DNA from: Heterotrichella gracilis
Taxonomy: Eukaryota > Sar > Xanthophyceae > Tribonematales > Xanthonemataceae
Direction: 5' to 3'
DNA length: 64,000 nucleotides
NCBI GenBank assembly: GCA_032358255.1
Contig: JAULBX010027827.1
Location: 124,001 to 188,000 of the forward strand
Part shown: piece by piece, positions 1 to 64,000 of the stretch
Numbering within the stretch: the stretch's first letter is position 1
Layout of the letters: each line of letters starts with the position of its first letter
Notes under the pieces: generated by a model
Databases searched by the model: none
The model's input: the letters and a program-made list of their open reading frames with translations, nothing else
What the model was told of the DNA's origin: nothing
Made by a program: the position numbers and the translations under genes

Positions 1-191
1 AATACCATACCTAGCCATTGCAGGTTGCCAAGCCAAAGCACCTGCTGTAAACTGTGTGCACCCCCCTGTGCATCGTGATATATGCCATCAGACTGAAGTG
101 TGCATGCAAACAGGATCTAGACATCCAAAGCAACATTGCAAGTAGGTACACTTACCTTGAATTGGTCTGAACATATCTATTGCTCCTGCAG

Positions 192-1945
192 ACTGATGAC
201 GAGTTGTCACTGGATCCTGTCCAGCGACCGTAAGTAGATCTAGCCTTTGCTCCCCCCTGCGTGTATGTGTATGGTTTTTTGTAAAGCCTCTTTGCATCCT
301 TGCTGATTATATGCTACTTGTAGGGGCGCTGAGCACAAGCTCAAGCAAGTGTTTGACAGCAACGTGTTTGATGACAATGTTCCCTGGAACAAGCAGCTGA
401 CGGAAGACGCCAAGAGGAACTTTGTGAACTCCAACATCTTCTCAGATGACCCTGGGGAGGGTCTGCAAGCGCGGCAGCTGTCCCCAAGCGGCCAGCAGTT
501 GGTGTACGCTTCCACGGTGTTTGATGACGGCCCAGAGGACCAGGTGCCTTCCGCGCGCCGGGATGTTTGCGAGGAGAAAATCACACACCTTTACAAGACC
601 AAGGTATGGTTGTCTGCACGATGCACCACTAAGCATAGTTGCCTGCCAACAGTGTGCTACCCCCTTCATGAGAATGGCATCGAGTACTGAGGCTTAAAGC
701 AAACCCAGTGCTCAGTCACGACCGGCCTCTTTGCAACCCTCGCAAACCCTGCATCCAGCGTTGTATTCAAATTTTCAAAAGAGCATTTTCATTGCCATTG
801 CCAATCACGCAACATGATCTGGCCACATCTAACCTCGCCCCTTCAGAGCATTTGAATGCATTATATTTCATATGGAGGTGCATGCAAGCGGCAAGAACAT
901 CATGCATGAATATATCTGCTCACAATCTCATACCTGCACCCGCAGGTTTTTGAGGACGACCCGGTGGAGGCCGAGCGCAAGGAGCTGAGCGCCGCAGCGA
1001 AGAAGGTGCTTTTTGAGAGTGCGGTGTTTGACATGACGCCCCCCTCGCCGGAGGAGATGCCACCTCTGCCACAGGTGCCATGCGTGGGGTTTGCCAGACC
1101 GGTTTTGCTTTTGGAAAGCCACAATTTGTAAGATCGGGCGCAGTGAGTCTAAATTGCAGCAACCTTTGGTTGATCAGTGCCGTTGTCACAGTGCGGTGAG
1201 TCATGTGTGCTGCTCATTTAGAAATGCTCTCCTGGCAAAGGCGGATGATCGGCATGTCCTGACAGGGACGTGCTGCTGCCGGGATGCCCCACCACACTGG
1301 CATTGAAGAACCTAGCCCATGGATCATATCACATGCAGTTGTCTCAGCAATGCGCACATGCCAAGCTCATGATAGCGCTGAAGCCCACCTGAGCTTGCTG
1401 CAGTTCCACCTTATTCTGCCAATCACCATACACAATTGCCACCTCCATTCTTCCCGCTTGCAGAATTCTGAGGGCAAGCAGCGTGAGATCAAGGGCACTG
1501 TGAACATCTTTGGAGTGGAGGAGGCTGTGGATGTGCGGGCTGCAAGGGGAGGGGTGCGCAAGACACCAGGGGGAGGGTGCAACATAGAGGTCACTGAGCA
1601 TGGTGCGTGGGTGGTGTGGCCAGGCAGTGGTGGGGTGTTGTGGAGTTGATGGTTCAGATGGCGACGAGGTGGACGGGGCAACAGAGCATGGTGTGCGGCG
1701 ATTAGGAAGCGAATATATGTGGCTGCACTCGACATCCCAATGCCATTCAGAATGATCGCAGCATCCACATGTTGTTCCGCTGGCTCAATTCCAGTCCTTG
1801 CACCTGCATCATAGTGCGTGTTGGCAGCAAGTGCCTTTCCCCCCTTGCAGGCATCAATACCAACGAGGAGGTGACGCTCACGCCGCCAAAGTCCATCAGG
1901 GTCAGCCGTCCACCAGGGGGCTACAGTAGCATCATCCTGGGCTAG
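192..1945 (+). CDS. Jupiter/HN1-like protein, 3' part of gene (5' end not resolved)
   Basis: Exons 192-229, 324-603, 946-1074, 1464-1602 and 1851-1945 join in one frame to about 226 residues ending in TAG; earlier exons probably lie left of the window. The protein is hydrophilic and carries four spaced short repeats around a hydrophobic-F core: VFDSNVFDDN, NSNIFSDDPG, VYASTVFDD and FESAVFDMTP. The extreme C-terminus is RVSRPPGGYSSIILG. Animal HN1/Jupiter microtubule-associated proteins show the same plan (repeats of the SNIF type and an R-x-PPGG-x-SS end), so I infer a microtubule- or cilium-associated protein. Resemblance rests on short motifs only, so the family call is moderate while the gene itself is secure. 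The exon 4 donor at 1603 was preferred over 1590 because only it keeps frame with the last exon. Confidence 0.6.
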
Positions 1946-3039
1946 GCATGGGTTCATGGTGAGACTGACGATGGGAGCAGTCACTGGACTGGCAAACCCA
2001 TGCAGCATGGCCCAGCTTCAGCCTGGCAATGCAAGAACTGAAGTTGTGGTGGGCATTGCAATTGCGACGTGCGGGAATATCGCCGAATTGGGGGGATGGA
2101 TAGATAGATGCTTGGCATTTTAACCAGGCTGTATCGGTGATAGTGGTTGGGCACTGTTTTATGTTCATGCTTTTGGTTGGTTGCAATTCCATGTTTGTGT
2201 GACCCTGGTAGATATGGCAACCGTTTATATGGCAATGTTTTCATAATTAAAGGCATCATAGGCTGTGTTTCCATTGGTTCACAGTTAGCTCTTGCTCAGA
2301 GCGGACTTGCAAGAAACGAACCCTCAAGTACTGATTCGTTAAAGTTAAAGTTTGTGACTGAACTTTCTCTTGTTACCTCTGCTGCAAACGTGATTCTCGT
2401 GGCAAATTGGACAGCACTGCGTTCTCTGGAGGCTGCCTATTTTCTGAGTCCTCTGCTGTAGAGCTTCTTATAGTGCAGCAGGAAGAAAGTTGCCAATGTA
2501 TATACCCTCAATGGCTAGTCACCGGCGCCTCTTTACACTTTCTGGGTACCGTATTTTCTTGAAGAGTGACAGTAAACGTGTTCTGGCACCTTTATGTTCC
2601 CCCACAGGCTGCTCTTCAAGGGCCTCTGTTTTAGGGAGCTGCAGTCCACAGCTATTATTCACTGGTCATTGGTTAGGGTCGAGGCACATACCCTTTAGGG
2701 TACTGGAGCTCAAGTAGAGGGTGCGCACCTGCAGCTCTATCGATCGCAGCACCTCAGCCTTTTGTTGTCGACACAAACACAAGATAACGCAACCCAAGTA
2801 TGTCCAGTATTGGATACTGTCTCGTTGACGTAACGCTGGGGAGACCTGAAGGTGCTGCAGCACGTCGTTTCAGCAGGCATTTGGTGCTATTGAATATTCT
2901 GTCGAATAGGCTTAGGTACCGTTGTTCGCGCCCGGCTCACGCTAATATGTCGGGAACTTGGTAACGCGAATGATACCGTGGCACAGTCTGTGCTGTGGCG
3001 ACCACTGGTAGCGTTCCCGGCTGTCGCACGCTGCCTGCC
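1946..3039. other. Intergenic, 3' flank of the Jupiter-like gene and 5' flank of the TMEM62-like gene
   Basis: No exon could be supported in these 1.1 kb. The right part should hold the promoter and leader of the phosphoesterase gene starting at 3040. No clear TATA box, repeat or RNA gene was seen. Confidence 0.5.
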
Positions 3040-6000
3040 ATGGTGCAGCTGTTCAGGACTCTGGTCGCCGTGTTGATCGTGGCACAACACCGAGGTGGGC
3101 GGTAAAAACCTTACGTGGTTTATGAAACACCTTTGCTTTTGCAACGTTTGTCTTCTTTCCAAGGCGGCAGTGACTTTGATAGCGGACGGCTACATTGGTG
3201 GTCACTGGGCACACCCCATTCAGTCTGGGTCAGTGCGAGTATCAACCGTAGCAAATACAATCCGCTCTTTGTGCCTTTTGAATATTTTGACTATTTTGAA
3301 GCTTTAGGTGCAATTGAATGGGGTGTCAATTCACAATTGTGTAAACCGCTCCAGTATGCATGCATATGTGTCAGATCAACTGGCCGCAGTTGGGGTCCAC
3401 ACAGGTCCCACTTTCCCTCTGCATTTTCACTCAGTGACAGTGCAGTAGGTAACCGAAACACCTTGTGCAGCACACCGTCCACGGTCCACTTCCTCACTGT
3501 CCGCACACAGCTCGTGCCAACCCCGCCAATGACTAACAGATCTGACGCAACCTTGCAGCGGCTGCAGCAGCAGCCAGCCAGGGAGTCACTGTGCTGCTCC
3601 ACCTCTCTGATCTCCACCTCAGCATCTACTCCAAGGAGTATTGGAAGCAGTTTGGAGACAGGGATGGCGACCTACAGCTGTTTGCCCACAGCATCCTACC
3701 TGGACTCAAACCAGACGCAATTATCATCACAGGGGACCTTACCGACGGCAAAAACAGCAATGGGCAAGGGCAGCAGCATGCAGAGGAGTGGGAGATGTAT
3801 GAGCGGGCGCTGGGAGCCATTATGGGGTCGTCAGGGCTGCCTGCATCTGCTGTGGTGGACATTCCGGGGAACCACGACACGTTCAACGTGCCAAGGAGGT
3901 GGGTGCGCTTGCAATGCTGCTTTTAACGCCTTGTAAGATAAACAAAGCATGGGCATGGTGCATGCATGCCAACCATGGCCCTTGGTCTACAATGACGAAC
4001 ACTGGGGCCCACTATCAAATGGACATGGCGAACTGGGTGGTGCATGGCGAATGGGCCTGTTATCAGGATTGCAAAAAATGTGTGGTTTGACCCCTGCATG
4101 TGACCGTCTCTGTATTGAAAATCATGTACTGATAAAAGTATTTGGTGGTGGGGAATTCTGAAATCCCAAACAACCTGTGGTTTCACAGGCGGGGCGACCA
4201 GGACTTCTTTTCCAGGCACTCCAACAACGGCAGGCGAAACAGCACCTCTAGGATTTTTGTGGATCCTGTGTGGGGCAGCATTAGCCAAAACAATGGGCAA
4301 TTTAAATCCCCAGATGCGAACGTCTGTCCCTCTGCGGTGCTCCTGGGGATTGATGCCACACCTGAACCCGGATTGAGGGGTCCCACCAATTTTGTGGCAG
4401 TAGGGGATGGCGACCTAATGGCGGACTTGCAACAATCCCTGCAAGGCATCAGCGCCACCTACAGGTACTGTGGGGGCCAGTCGGTACAGGCATGCACTTA
4501 TATCCATGCATGACTCGACCAGTGTAAGGCTAGCAATCCTCAGGAGCTGTGGTGAGGGCATTTCACTTTGCCGGGGGGTGCTTTTCAGCACGCATAATCC
4601 ACAGTATTATGTTCTACTTATCTTATTGGAAATAGTTGGCAGCCCAGCATTATCGTTGTACAAAATAAATCGGGATACCCATGCATTGCATCTCTGGCGC
4701 ACGATTCCCATGCACAATCAAAATATTCATTCACATGGCGCAGGGGTTGCCAGCCATCCCCCCGCATCATCTCGTACGGCCACCACCCCTTGGGCACCCT
4801 GGCCCAGTACGACCGCCTGGGACCCGTTGGTGCGCTGAGGGCGTGCCACGTGGCACCCAGCGTGCACAGCGTGCTGAGTCAGCATGATGTGGCCACATAC
4901 CTCAACGGCCACCTGCACAGCCTTTTCGGTCCCCGGCTGCACCGCCTGATCCCCAAGCATGGTGGAGGTATGTGTAACCACCAGCGCCCCATGTGGCATT
5001 GCTTAGCACCAGCACCTGCAAGCATTGTGGCTGTTGCCATGCATGCTTGCTGACTGGACACCATCGCATGGAAATAACAGCAGCTCTGTGGGAAGGTCGG
5101 GCGCACCTTTTCAACCACATCCTTTCCTGTTGCACTACTCAAACAAGAAGCAACACCATGATTTGACCCCTGCCCACTCCCACACATTCCCACATTGAGA
5201 CTACGTACTCAAACAGCAAGCAACATTTAATTCGACCCCCACCCAGCAAACAGCATCATGATTCGACCCCACTCGCTCCCACAGGCCACCTGGCAGAGCT
5301 TGAGACCGCTGCCTGGAAGGACGACAGGAGGTTCCGCCTGCTGGCCATCGACTCGGGTGCCATCTCCTTCCAAGAGCTCTACTTCCACACGCCAAACAGC
5401 CCATGCAGCAGGCACCTACCCTCCCCAGAATCCGGCACAAACTCGGCGAATTTCACCGTTTTCCCCCTTGAGACCACCCAGGCGATCGAGGGCTGCCTGG
5501 TGATGTTGACCTCCCCTCCTGATGCGCGGTATTCTCCGCTGGCAAGGGAGGATGTTGGGAGGGTGTATGGGGAGATCCGTGCCTTGGTGCTGCCTGTTGG
5601 GGGAGCTGGGGATGCACTCACAGTGAATCAGGTGGGTGGAACCTTTGCAAAACAATGCAGGAAGTATGCAGGAAAAATAAACCCTTGCTACTGCTTTCCT
5701 GTCCCCTCTTAGATTGCCTGGCTTAATTACAGCTGGTTGTTTCGATACCCTCCAACCTCCCAGCAAGGCTGTCTCTCACCCCACCCTGACCTCTCCCCTA
5801 TCTCCCGCAGGTGTATGCCACCTGGCAGTGCCCAGACCGCTCCAGCGCAGGCAGCCTGGCCATGCGCCAAGTGGCAGGGGCAGAGGAGGGGACGGGGACA
5901 GGGAATCGCCTGGTGTACAGCGCCACCTGGCAGCCGGGGGTGGCGCAGTGCAAAGGGGCGAACCATGTTGAGCTGCAGGTACAGGGGAGAGACACCACGT

Positions 6001-8291
6001 GGACAATAGGGTGACATTACTGCACGATTCCAAGTTACAGCTCCTTGGAAAATCAATGTACTATACACACTAGGAGAGAAAATGAGAATAGAATATGTGA
6101 CCTTGTAAGGCAATAGGCCGATGACGGCTTGGAATGCCTTTTGTTTGTTTTGTATATGTGACCTTGTTCAAATTTCTCTGGTACATCCGCTTTGTATCTC
6201 ATTGAGCTTCATGTTCATTTTCTGCTTCTGCAATCTACAATCATTTATGGTGTAAACTTTCCTCACCCGGTGCGCTCTTCAGGTGTTTGTCCAGACCTCC
6301 CCCTCCCCTGGCAGCCACATCACCCAACTCTCCTCCTCCCCCTCCCACCCCGTCTACCTCGCCACCCTCAACGAAACCACCTCCAAGGGTCCCGCCTCGC
6401 CCTCTTCCTCCCCTCCTCTCCCCATCAACCGCACCCACCTTGAGACCTTCACGCTGTGGATCAGCTGGCCCAGGTTTGCCCAGCTGGTGTTCTACTCTCT
6501 GTGGAGCCTCCACCTGGTGGGACTGCTGCTCATGCCCGCATGGCGGTCCGCCAGGGTGTTGCCAGGTGAGGGGATTGTGTTTTTACCATCCGCTTCAGTC
6601 CGCTTCTATACTTATCTATGAATGTTAGTCATGAGAGTGAGGGTGGGGTTGTTGTTCATGTAAGGCTGGAGCCTTCCAGCAATGTGCACCGACCCGCAGT
6701 GAGTGGGGCAGGCTTGAAATTTGAATTTGTGACTGCGGTGATTACTAGGCATGTAACTGTTCCTCTGACCGCATCAGTAGGGACTGCATCATCGATCACA
6801 AGCAGCCCATCTAGCGTTTCCCTGGGGGCGGCTAGTGGAGTGGCTGGCGGCGGGGATGGGCTTGAAATTGAGCAATCCCCAAAGAAGCTCCAAGCATCCC
6901 GGTGGCTGTCGGGGAGCAGCCTGGGTGGCGCGTACTCACTACTCAACACAAGGGAGGCGTATGAGCATCAGGGTGCAGTGGGGAGGGCGACGTGGGGGTG
7001 TGGGGGGTGGTGCGCCTGGCTTGCCACCCGTCCCTGGCAGTGGCTGTGTGACTTGAGCGGCGTGCCAAACGTGTGGATGGCGCTGGTACGTGCACTGCCT
7101 AAAATTGCTGAATAAATCGTCCTATAATATATTACCATTTTAACATTCTCTGATTTTCATTGCTTTTGGTGAATGGGTGGCGTTGCAGCCTGTGGTGCCA
7201 TGTCCGCGGTGCTCACTGAGAGATAAAAGCATGTGCCGCTTGGAGTTGAAACCCCCGCCTTGAGCAGTGACATCTTGTCCTGCACTGGTTATGGCGGTGC
7301 AACTTGAGCTGCAAGCCACGTATGTGAAACAAAGTTAACCAGGGTGGAAATGGTTTTATGTTGAGAGCGCAGGTGAGATGTGTGTGTTAGTCGCCTTGTC
7401 AAAAGTACTGCGATTGATCAAAGACAGGCATTTAAATATCTGATTATTCTATCCAAATTATTTCCCCTCCTCGCCAGGTGGCGCACAATATCTACCTGGC
7501 CCTGGGCCCATGGTGCCTGGCGCAGATGACCTCCGAGGGACCCCCCGGCCTGTTCTTCACCTGGGGAGTGGTGGTGAAGCCATCCTGGGGCCAGCCCTGG
7601 CAGTACATCCCCACCCCCGACACCCTGTTTGCCTCCTCCCTGCAGATGGGCTTTGGAGTGCTGCCACTCACGCTGTGGACAGCCAGCGTTGTGTCGCTAT
7701 GGTACGCTGGGGGGTATAGGGCTTGTCTCAATGCTCTCAACTTGGTTCTCCTTTCTGGCATTCATTGGCATAATGAATGGTCCACAATTTGTGACAATGT
7801 CAATTTATTCCATGGTGCCTATGCCATAGGCTATGGAGTACTGTCTGATGACTTTTTTCCTCTCTGATTGCCGCCTTTTCTTGCAAAAGAGTCATTCTTC
7901 TGTCCTTGCCCAGTCCGTGGCATCCTAGTTCCCTAAACCTCAAACCCTTGCATGTATCCTATGCGGAATCTCTAATCCCCCGCGTGTGCGCCGGCATCCC
8001 TGCAGGCAGTCGCGCCGCGGCACCAAGCCCCGCCCCACAGGCGAGGCGCCGCCGCCCACCTGCCAGACCGCTACCTGGCGCACCCTTCTGCCTGCTGCCA
8101 TGTGGCGCACAGCGGTGGGCGCAGCCCTGCTGTGGCTCCAGGCGCAGATGGCAATCAGGCTGAGCCGCTTTTTTGGGCCCCTGGGATTGGCGTTTTCTCC
8201 CGGGTTTGCCTGGGTTGGGCCGCTGCATGTGGTGCTGCTGGCGTCCTGCTTGTGGAGCAGGTGCCCTGTGGCCTTGCACAAGGGGGAGTGA
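3040..8291 (+). CDS. TMEM62-like membrane metallophosphoesterase
   Basis: Ten exons (3040-3094, 3559-3898, 4189-4464, 4744-4967, 5285-5631, 5811-5978, 6283-6565, 6700-7085, 7478-7701, 8006-8291) give 862 residues with every joint in phase. The calcineurin-like phosphoesterase core shows its metal ligands in order: DLH (35-37), GDLTDG (76-81), GNHD (121-124), then YGHHPLG and GHLH in exon 4. After a beta-rich middle part come several hydrophobic segments in exons 7-10. This is the layout of animal TMEM62 and its plant relatives, which have an N-terminal phosphoesterase and a C-terminal membrane region; the natural substrate is not known to me. The ATG at 3040 was chosen because it opens a hydrophobic signal-like segment (VQLFRTLVAVLIVAQ) whose donor phase fits exon 2. 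The exon 8 acceptor (6700) is the least certain joint. Confidence 0.85.
5141..5284 (+). repeat. Triplicated acceptor-side intron sequence (TMEM62-like gene)
   Basis: The last 150 bp of this intron hold three imperfect copies of a unit with the core CAAACA-GCAA-CA, ATG-ATT-GACCCC and CCCACTC (about 5141-5190, 5208-5245, 5246-5284). The last copy runs into the functional acceptor. No exon sequence is included. Confidence 0.6.
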
Positions 8292-8523
8292 AGACACTCA
8301 CCGGGTTTGTTTTGATACTTAGAATTCGAAGAACTGCATTTTTTTATTACAATACACGCAGGATGCGCAGCGGATATTTGGGACTGGCATATTTTTATCA
8401 CCTTTAACGCACTGAGCTGTGATCCTGGTAATTACGTTGATATCAAAATGTTATGGTGCTGTTGTGTTTTGTGGAGTCATTACACCCAGGGCTGTTACAG
8501 TAGGCTTGCATTAGCCTGAGAGC

Positions 8524-8535
8524 TGTAATTTGTAA
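8524..8535 (+). terminator. Candidate poly(A) signal pair TGTAA
   Basis: TGTAA occurs twice (8524-8528 and 8531-8535), about 235 bp after the TMEM62-like stop. TGTAA is the usual polyadenylation signal in chlorophycean algae. Position and strand fit, but the motif is short. Confidence 0.4.
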
Positions 8536-8783
8536 AAATAGTATGGGAATGAAGGAATTGCTTGATCAGACCCGCTGTGCGAGTTGTGCATCCCCCCTGG
8601 GGGCAACATGATCAGAAACCAGCAAGATCCCAATAATTGTGCGTGCATATCTACTGCCACAACGTACACCCAGTCTGGAAGTTGAAATTATTGCGTACTG
8701 ATCGGCTCCAGCATGCTGAGCTGAAAGGGTCCACAAAACCAAACCAAAAAGTGGCACACTCAAGGTTTTGAGGTCCCCAAGCT

Positions 8784-8788
8784 TACAA
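8784..8788 (-). terminator. Candidate poly(A) signal TGTAA on the minus strand
   Basis: TTACA on the plus strand reads TGTAA on the minus strand, about 260 bp after the stop of the CPBP protease gene. Motif and distance are the only evidence. Confidence 0.35.
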
Positions 8789-9046
8789 AATTAAGCACTG
8801 AAGCATCGGCAAGAGTCCACGAGCATGATGCACTGCATTGGGTATGCTGACGCAGCTGCCCAGCTGGGTAGGAAGGCTATCAATGGTGCAGGCTTGACAA
8901 TGCGCTATTTGAACAAGCAAAATAAACCAGAGGGAAAATTTCAGTGCAGCAATCCTTTCAATGCAGGAAGAACAAAGGTTGGGAAAACTTGCTGATAAAA
9001 CCACGCTCTGACAGTGTCATAGACCAGAGGCACACACAATCTGCAT

Positions 9047-10087
9047 TCACCACAGCTGCCACTGGCCATACGCCACCACATATGCACCCAGCGCCAAGTT
9101 CTTGACTGCGTGCGCCACTATGGCTGGTCCCAGGGATTTGTAGTTCCACACAAGCAGGTGCAGCGTTGCAGAGCTGACCGCGGCTGCCAGCGGCTCCCCC
9201 GCCACCCGCAGGTGTGACGCTGCAAACACAGCCACGTCCAGCGCTGTTGCGGGGAGGAAGAGCATCCCCATTGGCACGTCTGAGAAGCTTTTGAAGGAGT
9301 CTGATAGGAGCAAGGAGATGACCAGGCGGTGGAAAAAACCCTTGTGGTACACCTGCAACAATTGCCAATATGTTTTGAGTGAACGAAACGTCAGCAACTC
9401 AATCACCTAAAATCTCGAATCGCAAAACTTCAATCCATATGCATCTGTACTAGTTATGGAAAAGGTCTTGAAACCTACCTCGTCCCAGAAGGAGACGAAG
9501 GTGGAGTTGAGCATGCGGGTGGCGATGATCAGTTGCGTGGTGAGGCTGTTCCCGTACACCTTGTGGGGATCCCAGGGCTCGCTCAGCATCAGTGGAGCCG
9601 ATTTGGCCGTCAGCATCACCCACGCCACTGCCAGCGCACCCCCCACCAGCAGCCCAAGCGTGGTTGAGGCCCAGGTGAGGTGGAAGTCACTCCCCAGGCC
9701 CACACCCCTGATGAAGAGCAGGGTCACTAGTGCGTTGGCCACAGGCCGGAAGCAGTAGCCTGCGTATCTGTCCGCATACAGCACCACAGCCAGGTAGACT
9801 GCCACGATCATCGCCAGCGCCTGGGAGCAATAGTTGAGCGCCAAGGTGTATTGGCCCCCTGTCCAGAGGTCGCCTACCAGCACGCACAGCGGGACCAGCT
9901 GCCGGCTCATGATGTTGAGGGTCATAGCCAGGGACACGATGGGTTTCTTTTTCAAGGTAATGTCGCTGCTTGGAATGCTGTTCTCGCCCAGGGCACGCCT
10001 TCGGTGGTGTTGCAATCCCTCTTGAAAGTGCCGCGTGCTGTGTTCACCAGGCAAGCCATACGACCTCCTTCTGGCTAGGTTATCCAT
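9047..10087 (-). CDS. CPBP-family (CAAX protease-related) intramembrane protease
   Basis: Two exons (10087-9479, 9352-9047) give 304 residues, nearly all hydrophobic after a basic N-terminus of about 50 residues that could be a transit peptide. The C-terminal half carries CPBP/Rce1-type motifs in order: DEVYHKGFFHR across the exon joint (family form EExxxR), FAASH (FxxxH) and HAVKN (HxxxN). It closes with LGAYVVAYGQWQLW, which strongly resembles the end of bacterial CAAX prenyl protease-related proteins. The family are membrane-embedded glutamate-type proteases. Here the first Glu of motif 1 is Asp and its Arg is Lys, so catalysis may be altered. Plastid or endomembrane location is only a guess. 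The ATG at 10087 is the first in frame; neighbours are unrelated. Confidence 0.75.
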
Positions 10088-11224
10088 TGCGAAAGCTTGG
10101 AGGCGTCTGCTGGGATATTAATGGTTAAGGACTTTCCACGATGAGGCCCTCTCAACGGGATGTGATGTATGCATGCATATGGCAACACCAGCTTTCACCA
10201 GGAATCAAGGGCTGTAGCACTGTATGTCAGGGACAAAGTGTAGAAAATCATTGGCGAGCCAGTAAGCCAACAGTTTCACTAACGGAGGAAACTGGTGGAA
10301 TGTGGCAGCTTTATGGCAGTGAAGAACAGGTCAACACCACACCGGGTGAAACACCCGAATGCATGCATGCATCTTTGATATGCAGTGCATGCGTGCAACG
10401 CAAACTTTCTCGTAACAACAGAGCACCAGATTGAGCACATGAGTGCACGTTTACAAAACATCGGTGTTCCATTTCAATGAACGTTGAGTTATGTAATTAA
10501 AACACACAAGAGGGTTGGGAGTTGAGACGCTGCAGTACCTATTACAAATGCGAGTTCTCGCGGTAAGTGCAGCTGGGCTGCAGAAACCTTTGACAAGTAC
10601 TGGCAAGTAAAAAGCAAAGCAACAAGTGGGCCACACAGCAATAACAATTGCACACCATGGGCTCCAAAGCCCTCCCCCAGGGACAACGGATGCTCGGCAA
10701 TGACAATGGGCATGAACTGCACGCAGTGTCAGCACCCTACTAGAATGGCTGGTGGCGTTGATAGATGTGCCGCAGACCCTGTACCACCCATCACCAATAC
10801 ATAAATCTTCCCACCCCTCACTCCTTAAGGCAGAAGTCCACCGTTGGAACCAGTGGTTCTTCAAAAATAGTCAACCAGGCCACAAGGTAAACTACAATCA
10901 GCTTATCATTAAACTGTCTGTGCGCGGCAGCGGCCTTCTGTGTTTTAAACATAGAAGAAAAGTGTCCTCCATCAAAAAGTGTCCCCCGTGTGCTCTCCTC
11001 CCGAGTACACAACACAGGACTGACACAGCAAGCGCACTGAGGAAATGGTTGTACCAACCCAAAATGGAACGCCCACACGGTTAGAGAATAAGTGTTCTCC
11101 GTCACAAACCATGGCTGGGCGTCCACACCACACCCCACTGCACCACCCCCTTTTGAATCATTGCCATGGTCCCTACTGAACCATTCCAGAACCCCCACTG
11201 AACCCCATTTCCCTGGATCCCTGG
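10088..11224. other. Intergenic between two minus-strand genes
   Basis: The left part should hold the CPBP gene promoter, the right part the 3' flank of the arabinosyltransferase gene. It has three overlapping or nearby copies of the palindrome TGCATGCA (10170, 10360, 10364). Open frames here are short, compositionally ordinary and match nothing I know. Minus-strand TGTAA occurs near 10552. Confidence 0.5.
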
Positions 11225-14082
11225 CTACGTGCCCGGCTCCGAGCCCCCCGGTAGGTCATCCAATGCGTGCTTGTCCCCATCCACGTAATACCGCCAGGCG
11301 TGCTGCATGCGGTTGAGCTTGTCTGGGTGGTAGTTCATGTGGACCATGACGGGGAGGGGCTGCTCGCTCTGGGGCCGGTGCCGCACCGTCTTGAACAGGA
11401 CCTTGGAGTTCATGAACCTGGGCGAATGGGATGGGTGTACCTTTTTGCATCTCTGGAACTAGAAATGGAGATAAATTGCATTGTTTCATAATGCACCTAT
11501 GTGGTTGCATCCCTGGAGAACGGAAGTGGTGATTCATTGAACATTTTTGTAGTGCGCCACTTTAAGGCAAGGGGAATGGTAGCAGGGCAAGGGGAATGCC
11601 AAGCATCGCCCTGGCTGGGCAGAATGGTGCATGACTGCCGTATTCTCAACAATGCCGCAGCTGTGCATGCTGGAGGTTTGGGTTCAGGGCTGTGTGCACG
11701 GTTTGGGGTTTAAGGTCAGGGCTGCGGGCAAGGTTTAGGGTTCAGGCTCAGGGTTCAGGGCCATGTGCACGCACTTGTATATGTCCAGCACCCTGACCGC
11801 CACGTTGGGCGCCTTGTAGTCCCCGTGTGACAGGAAGAACATCTCCATGTTGTACATGCTCTGATCCCACTCCTTCTCGCGGCTCAGCCTGAAGCAGGGA
11901 GCCAGGGCAGGGTGAGCCAATTGAGGTTTAAGGAGGATCGGCGTGGCGCAGCATGTGGTACAGGAAATACAAGGGATGGGGAGTGTAGTAATGGCGGGTA
12001 TGGACGGGTGGTGACTAACCGCCTTTCAGCATGTGGATTCAACTGTGCGCTGACCTGGCCTATTGCGCCATTAATGGGTGCAGAAAATTCACTATCCCTG
12101 CCACTGCATGTCCCCAATCCCCTGCGTTTGATCCCCGCCCTGCATGCACCACCGTGGCCCAGTGCATGTGCGCAACCTCACTAACTGCCCCTCATGCCAA
12201 CCCCATGTGGTGCGCATGCCCTACAGCCCATACCAGCCAGGGTATGCACCGCCGCTCACTGCAACCCCCACACCCTTCCATGCACACGGTTGTAGGTGTA
12301 GGTGCCTGTCTGCAATCCGCTAATTCAAGAATCAGGGTTTCGGGTTGATTGCAGGTACCTGTCTGCGATTCGCTTCATCAGCTCCTTGCTGGGCTCCGTG
12401 GCCCGGATGTAGAACAGGCCAGAGTTCATTGCCATGTGGCGCGTGGCCTGTGCGTAGCGTGACCACCCCATGCTCTGGTCATCGATGCCGTCTATGTGTC
12501 CGTATGCGGTTGGCTCATCAAACCCATCGGACATGCCCTCCACGTCGTGGTCCTTGTACAGGTGCTTGAAGGGGTCCTGGGGAGGGGGAAAAGAGGCAGG
12601 GATTCGAGTGTGTCGTGCCCTGTATGTGTGATGTTGGGGCTGATGTAGCACCCCTTGGGCCCACCTGGGAGGATGTGTGAGTGTATGTGGATGCTGCTTA
12701 TCTTTGTGCATCCCTTGAGAGCCATCGCATGGTATTGCCTGGTACGATATGGCCCGTGAGGTTTTCATAATGCGGCAGTTTTTTCAACAATATCTTTGAT
12801 AGTATGAGGCAAGATGGCGAGGTAGGATATGCTGGTATTGCGTGGTCCAAGAGTTGTTCAAAGGGGTCTATCATGTGTACCTGTAGGACCAGCACGTCCA
12901 CATCACACAGCAGCACGTTCCACCCGAGCTGGAGGAACTCCGATATGATGCCAAACTTCATGGCGGACACAGCATGGTTGTCGCCTGTGTTCTCGTGGTG
13001 CTTGGGGATCTGCAACAGAGGATGATGATGGTGATGTGGTGGGCTTGCTGGCACCCCAGTAGAGGATTGTAACGCAGTGACCCTGCTGGCATCGCAACAC
13101 ATCCTTTCCATGTACAATCCCCGTGCTTGATCCCCAGGCATGCAAGTACCCATGGCTGGTCCCCACCAACGCACGTCCCACAAGCGCTCCTGCCCGCGCC
13201 AAATAGAAGCATGCTGCAGGTTCTTTCCGTGACCACGAACCACCCCCCGCAGCAGGTATGGTTTGTTATTGTCATCGTCAGCTGACTGTATGCGCACCAC
13301 ATCCGCCAATTACCCAAGGCCCAACAGGCGTGATGGGGAGTGCAGCTTACCACCACGGGTCTGTAGAAGCACTGCTCTTTTTGCTCGATACACCACTTGT
13401 TCAGCTTGTCGTCAATTGCCACAACCAGGTAGTTGGTCACTCCTGCGTGCTTCACACCCTGCAATCCCAAACAGGCTATTCAGCCATGGCATGCGTCCAG
13501 AATTGCTTTACATGCCCATGGTGCTGCTGATGCTGTCCAGTGGTGGTGCTAATCTGCTGTGGATGACTCATAGAGGCAAGTGGTGCGGTCAGAAGTCCAT
13601 CGAAGCCTGCACCATAGAGCCTGGAGGGCCATGGCATGCGACAGGGGAAGCCCCAGCCTTGTTGCAGCAGATGCTGACCATGGTGCTGCTGATGCTGTTG
13701 TAAACTTGAAGAGCCAAGTGGTGCAGTCAAAAGTCCGTCAGTGTGCTGTTATGGTGCCCACCTTGAGCCACATTGGCAGCTCTCCATAGGGCACCAAGTT
13801 GTAGTTGGAGATGGCAATCATGACGTCTTTGGAGGGAGCTATTCTCATCAGGACCTCCTCCAGAGCGTTCCTTGGCTTCCCCTTCAAAGGTTTCGACAGC
13901 TCCTGCATCTTCCTCCCCCCCCCCTCTGCCGTCTCTGTGGGTGCTGCCGTGTAGGCCAAATACATTCGTTCTGACACGATGACACCCACACAGATGCCCA
14001 GCACGAATGCTGTTGTGAGGACCTTTGACCGGGACCGGGCTTTCGTCTTCCCCTGTGAGTCGTCATAGTCGTCGCTGCCCAT
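11225..14082 (-). CDS. XEG113-like arabinosyltransferase (GT77)
   Basis: Six exons (14082-13762, 13458-13351, 13009-12881, 12576-12359, 11888-11775, 11417-11225) give 360 residues. Residues 1-20 are cytosolic and basic, about 21-42 form one membrane anchor, and the rest is lumenal: a type II Golgi enzyme. The nucleotide-sugar/metal-binding DVD lies at 179-181 within [11 protein letters not shown]. The following [18 protein letters not shown] and the C-terminal [12 protein letters not shown] and [11 protein letters not shown] closely match plant XEG113, which extends arabinose chains on hydroxyproline residues of extensins. A role in arabinosylating wall or extracellular-matrix hydroxyproline proteins is inferred. 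It is shorter than the plant enzyme at the N-terminus. All joints are in phase, including two split codons. Confidence 0.85.
11680..11775 (-). repeat. Telomere-like tract and donor-side copy in arabinosyltransferase intron 5
   Basis: Imperfect TTTAGGG/TTCAGGG units fill 11700-11760 on the plus strand, flanked by two copies of an element containing GTGCACG (about 11690 and 11765). On the sense strand the tract reads CCCTAA after the donor, the reverse of most other cases in this window. Confidence 0.5.
12297..12330 (-). repeat. Copy of the exon 4 3' edge in arabinosyltransferase intron 4
   Basis: A 34-bp stretch matches the true exon end and donor at about 12352-12386 with a few changes. Shared plus-strand words include CCTGTCTGC and CGCT. 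A short telomere-like TTTCGGG/CAGGGTTT tract separates the two. Confidence 0.6.
13518..13745 (-). repeat. Direct duplication inside arabinosyltransferase intron 1
   Basis: Two related blocks lie at about 13518-13600 and 13677-13740. They share GTGCTGCTGATGCTGT and a second element with CAAGTGGTGC-GTCA-AAGTCC. Both are wholly intronic. Confidence 0.55.
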
Positions 14083-15029
14083 TGCGAGAGTCCCTCTAAA
14101 AAACCACGGTCACGAGAAAAGCTAAACAGTTCACTTCTGATGGAGCCAAATTTCGCCTGAGCCTCAGACGCAAAGGTGCGATGTCCAAGCAATTCGTTCA
14201 CAGGCCCATCAGTACTCTGCTACACTGGTCTCAGGCGTTACACTAGTTGGGGTGGTGGCGATCCTGCCCCTTTTCAAAGCATTGGCTAAACGAAGACGTC
14301 TATATAATATAGTGTGCCACGAGGGAGACATGTCCGGGCAGATTTCGAAGTGCGTGCATGCAACTTTGATGGGACCAAGCGCTTGTAACCCTGCGGCATC
14401 AATATTCAGGTGATAGCGATACCTGCTGGTGGTGAATGTAGTTTGCGGGTCAGCTTGGCACATGCCTTCGTCACTCCACATGTATGCATTTACACCCGTA
14501 CTACGGCATCTATGCAACCTTGAAAGACCTTTGATGGCACCATAAAGTTCGGGACCCAACGGGCTAGAGTTATTTATTACAGCCTACCAGACCAGACCTT
14601 TGGCCGCCCAGCTGCCACTGTGACAGCAGTCACTCCCCCTTATCAAAAGTCAATGCAGCCACCCAGCACAATGGTACACCATCCACTCCACTAGCCAGTG
14701 CTGGCACTTTGGCTGACAGTGCCTCCCAGGCTGGAGTCCCAGTGACTCTCAGGCGGGAGTCCCAGCCCTGAATGGGCGCGGCCTTCAGCAGCTAACCCCA
14801 GCACTCAGTGGGCAACACCATCCCCAAATAGAAAGAAAGACAGAATGAAAACGCCCACAGGTGACAGCCAGGCACAACACACACAATACCGCTAGCTCCC
14901 GTGTACAGCATCGTCCCTCACTACTCGGCACGTGGTAGTCGAGCTTGCCCTGCACCGGGCCCTAACTTGGTGGCACGCCTGGCGGGGGAACCTGAGGGGG
15001 ACTAATACGACTGCTCGCAAGCGCATCCC
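14083..15029. other. Intergenic between two minus-strand genes
   Basis: The left end is the presumed promoter of the arabinosyltransferase gene and has one TGCATGCA (14355). The right part is the 3' flank of NEMF, with a minus-strand TGTAA at 14577-14581, about 450 bp after the stop. Between 14690 and 14790 short words such as GAGTCCCAG recur. Nothing else was found. Confidence 0.45.
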
Positions 15030-18000
15030 TCATTTCCTCCCCTTCTTCTTGAGCGCCAGCACGCCCTGCGCTGCCACCTTGACATCGCCCAGCATGGCCG
15101 CCACCACCTCCATGTCGGGGATGGAGCGGGTCAGCTCGCGCTCCCGGGGACCAAGGGCAGGGTCCTTGCTGCGCAGGAGCAGCTCCAGGGCCTGCGGGAG
15201 TAGGATTAGGGTTTAGTGTTTAGGGTCTACAGAGAGTGGTACATGCGAGGGAGTATGCTGGCGTGGCCCATGGGGAGCAGCCTTGCGTGCCTCAGCAGCT
15301 TAGGGTTTAGGACTGCTCCCCTTAGGGTATTGACAGTGGTGGCCGTGGCTAGACGCTGTGTGATGAAGCACGTGTGCACAGGACCATGGGGATGTGCCGC
15401 TGCACACAGTGCGCAAAACATAGGCGCAGAATGCAATGCCAAGGACACTCAGTTGTCAAGAACAACTAACAGGCATACAATTAAGCCATGCAGACCAGGT
15501 CAACACAAACCATCAGGGCAATGCGCAGCACACCCCACAGCCGACCCCCACCGAACCCACCACCTGCTGAATCCCCGCTGGCCACACCACGCGTTGATCA
15601 ACATCCTGCACACACAGTGCCTACTCCCGTAACTACCCACCCACCCCACCAACCGCCTTTCCAATCCCCCCCACCCCCCACCTGCTTGGCCGCCCTCCCC
15701 TTGCGCTGGTTGCCCGGTATGAGCTTCACCCTGTGGCGGTACCCCGTGAGTGCGGAGTAGGGCGCGCACACAGGCAGGCAGGCAAGCAGCACGTCCCCTG
15801 CCTGGGGTGCGCCAGTGAGCGAGTCCACGTCCCGCAGCCGCTCCAAGTCGGACTCATCAAGCACCTTGACCTGAGCGCCAGGGAAAAGGAAAAGGGCTCA
15901 AATGCCAGGTGCATGCAAGCAGACATCTGGCCAGAGGCCAGACGTACGCAGCACTTTGGGCCTTTGGGGTGGGTGGGTAATTGGGCGGGTGAAGGGATTA
16001 GGGATCAGGTACATGGTGCATCCAGGATAGATCTGGCTCCATGCCTCACATCTTGAAGGTTGGCATGGCAGGGCTGCATGGTCCAGGGGGCGTCCAAACA
16101 GATATGTGGCTTATCTGGCCCGATGGCATCACCCCCTTGCCCTGCCCCAAGTCTCACCTGTTCCTCTGCCAGCAGAGCCGCCACATCAGCCTTCTCATCT
16201 GGGTCCATGGCCTGCACACAGGGGTACCCATGCTTCAGAAAACGCAACACTGCGGCAGAAAAGGAGAACGTGCCTGGGCCTAGGCAGAACAGGGAGCTGG
16301 GACAAGTGCATGTAGGCCTGCATACGCCTGTCGAAGAAATTGCTAATTAGCATATATTGTATGACCAAAAATCCCTAGCAGGGTGGGTTTTCCAACCCAC
16401 CTCCTGTGCCTCCGCCTCAGCCTCACTGGACCCCCCAGACCCCTCCCCTGTTCCCTCATCTGCCGCCTCCCCTGCCTGCCCCTCCCCCTCCCCTACCCTC
16501 CCTCCATTCTCCTCCCTCTGCCCCCCTTGATCAGGCTCCGCAACCTCGCCCACCACCACTGGCTTGGCAGTCATTCGGGCGATTTCCTCGGGGGTTGGGG
16601 CCGCAAACATGGCGGGGTCGGGCGCAGACTTGTTCTCCTTGCGCGCCTGGCGCTCGTGCTTGCGGCTGTTTTTGTCCTTCTTCTGACCTGAAGGCACAAT
16701 CACAATCAAAATTAGACGCCATTCCGTCATAAACTTCATTACTAAGCTTTCGATCACAGTCACAATCAGACCCCATTCCGGTAATTTTCATTGCTAGGTT
16801 CTCCATTCCATTCATTCCACCAGCCTGTCAGGCACTGCGACTGGTTGGAGTTGCTGATGCTGCGGGCAACCATGTACCTCTCTGCCGACAGATTGCAGTT
16901 GCGTCGCCCTCCACTGAGCAACATCACCCTACATAAACCCTAAACCCTACCCCCTTTACCTGCTAATTGCAGCAGCTGCATGGCCAGCTTCCTGCCCTCC
17001 ACTGAGTAAGAATTTACCCTACATACGTTATACCATCTGCCCCAAATCCTAAACCCCAAACCCTTACCTGCCGATTGCAGCAGCTGCATGGCCAGCTTCC
17101 GATCCTCCTCATCCTGGTCCCCATACTTCTCCTTTGCCTTCTTTTGCTTCGCGTTCTTCCCCCTTAGCCCGGGCTTGGCAGCAGGCACGCCAGGCGCTGT
17201 AGCTTCCTTCTTGGCCTCCCGCCGCTGCTGCTCCCTCTTGCGCGCCTCCTCGAGGGTCAGCTGCTGGTCGGGTGCTGACGTGGCGGGGGGCTGGGGGGCT
17301 GAGCTGGATGCTGCGCCAGGCTGTGTCTGAGGTGGGGGCTGTTGGCCTGACGTGCCCTATAAGGCAGATTGCGGCAGTTGGCAGGGTGCATCAACAATGA
17401 GAAATTTCTGTAAATGTCAGGAGAGTGGATCATTGTACAGGTGTCAGTTTCCTCTGGCCAATCTGTAGAGCAAACTTGACACAAATGAGCCACTATCAAA
17501 TACTTGGGGTTTACATTGGCTAAAGGGTGTGTGCAATGTAACAAGGGCATCAATGCCGATCGTAACGCGCATGCAGTCACCTAATCATGTATTTTGAGCT
17601 GCCTTTACTTGACAAAAGAACTCCCTAATAAAGTGCCGCCTTGCACTGCACATGGCAAGCAACCGGCTGACAAGGGCAACCTGAGCAACATCCCCCCACC
17701 CACCTTTTTCATTGCCTTCCTCTCCGCTGCAGACAGATGCCTCCTGGAGGGGTCAGATCCATCGTCTTGCTTGGAAGATGACGGGGCGCTTTGTTCCACC
17801 TCCTCTTCGATGGATGTGTACGACGTCTCGGGGGCATCCAAGCCGTACCTCTCATACTGGGACCCAGCACCCACCCTGCAACAGCCATGGTGCATTCAGG
17901 ACAACTATGGACACATGCAAGTCATACACAGAAACCTCTATGTATGGACTAAGAACTATAGTGGTCCACTGTCCAGGACACCCAGAGCAGTGCAGGGATA

Positions 18001-21000
18001 CATGACATGGCACATGACCATATGCATGGAAATGGCACGCAATCTCACGCAAGGCCATGCACGCAAGGCCAGACTAGCCTCAAACCAACTAGTGACAACA
18101 TGCCAGCTTGCGCTACATCATTACATTGTTTACATGCTCTTCCGGCACAATGCCAGGTCAGCAACATGCAGCATGCACAACATGCGCCACGCATATAAGC
18201 AAACACACCTGCTCCTCCTTGTGTCCAATGGGTCATAGCCACCATCCAAAAACGCATCCAGCGCGCTCATGCCCCCCTGGCTCGACTGCCCCACGGTGCC
18301 CGCGTCGTCATCTGCCGAAGCCCCGTCCTCCTCCCCTTCGTCTCCATCCTCCCCTGGGGCTGGCTCCGCACCCTCCTCACCATCCACACTCAGCTGTGTG
18401 AGCTGGGCCTCGGCTTCAATGGCCTCTGGATCAGCACACCACAGAAATTTCGGTCAAACGTAAGTTCCCTGGATACATTCCAGCCATGCAGCCAGACCAG
18501 CGGCCAGCCTTGCTCATGCAGGATCAGAGCGCAGCAGCTGTCAGTCGCAACTCGCCTCTGAAAGCACACCCACTCAGCAGGCAACAGGCAGCAACCACGC
18601 TTAAGCTAGAAAGCCATCACAACTGTACCCAGGCATCTCTAATCTAGGCAAATGGCTCACCCGCGTCTGCCTCATCCTCAGCTGACTTGATGGCTCTCTC
18701 CCCCAGGTGGTTTGGAATTGAGGACTCGTCCAGCCTGAACATGAGCGCAAAGCCCATGATGAGGGGCTGCGGTGGCAGGAAGTTCTTCTTCCCCCTCACC
18801 ATGAAGCTGCCTGTGGGGAGGTACTCGCCAGTGGGGGCAGTCTTGGAAACCTGCAGAGCAATGTCAGTAGGTCAGTCAGTTACCTGCATCCCAGCAATAC
18901 TGGCAGTCACCCATGCACAGCTTCAATCAGCCAGCTGTACTTTAATAGACCCTGCACTGATTCTGAATACGTGCATGTCAAGATCTTATAACCAGGCAAG
19001 TTGCAGGGGCCTTGCATTGGCGAAAAAAGAGTGTTGCCAGGCACAAATCAATATCAAATGCGTCAGCGCACATCATTGCCAACTTACAATAGAAGCAGCA
19101 ATATCAGCCACTTTGGAGAATCTACACCTTGCTTCTCACAAAGCTTTGGTTTCCAGGTGCGCAATCACACATTGCCAACTCATGTTCACACTGTACGATG
19201 CGATTCTTCACCAGCCCCTTCCGCACCTGGTCATGGTACACCCACCACGCCGACGTCACAATCTTTGCATGCCACGCCTGGCTGCGGCACACGCAGGCAC
19301 AGCCAGCTTGAGAGATGCTGAGCGGGGGGACGGGCTTGTCGGGGTCGTGGTTCTTGATGATGGTGGTGGAGGCGCCGTGCAGCTCCGCGTGCACGTACAC
19401 GTCGCCCTTCCTGCACAGACCAAGAAGGACAACCACCTTGAGGTATTACACATGGAATGGGCGTGTCTGCGCTCTCTTCATTCCCATTTACACCCACCAG
19501 TATTGAGCAGAGTGACAACACATTTGTAGACCAATTAATTAATCATCGGAGAAAATCTGATCAGGACCCTTATAAAATCATTGCACTTCCACTGATGTTC
19601 GCTTACAGCTGACAAAATTCATGTCCAACAGGTTAACCACCCTCATTGAGGGTTGCGGGTTGACACTAAACACTAAGCACTGCCCGGCCTTACCTGAGGT
19701 ACCTCTTGACCAGTATCTCGTTCTGCTGCGCATCCCTGCCACTGATGACCAGGTAGTTCTCTGTGGTTATGAACCAGTAAAACTTCTCAAACCACATGGG
19801 CTTGCGCACAACCTGCATGGTGGAAGCCTGCGACCGAACCTGCACAACACAACGCAAACACCCTGTCAAATAAGGATGCATCCTTCTAGCAATGTATATT
19901 CCTTTGTCTCCATTCCCCCCTTCTTTGGCTGGATTTCATGACATCTCCAATTGGCACAGCATGTCGCTGTTTCGATCACAAAGTGACATGAATCTTTTGG
20001 AACTAATCACCTAGATACTAGTTAGAAGTGCGCAGCAAAATAGCAGCCATGCCCCACGCACTGCAGGCATTCACAAGCCCCTGATATGTGCCAGCCCCAT
20101 GAAACTGCCGCTGAAGCCTAGACAATGCAGACATGGGGCAATACCTTTGTGAGCTGCTGCTGTGCTTTCTTCTCTGCTGCCTTGAAGGCCTTCTCATTGG
20201 CCTCAATGGTCTTCTGCTGCTTCACCACGTGCTTCTTGCGAGTCTCGTAGTGGGCCCGGGCATTGCCAAAGGCGCTCAGGCCAAGGTCAACTTCAACCTG
20301 TAATATGCAAAAGGAATGATCAATTCCTCTGTGTAGAATAGCTTCTGATGCAATTTGCCATGAAGCGTCAGCTCACACCAGGACACACATCGTGGCAATA
20401 GCAATCATACTCGTTACAGAAAAATAGAAGGACAGCACACACCACGCTAAAATTGGTACACAGTCCTGGATTGATCAGCATAATACAACTGACATAGCAT
20501 TTATATTTCATATTCCCCAAGCAAAAGCAAGCAGCAGACGCCACAAGGCTCACCTTTGATGCAGGCCTGGTCAGCGCCTCCTCGTCCTCCCCATCCTCAT
20601 CCAGGTAGTTGCCCAGCAGCAGCGTGATGGAGTTGCGCTCAAGCTGCAGAGAGTCAACCGCAGCCGCGATGGGGTTGCCAGCCTTCTTCTCATCCTTGAT
20701 CATCCGGGACAGGTCCCGCCAGTCCATGCCGCTGGCGATGGCCTCGTTCACTGCGTTGATGGCGGCGTCAACCAGGTCCAGGTTGTACTCGATCAGCGCT
20801 GCCTGCATGTGCGGAGGTGACGTCAGGTTGGGTTGAGAGGTTTGAAATTCACGCCTTCCTCTCGCAAAGGAGTGCAAGGGAAAAGTTACAATAAAAACGA
20901 CATTATATTTACAAATGCAAAGGATATAAAGCCTTACATTAAACTTGGAAATTTCAAGGTACAAAACTCAAGGCATGAATAACTACAACTGGTAGGTTCC

Positions 21001-23935
21001 ATTTGCTCTATTACAGTCGCCACACGATCAGCGGCCCCAGCCACGTCCCAGCCACATGTAGTGACATAATTGCGGTGGCTGTACCTTCATGTCTGCAATC
21101 TCGGCCTCCTTGGCCAGCGTCTCAGCTCGCTTCCCCTGGTCATCCTTGATCTTCACCAGCTTGGACACAGCCTGCTTCTCCTGCTGGACCCGCTGGTTGT
21201 CGAGCTTCTGGGTTTCAATCTGAAGAGCACAGGAGCATCATGTCAGTGCCACTGAGATGTCACAGCTAAGATACCAAGCTGAGATGCCAAGCTGAGATAC
21301 CACGCTGAGATCAATACCACACTACATGAGCCTAGTGAACATGTCAGGTACTGGCGAAGATCAGCATGTCGAGGTAATTGTACGTATTATAAGGCTAGAT
21401 ATAAAACTTGAAATTGGTGTCACTCAATGCCAGTGCTGTATACCTTGCTGAAGAATTCATCCAGAGCTGCGTCAAAGGTGGGGAAGTCAAGCCGTGGCTT
21501 GTCGGCATGCTGCTTGAGAATGAGAGGCTCAAAGTCGTTGTACAGGACAGGCTCCTCCGTCTCACCGGGCTTGGCGAGGCCTGCACATTATTATGCAATT
21601 GTTAATTATTGTCATTATTAAAAGCATTGGCAATGATCCACAGCAGAATCAGCTCACTCGCGGTACTCGAAACACTCAAAGGCTGCTACAGCAACATCCT
21701 GCAGAGCAGAAACCAGCAAGATAGAGAGCTCCCCAAGAGATTCACAGCCACAATAGTTGGTAACTACGCTTTCCCACCAAACATGCAAAGGAATATTCCC
21801 CAAAGTTACACCAGCTATATTAATCAGCAACCCGCTCATATAAGACAACGCAGGTACTGTGTCCTCACCTGGTTTGGTCAAGATGTACCCTGCGGGCGGC
21901 TCCTTCTCGATCTCATCCATCCAGTGCTCATAGCCCCTGATGGCCCCCATGAGGCTCCCACACTCCTCGTCAGACAGGGGCAAGGCGTGCACCTTGCGGT
22001 CAGGCTGCAGGCCGGCTGTGAGGATGCAGTGGTCAACCACAGCAGGGCCAAACGGCAGCACACTGCCCACAGCACCTGCACCAGCGTATTGAAGTTGGTA
22101 TTTATCGATACCTTGTATCAGAGTGTACAACACTGCTCATAGCAAGTCCACCACCAGAATTCGAATCCAAGATATGCTGGCATTTCTTTTGAATATTCTG
22201 TTGTGCACGGCAGGGCAGACCTGCGCAAGGTCATGTTCCCAAAACCATTTACATCTCTATGCACATGGCTGCTTGCCAGCCACCATGACATTGCACAGCT
22301 TGGAATACAAATAGGCACCCACCTTTCAGGGGCTGGTCTTTGGTGCACTCCGCCAGAGCTGCTTTCATCTGTGGCTGGGACACCGGCTGCCTGAGGCGGA
22401 TGGTGTGGATGGGGTAGGGGTGGCGCGCCATCATCGCAACCCCCTTGTCGTCATCCCGGTGCGATCGCAGCAGAGTGATCACTTCGTACTTGGAATCGGT
22501 GAGGATCAGGTTGCCCTGCCGGTGGCACAAGGGAGGCTTGGCACATGCGCCATGGCAATGTAGGATATGGCCTATGCAGGAGCATGCACATGCACCACGC
22601 CTGATGCCATGCACTTGATGGTGACTGCAACATGACCCCACCTGTGCGTACAGCTGGTGGTGCGCGTGGTACCCGCATCCACACGCGAACACCGCTCAAA
22701 CCCTAAACCTCAAGCCCAAACACTAGGCAAAGATCGCAATACACTCTGAACCCTAAATCCCTAATCCCCACCTGTGCGTACAGCTCCAGCAGCAGGTGGT
22801 GCGCATGGTCCCCGCTACCAAGGGCAAAAACCGCCCTAAAACCCTAAAACCATAAAGGCTAAACCCCTGAACCATGGCACCCACCTGCGCATACGGCACC
22901 GTGAGGCACCACCACCCATACGTGCAGTCCGCCCTAAAATCCTAAAACCCTAAACCCTAACCCCCACCTGCGCGTACAGCTCCAGCAGCAGGTGGTGTGC
23001 GTGGTCCCCGCTCCCAAATGTGAAGTCCACCACCCTGTCCACCCCCAGCTGGTTGACCGCCTCCAGTCGCCGTGTGCGCAGGTGCTTGCGCAGCTTGAGG
23101 GTGAAGTTGGAGGGGGTGTCGCCCTTGTCGCGCGTGAACTGGGAGGGGGGGTAGGGTTTTAGGGTTTAAGAGTTAGGGTTTGGGGTGGAGGGGGTGTCGC
23201 CTTGTTGCCGGTGAACTGGGGTAGGGTTTTAGGGTTAGGGATTTTAGGGTTCAGGGTGGAGGGTCAGAGCGGAGGGTGGAGGGGTGTCGCCCTTGTCGTG
23301 GGTGAACGGGCGAGTTGGTGGGTGGGTGTGGGTGAGGCTGGGGTTTGCGGTGTGGACGAGGAGAGGGGGCGGTGTATCATGGGTGTGGTGGCGAGGGTTA
23401 GATGACATCGTGCACAATGGGGTTGGCGTGCAATGCTACCAATGCAAGGTGAAGGATCGGGTTGTACCTGTGTTGAGTGAAATCGAATTCCCGACTCCAG
23501 CAGCACAAACACCTTCTCCCCATCATCGCCACTGCGCGCCAGCTTCAGCATGTACGTCTGCGGGGTGGGGTGGCAACAGATGGTTCATTGAAAGGAACAA
23601 GCAGCCACATAGTCATACCGTAGTTTGTGTCTCAATAGTGCATCCTAGCCTGCGCCTGGTTCTTGGGCATGGGTTGAACCCATAGCCCTGGCAACCCGTG
23701 CCCTCAACCCATGCATGATCGTTTTCATGATGAACACCGTTAGTTGCGTAGGCCTCGACCCATAACGCAGACAATATGTTGAGGTTTTCCATGCCTCTGT
23801 TTTTTGCATACGTGTTGACATCCATACCTTAGGGTTGAGGTCGTAAATGTTGGCCAAGCGCATGCCAATCACCCTCTTTTGCAGGCAAGCCACCTCGGAA
23901 CAAACATCGGCAGAAGTGAAGCGCTGCTTCACCAT
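15030..23935 (-). CDS. NEMF: NEMF / RQC2 ribosome quality control factor (NFACT family)
   Basis: Nineteen exons (23935-23828, 23557-23468, 23138-22968, 22515-22323, 22075-21869, 21580-21444, 21219-21085, 20802-20554, 20297-20145, 19839-19694, 19410-19227, 18850-18661, 18425-18209, 17875-17704, 17356-17068, 16687-16401, 16211-16158, 15870-15682, 15191-15030) total 3333 nt, 1110 residues, every joint in phase. The N-terminus [11 protein letters not shown] and [11 protein letters not shown] (with the D100-R101 pair tied to C-terminal tailing in the family) mark NFACT-N. A charged coiled-coil middle follows, then NFACT-R with [13 protein letters not shown] (about 531-545) and [10 protein letters not shown], an acidic linker, and NFACT-C ending KKKGRK. 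The protein binds stalled 60S subunits, recruits Listerin and adds C-terminal tails to stuck peptides. Length matches plant and animal NEMF. It is transcribed divergently from eIF3L. The exon 17 acceptor (16211) was chosen by phase over one at about 16253. Confidence 0.95.
16880..17067 (-). repeat. Copies of the exon 15 3' edge with telomere-like tracts, NEMF intron 15
   Basis: The true exon end at 17068 is followed on the sense strand by GGGTTTGGGGTTTAGG. One good copy of the exon edge plus donor lies at about 16957-17012 (shared GCAGCAGCTGCATGGCCAGC), and a weaker one at about 16880-16925. The spacers hold CCCTACATA and CCTAAACCCTA on the plus strand. Confidence 0.75.
22639..22967 (-). repeat. 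Array of exon 3 3'-edge copies in NEMF intron 3
   Basis: Three degenerate copies (starting about 22639, 22769 and 22881) precede the true exon end at 22968; spacing is 80-130 bp. Each holds CACCTG-GCG-TAC followed by the [10 protein letters not shown]-coding edge in part, then a CCCTAAA-type tract. The copy at 22769 is nearly identical to the exon over some 50 bp and keeps the donor GT. Confidence 0.85.
23139..23310 (-). repeat. Copies of the exon 3 5' edge with telomere-like tracts, NEMF intron 2
   Basis: Two copies of the first 35 bp of exon 3 plus acceptor (about 23185-23220 and 23273-23310) lie upstream of the exon, with plus-strand GTGTCGCC-TTGT-G-GTGAAC shared by all. Plus-strand TAGGGTTTTAGGG tracts lie between, so the sense strand reads CCCTAAA just before each acceptor. 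Confidence 0.8.
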
Positions 23936-24505
23936 TTTGGCAGCGGTTTGGTATTACGAAACCACTTTACGGTTGTGTATCCTGCCTACAGGTAGGCCAC
24001 GATAAACTTCTGTGGCATGGACCTGTCGACCCACTTCCTAGTCAGCCCAGCAGCAAAAGACAGCCATTACCGACTGGCATGCCAAAACACCCAATGTAGC
24101 AGACGGTTTACGTCTAGTATAACAACAAAGAACGGAAAACAAAAGTATCATATGCATGCATTGGCCAATGCATTGGCAAAGACGTCCCCGTTCCAATTAT
24201 TTGCATTCTCCACTTTCCTACTCCCACTTAGCCGCCAGCATTCGATTAGCATGCAGCCTAATTTGGGAACTACACAGTTGCAGAGCACCTGTTGGCAAGG
24301 TACAACGCAGACTCCTCCATTCATTGCTGCCCACTTTTGTAGTAGTGCCCAGTTGCGTTTCTTGGAGCCGTTGGATTGGCAGCACCCCACTTGAACACCA
24401 ACACCAATATCACAGTGTATTATCATCGTTCTATACGGTTTCTCTTGTAGTGAGATACACTGAAAGCTTGATCCACGCCAACTGCAACCCCCAAACACAG
24501 CAACC
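23936..24505. promoter_or_regulatory. Divergent promoter of NEMF and eIF3L
   Basis: This 570-bp gap lies between two start codons pointing apart and must hold both promoters and leaders. It contains one TGCATGCA (24153). No convincing TATA box was seen. Both genes serve translation, so co-regulation is plausible but inferred. Confidence 0.55.
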
Positions 24506-27500
24506 ATGGAGTATGAAGAGTTCGACGTGAGTGAGACATCACATCTCATCGTCAGCAGTTGAATACGTATCCTGCTGCGCCCCATCCCGTGTGATAAGAA
24601 GCAGGAGATACCACGGCATTGCTCATCCCAAGCACCTTTCAACCGATGCGTGCAGACCATCTTGTGCATCTTGCATCTTGCATCCCACAATGCATGCACC
24701 TCAGAATTGGGATATGCATGACCGTGATGCCCCCATCCATCCCTGCAGGAGGCCTATGGCGTCCCCGACATGGTCAAGCAGTTCGTGGTCTACTTCTACA
24801 GGCATATCAGGTAACCCATCGCCCACACCTCACTGTACCAGTGACTTACAAGGCTTGTCCTTGCACCACTCACTGCACCATCACAGCTATTGGGCTCAGC
24901 TGAGCTCTTAGACTGTTTTCTGAACCCACTAGTCAGCCTCAGACCCACCACCCACTGGTCAGCCCTGTACTTACCGGCAGCCCCTCAAACAGCAGCGGGG
25001 GATTTCATTACCAGGATCCATACTTGTCCCTCTGCATCTTGTCAGATGCAGCACGCAGTTAAACACCACCAGCTACAGGTTGTATCCACTAGACAGCTTA
25101 GAACACTGAACAACCTCAGTGCACCAATACCAAAAACACCAATCCACTGGAATAGCCTCCCGTCCACCGCCCACACGGCATCAAGAGGAACCTCTGCGAG
25201 GGGTCACTGTGCACCGTCTCCTCCCCCACCTTCTGCACAACCACTCACCGTCAGCTACTGGTGAACCCACTAGACAGCCTGAACCTCAGTGCACAGCCAC
25301 TTGTCACCAATCAACCCGTGCTCCTTTTGGTGCCTCTACACCAAACCCACTGACGGGGCCATCTGCTGCGCAGGGAGCGCAACATCCGTGAGATCCACTC
25401 TATGTTCACGGTGTCATTCTCCACCCTGAGCGAGCGATTCTTCAAGGATGTGCCATGGCCCCAGGTGCAGGAGATCGCTGAGCTGGCAGATAACGACCAC
25501 GTGTTCTGCCTGCTGTACAAGGTGCGGCGCCTAGTTAGGGTTTAGGGTTTCAGCACCGGCAAGCACGTAGTTAGGGTTTAGGGTTATAGCACGTGTACTT
25601 CTGAGCTGACAACGATGACGTGTTCTGTATGCTGTATAAGGTGCGGCGCCCAGGTGGCAAACACCCTAGTCAGGGTTTAGGGTTTAGGGTTTTAGCATGT
25701 ATACTTCTGCTGAGCTGGTAGACAACGGCCACGTGTTCTGCCTGCTGGCTGTACAAAGTATAGTAGCGGGTGGGGTTTAACAGTTTGAGATAGCAGCCCT
25801 GGTTGCTTTGGTATCAAGAATAGCCGGTGCGATGGCGCAATCAAAATGCTGCATGATTATCTTATTTATCCTCGCCACTCTACACCTCCACGCCTTTACA
25901 TCTCATTGTCGCATCCGCACACTTCCTATGGCCTGCCACCACCCACCCGCCCGCCCACCCGCCCTGCAGGAGATGTACTTCCGCCACCTGTTTGCCATCA
26001 AGGGCCACAAGCCCTCACTGGACCAGCGCTGCGCAGCATGGGACAACTACGCACAGCTGTTTGGCGTGATCCTGCACGGGAACGTCAACATGCAGGTACA
26101 CCCGTAGATAATGTTCATTTTGGGATGGGTATTGCCAGGACAGAGCTGAGCAGCACAAAGGCTTGTGCACGGCTGAATGTGAACCTGGCTATGCATCTTT
26201 ATGTACATAAATTCATATCTTGTTGCGATCTCTCTCGCCAAAGCCCTTAGTGGCGGTGGGTGCAGGTTACGCTATTGGCGGTGGCCATGGTTTGTATCTC
26301 TTTCCTTTGTGGTACTCAGTCACTCACCACACCGTGCAGCTTCCGCTGGCTGTGGGGCTTGGTGGGCGAGTTTGTGTACCAGTTCCAGTCCTTCTGCAAG
26401 TATTTAAATAACTAACTGATTCATTTCACCGCGCAGCTCCCGCACAGCTGGCTGTGGGACATGGTGGACGAGTTTGTGTACCAGTTCCAGTCCTTCTGCC
26501 AGTACAAGGGCAAGCTGGGCCAGATGCAGGCGGAGGAGGTGGACACCCTGCGCAACCTGGACGGGGTGTGGAACGTGCTTGCGGTGCTCAACTACCTGCA
26601 GGCAATGGTGGACAAGTCGGGCATTCTGGCGGAGCTGTCCAACGAAGGTGGGGTATTTGGCAGGGAGGGTGCGCTTTGTGGGGGGTATAGGGGAGGAGGG
26701 ATGGAGTGGGGTGCGGGGGGCGAAACGGATAATTGCACAGTGTGGGAAAGTTCTGTGGCAGCGGTGGGCATGTTGGGCGTGGGAACCCTAAGTTGGGGTT
26801 TTGAGTGCCATGTGGACTGCAGTAACCTCACCTGATTGTTGCACGGTGGTTGGCATCAGAGCCGGTCTCAATAGACTCATTTGTAGGTACATATGCATGT
26901 GGGTGAAGTGTGCATTTCATGCTACATTAAATTAAATTGTCATGTGCATACAAAATTGCTGCGGCATTCACGCCATGTCTGGCAAGGATGGCTTCACGGT
27001 GGGGGCATCCTCTTGATGACATACGTTGAAACACAGCCATCGGGTTGGCTCAGTAAGCAGTCGGTGCGGTAGGAGTAACCTGTTACTGCATTCAAGGACC
27101 AATGTTTACAACATCACATCGGTGTGTGGCCTGCTAACGCGCCCTCCATTGCCCCCCCTGTGCAGACAGCCAGAAGCGCCTGTTTGAGACGGAGGGCTAC
27201 GACCCCAAGGAGAGCAACGTGCTGCGCATGCTGGGCTACTTCTCGCTCATGGGGCTGCTGCGCGTGCACACAGTGATCGGGGACTACTACGGGGCGCTCA
27301 AGGCGGTGTACCCCGCATCGGTGTTCCAGACCAAGAACCTGTTCGCAACCAAGCAGCCAGGTGCGCAGGGGGTTTAGGGCTTAGGGTTTAGGGTTTGTGG
27401 GCCAGGCAACTACTACGGGGCTCGAGGCGGTGTACCCCGCATCAGTGTTCCAGGCGAAGAACCTGTTTGCAACCATGCAGCCAGGTGAGCAGCCTGAAAC

Positions 27501-29959
27501 AGCATGCGCAAACAACTGATATGGGGAGTGCTGGTGGATCACGTGCCACACAACTGTTGAAACGGGAACTGTTCCAATGCGTACCCTCTGCTTGCACCCA
27601 CTGTGCTTCCCTAGAATGTTCTGCTTCCCCTTGCTCCTCCTCATCATCCCCCATTCCCCCGCAGGCTGCAACATCACGCTCCACTACTACACCGGCTTCT
27701 GCTACCTCATGATGAACCGATACGTGGATGCAGCAAGGACGTTCAACAACATCCTGTCGTGGATCGCACGGTGGGTGGTGGGCAGGGGCCAAAGCATGTG
27801 TTGGCTATTGTTTTTAACACGCCATGTGTGTACTGCGGTACTCTTTGGCGTCCATGACCTGGTCTGGATGCCTTTTCAAGTGTTGTCACACAGTGGCGCA
27901 TCCTGACATATTTGCATTCTGGGCCGTTTGTAGCCCACTCATTGCCATGGGCACCCAGCGTCATCAATTATATAACATCCCCTTAAAGCGTGGAGTGGAC
28001 CCTTGAAGCAATTATAGCCTTTAAAATTGGCACCACTGTCCATTTCACCCTTGTTCCCTTGCACTCTCAGGACGCGGCACGTGCTCTCCCAGCACGTCCA
28101 CTTTGACGAGTTTTTGAAGAAGAACGAGCAGATCTACGCGCTGCTTGCGCTGGTGGTGGCCTTCTGCCCACCCGCCACCAAGGTGCTGGAGGAGACGGTG
28201 GCAAACCAGCTCAGGGAAAAGTGAGTTCGCGGGGCGGAGGGTGGGTGTGCGGGTGTGGGTGCTGCGGGTGGTTCGTTTGGGTGTGGGTGGCTGGGTGAGG
28301 CGGTGTTACCGTTGAAGGGTTTTGTTCGAGGGAGAAGTGGGGATGTGGGTGGGGGTCTGGGGGGAAATGCTTACCTGGTTTAAATTCAGTAACGCAGCAG
28401 TGCACGTGTAAGTTGGACAAATGCTTGTGTAAATGAACATCACACACGCAAAAATGCCTGCTCCTCAAAACCCTCACCCAAAACCCCAGCACAAAACCCC
28501 AATTTTGCAAAACTTACAACCCTTCACTTAAAATTGGTATTTTAATTTAGCCAGTGAAGGGCTATTAATTTTATTCTATCTGCTATTTTGAACCCCAAAA
28601 TCCTGCCGCAGGTACCAGGAGAAGATGCAGCGCATGGCTGGCCGCATGGAGGAGCCTGTGTTCCAGGAGCTGTTTGACTATGGCTGCCCCAGGTTCATCA
28701 CCACCGCACCCCCCAACTTTGACGCGCTGCAGCTGAACACCAACCGTGAGGCCTACCGCACGCAGCTGCGCATGCTGCTGGCCGCGGTGGCTGAGCAGAA
28801 GCACGTGCCCGTCATCAGGCAGTTCCTCAAGCTCTACTCGGTGCGTGGGGACGGGTGCCTAGCCGGCGAGTGGCTCTCAGGGGCCCAGTTGGCCAAGAAT
28901 AACTATCAAGGATTGTACTATAGATATTCTTGCATTCTTGCTATTACATGTATTACATTTGAAGGGTAGTTTTCCTGTTGGAACATGTACAGAGCTGCTT
29001 ATTCAACGAAATAGTAAAGTCAGCGATCTTGTCAATGTGGTAATGAAGGGGTATTCGTTGTGCATATTCCAACCTGCCTCACCTCCCCTCCCCCCTCCTC
29101 CAGAGCATCCCGCTGTCCAAGCTGGCCAACCTGATGGAGGTGGATGAGTCAACCCTGCGCGCCCAGCTGCTGGTCCTCAAGAAGCACACGGTGCTCAAGA
29201 CATACATGGGCGAGGGAGACCTCACGCAGGGACAGGTGCAGCCCACGGGCGACGTGCAGTTCTACATCGACGTGGACCCCACCAGCGGGGACGAGATGGT
29301 GCATGTGGGCGAGGCGGCGCCGCCCAAGCGGAGAGGTGGGTGGTGGTGGTGATGGTGTGTGCGTTGAGTAGTGGCCAGGGGAGAGGTTAGGAGGTTGCCT
29401 GTGTGAGGAAGCGGCCCAGCTCAAGTAGGGTGTTGGTGGTGAGTTGAGTGGGCAAGGAGGTAGTGTGTTGTGGGTCGGATTCGGGTGGGGGAAGGAGGTA
29501 GGGATGAGGTGGTGCATGTGGGCGATGTGGTGGCGGCTGCGCCAAAGCTGAGAGGTGTGTGTGGTGGTGGTTGGTTTGAGGTTATGGGGCTTGCATGTTT
29601 GGTGGGGCAGCTCCAATCAAGGAGAAGGGTGGAAGAGCAGATTGGATATGAGAGGGGATGCAGTTGTCGATGATAAACAAGGCTTGCACAGCCTTGAGCC
29701 AGACCACTGAGATCGAGGTACAGGCCTGCATGAGCATGGGGTTTACATCAGGAGGACGCATGCAGCAGCAATGCACCGAGCGCATAAGGAAATAGCCTGT
29801 AGCCTTGCCTGGCATGCCCACGCCTGATCCCGATCCCCCCCCCCTCCCGCAGCCGACTTCCTTGTGCGCCACATCGCCAAGATGGAGCAGATTGTGAGCG
29901 ACCTGAACCAGACGTCGGCCATCCAACAGCGCGCGGCAGGGGCGGCACCAGCCTACTAG
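24506..29959 (+). CDS. EIF3L: Eukaryotic translation initiation factor 3 subunit L
   Basis: Eleven exons (24506-24526, 24749-24810, 25374-25521, 25970-26095, 26437-26647, 27166-27360, 27665-27770, 28071-28220, 28612-28840, 29104-29335, 29853-29959) give 528 residues, the usual eIF3L length, all joints in phase. The start MEYEEFDEAYGVPD has a good context (ACCATGG). Diagnostic stretches include IREIHSMFTVSFSTLSERFF, LRMLGYFSLMGLLRVH and ALVVAFCPP, and a C-terminal PCI domain of which SIPLSKLANLMEVDE (from residue 417) is the winged-helix part. eIF3L belongs to the PCI/MPN core of eIF3, which bridges the 40S subunit and mRNA during initiation. Codon usage matches the neighbours. Four of its ten introns carry copies of adjacent exon edges. 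Confidence 0.96.
25540..25775 (+). repeat. Two copies of the exon 3 3' edge with TTTAGGG tracts, eIF3L intron 3
   Basis: After the donor come TTAGGGTTTAGGG tracts, then copies of the exon end at about 25597-25655 and 25706-25765. These still read GAGCTG, GTGTTCTG and GCTGTA-AAG. The first copy keeps the donor and the following GTGCGGCGCC unchanged. Confidence 0.85.
26320..26402 (+). repeat. Copy of the exon 5 5' edge in eIF3L intron 4
   Basis: The copy includes an acceptor-like CGTGCAG and the coding words TGGCTGTGG and GAGTTTGTGTACCAGTTCC, close to identical with the true exon start at 26437 apart from a 6-bp gap and a few changes. It lies immediately upstream of the real exon. Confidence 0.85.
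27372..27486 (+). repeat. Copy of the exon 6 3' edge after a TTTAGGG tract, eIF3L intron 6
   Basis: TTTAGGG units at 27373-27397 are followed by a roughly 80-bp copy of the exon end (ACTACTACGGGGC, GGTGTACCCCGCATC, GAACCTGTT) that ends in the same CAGCCAG-GTG donor. Confidence 0.85.
29490..29575 (+). repeat. Weak copy of the exon 10 3' edge, eIF3L intron 10
   Basis: The words GATG-GGTGCATGTGGGCGA and GAGAGGTG-GTGTGGTGG repeat the exon 10 end and donor, with several changes. Confidence 0.6.
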
Positions 29960-31227
29960 GGTTTTTGCGCCAGATTTCGTGTGTGCGGGGTTATGCATTC
30001 TTGCTAAGGGTCATGCGCCAGCCTATGGGGACAGCGGCTTGCTGGGCTACCCTACCTACAATGCATCAGTGCTGGGGTGGAGCTGCGGGTATTGACCTGT
30101 GCGCAAGGTGCTGTTCTAGGGCCAGCTATGGCTGGGGTACTCCTCGGGGGGGAGGGGGAGGGGAGGGTATTGAGTTTTGGGTGCCTCTCGGTGTTTACTT
30201 GATAAACCGACGGCGTGGAGCAGATTCTATTTTAAAGTATGCAAGGCTGTGACATTTGGCCAAACCTCGGCAGAGTTTTCCATTGGTGTGACACACTGTC
30301 GACCAGTTTCAATCACGATAGCGCACACCACACCTCAGGTAGATATGTGCCTTTGGTTGGCAAGTCCAGTGCTTGGCCCTCCAAGGCCAATTGTGCATGG
30401 GCATTTTGAATTTTATGTCTGTTTAACATTACACTACACTGTAGCTGGCTGCGAGCTGTAAATGTTGCCACCAGTCCTGAGCTCGTTGCACACTGGGTCT
30501 CCCAGAATGTATCATCCTTGTTCAGTGCCGTACCAGATTTGTTATTCGTTAACGGTATAACAGTAAGTGTTACAGCAGTCTTCAGCAGCACTCTCATGCA
30601 TGCAACAATGTTCCTGGGACGCACGCGACGTGGCACGTCCACTGGACGATATGATATACGGTATTAATTGGCAGGAGGCCCTCAAAAAACCCCCTTTTAT
30701 ACGCATCCGCAACTGCTCAGCAGCCACTCCAAATAACAAGTCGAAATTCACAAGCTCTCAGGTATAGGATTCAATCAGCTATACGGCTACTAGCGGTGAT
30801 GATCGAATACCTAACGATCCTTTATAATCATTTTATACCAACACGCGCATGCATAAATCTTAATCCTATAAATACCATAATATTAACCAGCTCAAGTTCC
30901 ATTGACATGGCAACCAAATTCAAAATCTAGACCGCAAGCGCCGCACGAACGTAGTGGCTGGGCCAGAGGCACGGCAGGTTGACACGTATGCTACCGTGGC
31001 AGATGAATGCCGGGTACCTATGGGCTATGATTGAATCCCAGGCACGACGCCCATCGGCACCATGTAGTCACAGCCCTTGTGACACGGCGTGTGCCACTAC
31101 AGCCTCTCAAATGCATGACGTCCACCTGCCCGCTCAACATTTGAGTACCCTGTCTACCTCTAGCACATGAGGCCATGTCCCTACTCAATAAACCCAAAAT
31201 CCTATAGCTGACTTTACCCAATGAACA
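29960..31227. other. Convergent intergenic, eIF3L and headpiece gene 3' flanks
   Basis: This 1.27-kb gap holds no supported gene. Plus-strand TGTAA at about 30457 and minus-strand TGTAA at about 30568 are candidate poly(A) signals; if real, the two transcripts overlap slightly. One TGCATGCA lies at 30597. The stretch 30780-30920 is unusually AT-rich for the window. Confidence 0.4.
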
Positions 31228-33421
31228 CTAGAACAGGTTCGCTTTCTTCTTCAACAAGACCTGGCGCCAGGCTGGCTGCCCCCTGAACTCCTGCCTGCTC
31301 ACTCCAAACACCGTGTCAAACTCTGCGTCGTCCAGGTACTCCTCGCGGCGCGTCATGTCGATGCCGCTCTCCAGCCGCATGCCTGCAAGGGGTGGGGTGG
31401 GGTGGGTGGGTGCGACAGGGGAGGGATATGCAGCCAATCACACAAAAGCCATATTGACACCACTGCTGGAACACACGTACCTAAATGAAGTATCCAACTA
31501 CCAGCCCTGCCCAACCCATGACCAGAACATGCTTAGGATATGAATTCCTTGCTGATTCTTATGATGCAGTGCCTGTGCCTAAGCGCCTGTGCAAAAATGA
31601 TTTTTATGCTAGTACATGGCTGGCATGGGGGCCAACTGCCAATCTGGCTGTAACACTGAAATTATGGGCTGGTAAACTACCACCCCTCCTTGGCCCAGCA
31701 CGTACGCTGCAGCTCTGCATAGAGAATGAAGTTCCTGCCCAATGAGAACTGCTTGAGCCCATGCAACAAATCAATATCCAACTAATCACCCACCTACCTA
31801 CGTCCCCTGACATTAGACCCAGCATGCACCCTGCATAGGCGTCAAGTCCTTGATGTGAACCAACCACCCACCAGCACGTACCCTGCAGCTCTGCGTATGG
31901 GATGAAGTCCTTGCCCACCGTGAACTTGAAGTCTGTGAACACCTTGTTCTCAGCGATAAACCCGTTCTCCAGCTTGGCAGGCAGGGTGGGGCTGGCCGCC
32001 ACGGGGGCGGGTGCAGGGGAGGCAGACCCATTTTCCACCTTGAACATGCCGGTCATGCGCTTGGTGATGTTCTCGGGGATGGTTTCCTTGGAGCCGTCCA
32101 CCACCTGGGGGTGAGGAGGGGGCGCCTTGGTGAGGGGTGCGGGTGATGGCAGCGGTGGGGTAAGATGGGGCTGGCGCTTGGCAGCGGGGATGTGAAGGAC
32201 GGGAGTGCATGGCGTGCGTGTGCCCAGTAGATGGTGTATGCATACACAAAAACATATGCATACATCGTGGAGCATAGTACTGTGATATGGGGATACAAGC
32301 TGGTTAGATGGGTGGCAGACGTGAAGCGCCCACCTCCAGGCTACACGGTAGCGCAGTGAGCGGAGGTATGCAGAGCAAAGGGTCAGCAGTGTCAAATGTA
32401 AGCCAAGGAATGTTGTTGTTGCTTAGCCAGTTGGGTACCTCGTCAGCTGCCGGGCTGGCTGCCAGCTCAGCCTTGGCGCCAGCTGGTGCAATCTCCGCGG
32501 GCGTGACAGGCGTCGGCGTCTCAGTGGCCGCCAGGGGCTTGGGTGCCTTGACAGGCGTGCCACTGGCCTCTGCCACAGGCTCTGGCTTTGGCACAGGCTC
32601 GGGCTCGGGTGCAGGCTCTGGCGCGGGAGCTGGCACAGGCGCCTCGGCAACTGCAGTAGGTTCCACCACTGGTTCGGGCTCTGGGGCTTGTTGGACTGCG
32701 CTTTCTGGCTCGGGTGCGGCAACCTCAGGGGCAGGCTCTGCTGCCGGTGTGGGTTCTGCCTCAGGCTCAGCAGCTGACTCAGGTGCAGCTGGCTCAGGTG
32801 CCGAGACTTCAGCAGGTGCAGAGCTGGGCTCTGGCGCCGACTCAGGAGTGGCTGCCACTGCAGGTGCGTCCGCTGCTGGTGCTTCTGTTTCCGTGCTGTC
32901 CTCCTCTTGGACCTCTACCTCCTCCTCTGCTCCCTCCACATCCTGAACAGAGAGGACAGCTGGTTGCCAGGTGTGCAAGCCATGGGGCTGACCTGACAGC
33001 TGGTGCACAACTTGACCTGGGTTCTGGTTCCCACAGGCAGAGGTCTGGAATGTTGTAAAATAATAAGGTGGTGTGTTGTTGTGGTGGAATAGCCAAGGAA
33101 CCTGAGAGGGTGGCTGGTTGGGGACCTCACTTGGAGTTTGTGAGTGAGATCGCTTGCATAACAAGTTGCTGACCCACTTGCCAGTGGCTCTCGACTTTGT
33201 GAACACAGCTGGCATTTTAATAAACTATTCTGCAGGTTACCAAACCCTACAAGCTCCCTCTCACAACCAAGTGAGGGTGTTACCAGCATTCCTGAACCAG
33301 TGCGTGAAGCAGCGCAGTGGTGAAGGAACCGCACCTGGACCTCCTCCTCTGCGGCACCGCCAGCTGCAGCCTTGTTGGCACCAGGCTGGTTCTGCTTGTT
33401 CTTCTTCTTGTTCTTCGCCAT
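31228..33421 (-). CDS. Villin-headpiece domain protein with Pro/Ala/Glu-rich middle
   Basis: Four exons (33421-33335, 32942-32439, 32104-31882, 31382-31228) give 322 residues. The start MAKNKKKNKQNQ is strongly basic. Exon 2 (about 30-197) is low complexity, rich in PEP/APA repeats. A basic-acidic linker follows, and residues 287-322 form a complete C-terminal villin headpiece from YLDDAEFDTVFG to LKKKANLF, with the hydrophobic core and the terminal basic cluster that bind F-actin in villin and dematin. There are no gelsolin repeats, so it is not a villin; actin bundling or anchoring is inferred from the headpiece alone. It lies convergent to eIF3L. The headpiece call is strong, the biological role unknown. 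Confidence 0.85.
31693..31862 (-). repeat. Copies of the exon 3 3' edge, headpiece gene intron 3
   Basis: One clear copy (about 31693-31745, shared CAGCACGTAC, TGCAGCTCTGC and ATGAAGT-CCT) and one weak copy (about 31828-31860) lie next to the true exon end at 31882. No telomere-like tract is present here. Confidence 0.65.
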
Positions 33422-34606
33422 ATTGAATATTGAATATCTATAGGAGGATGAAGGGCAGACGGCCTGCAATTGGCGCCAAGGGTCTCACTTGCACGCCACT
33501 GTGCCACCCCCAGCAATACATAGCCACTACGACCGCAGCATTTGCAAGCTAACTACATATGACGTGCGTGCAAAAAGCGTCGATGCAGTAGCGTCGTTCA
33601 AATGCCAACAGATCACCATGGCCACGATGCGTTGCGATAAGGCGTGTGGAGTTTAACACTCTCAGGAAAGAGTCGACCACATACTGCTGTTATAGGCATA
33701 ATATCCACTGTAAAGCAGGCTTTCTTCGGTTTAAACGCACCATCCACTTCGTTCGGTCGTGTGTGCACAAAAAACGTGACGATACAGACGTTTCAATGGG
33801 CTCAGTACCTAGTACAAGGATACCCAGCGAACACCCTCGACACACCGTCACAGGCACACCTTGTATCCAAACAGGGTGAATGCAGATACATTTGCGCAGA
33901 ACATGTTCGTGCAGGATCTCATACAGTACCTTCTAAGGCAGAAGCGGCCCTAAGGCAGAAGTGGCATATCCACCGTGTGGCTCCCACCAAATTGCGTCGC
34001 GAGCCTGCTGTTTATTTAGTATGCACCCTTGGTTACAATACAGCCCAGATCGTCAGCAACGAAGGCAAGGGACAGTGGCTGGGAAATACACCGTGGTGGT
34101 GCTTGCAGCGTGGAACATGTATTGCACCGGACCGAACAGACCAGCTATCTCCCACTGGGAGTCCCAGCTGGCCGCCGTGACCTTAATCCCCTTAGGGTTT
34201 ATGAGTTGCTGTCAAAACCCTCTGCTAGGGTTTGGGTCAGGAGCCTCCTGGCAATAGCTGGCTTCCCACAGGCCAGCTGTTTTGACCTGCACTGCTAAAC
34301 CAACAACAGGTCTCAGGCCCACTTTGCTCAATTCTGAGACCTGCACAGTACTATACAGTGCACAACCTAGCATGATCACTTGATGCCTCTATGAAAAATA
34401 AAGTACGGCAAAGTCTAACTGTTGGCGTTGGCTTTACTTGCGTGTCTGAATGGCCTAAACTCGCAATCACCGTACGCACCAGCGCCAAAGTGCAAACCCA
34501 GCTGCGGAATAGACACTACCAGTCCATGTCTCAAGCGACATACCCTACCCACTGTCCCCACCCTCACATAAACCCTACAACCCCTTCTCCCTCCCCCTCG
34601 CCCCCT
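33422..34606. other. Intergenic between headpiece gene start and GPC1 stop
   Basis: The left part should be the headpiece gene promoter, the right part the GPC1 3' flank (minus-strand TGTAA near 34033). A short inverted repeat, CTCCC-ACTG-GGGAG type, lies near 34150. No gene was supported. Confidence 0.4.
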
Positions 34607-37600
34607 TCATCCATCTTTCTTCTCCGCCCCAACCCCCTCCCCCTTCCCCGCCCCATCCCTGGCCTCCGCCCCCCCTGCCAGCAGCGCCGCTGTATACTTG
34701 TTCGCAAAGTACTCAAAGTAGTAGCTGCAACACAGCCACAGCAGCGTGCCGTCAGACAGGTGCACCAGCCACATGGCGTCCTGCCAACACAGGGTGTCCA
34801 CCACATAGTGCTGGTGCAACATACCCAAATAACACCGGGTCATAGATGCAACAGTGCCAAAGTAAAGCAGGTAAAGCTCATGGACGGTGTCCGCCTCATT
34901 AACAGCAATGGCACCAAAGTAAAGCTGTTTGGTCCACTGCATGCCATGCAACTGGTCATCTGATTGACTGACCCCACTGGTGCATGCACAGGCAGGACTT
35001 CACAGCTAAGCAGTCACGTGAACTACTTGCCCATGCCCCCTCCCCCACCCCCACCTGGCCCCATTCCACGCCGACACGCTGATGACAATGAGCAGGAAAG
35101 CGCAGTTTGCCACGTAGGAGCGCCACCAGGCCAGGGTGAGCAGGAGGGTGAGCTGGGTGAGCGCCACGTGGAGGGCCATGTACACAAGCGGCTGCGGGAC
35201 GGGGGTGAGGGGGGATTCAAGGAATACGTAATAATAAATGAAAATACTATGCATAAAATGGCAATTACAAAAGGTTTTTCAGCAGCGGAGCACCATTTAG
35301 ACCCGCCCTGCATGATTTGAGCGTTTTATCCCGCAGCGATGCCGATGCAGCCCCCCCGATCTCCCCCCCTGCACCATCTGCACACCATTCCGCAGCCAGC
35401 TCCTCACCTAACCAAGACTGTGGCGCCGATGCCCTACCGGCATGCCGTGGTTAGACTCCTCCTCTTGCCCTCCCACACCCACCTGCGCGTCGTGCGGCAG
35501 CCAGCCCATTGCCCTGGCCAGCCCCGTCCTCCTGCCCGGCCGCATCATGTAGCTGAACAGGGTGGTGTAGCCGCGGTCACGGATCTTCTGGGAGGAAACG
35601 ATGAACACCTGGGGAGGATAAAGTTCATGTGCGTGGGTAGGTGTGTTGGGTGAATGGGCCCAGTCCATGTATGCTTCCCTAATGACCTAAGAAATGCATT
35701 TTCCACAATCGCATGTGCTGTCGTCCCAAGCTTTAACCCCATGCCCATACATTCGGGACTGACACACACCCCGGCTCAATTGCAGGAGCCTGCTGCACTA
35801 ACGCACCCACTGCATGTAGCAAACAAAACTTGTACACCCTTCCCCTCCCCTCCCCCCCCTCACCTTGATGTAATATGAGAATGCCCACACCGCATAGGGC
35901 AGGATGGGCCACAGGCCCAAATCCCAAATCCCCGCAGAGTTCCACGCATCCCTGGCAGCCTGGGGATCAGCCGCATCCTTGAACAGGTCATCGCTGGGGT
36001 GCCACCTCTGCGCCCACGACACACATGCGGGGAACCAGTGGAGGAAGAGGGAGGCGATCTGAGGAGGAGGGGGGTGCAATTCAGTGGTTGTACAGTCCAC
36101 AGGATTCCATTCCCTTTTCTACCAACTCCCTTTGCTATCACAAAAGATAACATAATGGATATGGTTTGAAAGTGCCATCGCACTAGTGCCAGCACTGCGC
36201 CCATGACACACATGCCGGGAACAAGTGGAGGAACAGGGAAGCAATCTGGAGGGGATCACATTTTCAGTGCGGCACTATGTCTCCCTTTCTAGAAAGTGGA
36301 CAGTGGTTTACCAGGCAATCGTCGGTGATGTGATGAGTATGTCATGTAAGTCAGCGCATCCGCGTTTCAGAGCTCACCCCCAAAGAGCTACGCCGAAATG
36401 TAATGGGCTCTACATTCTATCAGAAATCCCCCTCAACTCCCCCCCTCCCACCACCCACCTTGTCCACCGAGTGGTACACCAGGGAGTTCCGGAACGCGAT
36501 GATGGACCAGGCCAGGGGGCCCATGTTGAAGGCGTAGGTGGCCTGCAGGGGGAGATAAATGTAACGTTCACAGGAGTAAATTTGTAAAAAACTTGTTTCG
36601 CATGATCAGGCTGGATGCGGCGCGGTGCCAAGCAGGAAGTCTAGAAAATCAGTATGTGTCTTGCCATGTGCAGGAACAGAAAGTCGGGTGCACCCGGGTA
36701 AAAGGGGACCTTTCGCAACAGGAAAACCCTAACGCCAGGCGAGGACCCTAGCAAAGGGTGATTGTCTTACCCGGTGCAGGAACAGGGAAGTGGGGTAGAC
36801 CCATATGTGAATGAGCAGCAGCACGTTTGCAAAGTAGCAAAAGTCAAAGAGATAGTAGTGCCAGCGCTTGATGCGGTAGTCTATCCAGCGGTGGCTGAAC
36901 AGCAGCAGCGCCTTGAAGCTGTACAGCAGGTGGAAGGTGGAGGGGGAGTTGCCCAGCCAGTAGGCGCTCAGCCTGCAAGGGGGGGATGTGGGCGATGTAA
37001 ATTGTCAGACTTGGTGGGTTGGCTGCACACATGGACACGCATTTAGCTTCTAATGGTTTCCCTTACGCTCGCAGTACAGAAGGTTGAAACATGTAGTGCT
37101 TGCTACAGTAGGGTTTGGGGTCGTGGGTTTAGGGTTTTGATGCGCGGGCCGCACCACGTATCCAGCACACCCAGCAAGAAGGTTATCATGTGTCAAGGGT
37201 TTAGGGTTTTGATGCGCAGGTCGCACCACGTATCCAGCACGACCAGCACGAACATTCTCTTGTGTTTAGGGTTTATAGTTTAGGGTTTAGGGTTTTGCTG
37301 GTGTGCAGGCCTCACCACATATCCAGCACACCCAGCACGAAGGTTATCTTGTGGCGCAGCTTGACCACCTTTGGGTGCCGCTGCTTCTGCATGAACGCAT
37401 CCCAGCGCTCCTTGACTTTCTTCTTCACTCGGGGCTCCTTGAACACTTGGCCGAAGTCGAGCTGCGCGGGACATGGCAGTACATGGAATTTATACAGGGC
37501 TATCTGTCTGGTGGTGGTGACACTGGGTGCTGTGTTCTTCCATGTGCCGTAACGAGGTGTGGTGAGTTATGTGTAGGAGCAATGACTAGTTGAGGTGTGT

Positions 37601-37976
37601 TCTGGGCATATGCATGCATATGGGGGTGCAAAAGTTTATGATGTGGCTTGTTCAGCTGATGTGCACAGTCACCTAGGAGTGTTGAAACTTGCCCATTACC
37701 TCTTTGTACGCAACCAGGGTATCAGCACTTTGGGGGATCACAACTGTATTTGGGAACCCTTTATCACTACGAGGCTCCTAGGAGTTGGTGCCATGGTGCA
37801 AAGATGCGCACCTGTTCGTATTGATCCAGGTCATCAAAGTCAAGCAGGCTGCCGTTACGGTCCAAATTCAGCTCCAAGCCCGCTGGGGGTGCCAGAGGAA
37901 ACTCCGAGAGTTCAGAGATTGCATCCAGAAACATACTGGTGGGTTCGCTCGTGACCTCGTCGCCGTCGTCCGCCAT
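34607..37976 (-). CDS. GPC1: Glycerophosphocholine acyltransferase (GPC1 family, DUF2838)
   Basis: Eight exons (37976-37812, 37461-37316, 36972-36771, 36542-36459, 36058-35864, 35608-35483, 35191-35055, 34724-34607) give 390 residues, close to plant GPC1. An acidic N-terminus of about 70 residues precedes about eight hydrophobic segments. The family signature spans exons 3-5: YWLGNSPSTFHLLYSFKA, then YRIKRWHYYLFDFCYFAN, FNMGPLAWSI and SLVYHSVDK. In yeast and plants GPC1 transfers an acyl group from acyl-CoA to glycerophosphocholine, making lysophosphatidylcholine in the ER membrane for phosphatidylcholine turnover. The last exon acceptor (34724) was chosen because its phase joins WNGA to SYYFEYFA, as in plant homologues. 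The gene is divergent to MPP10. Confidence 0.9.
36186..36252 (-). repeat. Copy of the exon 5 5' edge in GPC1 intron 4
   Basis: About 65 bp match the true exon start at 36000-36066, with CTGCGCCCA-GACACACATGC and GTGGAGGAA shared and the acceptor-side AATCTGGAGG degenerate. It lies upstream of the exon on the sense strand. Confidence 0.75.
37105..37315 (-). repeat. Copies of the exon 2 3' edge with telomere-like tracts, GPC1 intron 2
   Basis: Two copies (about 37150-37192 and 37211-37255) repeat the exon end before the true junction at 37316; the words CACCACGTATCCAGCAC and CCAGCA-GAA recur. Plus-strand TTTAGGG tracts separate them, so the sense strand reads CCCTAAA after the donor, opposite to most introns here. 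Confidence 0.85.
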
Positions 37977-38703
37977 ATTGGGCTGGCTTCGACGCAACCG
38001 AGAGTGGGCAAAGCAGGATCGAGGGAGATCAAACCAGTCTTGTGGGCACCAAGTTGTGCCCCAGGGGTTTCAAATTGCCCAAGGATCTGGCGGGAAACTA
38101 GGAGATGCCGTTACGGAAGTGTGAAGCAGTTTGAAGCAAGTTTGGTAGCCAACAGGGGCTTTGGGCTGTTGACCACTATCAAAGTGCGGGAAATACGTTG
38201 GCTGAAAGGGCCTGCCAGGACAAAATTTGATGTGGGGGGCGTCACAAGCCCTCCCTGTCCTTCTGGCAAAGGTCCAACGCTCTATCAGCAGCCACGAAGC
38301 AACGCCGTGGCCTGCTGCACACCACGCTGCCGACGAGTTACATGCAGTTGGGCATCGTTGCAACGGGGTCAATCGACCTTGTAACAAAACCTTGTGGGTG
38401 AATCCTTTGTGCACCCACTTTTCACCAGGCAAACGAGACCACGTGAGTGGCGGCAGCTGTGCCAAACGCCTGCTTTTGTCGCCTGTCTCAAGTGTAAACA
38501 CTCAGTGCAAGCCCGTGCATATTCCTACGTTGTGCTGTATCGCTACACTCGAGGCGCTTCGCTGAATGCCTGGCTGAACAACAATACGTTGCACGCCCAA
38601 CTCCAGCGCACCTAGGTACCCACCTGTTGCGAAATCCGCACCATTCCTCAAGTTAGATGTAGACGCCAGCAGCAACTGTATACTGATGTGGTAAGCCACC
38701 GCC
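37977..38703. promoter_or_regulatory. Divergent promoter of GPC1 and MPP10
   Basis: A 727-bp gap between two start codons pointing apart. It contains two E2F-like elements, GGCGGGAAA (38089-38097) and GCGGGAAA (about 38186-38193). E2F sites are typical of genes raised in the G1/S phase; function here is inferred. Confidence 0.5.
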
Positions 38704-41700
38704 ATGTTGGAACCCGGCACTCGGCTGCGTCTACCGCAGGAGGAAAAGGTAGGTGATCGACGCGCACATATGCATGCATAATACCACCTGCGCAGCCACC
38801 ACCCACGCTACGGACCGACGTCCCTGGGTGCCAACTTAGCCTGTTCGTACATAACTTACTTTATAGAAGTGCGTGCAAGCTAATTATCAAGTAGCTGTTT
38901 GCGCCACACAGGAGCGGAGCACTGCCACTGTGGTTGCGTGCAACAAGCGGGGCAATGCCTGCCGAGTGGAGTTTGCCAACGGGGTAAGCCCCCCCACCCC
39001 TTCCCGCACTTTCATATTAAGCTGAGCACCACTCTGGTAGCATACTTGTCTTGCATACCATGCCCTCTGTCATACTATGCCATCGCATTAGTCACAAGCT
39101 GCGAGCTTGTGCAGTCCCTTGTTTGTGCTACTGTGCACTGCTAAGCAAGCTGTACAGCCCAGGCAGCAGTCACAGGAACCTCTGGTACTACTGTTTTAGA
39201 AACCTCACCTGGAGTTATGTGTGTGCAGGAGGAGGAGACGTTCAACCTGAGCAAAGTGCAGTATGAGGTGCGCCTTGCGTTGCAGGCCTGTTCCCTGTGC
39301 ACAGAGCACCGCCTTAGCCGCTTGCTGCTTCGACACGTTTTTGTGGGCACCCACTCCACCATATCGCTTATTAGGATTAAATCTCCATTGAACCAGCTAC
39401 CAGTTGGCCACAACCTGCATGCAGTCTCATTTCACAGGTGGTTGACCATGGGTTGGCATTTATCTGCCTCCACTTGATAAACTCCCGTAAACTATTCTCC
39501 CTGCACAGGTGGTGAAGGCTGAACCCGAGGCATCAACCCCCTTGCCGACACCCAAGGGTTTGGGCATAGGGTTACAGCCACACCCCAGCTCCAGCCGCCC
39601 CTCAGCACGCAGCCGCACAGCAGCAACCCCAAACCCTACAGGGTCGGTACACGCCACGCCAACACCAGCGCCCCCCTCCACACGCAAAACCAAGGCAGGC
39701 GGCACCGCCTCCAAGGTGGATACAGCGCCACTACAAGGGGAGGAAAGCGAGCGGCCCTCGGTGCGCTCCACCCGCCGCGCCACAGCCCAAACCTCCTCTG
39801 AGGCGCCGGCGCAGACCCTTAGCGAGGGTGTTGCAGAGCAGACGCCACAGCCCGCCAGTGCGCTGCGCCGCTCCACGCGCGCCAAGCCCGCCAGCTCAGC
39901 GACCTCCGATGACACTGACCAGGGGGGGAGCGTGGGGCGGGCGGCGGGGGGGGGGGCGGCCCGCGCATCCACCCGCAAGGCAGTCACCAGCCGCCGCCAG
40001 TTGGATCCCATTGTGGAAGTGGCCACGCCAGGGGGCCGGGGGGGCGATGCCGGCACGCCAGCCCCCGCTACGGGAGGTCGGGGGCTCAATTCTGCCACAC
40101 CCGCACCAGCCGCCACACCAGCCGCAGCCGTAACACCAGCGCATGTGCGGGCCCCAGGCGCCACACCAGCCCCAAGCGCACCCACCCCCACCGCCGATTT
40201 CACCCAACAGCTGCTAGCGCTGCTATCGGGGGGCATGGGAGGTGGAGCGGCCAACGGGGATGCGCCACCTGGCACTGCCAGCCAATTAGCAGCAGTGGCG
40301 ACTGCACCCACCGGTCACCAAGGGGGGGAGGATTGTGGTGGCGCAGGCGGGGAGAGAGGGGAGGAGGGTGCACCAGGGGGGGATTCGGAAGAATGGTTGG
40401 GGGAGGAGGTGGAGGTGTTTGCGCGCCATGTGGAGGACCCCACCACCTTTTTGCAGCCCTCTGAGGAGGTCGCGCAGCTGGCACGCGCAGCAGCAAAGGT
40501 AGGGTTTCTGCACTAGGGTTTTGCACTAGGGTTTTGCATGTGACGGGGTCGTGGAGGGGTTTGAGAAGGCAGGGGTTTGCCCCAGGAGGGCTGGATGTGA
40601 AAGGCAATTGCTCCTTCCTGCAATGGGTGATGGGGTTGCTGAGGGGTTTGCTATTGCAGCGTTGGTGCATGGGGCAGACAAAGTTTTCAGGTTGCACCCC
40701 ATGTTGGCTTAACCAACTTGTACAACTTGCCCGATTCCAGAATCTGCTTGAACACACATAGGCAGTGTTGGCGGCACTGATATATCGCCCCCGCATCACA
40801 CCTTACCCCCTACAAAATAGCTGCACTCTCCTTGCCCTCTCTCATTTGCTCCCACAGCGCCTGCACGCCCAGCGGCTGCCATCAACCAATATCACACTTT
40901 CACCCCTTGTCATTATCCCACTCACCCGCCACCCTTGCCCCCGCAGCGGCTGTACGCCTTCGCCGCCCGCCAGCTGTCATCCTCCACCGCCGCCACCCCA
41001 TCCACCCGCCAGGTTGCGCTCCCTGAGCTATTTGTGGATGGCTTTGATGCGGAGCAGATCTGGTGCCAGCTGGAGGGCCAGTGCGGTCTGCTGCTGCGCA
41101 GGGTGAGGAAGCTGGTGAAGAAGGCAGGGGAGGAGCCCCGGCTGCTCACAAAGGAGGCGGAGGGGGTGATCGATGGTGCGTGTGGGCATGGGATGTTTAG
41201 GGTTAGGGTTTAGGGTTTAGGGTTGCGCAGGGGAGGAGCCCTGGCTGCTCACCAAGGAGGCGGAGGCGGTGATCGATGGTGCGTGAGTGCGTGGGATGTT
41301 ACGTTGAGGAGAGGTCAAGGCATATACGGTGCATCCGTGGGGCTCCGCAGGGGTTGTGGGTGATTGCTTGGAGAGCGGGGGCTGGTACATGCACGGGGCA
41401 TGGCTTGGAAACATGTTGAGTGGCGAGTAGTGGTGTTTTCCCATCAGGGTTCAAGTGTTGTTGCCAATTGCCTACCACATTCACCCATTGGGAATTGTGA
41501 TCCCCAAACTGTGATCCCCAAATTATGATCCCCAAAGGGCCTCATGGGAGGAGAGTCATGCCAGCTGGGTCAAGGTGCAGCTGTTTGATGCATCCGTTAC
41601 CAAATTGCGCAGAGCTGATGGCTGACATCGAGGCTGGATCGGGTGAAGATGACGATCAGGCGTCCGATGAAGAAGGTGATGATGATCACATGGATGATGA

Positions 41701-44700
41701 TGGGGAGGATGGCGATTTCTCAGAGGATCTGGAAGAACTCGCAGAGCCCTTGGATGGTGCTGGCGAGCATTCAGGCGAGGAGGAAGGGGCATCTGATGAC
41801 GAGCTTGACTGGGAGGAGGGCAGCGACGATTTTGGAGATGAAGAGGATCTGGAGGTAGCAGCCAAGGGGAGGAAGGAGGCCTCAAAACAGACTGTTCGCT
41901 TTGAGGCCGACGGGGATCCCAAGGGGAGGAAGCGTCAGAAGACGGGTGTATGGGCAGTGGAGGACAAGTACCTCAAGCTTGATGAGATGGAGAGGTTCCT
42001 GCTGGATGCTGAGGCTGCTGCCATGAAGGACGATGATGATGATGAAGAGGAGGATGAGGATGAGGAAGAGGATGATGAAGGTGCGTGTTGGTTGGTAATC
42101 ATGGTGGGCGGCTTCTTAAAACGTTTTGGTGTGTGTATGTATCTGTTTGTGATGATGGTGACCGGCTGTAAATGTTGTTTTATTGTGTGTGTGTGTGTGA
42201 TGGATAGGGGACTGTTGGCCATCTGTACTTCTTGTCAGCACCGATAACACTTCTGACCAATTGTGCCTGTTTGCACTGTTTGCCAGTTTGCTGTTGCGGG
42301 ATGTCCTCATGCCATCAGCTCCTCCATGCTACCATTTCCCACACTTGCATGCACTGGGGAGAATTTATAGATTTCGTGAGTACATCAGCTCCTGCGGAAT
42401 CCAGCCATGGGTCCTTTAAGAGTGTACCTGAGGGTATACCTCACAATTGAAAAATTCAAAGTCAATGATCAAATGCAAGACAGTGTTTTCCTGCCAACCT
42501 GTTGACCTGTCAAAATGGCTGCTTTCACCAGGGGACGGTTTCAGTGAGGGGGATCTTGACGACGAGGAGGAAGCTGCCCTGAACGCTGTCCTCATTAAGG
42601 CAAGGAAGTCCATGGGCAAGCAGCAGAAGCGGGTCAAGGTGGATGTGGATGCAGACAGCGACAGTGGGGAGGGCAGTGAGTCAGGTGGGTGGGGCATGGC
42701 TGTGGGTGTAGGGGTTAGGGGTTAGGGGTTAGGGGTTAGGGGTTAGGGTTTAGAGTCTAGGGGTCAGGGGTTCGTTGTTGATGGCTTGGCGCACCATGTG
42801 AATGAGTTGGTGCATGCATTGGTCTAGGTGTCAGGATTCCGGATTCCATGATGGCGCGTGCATTGGTGGCTAGGGTATGGTGCAGGGTTTAGCAGGAGGG
42901 CGGGGTGCTGCATTGTGCTGAGTGGTGGTGGCTGGTTTGCATGCCAACACCCAATGCGTGGTAGAGTAGGGATTCAAAATGGTGGATTTGAAGGAGAAAA
43001 TATAATATATAAGGGAAATGCATGGTGTGTGACGCAACTCGCAAAACGTATATCTGACAGGTTGGCATGAATCGTATGTGCAGGGTCTGAAGAGGGCGAG
43101 GATGGGGGCATGATGTACAACGATTTCTTCAGCGATCAGAGTGGGGATGATGAGGATGAAGAAGGGGAGGAGGAGGAGGATTACAGCCAAGGGGAGGAGG
43201 AGCCAGGTGAGACCTTGTACTGTGGGGTGGGGGGGGGCAGCTGGCACAGCATGGATTGCTATGCGTATGGGGTTCATTCGGCATGGGTACAATAATGATA
43301 GTGGTTTGTGTTTTGAAATAACTAGTTAGATAGCTAATTGGGCATGGGTACAAGAACAGGTACACGCGTGCTCTTGCTAGGTGCATTCACCAGGACTGAT
43401 TACCCGCCATGTGCACTCCTGTTGTGTACAAGCCTCTCCGTGAACCCACGTCATTGCCATGCATACCTACATCCACCCCACCTCGCCCATTCCCCCATCC
43501 AAAATCACCCAAAATCACCACCACCCCTCACACGCACCCCTTGCCCCACCTCCAGACTCTGACGATGCAGGCCCGCGGCACCCAGGGGGGAAACAAAAGC
43601 GCATGCGAGGGGAGGAACCACAGGGGGAGCACCTTTCCACCCATGAGAAGCGGGTAGGGCGCGTGAAGGAGCGCATAGGCAGGCTTGAGGAGCGGGCCAT
43701 GGGGGAGAGGGAGTGGTTCCTAAAGGGAGAGATCGATGCGGGTAAGCTATCTTGGGAGGTGGACACATTATTCAATTCTTGAGTAAATGGAATTGGGTAC
43801 ATGGCCTACCAGGACCAGGATGGAATTGGGTACCGCGAGCTGATCAAGGGTGACTGCTGCTTGGACTAAAACGCTGACCTCTTTTAGCCAGCTACCTTAC
43901 TGCCGCCACCATTGCAGGCCAGCGGCCCCTCAACAGCGCCCTGGAAGTAGACCTCGACTTCGAGCGCACCACCCGTCCCCCTCCCCAGCCAACCGAGGAG
44001 CTGACTACTTCCCTTGAGGATATGATCAAAGCCAGGATCGCTGAGCGCCAGTTTGATGACGTGGTGCGGGTGGTGGTGTCGCTGCCCGAGGTGAAAAAGG
44101 TGGCGGTGGAGCTGGATGACAAGAAGAGCAGCAAGGTAGGAGGGAAAAGAGGGACAAAACCCTAGGGTAATGGCTAGGTTCCCTTTCAAGCACCAGTCCA
44201 GGTACATCATCTTACTCTGCTAGTAAAACTTGGGGCAAACCCAAGGCGAAATTAAGTATTTGACCCAGGATAAGGTTAGGGTGCACTCCCAAGGTTGTAA
44301 CCCTGGACATTTCCAAAAGATGGCTCCTAAATTTACCCTTGCGCAGGGTTTGGGCGACATCTACGCCGACGACTACGTACGCACCGCCACCGGGGCACCT
44401 GCCGAGGACAAGGACGAGCCGCTGCGCCAGCAGGCAAAAACCCTCCTTCGGGGTTTGTTCTCCAAGCTGGATGCCCTGTCCCACTTCCACTACGCACCCA
44501 AGCCTGTGATTGAGGAGGTGGTGGTGCGTGCGGATGTACCTGCGCTGGTACTGGAGGAGGTGGCGCCACAGGTGGGTGCGGGTGCAAAGCGGTACAAATC
44601 ATTAAGATGGTGAATGTTGGCCTTTGGTTTCAATTTTTTTTCCTTTCCTTGTCTTATTGTCGTTGTGTTTCCTTTCATGTCCTATGCTGTTGATGTATTA

Positions 44701-45748
44701 TTGATGAGGGCAAAACATGAATGATTCCCCCATCCCCTAGTGGTGATCACCCTGCTGAGGAGATCTACTGCACTATTTGACTTTCTCTAACTCTTGAGTT
44801 TTTGGTCCCCAAAATTTGCTGCACCTTTCAGGTGGCGAGCACAGCTGCCATGTGTGTCGCATCATTCCGGGAAATTTAAAAATTTGCCGCATTTCCCAGG
44901 TGGTGAGCACCGCCGCCATGCGTGCCCCCGAGGAGATCTACCGCACCGACGGGCCCCTGGTTGCTGCCGGTGAGCTGAGTCGCGAGGAGCGCAAGCGGAA
45001 CAGGGCGGACAAGAAGCGGCAGGGCAAGAAGAGGAGGGAGCAAAAGGTGCGTATCCCCGAGCGCATCATACTTGCATTGTACACCCCGCCTATAAACCCT
45101 ACACTTTTTGTTTGGGGTCTGTCCAGTAAGCCCTCACTTTGCAAGTAAGGCTCACCACAAATCTTAAACTCCTATGTGCTTCCAACCTTCCACCCCCACC
45201 CCTCCCATGCACCTGCGCCCTGTAGATGTTATGCGCTTCGCCATCAGCCAAGAGGTTGGGGTTTAGGGTTTGTCGGTCTCCAAGGTTTCCCAACCCCTTT
45301 CCCTTCCCTGCAGGACATTGATCGCCGCAACCGCGCCATCAGCCAAGGGGGGGAGGCGCCGTTGGTGGGGAGGAAGTCAGAGGCTGCGGAGGTGCTGGCA
45401 GCACAGGAGAAGAAGAAGGTAGGAAGAAATCTGCATCCTTGCGCTGCCTCCTTGCAAACCAACCTTGTTGCATCCCACTCTCCCCTTTCGATCCAATGCA
45501 CCACTTTCCTCCCCTTCTCGCAATCTAATCAATTGCCATTTGAGATAATAAATTCCGCCACTTTTCCTCAGGCAAAGAAGGCCGGCAAGGCTGGCAAGAC
45601 ACCCGCCACCGACGCTCCCAAGGGCAACTACACCAAATCTGCGGCGGTGTTTGGGCGGCTGCAGGACGAGCGCGAGGCGGGCACCCTTGGCAAGAAGAAG
45701 GTGGTGAAGGAGATCAACCTCACACCAGGCAGCCACCTCAAGCTGTAG
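38704..45748 (+). CDS. MPP10: U3 snoRNP protein MPP10 with Tudor-like N-terminal extension
   Basis: Fourteen exons (38704-38748, 38912-38983, 39229-39267, 39509-40498, 40947-41175, 41613-42080, 42532-42684, 43084-43206, 43556-43741, 43888-44135, 44347-44571, 44900-45046, 45314-45418, 45572-45748) give 1068 residues, all in phase. From about residue 360 on it is MPP10: LFVDGFDAEQIWCQLE, long acidic tracts, KYLKLDEMERFL, MYNDFFSD, RPLNSALEVDLDFER, FSKLDALSHFHYAPKP, APEEIYRTDGP and the end SHLKL. MPP10 scaffolds the Imp3/Imp4 module of the small-subunit processome for 18S rRNA maturation in the nucleolus. Residues 1-52 resemble a small Tudor-type fold (ATVVACNKRGNACRVEF, EEETFNLSKVQYE), followed by 300 residues rich in Ala, Pro, Thr and Ser. 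Exon 4 carries both linker and MPP10 start, which argues for one gene; transcript evidence for exons 1-3 would settle it. Confidence 0.92.
41200..41285 (+). repeat. TTTAGGG tract and copy of the exon 5 3' edge, MPP10 intron 5
   Basis: TTTAGGG units at 41200-41224 follow the donor, then a 55-bp near-identical copy of the exon end (GGGGAGGAGCCC, GGCTGCTCAC, GATCGATG-GTGCGTG) with an intact donor at 41279, 103 bp after the real one. Confidence 0.88.
41496..41536 (+). repeat. Tandem repeat, TGATCCCCAAA three times
   Basis: Three near-perfect copies of an 11-13-bp unit in MPP10 intron 5. Confidence 0.8.
42706..42753 (+). repeat. Telomere-variant microsatellite (TTAGGGG)n in MPP10 intron 7
   Basis: Five perfect GGGGTTA heptamers followed by TTAGGGTTTAG, 22 bp after the donor. 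Confidence 0.9.
44750..44865 (+). repeat. Copies of the exon 12 5' edge, MPP10 intron 11
   Basis: At 44819-44863 a copy of the acceptor and exon start (TTTCAGGTGG-GAGCAC-GC-GCCATG) lies just before the real one at 44900. A second fragment at about 44754-44776 repeats the later exon words GAGGAGATCTAC-GCAC. Confidence 0.75.
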
Positions 45749-46722
45749 CCTTTATACTAATTATTTTAAAGGGTTGGGTGGGGGCCTGGCTCTGGGTGAT
45801 GGTTGGGTAGGGCGGTTTGTGGGGGTGACAAAGTGATGGTGCAGTTGTCTTGCCTTGAAAAGGATATCCTCAGGCTGGCAAAGCCCCCTGGGTCCAGGGG
45901 AACAATTACATCTGAAGTTGTATGCATCATCATCCCGCGAGTTATGCCTTCGAACGGTCTGGTGCATGTTTGCTGAGCCTCCGAGCAGCATGTCATGATC
46001 ATTGATTGGGTGGCCTCCGGGTATATAGCAGGCAGCTGAATGGCTTACAGCAGGGTCCCACATTGTACTAGCCCCGAGCAGTAAACACTGGCATGCCCCC
46101 ATTTCTAATGACATTGTTGCATATATTTGCAATATTTGCATGCAAGTCATGATTTGCAGATAGCAGCATCTTGGTATTACACAGACTGTGCTACATGTGT
46201 AAACCGCTGACAGTACAGGCAACATGGTCCTCAATGTGCGCAGTGGCAAATAACCCCCGAGGCCCATGCATGCAATAGGTGAAAGAATGTGCAAGCAGTC
46301 AGGCTCCAAGCTCTCAAGCAGCAATGGCCCAATGCTCCACGATGCCCAGGGCCTGACATTGGTGATGGTGTGCATTGGCGTGTGGTGGAGCCCACACACC
46401 TGGTAGATGATGCACTGTGCACCCCGCACACCCGTGCCCCCTTGGAAAACCCCCGCGCACAGACTGTCCCCGCCCCCACACTGAGTGTCAGGCCCCTTGG
46501 CCAAATTTTTAAAACCACAACCTGGCCCCTGGGTTACCACGAAGCTAGCACAGGGCTCTGGGTGGGTGTTACGCTTTGCCAAGCCACGCAGTCGAAAGAA
46601 CTTGTGAAAATCTCCAGCGTAGGGTTTTGCCTCGGGATTCTGCCCAGTCCAGCGTGGCATCAAATCATGCGGCACCGGCGTGAGGCCTGCACTTGCGCTT
46701 GTGGAAACCCCAGCCTAGGGTT
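45749..46722. other. Convergent intergenic, MPP10 and RMC1 3' flanks
   Basis: Holds no supported gene. TGCATGCA occurs at 46138 and 46267. Candidate poly(A) signals are TGTAA at about 46197 (+) and 46176 (-). The right end carries a copy of the RMC1 last exon, annotated separately. Confidence 0.45.
46669..46700 (-). repeat. Copy of the RMC1 terminal coding sequence in its 3' flank
   Basis: GCGGCACC-GCG-GAGGCCTGCAC at 46669-46700 repeats the C-terminal codons at about 46726-46758. It lies beyond the stop codon, so it cannot owe its origin to splicing. Confidence 0.7.
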
Positions 46723-49700
46723 TCAGGCGGCACCCAGCGCGAGGCCTGCACCTGAGCCTCCGGTGGTTGCTGAGGTGGTGGGGGGCAGGGTCCCTCCTCG
46801 CAGCAGGGGGGCATACAGTGCTGCCAGCCTGGGGAGGTCAGGAATCTGCAAGGGGAGAAGAGGGCGAGGATGATCCAGCAGGGAGCTTGCTTCTAAATTT
46901 TTTGTGCAATTCCGCACAAGCTGCTCAGGCACACGTATATCCCCACCGCTCACTCCCCAGCAATAAAACGTAAACCATTGAGACAATACACCCCAATTTA
47001 TAACTGCAATTGCAACTCAGAAGTCCTTCAAAGCTATTTACTGGCTTGAACATCGCAGTGGGTGAGGCTACTATGCAGGACATGTGCCAAGCATGCCCAG
47101 AGCCATGCACCACCATGGGCTACCACCACACCAAGAAGAGTGCGAAACAAGCACAATCTTGCAGCGCCCTCCCCTTTCCCCCCCAGAAATGCAACAACAG
47201 CTAATCGATCCCCATTCCCCACCTGCGGTTGTACGTAGTCCCCGCAGAACCTGACCACTGCCATGAAGAGGGTGGAGCTGCGTGTGCGCGCGGCTGCCTC
47301 CAGGAATGCCGCAGGGGGGATGGTGGCCAGGCCGTGGGACTGGACCAGGCGCAGGGCCTGGATGAAGGGGGGGGGATGAGGCGGTGTTAGCATTTCTCTG
47401 GGATGAAACGAGGGAACAGTGCTGGTACGGGTCAGACGCAGGGTGTCTGTATGGTTACAAGATTTTCCTTAAGGGTAATGGGTGAGAACAGAGATGGCAT
47501 GGGCTTCGGCTAATGCTTCACCCTCCAGACCCCCATCTCACCACCACTCCCACATCCACCCACCCACCTGCCGCACCCTCCCCTGCGCCAGCAACAGCCT
47601 TGCCTGCTGTGTGTGGCCCCCCAGCCTTGCATACACGTCAGCCGCCAGCTGGTCGCCAGGTGGCAGCGCGTGGGTGCGTGCAAGCACCTGGAGCCGCTCC
47701 GCAAGGGGGGTGGAGGAGAGGGAAGGCTGGGAGGAAACCAGCTGGGCCGCCTGCAGGGGGTGGAAGGGGAGGGCGTTGCAATTCATATCAGGCGATTAAA
47801 ATTATAAACAAGCCACAGGATGGAATCGTCTGTCACTTGCTTTTCAGCCTGTGGTTCATGCAGATTCCCCTTCGCAACGGCTACCCAATTTCTAGAGTGT
47901 AAAACAACCACAATCTTTATTCCAACTAAGTGGTCTTTGGACTGCGGCGGGCTTTTCATCATTATTCTATTATTCTGCTAACTTAATAGCGAGAAGAAAA
48001 AAAATATGTTCATTAAAAGGACGAGAAAAACATCACCCACCACCCACCCTACCTACCTGCAGCACGTGCCCCTGCTGCACCATGATATCCAACAGCAGCA
48101 CAGCCAGGCCCGCAGGCACCCCCACACCCGCAGCATCCGCCGATGCAATGCACGCGCTGACCACGGCCTGCAGGTAGGGCGCATCCACAGCCTCCTCTTC
48201 ATGAAGCCACTGGAGCACGTGGGTCAACAGGTCCTGCGGGCGGTGGGGGTAGTGGGTGGGTGGGGGTGGGGTTAAATGGTGACTTTGTTGCATTCGGTCC
48301 AGTAGAAATGGGTGGTAATTTTGAATTGTTAATTATGTTATTCTGCCATTTTCTAATTGGTGCACGTAAGCAACATGGCAATAACACGAGGGAAGAAGTA
48401 AAGGTAACAAAATAAAGGGCGTACATCCACGCTGCTACACCCATACTTGTCGCAAACCATATGGTCATTACCCCCCTTAGCTCATACCTTAGGCGAAATG
48501 ATGTGCGCCGGCGCCGCTCCGCCCCCCGCCGCCGCCCCCTGCCCCGCAGTTGCCAGCGCATACGTTGCATGCAGGTGGTCCATCACCACACGCACCTGGT
48601 CTAAGGGGGAGCGCTCCTGGAGGAGGACCTGGGGAGGGAATGGGGGGTGAAAGGGTACAGGGTGGGTGGGGGGGTGGGGGGGGGGAGTCTTGTTATGATA
48701 GAGTTGAGATGGGCATTGAGGGGTACGGAGGAGGTAGGTCTGGGAGGGGCTTGGGGAGGGTATTGGTAGGGTTTGGTGTGTGGGGGCGGCATGCTGCCCC
48801 ATGGGAAGCCGGTCAGGGCAGCCATCTACAGGAGGGCAATATGATGATAGCATAAGGGGTTTGCATTGGCAATGGCTGCATCGTGGGTAGAGCACAAAAT
48901 GCTCGACGCGATCGCGAATGAATATATGATATATTGTAGATACTGGCTTATTTTACGCATGTCTAATTGTAAATTGGACGTAAGATATATTTCCCCCACC
49001 TTGAGCACCCCTATCGTGAGCCCCTTGACGTCGCACCCAGGGTACAGCGCAGGCTGGCGCCGCTGCAGGAATGCAACCAGCACCGGCCAATCAGAGCAGC
49101 TCTCTCGAATGCCCTCCAGGTCAAGGTGCAGCCGCCACAGGGCGCCAGCTGGCGGGTCCAAAACGGCATCGGGGGGGGCGAAGCCCCAGGTGGCCCTGTA
49201 TTGGTGGACTTCGGAGGTGGCGAGGGAGGGGGGGGAGGTGGAGGAGGAGGGGGAGGAGGGGACCTGTGAAGGGGTGCTTGTTGTCATTTGGTGTGTGTTG
49301 TTCATGGACCAATTGTCAAAACATTCTGGGTGTACACTCCCAGTCCTCATATGCAAACAATCACTCCTCCAATATCATCCAAGCAACCATGGAAATGGTT
49401 GTAATTTGGGCTTGTAAGACTCCGTTGCAATGCATTGAGGTTGTTATGAAGTAGGATGAGTCCCCCTTATGCACCCGACCTGGCGAGTGACCGCCACCAT
49501 GGGCAGCGGCTTGCACACCGGCTCGCTGGCAGGCTCACACATATACCAGTACCGATGAACCAGACCCTCAGCAAACCAGCCCCAACCCCATTTCACCCCC
49601 TGCCAAGCTACGCAGGGGGTAAAATAGGTGCAAAAACGGATGCAATCCACCCACCTGGCGCGTGACCGCCACCATGGGCAGGGGCTTGCACACAGGCTCG

Positions 49701-52698
49701 CTGGCGGGTTCGCACACATCCAGCAGCAGCAGCAGCGCGGAGTCCGGGTGGTGCAGCAGGAGCACGTTGTCTGCGGCTGACAGGGCCACGTGGGGGGAGA
49801 ACAGCTCGTAGCTGTGCTGAAGGATGACGGCGTCCCTGGGATGGGAGAGAAAAGGTTGGGGATCAAATGTAGCCCATTATGTCTCAATTTGTTTGTTTAG
49901 TATCAGTACTAGTGGGGCTGATGAATTGGGTGATGTGGTGAATGTAAATCCAACCCCAACTTTACTTGTAGAAGCGGTACATGTGCAGCCTGAGCCCAGT
50001 CCCCCCCACGCAGCATCAGTACCCCCCAAGCCCTAAAACCCAGATCCTAAACCCTGATCCCAATCACTCGTGGAAGCAGTACATGTGCAGCTTGCGCGTG
50101 GTTCCATCTTTATAGCACCAAACCCTTTAAACCCTAAAAGAAAACCCTGTCCTACTTGTAGAAGCGGAACATGTGCAGCCTGCACGCGGTGCCCTACCAC
50201 ATAGCAGCGGTACACCCTAAACCCTAAAACCCTGTACCCTTACTCCCCAACTTACTTGTAGAAGCGGTACATGTGCAGCCTGCGCGCGGGGCCATCCACA
50301 TAGCAGCAGTACACCCGCCCATACACAGTCACCAGGTGTATACAATCGGGACCCAGGGGTGTGTGGTGCGGGTGGGTGGGGGGGGAGGGCGCGGGTGCAG
50401 GGGCGTGCGGGGGCAGGCCCAGGGGGGTTACGCCTCCCTCTGAGAAGGAGGGGATGGTCAGCTGCGGGAAGATGTCAAACTGGGGGAGCTTGATGGCGCC
50501 AAGGGAGGTGAATTGGTAGGCCTGGAAGAGGAGGACAAGGGGTGGGGAGGGGTGAATTGGTGTGCATGCAAGGGGATGAAAGGGGTGGACTCGTGGCCAT
50601 GCAAGGGGAGATAAGGGATGGAGGCACATTGGAGGCGAAAGCACAAGCCATACCAGCTCACTTGAACTGACCACATGGTTGAGAGTGTACTGACAAAGCA
50701 TGACACGTGCTGCAATCTACAGTCCACTGGACGCCTATCACAATATCAATCTGCGCTTTACCCAGCCCAAACCCCGAGTCCGACCCTGCACACCTGCACC
50801 CTCCCCTGCGCCTCCCCCAGCCCGAGCAGCACCATGCGTGACTCATAGGTAAACAAACCCTAGCACCCACCCAAAAACCTTGAACCCTGAAAATAAAACC
50901 CACCTGCACCCTCCCCGGCGCCTCCCCCAGCCCCAGCAGCACCATGCGCGACTCGTGGGTGTGCACATGCCAGCGCACTCCGCAGGGCTTGGCCTCAACA
51001 AGGTTCAAGCCCTGGCCACCCGCCTGCAGAAAGGGGGGGGTTAGGGTTCAGGGTTCAGGGTTCAGGGTTCAGGGTTCAGGTCCTGACCACCTGCCTGCAG
51101 AAGTGTTGGAAGTGTGATCTAACATGTGAGGGAATACCATTACGAGCGAGTGGAAGTGAGAGGTTTGCAGTGTGCACTGAGAACCAGTCCTGACATCACA
51201 GTAGCCTGTGCCATCATGCAATGCCGGTCCTTGACCACACCCCACACCACCAGCGCCCACCTGCATTGCGTACACCTCCAGCCCCGCAGCCGTGACCATG
51301 ACCAGGTCGGCTGAGGGGCACAGCACCCAGAAGAAGCCCAGGATGGTGTTGGTGCGCCGGCTGGAGCTGGGGCCCTGCAGGGTGTGGTGGTGTGGGTGGC
51401 GAGGGTGGGAAATTTGCAGGTGGGTGGTGCGGGGTGTGAGGAATAATGCGCACGCCTGGTTGGCCACCATCACTTTGATAGATTTTGAACATGATATCCT
51501 ACATCCCCATACTCCACGCATTGCGCCCTGCACCCACCTGCTGCTCATGCACGCATCTTGTACCCATACCCCTAATCGCACCCGCACAAACAGGGTTGCC
51601 TGTGCACATGTTGACCCTACACCCAATGCACACAAACCCTACACCTCAAACCCTACCTGCACAAACAGGTTGCCTGTGCGCGTGTTGACAAACTCCACGT
51701 GCGTGGGGCTGCGCTGAAGCGCCAGCAGCGCCCCCCCGGGAGACATGCGCAGGGACGCAATGGGGCCGTCGCACTCGTCAAGGGGGATGACCTGCGGGAA
51801 AGGGTGGGATGGGGAGCATAACCCATTGTGGGCAGTGATGGTGGCCAGATGTTGAGGACCACTGCAAGGTGACGACGCATGTTGTTGATACTCAATGATA
51901 GTTAAGGATCACGTGGTGAATGATCGTGTGGTCAATCGTCAATGGTGGTTGCTGATCGTGTGCTAGATGGATCGTGCGGTTGATCATCAACGGACAGGGT
52001 GTCATGAGCAAGCACACCAAACCCCGTTTCCTCCCCTGCATTTCCCACCTGCGGCTGCGCCCTGTCCTCCCCCTGCTCCCCATCCGCCCCTCCCCCAGCT
52101 GTGGGGTAGACCTCCACCCTCCCGTGACGCACAAGCAGCACCTGGGGTGGGGAGTGCATCAGGGTGCGATGGGGTGTGCGTGACGGGTAGGGACAGGATG
52201 GGTTGCAATGGTGTGTTGCATGCTGCACATACATAGATGCACTCTGCGCCGCATGCGTGCGTGACGTGTCCGAGTGGTTGTTGTGATGATTGTGGTGGTG
52301 TGATGCAATGATCACATGGTATACATCCATGCAGAACTGCTTGGCACCGCATGTGCAAGGCTGACTGCTACTCTTGCTGTAATTAAATGCAAATACCCAA
52401 CCAATTAACCAGCCCACCTGCTGTCGTCATATGTGAGGTGCGAGACGCAGTCTGCGGGTACCAAACGGTGCAAACAGTGCCAGAATACTACTGGGATGCA
52501 CGATGTGAACAGAAACAAGGCCATCTTGAAAATTATAAATTGATATTAAATCAAATTTTTAACTAAAAGTTTTGGAACGCAACTAAGTCACCAGCCCACC
52601 TGCTGCGTTGTGTCGTCATAGGTGAGGTGGGAGACGCCATCCGTGGGATAGCGCAGCCCGCTGTCTACCAGGCGCACTTGGGCAAGGGGGGGTGACAT
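46723..52698 (-). CDS. RMC1: RMC1 / Mic1-like regulator of MON1-CCZ1
   Basis: Thirteen exons (52698-52600, 52141-52049, 51791-51657, 51374-51261, 51023-50904, 50521-50256, 49835-49655, 49263-49000, 48628-48488, 48233-48057, 47750-47568, 47357-47223, 46845-46723) give 676 residues, near the 657 of human RMC1; all joints are in phase. The N-terminal half is an atypical WD40-like propeller (GALLALQRSPTHVEFVNT, TILGFFWVLCPSADLVMVTA, CIHLVTVYGRVYCCYVD, VLLLHHPDSALLLLLDV). The C-terminal half is the helical Mic1 domain (LTHVLQWLHEEEAVDAPYLQ, RTRSSTLFMAVVRFCGDYVQ). RMC1 is the accessory subunit of the MON1-CCZ1 exchange factor that activates Rab7 on late endosomes. The ATG at 52698 was chosen because it begins the conserved part, although the frame stays open upstream to 52986. 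Tandem behind ENY2. Confidence 0.88.
49477..49540 (-). repeat. Copy of the exon 7 3' edge, RMC1 intron 7
   Basis: About 60 bp repeat the exon end and donor at 49652-49716: GACCGCCACCATGGGCAG, GGCTTGCACAC and GGCTCGCTGGC. It is near identical and lies 175 bp away. Confidence 0.88.
49965..50255 (-). repeat. Three copies of the exon 6 3' edge, RMC1 intron 6
   Basis: Copies at about 49965-50000, 50068-50105 and 50152-50195 repeat the exon end at 50251-50290. Shared plus-strand words are ACTTGTAGAAGCGG and ACATGTGCAGC. CCTAAACCCTAAA tracts lie between, reading TTTAGGG after the donor on the sense strand. All three keep a GT where the real donor lies. Confidence 0.9.
50785..50903 (-). repeat. Copy of the exon 5 3' edge, RMC1 intron 5
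   Basis: About 65 bp (50788-50850) repeat CACCTGCACCCTCCCC, GCGCCTCCCCCAGCCC and AGCAGCACCATGCG, almost identical to the true end at 50901-50966. Degenerate CCCTGAA/CCCTAG tracts separate them. Confidence 0.88.
51037..51118 (-). repeat. (TTCAGGG)n tract and copy of the exon 5 5' edge, RMC1 intron 4
   Basis: Five tandem GGGTTCA heptamers (about 51048-51080) stand right before the acceptor on the sense strand (reading CCCTGAA). A copy of the exon start with acceptor (CCTGACCACCTGCCTGCAGAA) follows at about 51080-51105. Confidence 0.8.
51588..51656 (-). repeat. Copy of the exon 3 3' edge, RMC1 intron 3
   Basis: ACAAACAGG-TTGCCTGTGC and GTTGAC at about 51588-51615 repeat the true exon end at 51661-51690. 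A CAAACCCTACACCTCAAACCC tract separates copy and exon. Confidence 0.8.
52408..52462 (-). repeat. Copy of the exon 1 3' edge, RMC1 intron 1
   Basis: CCAGCCCACCTGCTG, GTCGTCAT and GTGAGGTG-GAGACGC repeat the true exon end at about 52591-52645, with a small deletion. The donor is intact. Confidence 0.78.
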
Positions 52699-53000
52699 AC
52701 CGGAGGGTACACTACTCTCGGGCTGGAAGGAAACCCCTGCTGAGGGTACTGAGTGTGTGCTGACTGTGCTGTTGTGTACAAAGCCAGGTGTTGTTGCTTT
52801 TTGTGTGGCTGTTGCTGTTGCTGCTGGCGAGCAGGCGACCCTACTAAAGGGGTTTGTGTGGTTCGCTGTTATTACGAGGGCAGGGTGTCTTGGTATTGCT
52901 GTGAGTACTTGCCGCTGTGGCTGTTGGCAAGATGACGGTGCCCTATCAATGGGTTGGGATGGCTCAGCTCCACAACCCTTACCCAAGAATTTTATGTGGT
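52699..53000. other. Short intergenic between ENY2 stop and RMC1 start
   Basis: About 300 bp separate two minus-strand genes in tandem. The RMC1 frame stays open without a stop up to 52986, so part of this may be coding. Otherwise it holds the ENY2 3' end and the RMC1 promoter. Confidence 0.45.
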
Positions 53001-54003
53001 TCAGCTGGTGATGAAGTTTTTGATGCGCGCCAGCAGCTCCGCCTTTATGCCGTCCGGCACGGTTGCCCTCCCGTAGGGTTTTATCTCCTTCACCAGCTCA
53101 GGGATGGTCACCTTGTCCACACCCCGCTCCTGAACAGCCTCTGGAGGAGACAAAACCCTAGGTCAGGGTTTTATGCAGGGGCTGTATGGCCTTTGCAAAC
53201 AGACCATATCATGAGGCACTTCAGACAAGTGTCACTGACGCACAGAGTCTGTGGAAGTTAAATCCTAGTGGTGTAAGGTTTCGTGCAGCGGCTGTAGGGT
53301 TTTGAGTGCTTTGAGGTTTTGGCATTGGTTGAGAGTGGCTAGGAGGAGCATCACTGCTGACAAGCCACTTGTGACGGACTACAGGTTTTGGGAGGTGGCT
53401 GAGAAGGCAGAGTGCACTTTTGGTGCGGTAGTGAAGGCTAACGTACCTCTGCACTTTTGCTTCACGTCGTCAGCCCAGCCGCACTCAGCAAGCTTCTCTT
53501 TTAACAGCTGTTTTAGTCTGCAATGACAAAGGCGCAGAGTTCAGTGGTTCTAATACCCGTCCAAGAAGGGGGAAACCAAGACCCCTTGGCAAGAGTGACC
53601 ACCCACGCCGCAAGTGAATGCCTTTGCAGTGCAATACAAGGTTGAGCACCCAATTTCCCCTCGAGGTTGCGTCTCTGCCTCACCTGTCACGCTCTCCACT
53701 TTGCACAAACTGCAGACAGAAGGGGTGCGTGCGTGAGTTAGCTGGCATATGCATGCAGATGGAAGTTTGAGAGGAGCACTACGGTCCTTCACCCAGCAGA
53801 AACCCCGTGCAAACCCAGTTTGATACAACATCATAACTTCCCAAAGATGGGAAACATCTATAAGAAGCAACGCTTGAGAGCACGGCAAGGTGGCCGAAGC
53901 ACACTACCAATACCTTGATTTCAATAGACTCCTCGAGCGTCAGTTCACGTTCAGCGTCCTCATCTGGGTCGGGTGTGGGTGGTCGGAACAGTGTCTTGGA
54001 CAT
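53001..54003 (-). CDS. ENY2: ENY2 / SUS1 subunit of SAGA and TREX-2
   Basis: Four exons (54003-53914, 53709-53684, 53517-53447, 53140-53001) give 108 residues. The family core is clear: SGERDRLKQLLKEKLAECGW, KCREAVQERG, VTIPELVKEIKPYGRATVPD and ELLARIKNFI at the end. ENY2 is a small all-helical protein that wraps a helix of Sgf11 in the SAGA deubiquitinase module and of GANP/Sac3 in TREX-2, linking transcription with mRNA export at nuclear pores. The first 30 residues (MSKTLFRPPTPDPDEDAERE) are acidic and specific to this protein, and are joined by a 26-bp micro-exon. Length is typical. It is tandem with RMC1 and divergent to the flavin-reductase-like gene. Confidence 0.93.
53150..53320 (-). 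repeat. Direct duplication inside ENY2 intron 3
   Basis: Related blocks at about 53153-53195 and 53265-53305 share CCTAG-T, GGTTT-TGCAG-GGCTGTA and GGTTTTG words; both are intronic. A moderate match. Confidence 0.5.
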
Positions 54004-54499
54004 CTTGGCGCAGCATTAACCCCTCCCTGGGTTAAACAAATGGCAATGGCAGGGCACTCGCTGAGCGACAGACGGGTGTCAACAAGCCCCTCCTTTATGC
54101 AACGCAGCGTGTATCGGAAAAAGTGGGTTTTAGATGCTGAAAGTCGGAGGGTTTTGGCCACTACTGCACCAGTCCGTTGTCTTTTGTTGGGGGTGAGTAA
54201 TGCATGCATGTGGGGGTTCCACCAGGGGTGATACAGCAGTATCATATAATATATGCCATCGGCGCCACGAGCAAGCACCCGGTGCACAAACTATATACGG
54301 CTGTTTACAGTTCGCTGCCGGGCAAAAAACCTTGGACATATTTGTGTGCTGCTGTTCCGAACAGTGTTCGGTGGGTGCTTGCCAGCTCCTCCCATCGGGC
54401 CGCATGTGCATTGCATGCATGCATAATTTGAGCCGACGCTGCCCACCCTCTTAACCCATAGCCACACCCTCCCGCCCCGACTGTACTCCTTGGTTGACC
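54004..54499. promoter_or_regulatory. Divergent promoter of ENY2 and the flavin-reductase-like gene
   Basis: A 496-bp gap between two start codons pointing apart, with three TGCATGCA palindromes (54201, 54412, 54416), the densest cluster in the window. No TATA box was recognised. Confidence 0.5.
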
Positions 54500-56088
54500 A
54501 TGGCCCCGGCGGGATTCCTATTGGGTGTTGCCACCGGTGCTGCGGCAGCCACAGCGTTGCTTTTCAAGCGACTGTCCAGTAGACCCACAAAGTGCGATGC
54601 CAACGGAGTAGCACCCACAGCAGATGGAGACGCAGATGGGGCCGATCCTTCTCCCAGTTTCATCATACAAACACCTCATCCCGAGTGGACGCCAGGCCAG
54701 CCACAGCCCTGCCCGTATGGCACCGAGATGATAGAGATTGACCCCGCTGGCATGCCCTCCAGCGCCATGTACCCCCTCCTGATCAGCACTGTGGTGCCTC
54801 GGCCAATCGCGTTCATATCCAGCTTGGACGCAGACGGCAACCGCAACCTTTCCCCGTACAGCTACTTTAACGCCATGTGCCACAACCCGCCTATTGTGGT
54901 GATAGGCACCAACAGGAGCTCGGTGAGGGGAGGCACACCCAAAGACTCCCAGCTCAACATAGAGGCCACAGGGTGCGTACCCACGATTGTTGCCTCCTTG
55001 GGGCTGAGCTGGGAGCTTGTGCACGCGTCCAATGTTGTTGGGGACTGGGCACCAAGGGGTTTTGTGGGCACAACCATGCTGCATGGCTGCGAATGCTACT
55101 GGGGCAACTGAGGCCGCAACTCCTCTTACTGTGCCTCCAGTGCCACCAATTTTCCCTTCACAAATCGCCCAGCTTGTGATACACCCCGCCTGCAGAGAGT
55201 TTGTGGTGAACATCATGAGCGAGTGGTTTGTGGAGGCTGCCAACCACACCTGCGGGAACTACGACAGGGGGGTGGACGAGATGGCGCTCTCGGGCTTGAC
55301 GCCAGTGCCGTCCATCAAGGTGCGTCCAATCAGCACGGTGACAGCCAGTGACTGCAATTATCAGCCAAGCACAGGGAGTCACGTGCCTATTGGTTGTATA
55401 TTGAGGCGTGCAATTGTAGTGTATCTGTCTGGACACCTCCCACCCCTCACCCGGGTACTCCTGCTGTCGCTTGCAGGTGAAGCCCCCCAGGGTGCAGGAG
55501 TCTGCCATACACATGGAATGCAAGCTGAAGGACATACACGACATCAAAAACAGGTTGGTGTGCTGTTTGGTGCGCCTGAACCCATTGCATCTGACCACAA
55601 TCACTGCACTGAGAACCATTCTGATTCTCAGTCCAGTAGTTGTAGTATTGGCGGCACGCTGCAAGGCTGCAGGGCTGAAACTTTTGTTGGCATCTTCTGG
55701 CTGCATTGCAGTAGAACAGTCCTGAACAGTCACTCTCCTGAGACATACCCAGGCCTCACACGCCTCCATGCCAAATATAGAGAATGCCCTTGTGGGCTTT
55801 ACGCCCCAGGTATGCCCCTCCTACTCTTCCGCAACTGAGCCACACCCCATGATCCGCAGCCAAGGCCAGGTCACCGGGAGCATCATCGTGGGGGAGGTGG
55901 TCCTGCTCCACATCAACAAGGGCGTGGCCGCATCCAGCCCCTCGGGCCACACAGTAGTGGACCCTCAAAAGCTCCAGCCTGTGGCCAGGATGCACGGCAA
56001 CTTCTACGGCAGGCTGTCCAACATCTACGAGCTACCCAGGCCAGACCGGTCTGCTGCGAATGGCGCGCCTGGGCAAGCCAAGACGTGA
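54500..56088 (+). CDS. Flavin reductase-like (FMN-binding split barrel) protein
   Basis: Four exons (54500-54972, 55196-55319, 55477-55553, 55860-56088) give 300 residues. Residues 1-25 are a hydrophobic, Ala-rich segment (GFLLGVATGAAAATALLF) that looks like a membrane anchor or targeting signal. A spacer of about 60 residues precedes the catalytic-type domain: LLISTVVPRPIAFISSLDAD, NLSPYSYFNAMCHNPPIVV, KDSQLNIEATGEFVVNIMSE and GSIIVGEVVLLHINKGV. These match flavin reductase-like/flavoredoxin proteins that bind FMN in a split barrel. The partner oxidoreductase and substrate are unknown. The start ATG has an ACCATGG context; a split Gly codon joins exons 1 and 2. No unusual composition. Confidence 0.85.
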
Positions 56089-56893
56089 GCTGGCAACACA
56101 GCTGTGCTCCTATGTACATACACCCAGCACTCAGGGACAGGGTCACGACTGACTTGACTTAGGAGCGATGCGTAGCTGCTAATATTTTAGTATGCCACCA
56201 CTCGATTTTTCTGTTCGATTTTCTGTTCTTTCTTTCAGTGACATTGATCATGACAGCCTGCCATTGGGGAGCATTCAGTTGACAGTGGCATGGTCCCGCA
56301 AGACAGCCTGGGAGCGTGGTGTGGTGGACTGCATGTACACTTACAATTACATATAATGCTTTACAGCCCGGTTTGAAGCTTTGAGCTGCATGCACCGCTG
56401 GCGCAGGAATACCCTGCAGAGTCACTGTATTGTGGTAGTGTAGTGGACGTTGCGCTGTGCAACTCGTGAACGTCAGGAACGAAACATCTGCTGGTGGTGG
56501 GGTTGAAAACAGCAGATGGGAGGCATTGGCAAACTGTAAACAGCACTTCCTATTTTCACTGGGGGCAAGCAAGAGGTGAAAACTCCCCATACTTGGAGAC
56601 AAACCTCGTGGAAAAAACCTTGTACAAAACCACAGCAATACCAAGAACATAGACACGATTGAACGGCAAAGAGCACGATGCTGTACACAGTCAGCACAGC
56701 CAAAATTTTAACAACAAGAGTGTACGGCAAAGAGCACGGTGGTACTGCACACAGTCAGCACAGCAAAATTTCTATGACATTAAAGTACAAAACGTCCTGG
56801 CCTAGGCTGTCACATGATGCCATTTCAGCTACACTTAATACACTACATGGAGTGTGCTGCCTTCCTAGCTAATGTCAGTAAGATAGCCACAGC
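56089..56893. other. Convergent intergenic, 3' flanks
   Basis: Holds candidate poly(A) signals (TGTAA about 56534 on +, about 56365 on -) and one TGCATGCA (56388). Around 56685-56765 two direct copies of a 35-bp element (shared GTACGGCAAAGAGCACG and ACACAGTCAGCACAGC) lie side by side. No gene was seen. Confidence 0.5.
56680..56768. repeat. Direct repeat, about 40 bp, two copies
   Basis: CGGCAAAGAGCACG followed by TGTACACAGTCAGCACAGC-AAAATTT occurs at about 56660-56708 and again at about 56720-56772, with small gaps. It is untranslated. Confidence 0.65.
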
Positions 56894-57562
56894 TTAGCCA
56901 CGCCACCCCTGCTTCCCAGCATATCTGAGCACGTCCCCACTCTGCACCGCCATCAGGCCCCTGGCCTGTATGGCCGGGCTGCCACACCTCTGCCTCTGCG
57001 CAGTGATCGCACGCTGCCGTGCCTTAAAGCCCTTGGCAGGGGGAGGCAGCGGCACCTGCAGCTCAGCAGCGCCCTTCCAGGACTGGTGCAAGGTAAGGAC
57101 AGTGACCAAAAGGAGCTGTACATACTCCAAAGCAAGCCCTGCACCCGCCATGATCTCCAGCACACCCATGGGTCCGTTGGCGTTGGAAAATGTGGAGGCT
57201 TTGAACTCTGCTGCCACAGCCTTGGTCTCCTCGTTGGTGCACATGTAGCCCTTGGGGCCGTTCCTCCACGTGAAGCTCTCAGAGCCAAGGGCAAACACCA
57301 GCTCTTGTGGGGGTCCTAGCTCCCTGGCGCCGCTGTGCGTTGTTTCCAGGCAAGTAACGTACTCCCCCTCACCAGAGGTAACCACAAGGTTCCAACCTGA
57401 GGGTGAACTGCCCCGCCCAGCACGCTTCTCCACCAGCAAGGCCTTCTGATCTAGAAGGGCACTCCAGCCATGATACAACGTGCAACTGGCTGGTTCAAAA
57501 AGGAGCTTGCCCCAAGGACCCACGCACTTGCCATCCGCGAAAACTTCAAAACAGCAGCTCAT
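56894..57562 (-). CDS. Intronless protein of unknown function (possible tubby-like beta-sandwich)
   Basis: A single open frame of 222 residues from ATG to stop, unlike its intron-rich neighbours. I do not recognise it with confidence. The middle part (LVFALGSESFTWRNGPKGY, then VAAEFKAS and GVLEIMAG) has the rhythm of small phospholipid-scramblase/LURP-like or DUF6593-type beta-sandwiches, followed by one hydrophobic helix (LEYVQLLLVTVLTL) and a basic tail. That layout suggests a soluble domain capped by a helix that may touch a membrane. This is a weak structural impression only. Composition and codon use are like the host genes. It shares a 755-bp divergent promoter with the aldo/keto reductase gene. 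Confidence 0.7.
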   Translation of the reverse strand: MSCCFEVFADGKCVGPWGKLLFEPASCTLYHGWSALLDQKALLVEKRAGRGSSPSGWNLVVTSGEGEYVTCLETTHSGARELGPPQELVFALGSESFTWRNGPKGYMCTNEETKAVAAEFKASTFSNANGPMGVLEIMAGAGLALEYVQLLLVTVLTLHQSWKGAAELQVPLPPPAKGFKARQRAITAQRQRCGSPAIQARGLMAVQSGDVLRYAGKQGWRG

Positions 57563-58317
57563 AGTGAAACAAGACAGGCCAAGGAACTGTGCCGTGACAG
57601 GTGGGAAGGAGTGAAAAATAGAGGGTTGGAAAAAGAGTGCAGATATCAGCTAGCCCCGTCAGACCTACAAAGAGGGGCGTTTGGGCTGCAGTGGGGCGAC
57701 ATCAAAGGAAAAAATACATCATCGATAGCAAAAGACAGGCACCGTAGCTGTGTGCATGCCAGGTGACACGCTACATATCTTGCTGGTGCAAGGGGGCATT
57801 CAACACCTTGCTGAAACACCCATGCTACGCAGCAAACGTTTGCTACCGACCACTGTTGCACAACGTGATAAACTGTTGCACCCTGTAGCCACAGCTTGCG
57901 CCAAAACACAGCGGCACTGTGTTCGTTTCACGTTGTACTATCAAGACATGTGTGTCACTTTGGGGGGGAAATGTACTGGTACCTATCAAACTGGTACCCA
58001 TCATCACGTTGAAAGTTATGAGCAAGCGTGCCAACCGTATTCAAGGTCAAGCACCAGTGCAGTTTCCAATGTGCTGCTCCTGCATTTGTAGCTTCGCAGC
58101 AGCTTTTGAACGCCGAGTCACTTTTGGTTCCCGCCCTTCGTTCCCGCCCTTCGTTCCCGCCAAACAATTATTGCATGCCTTTTTGCAACCACACAAGATG
58201 TGCAACGCAGGAGGTTGTGCCAACCACAGGCACACCTTATATACTCGTCAAAAGCAACCATTCCACCTCGAGACACCCTTTCCATCTATTAACCAGTTTG
58301 CATACCAGATCGCCACC
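57563..58317. promoter_or_regulatory. Divergent promoter of the unknown gene and the aldo/keto reductase
   Basis: This gap holds no gene. Its most notable element is a threefold tandem E2F-like site at 58128-58161, annotated separately. Confidence 0.5.
58128..58165 (+). promoter_or_regulatory. Three phased E2F-like sites
   Basis: TTCCCGCC occurs at 58128, 58141 and 58154, exactly 13 bp apart, as a tandem TTCCCGCCCTTCG. The last runs into AAAC, giving TTTGGCGGGAA on the other strand, a canonical E2F/DP site. It lies about 155 bp before the reductase ATG. Confidence 0.6.
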
Positions 58318-61300
58318 ATGGCGTTCCTTCAGCTCTCTCACACCAAAAGTGTGGTAGGACCCATCACAACGCAGCGTGCCCAGAGGCGACGTGCCCACAT
58401 ACGATGCGAGGTACAAACAACAAGGCCGACTGTTGAGCTCGGGAAGTCAGGTAGGGACACTGGATCCATCTGCTGTGCGCCATCGCTTGGCATGCAGTCT
58501 ACCACCAATAATCCACCTGATAGTGTACTTAGGCAGACAATTACGTATTGGGTGTAGAGCATAACTCGCTGATAGTATGTGTATTTACCGAAACCGAGCA
58601 CCCATGTTGTATGTCGCCCCTTTTGTGTGGTTTGTGCCAACTGCTGTGGCATAGTAGCCATACACCAACGTGTGGGTGGTAGGGCGTTCTTTGTGCACAC
58701 AGCTATGCCAGGATACCAAGTGCCAGGTTACAATATGCTTGGAAAGACAATGGCCGTGCTAAAGCAAAAGAGGACTGTGCAACACGGGTAGTAAGTGGCG
58801 CTGGCGTGCATCCCTCTGTAGATCTATGTTGTAGTCTACAGGGTACCCGGAGCAGACAGGCCCTCCTCCTTCTCACACACATTCCCACATAGCCCATACT
58901 CCACATCACGTGCCAACTGTACAGGGCTGCAGGTTGCCCCTGTGGGGATTGGGGCTTGGTCATGGGGGGACAGGAGTGGGTACTGGGGATACGGGAAAAC
59001 GTACGGCAAAGAGGAAAACAAGGAGGCTTACAGCGGGCTCATATCGGCAGGGTTTGACTTCATTGACACAGCTGGTGAGTCAGAAAACTTTATAGGGTAG
59101 GTGCATGTGGGGTGGTTTAGGAGGGGTGCGGGTGTGCAAGCCTTGGAGCGCTTGCCAAGTAGGGGTTATAGTTGAGGGTTCAAGCTCATGGCTAATTCCT
59201 CACAGTCAAGCTATCACTGCTCTGGAGGGACGCACCACCTTGCAATACGTCAATTTGGTCCCTGCTTTCTTTGGTGGCTGCGTTAAAAGTGCTGGGGCGT
59301 GCATGGCGTACATGGCGTCGAGACAGGGCCGGCTGATGCGAGGCATGAAGGCCAAAATGCTGACCTGGGCTGTATTGCTGGAACTCGTGCATGTTTTTGG
59401 CTGTACTTTATCTCAAATTAAATGATTTTAATGTGATTTATTGAATGCAATTTATTAAATGCAATTTATTTGAAACACTGTCGTCGTGCGCAGAGGTGTA
59501 TGGGTTTGGCAAGTCCGAGGAGTTCCTGGGTGAGTTCATCCGCGAGACGGGTACCTCCCCCGTCATAGCAACCAAATTTGCCCCCCTGCCATGGAGGCAG
59601 ACCTCGGGGTCGGTGGTGAAGGCGCTGCAGGTGGGGAGGAAAACCCTGCTTTATAATGTTGAATTTTTGCGGTTTTTTACATGCTTATACGTGCATGTTT
59701 AACAAGTTTATTTTGTTCGAAGTGTTTTGCAGGTGTATGCTGTAACAAATTATTTAATAGTTGGTTTTGTAGAAGCATAGATGATCTTATTCATCCATAC
59801 CCATGCCACCTTCCTTGCATGCTAGTTTGATTGCAGCAACGTCTGATTCCGGACCACATGCTGAGGCCCTGCTCGCCCTTAGCCCGTCAACCCACATGTT
59901 CCCCCCTCACCTCCCCACCACCACCTCTACCTTTGCAGGCCAGCTTGGCACGGCTGCAGCAGCCCAAGGTGGGCCTGTACATGATCCACTGGCCGGGCTT
60001 TTTCTTCAACGCATTTGCCAACGAGGCCTATGTGGAGGGGCTGGCCAAGTGCAAGGAAATGGGGCTGGCGGATGCAGTAGGTGGGTGGGAAAGACGAAAT
60101 ATGTGCGGCAAATGGTGTTGCCCTCGTGCTCATGCTAGCAGTGGTCTCCAGGTGGTTTTGATAGCATTCAATTGCCAGACTGCATTAACTAGTGTGCTGC
60201 TTTTAGCATCTATGTACAGCATGATGCAGTGACGATACTGCAATTGCAGGTTGCCACGGTCATTTTTGCATCATCCCACCCCGCACCCAACCTCTACCCG
60301 TGCAGGCGCGTCCAACGTCATCGGGAAAATCAATCTGAATGCATGTGAAATACTGACCTTCCACCGTCGCAGGCGTGTCCAACTTCAACGAGAAACGCGT
60401 GCGCGCCGCTCACCGCACCCTGGCTGCCCGCGGTGTGGCGCTTGCATCCAACCAGGTGCAGTACAGCCTGCTGTACCGCACGCCCGAGAAGAACGGTGTG
60501 CTTGACGCCTGCAGGGAGCTGGGGGTGACGCTGGTGGCATACTCGCCGCTGTGCCAGGGGCTGCTCACAGGTGGGTGGGTGGGTGGGGAGGTGTGGGTGG
60601 ATGGGTGGGGGGAAGTTGAGGGGAGTCTCATACCCTAGTTAGGGTATAGGCATGAGGGGTGATCTTGGTGGGGTACTCGCCACTGTGCCAGGGGCTGCTC
60701 ACAGTTAATGGGGGAATCGGGGTTTGAAAGTAGGCTTATACCCTAGTTTAGGGTTCAGGCTTGAGGGGTGACGCTGGTGGTGTACTCGCCGCTGTGCCAG
60801 GGGCTGCTCACAGGTAATGGGGGCAGGGGGTTGGAATGTGGGTTGGCACTTGTGCCAAATCTCTGAATACCATTCTGCAAAAAAAAATCCTTAGTGTAAA
60901 TCTATACCATACCATCATCATTTTCCATTACTACAAGACTTATCATGTCAAATGTCCTCGTTAAGTCTATGCGTTACGTCTATGCGTTAAATGCATGTGT
61001 AAATTTTCCTTTCCCCTACCGCTCTAGGATTCGCCACACACCCTGCATTTCTCCCCCCTGCACAGGCAAGTACACCCTCGACAACCTACCCGGTGGCCAG
61101 CGCCAGATCAGCATCAACGCCGATCGCATCCGATTGGTGCAGCCGCTGATCGAGCTGATGCGCGAGATTGGTGAGGGCCAGGGGGGAAAGACGCCCGCCC
61201 AGATCGCCATCAATTGGACTGTGTGCAAGGGGGCGCTGCCCATCCCAGGTGAGGGCAGTGGAACCCTAGGTGCCCTGAGGCTGGAACCGTTGGCTTGAAA

Positions 61301-61509
61301 CATGTATGGGCTAGCCTTCTGATGACTATCTTTGCTTTGTCCTCACGTGCCATCCCTTTTTACCCTCCCCAGGTGTGAAGAACCCCCGCCAGGTTGCTGA
61401 GCTGGCAGGCGCCTTTGGGTGGAGCCTGACCCCCGAGGAGGTGCGGGCACTGGATGAGGCCAGCGATAAGGTGCCAAGCAGCACGGGGGCGCCATTTGAG
61501 AACTGGTGA
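58318..61509 (+). CDS. Aldo/keto reductase, probably plastid-targeted
   Basis: Seven exons (58318-58450, 58925-59074, 59494-59630, 59939-60080, 60373-60570, 61066-61248, 61373-61509) give 359 residues in phase. The start has an ideal context (CGCCACCATGG). The first 40 residues are basic and Ser/Thr-rich without acids ([13 protein letters not shown]...[10 protein letters not shown]), like a chloroplast transit peptide. The AKR fold follows with the catalytic tetrad in place: D92 (FDFIDTA), Y97 (EVYGFG), K122 (IATKFAP) and H157 (YMIHWPG), then [17 protein letters not shown] and [13 protein letters not shown]. It resembles plant plastid AKRs and pyridoxal reductases, NADPH-dependent reductases of carbonyl compounds; the substrate cannot be told. 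Introns 4 and 5 and the 3' flank hold copies of nearby exon edges. Confidence 0.9.
60303..60340 (+). repeat. Copy of the exon 5 5' edge, AKR intron 4
   Basis: GTGCAGGCG-GTCCAAC followed by TC-ACG-GAAAA repeats the acceptor and start of exon 5 (60368-60400) with several changes. Confidence 0.65.
60640..60815 (+). repeat. Two copies of the exon 5 3' edge, AKR intron 5
   Basis: Copies at about 60654-60704 and 60762-60813 repeat GGTGACGCTGGTGG, TACTCGCCGCTGTGCCAGG and GGCTGCTCACAG. The second keeps the donor GT (60814), the first has lost it. Short TAGTTAGGGTATAGG / TAGTTTAGGGTTCAGG tracts precede each. Confidence 0.9.
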
Positions 61510-63060
61510 AGGGGGGAAGGGAAATCCAGTGCCAACGCTGTTTACAGCCAGCAGGGGGTGGGCATTTGCGAACTGGTGAAGGGGAAGGAAATGGAGATCA
61601 GCGTCTTGGCTTACATCTAATCTACTCAGTACTACTACTATAACTGCAGTAGTACTATTATCCACTGCTGCGTACCCCTCCTCTATGGCTGAGCTGGGTA
61701 TTAAGGTCAGGCTTGCCTTGTCATTGCAGTTGCTGCGGGGAACAAATTCCGCACAAAGCAGGGTGTTGGCAGCCTGACTTGTCATTTGCTCATTGATTGC
61801 CATGGTTCAGAAGGAGCTGATTCAGCAACCTATTTTTGTCAACCGTTGAATTGTTGGACTGCAGTTGTGCCGGGGGCTATCGCCGGACAGGCTGGCGGCA
61901 GATACATTTCACGTTTTTATCCTGTACTACTGTTGTTTGTCACTAGACTGGAACATATTTTGGGCTGGGTGGGGTGGGTAGGGTGCACAACTTGAGACTT
62001 CTTAAGGCTGATGTTTGTATGCACTGAGATTGATGACGTTGTTTGGTATGGTGTGCGTTGAAAGAAATGATGTGGGCAAGAAGCCCGGCCCAGTTTGATA
62101 GGCCTGGCAAGTTTGTTGTACAGTGAGCAGCACAAGCTAGGCTGCACAGTAATATGGCAGGTTACACACTGTTAGAACCCTAAGGAGTATCATCGAGTAT
62201 GCAGGAAGTGTGTTGCGCATATCGTGTTGTAACAAACAGTTTACCACCTGCCCTGCGACGAGGACGGCAATGCAATGCCAGCCATGGTGCATTTTTTCTG
62301 CATGATGATACGGTAGCAAACAGTGTTCACGTTCAGAGGCTTTCCGAAAGCAATTGGAATGTGTTGGCAACAGCCCTAGCATGGACAGAAAAAAATTCAA
62401 ATTTCAAAATGTGGTTGTCAAGCATCCCCAACTTGCAAAGGGTTTGACAACTCCTTCGGAAACCTTCGTGCGTTGACGCTGCAACAAGATACCGGCACTG
62501 GTACGTATTTTCAGGGTCACAACGATAGGAGTTGGTTCCTCCGACAGCTAGTTGCTACTCAGTGTAGGCAGCGACCTCAGTCTGGTACCTGCTTCAACGC
62601 ACGGTGTGCTGGCCATACTCCCTCTCACGCAAACCACACCTGCTCAAAACGTTTGGAGTGGGCTTCTCTTGCTTATGCAAAGCAATTGCTGGCTATTGGC
62701 TCGGCAGTCTGCCTTCCATTGTGGTCCAGCCTCCAGGGACAAACTGAAACTGCCAAGCTGTCGCCCAAAGATGGTGCGTGGGTTGCAACGGGTACAAGTC
62801 TTCGTTCCACATCCTACGTAGTACTCTTACAGTTGGGTTGGACGTAACACCAACGTCCCCTGCACCCTCACACTCACTTCAACCAAAACATGGCCTCACT
62901 GCAGACCCCACTGCCTGGTCCCGTCAAGAAGTCTCATATCTCGTAACCTGTGTAAAGGTTCTCTTCCGCCAACTGGTACAGGGCTTTGGGGCTTGCCCTC
63001 GCGCAATAGCGTCCCTGATGCAGCTTGAAGCAGCACACTAGCGCCAGCTAAGCTGCAGCC
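61510..63060. other. Intergenic between AKR and the last gene
   Basis: The first 85 bp hold a copy of the AKR gene end (61553-61593). A TGTAA near 62229 is a possible poly(A) signal. The rest shows only short open frames with no recognisable product and should contain the promoter of the gene at 63061. Confidence 0.45.
61553..61593 (+). repeat. Copy of the AKR stop-codon region in its 3' flank
   Basis: GGGGG-G-GCATTTG-GAACTGGTGAAGGGG-AAGG-AAAT repeats the last codons, stop and following bases (61486-61525) 66 bp downstream. Like the RMC1 case, it is outside any intron. Confidence 0.85.
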
Positions 63061-64000
63061 ATGCAGTCATATCTGCAACCACCATCCACTGACAGCTTCC
63101 ACAGCAACAAGGTAGCAAAGCCAGGGGTGGAGAAAGGGAGCAGGAAGGCCCAGATACTGAGGGAGATCCTCAAAGAGCAGCAGGCGCTGTTGGCTGAGGC
63201 ACAGCACGACCAGACCCACCCACATGAGCCGGCACCAGTACCCACTGACCACCACATCCAAGCGGGCCCTCATGGCGTAGCTACAACCAAGTGCGTGTCC
63301 CGAATCGTTCTGGCAACTCAGGTTTTGACCACTGCATACCGTTTGCCTCATTCCCGCTGTGGGATATTTCATCTGGCACCTGCACCAACTGCAGGCGGGA
63401 CCACCATCCAAGCTCAGACAGGTACTGACAGGTGCATCTGGGTGGATGGGTGACCCACACCACCCACCCTGCGAGTGCACAACCACACCATCACCGCACC
63501 CACCACTTGCCCCACTATGGGTGGTACCCCAGCACTCATAACTCCACTCCCCGCAGGCTGGATGCCCCACCCGGACCCTCCACCGCCATTCCCAGCCACC
63601 GCCCCTGGTACACCCCCGCTGACTCCCTCGACTATGACACCCACCTGGACTGCGAGCAATACATGTACTACCCCAAATCCGGTGGGCAGCACATGGACCG
63701 GGAGCCGGCTCACCAAGAGCAAGGTAAGGACAAATAGTCAAGCACCTACCTGTATGTCACTGGTCTATCCTTGAGGGAGGACCATACCCACATATGCCAG
63801 CGTCCTGCACACCCTTGTAGTTCACAAAACCCCTCAACAGCAAGCCCCGTGTAAGGCCCAAAAACCCTACTAGTATTGAAATAAACCCTAGCCTGAAGCC
63901 CTGGACCTTAAACCCTAAACCCTTGTTACAGGCCCCGCCAGCGCCACCCAGCAGGAGGTGCTCGCCCTGCGCCAGCTGGCAGACCAGCATGGCCAGGCAT
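63061..64000 (+). CDS. Unknown protein, 5' part of gene (continues beyond window)
   Basis: Exons 63061-63290, 63557-63723 and 63932 onward read MQSYLQPPSTDSFHSN, a short basic helix-forming stretch (KAQILREILKEQQALLAEAQ, likely coiled coil), a Pro/His-rich linker, then WYTPADSLDYDTHLDCEQ and EVLALRQLADQHGQA at the window edge. Joints are in phase through split Lys and Gly codons. I recognise no family. The ATG at 63061 is preceded by GCAGCC and is the first in frame. The intron before exon 3 carries CCTTAAACCCTAAACCC just ahead of the acceptor. Confidence 0.6.

Follow-up and report, generated by a model that had tools for sequence, protein, structure and literature searches.

The window, i.e. 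the whole 64-kb stretch of Heterotrichella gracilis DNA that was analysed, holds among others NEMF-like, RMC1-like, XEG113-like and TMEM62-like genes, the genes for eIF3L and MPP10, a villin-headpiece gene, a GPC1 (DUF2838) gene and an AKR gene. Gene models were made with a small self-trained gene finder and then corrected by hand, by adding three exons, altering one and removing one prediction, which gave 98 exons and 85 introns; each of the ten proteins submitted had a Pfam match. The prediction that was removed was the MPP10 border copy, which the gene finder had taken for an exon. The class called 'intergenic' below still includes one missed minus-strand coding region (~56894-57560) and all untranslated regions.

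Extra copies of exon edges, in the same orientation and including the splice site, are present in the introns of this window in numbers that far exceed chance, as an earlier note on the same DNA had proposed. In an edge scan (score of at least 34), 21 of the 170 exon borders proved to be copied in the intron next to them, and both border types are affected (15 donors, 6 acceptors), whereas a control that used other introns gave only 1 of 850 (control maximum score 39). The copy-bearing introns, 21 of 85 or about one quarter, are spread over seven of the nine genes that had originally been named (NEMF 3, eIF3L 4, headpiece 1, GPC1 3, MPP10 2, RMC1 6, AKR 2). The other two fall below the threshold: the best border score in the XEG113-like gene is 30, its repeats elsewhere covering the intronic part of the donor only, and the TMEM62-like gene has weak intronic repeats (score 30-33) next to an acceptor. 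Up to three copies per intron, as had been claimed, were seen at a score of at least 28. Copies match their own border and sit within the intron, and the unmasked self-comparison has no donor-to-opposite-acceptor pairs, unless the copy at MPP10 41176-41278 is counted as an exon. The evidence base is about 20 border families from one 64-kb window (Table 1); copies that share an intron are not independent, and per-border counts are the safer ones.

Table 1. Exon borders with copies in the adjoining intron (positions within the window)
Gene and border	Span	Strand	Parent edge	Copy or copies	Telomere repeats	Remark
NEMF-like donor	16935..17108	-	17044-17108	16935-17000	telomere-like 16934-16949, 17048-17064	
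NEMF-like donor	22636..23017	-	22946-23017	22749-22821, 22636-22707	telomere-like arrays 22698-22709, 22834-22866, 22932-22960	degenerate third copy ~22885-22932, by eye only
NEMF-like acceptor	23108..23323	-	23108-23142	~23186-23220, 23277-23323	telomere-like 23152-23181, 23222-23251	mirror image
eIF3L donor	25477..25747	+	25477-25534	~25601-25653, 25709-25747	telomere arrays 25535-25550, 25571-25585, 25672-25692	
eIF3L acceptor	26330..26504	+	26427-26504	26330-26402	no telomere 7-mer	
eIF3L donor	27283..27492	+	27283-27368	27409-27492	telomere array 27370-27396	
eIF3L donor	29288..29569	+	29288-29351	29501-29569	no telomere 7-mer	
Villin-headpiece gene donor	31695..31926	-	31871-31926	31695-31750	no telomere 7-mer	
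GPC1 (DUF2838) acceptor	35999..36248	-	35999-36061	36186-36248	no telomere 7-mer	
GPC1 (DUF2838) donor	36657..36802	-	~36763-36802	~36657-36695	three overlapping telomere 7-mers in filler	weak; edge-scan score 38, just under the control maximum of 39
GPC1 (DUF2838) donor	37125..37353	-	~37299-37353	~37213-37263, 37141-37192	telomere arrays 37264-37295, 37196-37209, 37125-37137	C-rich on sense strand; one polarity exception
MPP10 donor	41124..41300	+	41124-41197	41227-41300	telomere array 41195-41224	
MPP10 acceptor	44811..44924	+	44879-44924	44811-44856	no telomere 7-mer	
RMC1-like donor	49469..49723	-	49645-49723	49469-49549	no telomere 7-mer	
RMC1-like donor	49954..50316	-	~50253-50312	~50153-50213, 50059-50117, 49954-50026	telomere-like arrays 50031-50055, 50120-50148, 50214-50233	
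RMC1-like donor	50791..50960	-	50901-50960	50791-50850	telomere-like 50855-50862	
RMC1-like acceptor	50999..51102	-	50999-51031	51070-51102	telomere-like array 51038-51080	
RMC1-like donor	51580..51689	-	51655-51689	51580-51615	telomere-like 51634-51655	
RMC1-like donor	52395..52637	-	52577-52637	52395-52448	no telomere 7-mer	AT-rich filler
AKR acceptor	60298..60395	+	~60364-60395	~60298-60328	no telomere 7-mer	weak; edge-scan score 37, under the control maximum of 39
AKR donor	60522..60815	+	60522-60572	~60656-60704, 60765-60815	telomere-like 60639-60645, 60746-60755	
AKR donor	61479..61584	+	61479-61514	61549-61584		BLAST set, outside the 85-intron scan

In the position profile, 15-16.5% of the final 40 exonic nt upstream of donors are matched by a local copy, compared with 0.3% of exon-body and 0.6% of intergenic positions, and the own flank gave 498 of 12,790 versus 0 of 12,790 for a displaced control. 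Within the window, copies are thus far commoner at exon edges than in exon bodies or intergenic DNA, so that the earlier note's refuting comparison, applied here to the window, does not go against it. A telomere-masked self-comparison (score of at least 38; near meaning within 500 bp, far beyond 1500 bp, with separations of 500-1500 bp belonging to neither class) yielded 37 direct and 2 inverted near pairs, both of the latter palindromes, and 0 direct and 4 inverted far pairs (scores 39-43), while 20 block-wise dinucleotide shuffles together produced 1 near direct pair. The copies are therefore local and equally oriented, as stated at the outset. The 37 direct pairs are alignments rather than events and collapse to 22 families, i.e. 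20 at borders, a further one in an intron interior (13513-13739) and another that lies downstream of a coding region (56653-56771). These 20 border families (the BLAST set) include donor 61505, outside the 85-intron set, and omit the weak families 36543 and 60081, which were detected by the edge scan alone; the edge-scan query held only 16 nt of intron, so that intronic copy lengths are capped there, a cap that does not apply to the BLAST set. One pair separated by 500-1500 bp appeared in the unmasked comparison (42032/43146, in the acidic MPP10 exons, score 45) and was excluded from the counts.

The telomere-repeat filler, which is the key feature, its polarity and the lopsided breakpoints had been overlooked by the earlier reader. 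TTTAGGG-type 7-mers lie between exon and copy in 13 of the 21 families, although three of these (50522, 51024 and 36543) have only 2-3 overlapping 7-mers. TTTAGGG is the telomere repeat of Chlorella and Coccomyxa; on the assumption that it is also the organism's own, these telomere-type arrays at internal sites would count as short interstitial telomeric sequences. Across the window, 7-mer hits number 275 in 27,693 bp of intron, 33 in 17,015 bp of intergenic DNA and 4 in 18,692 bp of exon. The 10 perfect arrays of 14-21 nt are spread over 7 introns, with none in intergenic stretches, and all 7 introns with a perfect array of at least 14 nt carry copies, versus 14 of the 78 others (p=2.4e-5). 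In 12 of the 13 families the G-strand of the filler points away from the exon, and in 1 towards it (p=0.003). Counted as telomere clusters, the ratio of G to C is 22 to 2 at copy-bearing borders versus 15 to 17 at the others (Fisher 0.0005), and counted per border it is 12:1 with copies versus 11:15 plus 1 tie without (p=0.005). This confinement of the bias to copy-bearing borders argues against a general splicing preference, which would be expected in both sets. The acceptor side at 23108-23323 is a mirror image of the donor side, strands included; acceptor polarity rests on two families with telomere filler.

The breakpoints are asymmetric in all 20 of the BLAST-set families: the outer one is 1-23 nt away from the exon border on the intron side (median 8.5), the inner one 25-78 nt within the exon (median 46.5), and the exonic part of the duplicated unit exceeds the intronic part in 20/20 (p=1.9e-6). 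Aligned copies measure 33-86 nt, all below 100 bp. The outer breakpoints fall in the zone 3-20 nt outside exons where outward GGG peaks (8.3 per 100 nt at donors and 12.4 at acceptors, versus 1.8 in intergenic DNA). GGG served as a proxy for microhomology or repeat register. It occurs near the exonic breakpoint in 8 of 21 families (4.7 expected, P=0.068) and among the 12 intron nt next to the border at 11/15 donors with a copy versus 34/70 without (p=0.095), the acceptor figures being 3/6 versus 44/79 (p=1). None of these differences is significant, and the claim of microhomology at breakpoints was dropped.

After their formation the copies appear to have decayed freely. Over 15 donor-side alignments, mismatches by codon position number 19, 17 and 34, which fits a copy that is neutral and an exon that is under constraint, and of 10 indels 9 have lengths not divisible by three; on both counts the copies look unselected. 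The continuous series of decay that had been described is partly borne out: exonic identities among donor-side copies range over 78-96%, but the long, barely recognisable tail was overstated. A hidden population of very old copies was looked for at the remaining borders, where weak similarity proved to be in slight excess and no more (6/70 donors and 7/79 acceptors at p<0.05). Copy-bearing introns are longer, with a median of 382 bp in 21 versus 303.5 bp in the 64 others (p=0.00085), in line with the proposed lengthening. Assembly error can probably be set aside, since the copies are diverged and keep to exon borders.

Direct, nearby copies with almost no inverted counterpart are the pattern of tandem duplication at staggered breaks, and the reading that we prefer, with roughly even confidence, is that the exon borders were tandemly duplicated by error-prone repair of such breaks, often with telomere repeats at the join. 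In the series of events that we infer, the two strands would be cut some 30-85 nt apart, one cut lying a few nt into the G-rich intron border and the other within the exon. Telomerase would then add TTTAGGG repeats to the G-rich 3' end on the intron side (for the single family of opposite polarity, the 3' end extended would have been that in the exon), after which the overhangs would be filled in, as is done elsewhere by CST and DNA polymerase alpha-primase, and the ends joined to give exon edge, telomere repeat and exon edge. The intronic copy would be tolerated because it lies in the intron and is spliced out, and would subsequently decay; repeated rounds would result in several copies per intron. 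As 8 of the 21 families have filler without a telomere 7-mer, including the fairly young family 49264 (exonic identity 0.90 over 69 nt), telomerase would not be needed every time.

The order of events might also be the reverse, with telomere-like, G-quadruplex-prone tracts already present beside exon borders and causing fork stalling or slippage, in which the nascent G-rich strand would fold and slide backwards so that the exon end is copied a second time, without telomerase extension at that time. The presence of outward G-runs at both border types fits this well, as do iterated units in which the tract is copied together with the exon edge (RMC1 49836-50255, GPC1 36973-37315). We nevertheless regard it as rather unlikely, since slippage leaves the origin of the telomeric tracts and the restriction of the polarity bias to copy-bearing borders to be accounted for, and eight of the 21 families are tract-free.

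An improbable, more general alternative is that ordinary tandem duplications occur everywhere, and that those in exons are purged while a constrained exonic partner keeps border pairs recognisable for longer. Neutral-looking copies facing a constrained exon imply that border cases must be somewhat easier to see, and duplications lying wholly within exons are indeed expected to be purged. However, the border share expected at equal, two-fold and three-fold visibility is 0.21, 0.34 and 0.44, whereas 20 of the 22 families, counted by hand and in agreement with the BLAST set, are at borders (P=2e-12, 4e-8 and 5e-6, respectively); moreover, intergenic positions should not then be nearly repeat-free, and random units should straddle the border symmetrically instead of being mostly exonic in every family.

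Selected function, as tandem alternative exons or decoy splice sites, is highly improbable. The best donor-side copies do keep GT at the matching place in 13 of 15 cases, by which tandem splice-site-like sequences arise as the earlier note had expected, third codon positions differ most (34/70), and in NEMF 16688 the copy's donor would preserve the frame and add no stop. Yet the differences at the first two codon positions are close to the level expected of a neutral copy, and the indels mostly break the frame. Of the 14 best-copy donors that were scored, 13 do not exceed the true donor in strength, and use of the copy's donor (at its approximate position) would shift the frame in 12/15 and add stop codons in 12/15. 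An alignment of eIF3L with a solved homologue has no copy-sized insertion at the four joins; for MPP10 the homology search returned no match. Functional exons were rejected on the frame, codon-position and eIF3L homology evidence.

Insertion of an introner or telomere-seeking retroelement with long target-site duplications, which the copies flanking a common telomeric insert do resemble, has hardly any probability left, given that far direct pairs are absent after masking, that beyond the telomere repeat no shared element was seen in the window, and that the duplicated stretches of 33-86 nt far exceed the 3-9 bp reported for some introner families (PMC9860276). Introners, known from fast-evolving lineages such as green algae, are likewise tolerated because they are spliced out, but put one sequence into many genes (PMC9860276), whereas every copy found here is local; the distinction from introners drawn earlier thus holds, and introners were rejected.

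Repair of staggered breaks with telomere-maintenance machinery, the reading we prefer, has several partial precedents. The earlier reader knew of no named intron class of this kind, and among the matches listed in the open-access literature (titles and abstract openings) none describes exon-border duplications joined by telomere repeats; closely related processes are nevertheless in print, and that reader's interpretation is partly supported. Short interstitial telomeric sequences at double-strand breaks in horse, human and rodents, for which telomerase or retrotranscribed telomeric RNA has been proposed as the source, are similar internal arrays, some with direct flank duplication (plain duplication in 3 of 66 loci, and 2 more with deletion, addition and duplication); the intronic share of human loci was compatible with random insertion, whereas the arrays here accompany exon-border copies and are polarised and iterated (PMC7215372). 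In mouse and human cells, CST-guided Pol-alpha-primase makes small (<100 bp) tandem duplications where breaks have protruding 3' ends; these are likewise small direct repeats, made from overhangs down to 43 bp and by telomere-maintenance machinery, although the available text mentions neither telomere repeats at the joins nor a link to exon borders (PMC8355091). New introns of Daphnia also carry direct repeats ascribed to staggered breaks that lengthen them, some common to intron and exon end, but these are 4-12 bp long and sit at the other end of the newly acquired intron (PMC4202315), whereas here they are 33-86 nt long, beside the same border and often telomere-linked, in introns that need not be new. 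In potato RdRp a local tandem duplication across an exon border copied the splice signals and is described as creating a new intron (PMC4974935; review PMC3443670), whereas here a standing intron appears to have been lengthened, repeatedly and with telomeric filler. Pattern searches of viral and genome contig sets yielded 4 and 20 matches for eIF3L, none of them a relative, and 0 matches for a donor-plus-telomere DNA pattern.

The findings touch on two old questions, the lengthening of introns and a possible targeting of mutation to exon borders. They suggest that faulty break repair with the telomere machinery lengthens introns at exon borders, in that about a quarter of the window's introns bear oriented footprints tying intron growth to telomere-repeat break repair, and, thanks to the polarity of the filler, the action of telomerase at internal breaks can be tested on sequence data alone. 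The decaying copies could serve as a clock for each intron, and they are a trap for gene prediction, as the MPP10 copy that was called an exon illustrates. Tandem splice sites are also supplied naturally in this way, and it is conceivable, though we hold it only tentatively, that exon borders are preferred sites of telomerase-assisted repair, which would copy the edge outward repeatedly and act as a main and still active engine of intron growth and as a source of tandem splice sites.

GT-AG introns are numerous in the 64-kb window. A small gene finder, trained on the window itself and then corrected by hand, yielded models with 98 exons, which average 191 bp and 62% GC, and 85 introns of 326 bp on average (median 308 bp) and 51% GC. 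Gene content, the TTTAGGG-type repeats and the style of the introns would point to a green alga. Each of ten predicted proteins has a Pfam match, i.e. TMEM62-like, nucleotide-sugar transferase (XEG113-like), NEMF/NFACT, eIF3L (Paf67), villin headpiece, DUF2838 (GPC1), Mpp10, RMC1, flavin reductase and aldo-keto reductase (the labels XEG113 and GPC1 are those of the earlier note). The villin-headpiece protein has a low-complexity exon rich in Pro, Ala and Glu (32439-32942).

The exon-edge copies within introns, proposed in the earlier note as degenerate duplicates in at least nine genes, are real: a self-comparison, a border scan and a sliding profile agree on them when set against their controls. 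The self-comparison (telomere 7-mers, i.e. TTTAGGG-type units, masked beforehand; score at least 38) gave 37 direct versus 2 inverted pairs within 500 bp, both of the latter being palindromes, and 0 direct and 4 inverted pairs beyond 1500 bp; 20 shuffles together produced 1 near direct pair. The 37 alignments reduce to 20 exon-border families, an intron-internal one and another downstream of coding sequence. By the border scan, 21 of 170 exon borders (15 donor, 6 acceptor) have a copy in the adjoining intron, versus 1 of 850 with a different intron as target. In the sliding profile, a local copy exists for 15-16.5% of positions within the 40 nt of exon that precede a donor and for 5% within the 20 nt that follow an acceptor. 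The figure is 0.3% for exon bodies, 0.6% for intergenic DNA and 0/12,790 for the displaced control; the 7.5% in intron interiors marks the location of the copies themselves.

The intron-internal family, a direct repeat in the XEG113-like gene (13513-13739, 76% identical), is wholly intronic and the sole intron family off exon borders, and the downstream one is a tandem pair of ~58 bp (56653-56771, 85% identical) beyond a minus-strand coding region (~57560-56894) absent from the gene-finder output; both lack telomere repeats. Three degenerate telomere-like units of ~32 bp (11675-11777) in an XEG113-like intron repeat the donor's intronic part only.

The anatomy around the copies was overlooked in the earlier note. 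Going outward, the exon end and its splice site are usually followed by a few G-rich nucleotides, then by TTTAGGG-like repeats, and then by a copy of the exon end with its splice site; sometimes further repeats and another copy come next, before the remaining intron.

Borders with the order exon, telomere repeats, copy
Gene	Positions	Remark
NEMF	22516-22967	clear case
RMC1	49836-50255	clear case
eIF3L	25522-25969	clear case
eIF3L	27361-27664	clear case
MPP10	41176-41612	clear case
AKR	60571-61065	clear case
NEMF	23139-23512	acceptor side; same order on opposite strand

Telomere 7-mers occur in the filler (the DNA between exon and copy) of 13 of the 21 families and in none of the other 8. Copies are present in 14 of 33 introns having any telomere 7-mer versus 7 of 52 lacking one (p=0.004), and in 7 of 7 introns with perfect arrays of at least 14 nt versus 14 of 78 introns without such an array (p=2.4e-5). 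The window's intergenic stretches hold no such perfect array; one more, of two CCCTAAA-type units, lies in the unannotated tail near the window end (63909-63922), where the last annotated exon is ~186 bp away and an acceptor called in a discarded first gene-finder pass (63932) follows closely. Two MPP10 borders with telomeric units have no exon-edge copy at threshold: one with a long GGGTTAG array (42704-42772) 20 bp past the donor, and one whose donor is directly adjoined by TAGGGTTTTGCAC units (40500-40538).

The G-strand of the filler points outward, i.e. away from the exon, in 12 families and the reverse way in one (GPC1 36973-37315; 12:1, p=0.003), three of the 12 depending on just 2-3 overlapping 7-mers. 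Outward polarity is seen only where a border has copies: telomere clusters are oriented 22:2 (G:C) there versus 15:17 at copy-free borders (Fisher 0.0005), and per border the ratio is 12:1 versus 11:15 with one tie (p=0.005). If splicing simply favoured introns that start G-rich and end C-rich, both kinds of border should show it alike. In the uncapped comparison, 20 of 20 families have more exonic than intronic DNA in the duplicate, 25-78 nt (median 46.5) as against 1-23 nt (median 8.5; p=1.9e-6), which places one breakpoint just outside the exon. This location coincides with the densest outward GGG: between 3 and 20 nt from the exon there are 8.3 per 100 nt at donors and 12.4 at acceptors, dropping to 2.7-2.8 at 80-120 nt, with 1.8 in intergenic DNA. 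G-run microhomology, tested breakpoint by breakpoint, gave no significant result.

The possibility that the copies are exons was rejected. In 15 donor-side alignments, mismatches at codon positions 1/2/3 number 19/17/34 (third-position excess, p=0.006), as expected when a freely drifting copy is compared with an exon in which only silent changes persist. The lengths of 9 of 10 indels are not divisible by three, and splicing at the copy's donor would shift the frame in 12 of 15 and bring stop codons in 12 of 15, NEMF 16688 being the one family with neither effect. Aligned with a solved eIF3L, the eIF3L protein (four copy-bearing introns) shows nothing inserted at those joins that is as large as a copy; the closest deviations are of one residue and, ~15 residues ahead of one join, of six.

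The mechanism that we favour, at about even confidence, combines staggered breaks, telomerase, fill-in and end joining. A break would leave an intron-side 3' end within the G-rich exon border, telomerase would extend that end, and the overhangs would be filled in and the ends joined. Extension of the intron-side end predicts an outward G-strand, and extension of the exonic end would predict the single reversed case; the eight families without telomere 7-mers may reflect the same repair minus the extension, or filler decayed past recognition. The steps are drawn from two published processes. PMC8355091 describes small tandem duplications made by CST-guided polymerase alpha-primase at 3'-protruding breaks, with overhangs down to 43 bp. 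PMC7215372 describes how, in horse, primates and rodents, telomeric repeats became inserted at breaks, with flank duplication in a few, and proposes telomerase or retrotranscribed telomeric RNA. The main rival, slippage at a standing telomeric tract, seems rather unlikely. Selection removes duplications within exons, and a pair can be recognised for longer when one of its members is constrained; still more doubtful than slippage is that border families merely stand out for these reasons: in this one window, the border-spanning share expected under two-fold or three-fold visibility is 0.34 or 0.44, versus 20 of 22 families observed (P=4e-8 and 5e-6), and selection or visibility predicts neither the breakpoint asymmetry nor the outward polarity.

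Staggered-break repeats in introns (Daphnia; PMC4202315), duplication spanning an intron-exon boundary (potato; PMC4974935) and interstitial telomeric insertion are each known separately. None of the literature matches listed has their combination as it occurs here, at the exon borders of a quarter of the introns and in polarised, iterated form. Repair through staggered breaks and telomerase would mean that two published processes act jointly at the exon borders of this window.
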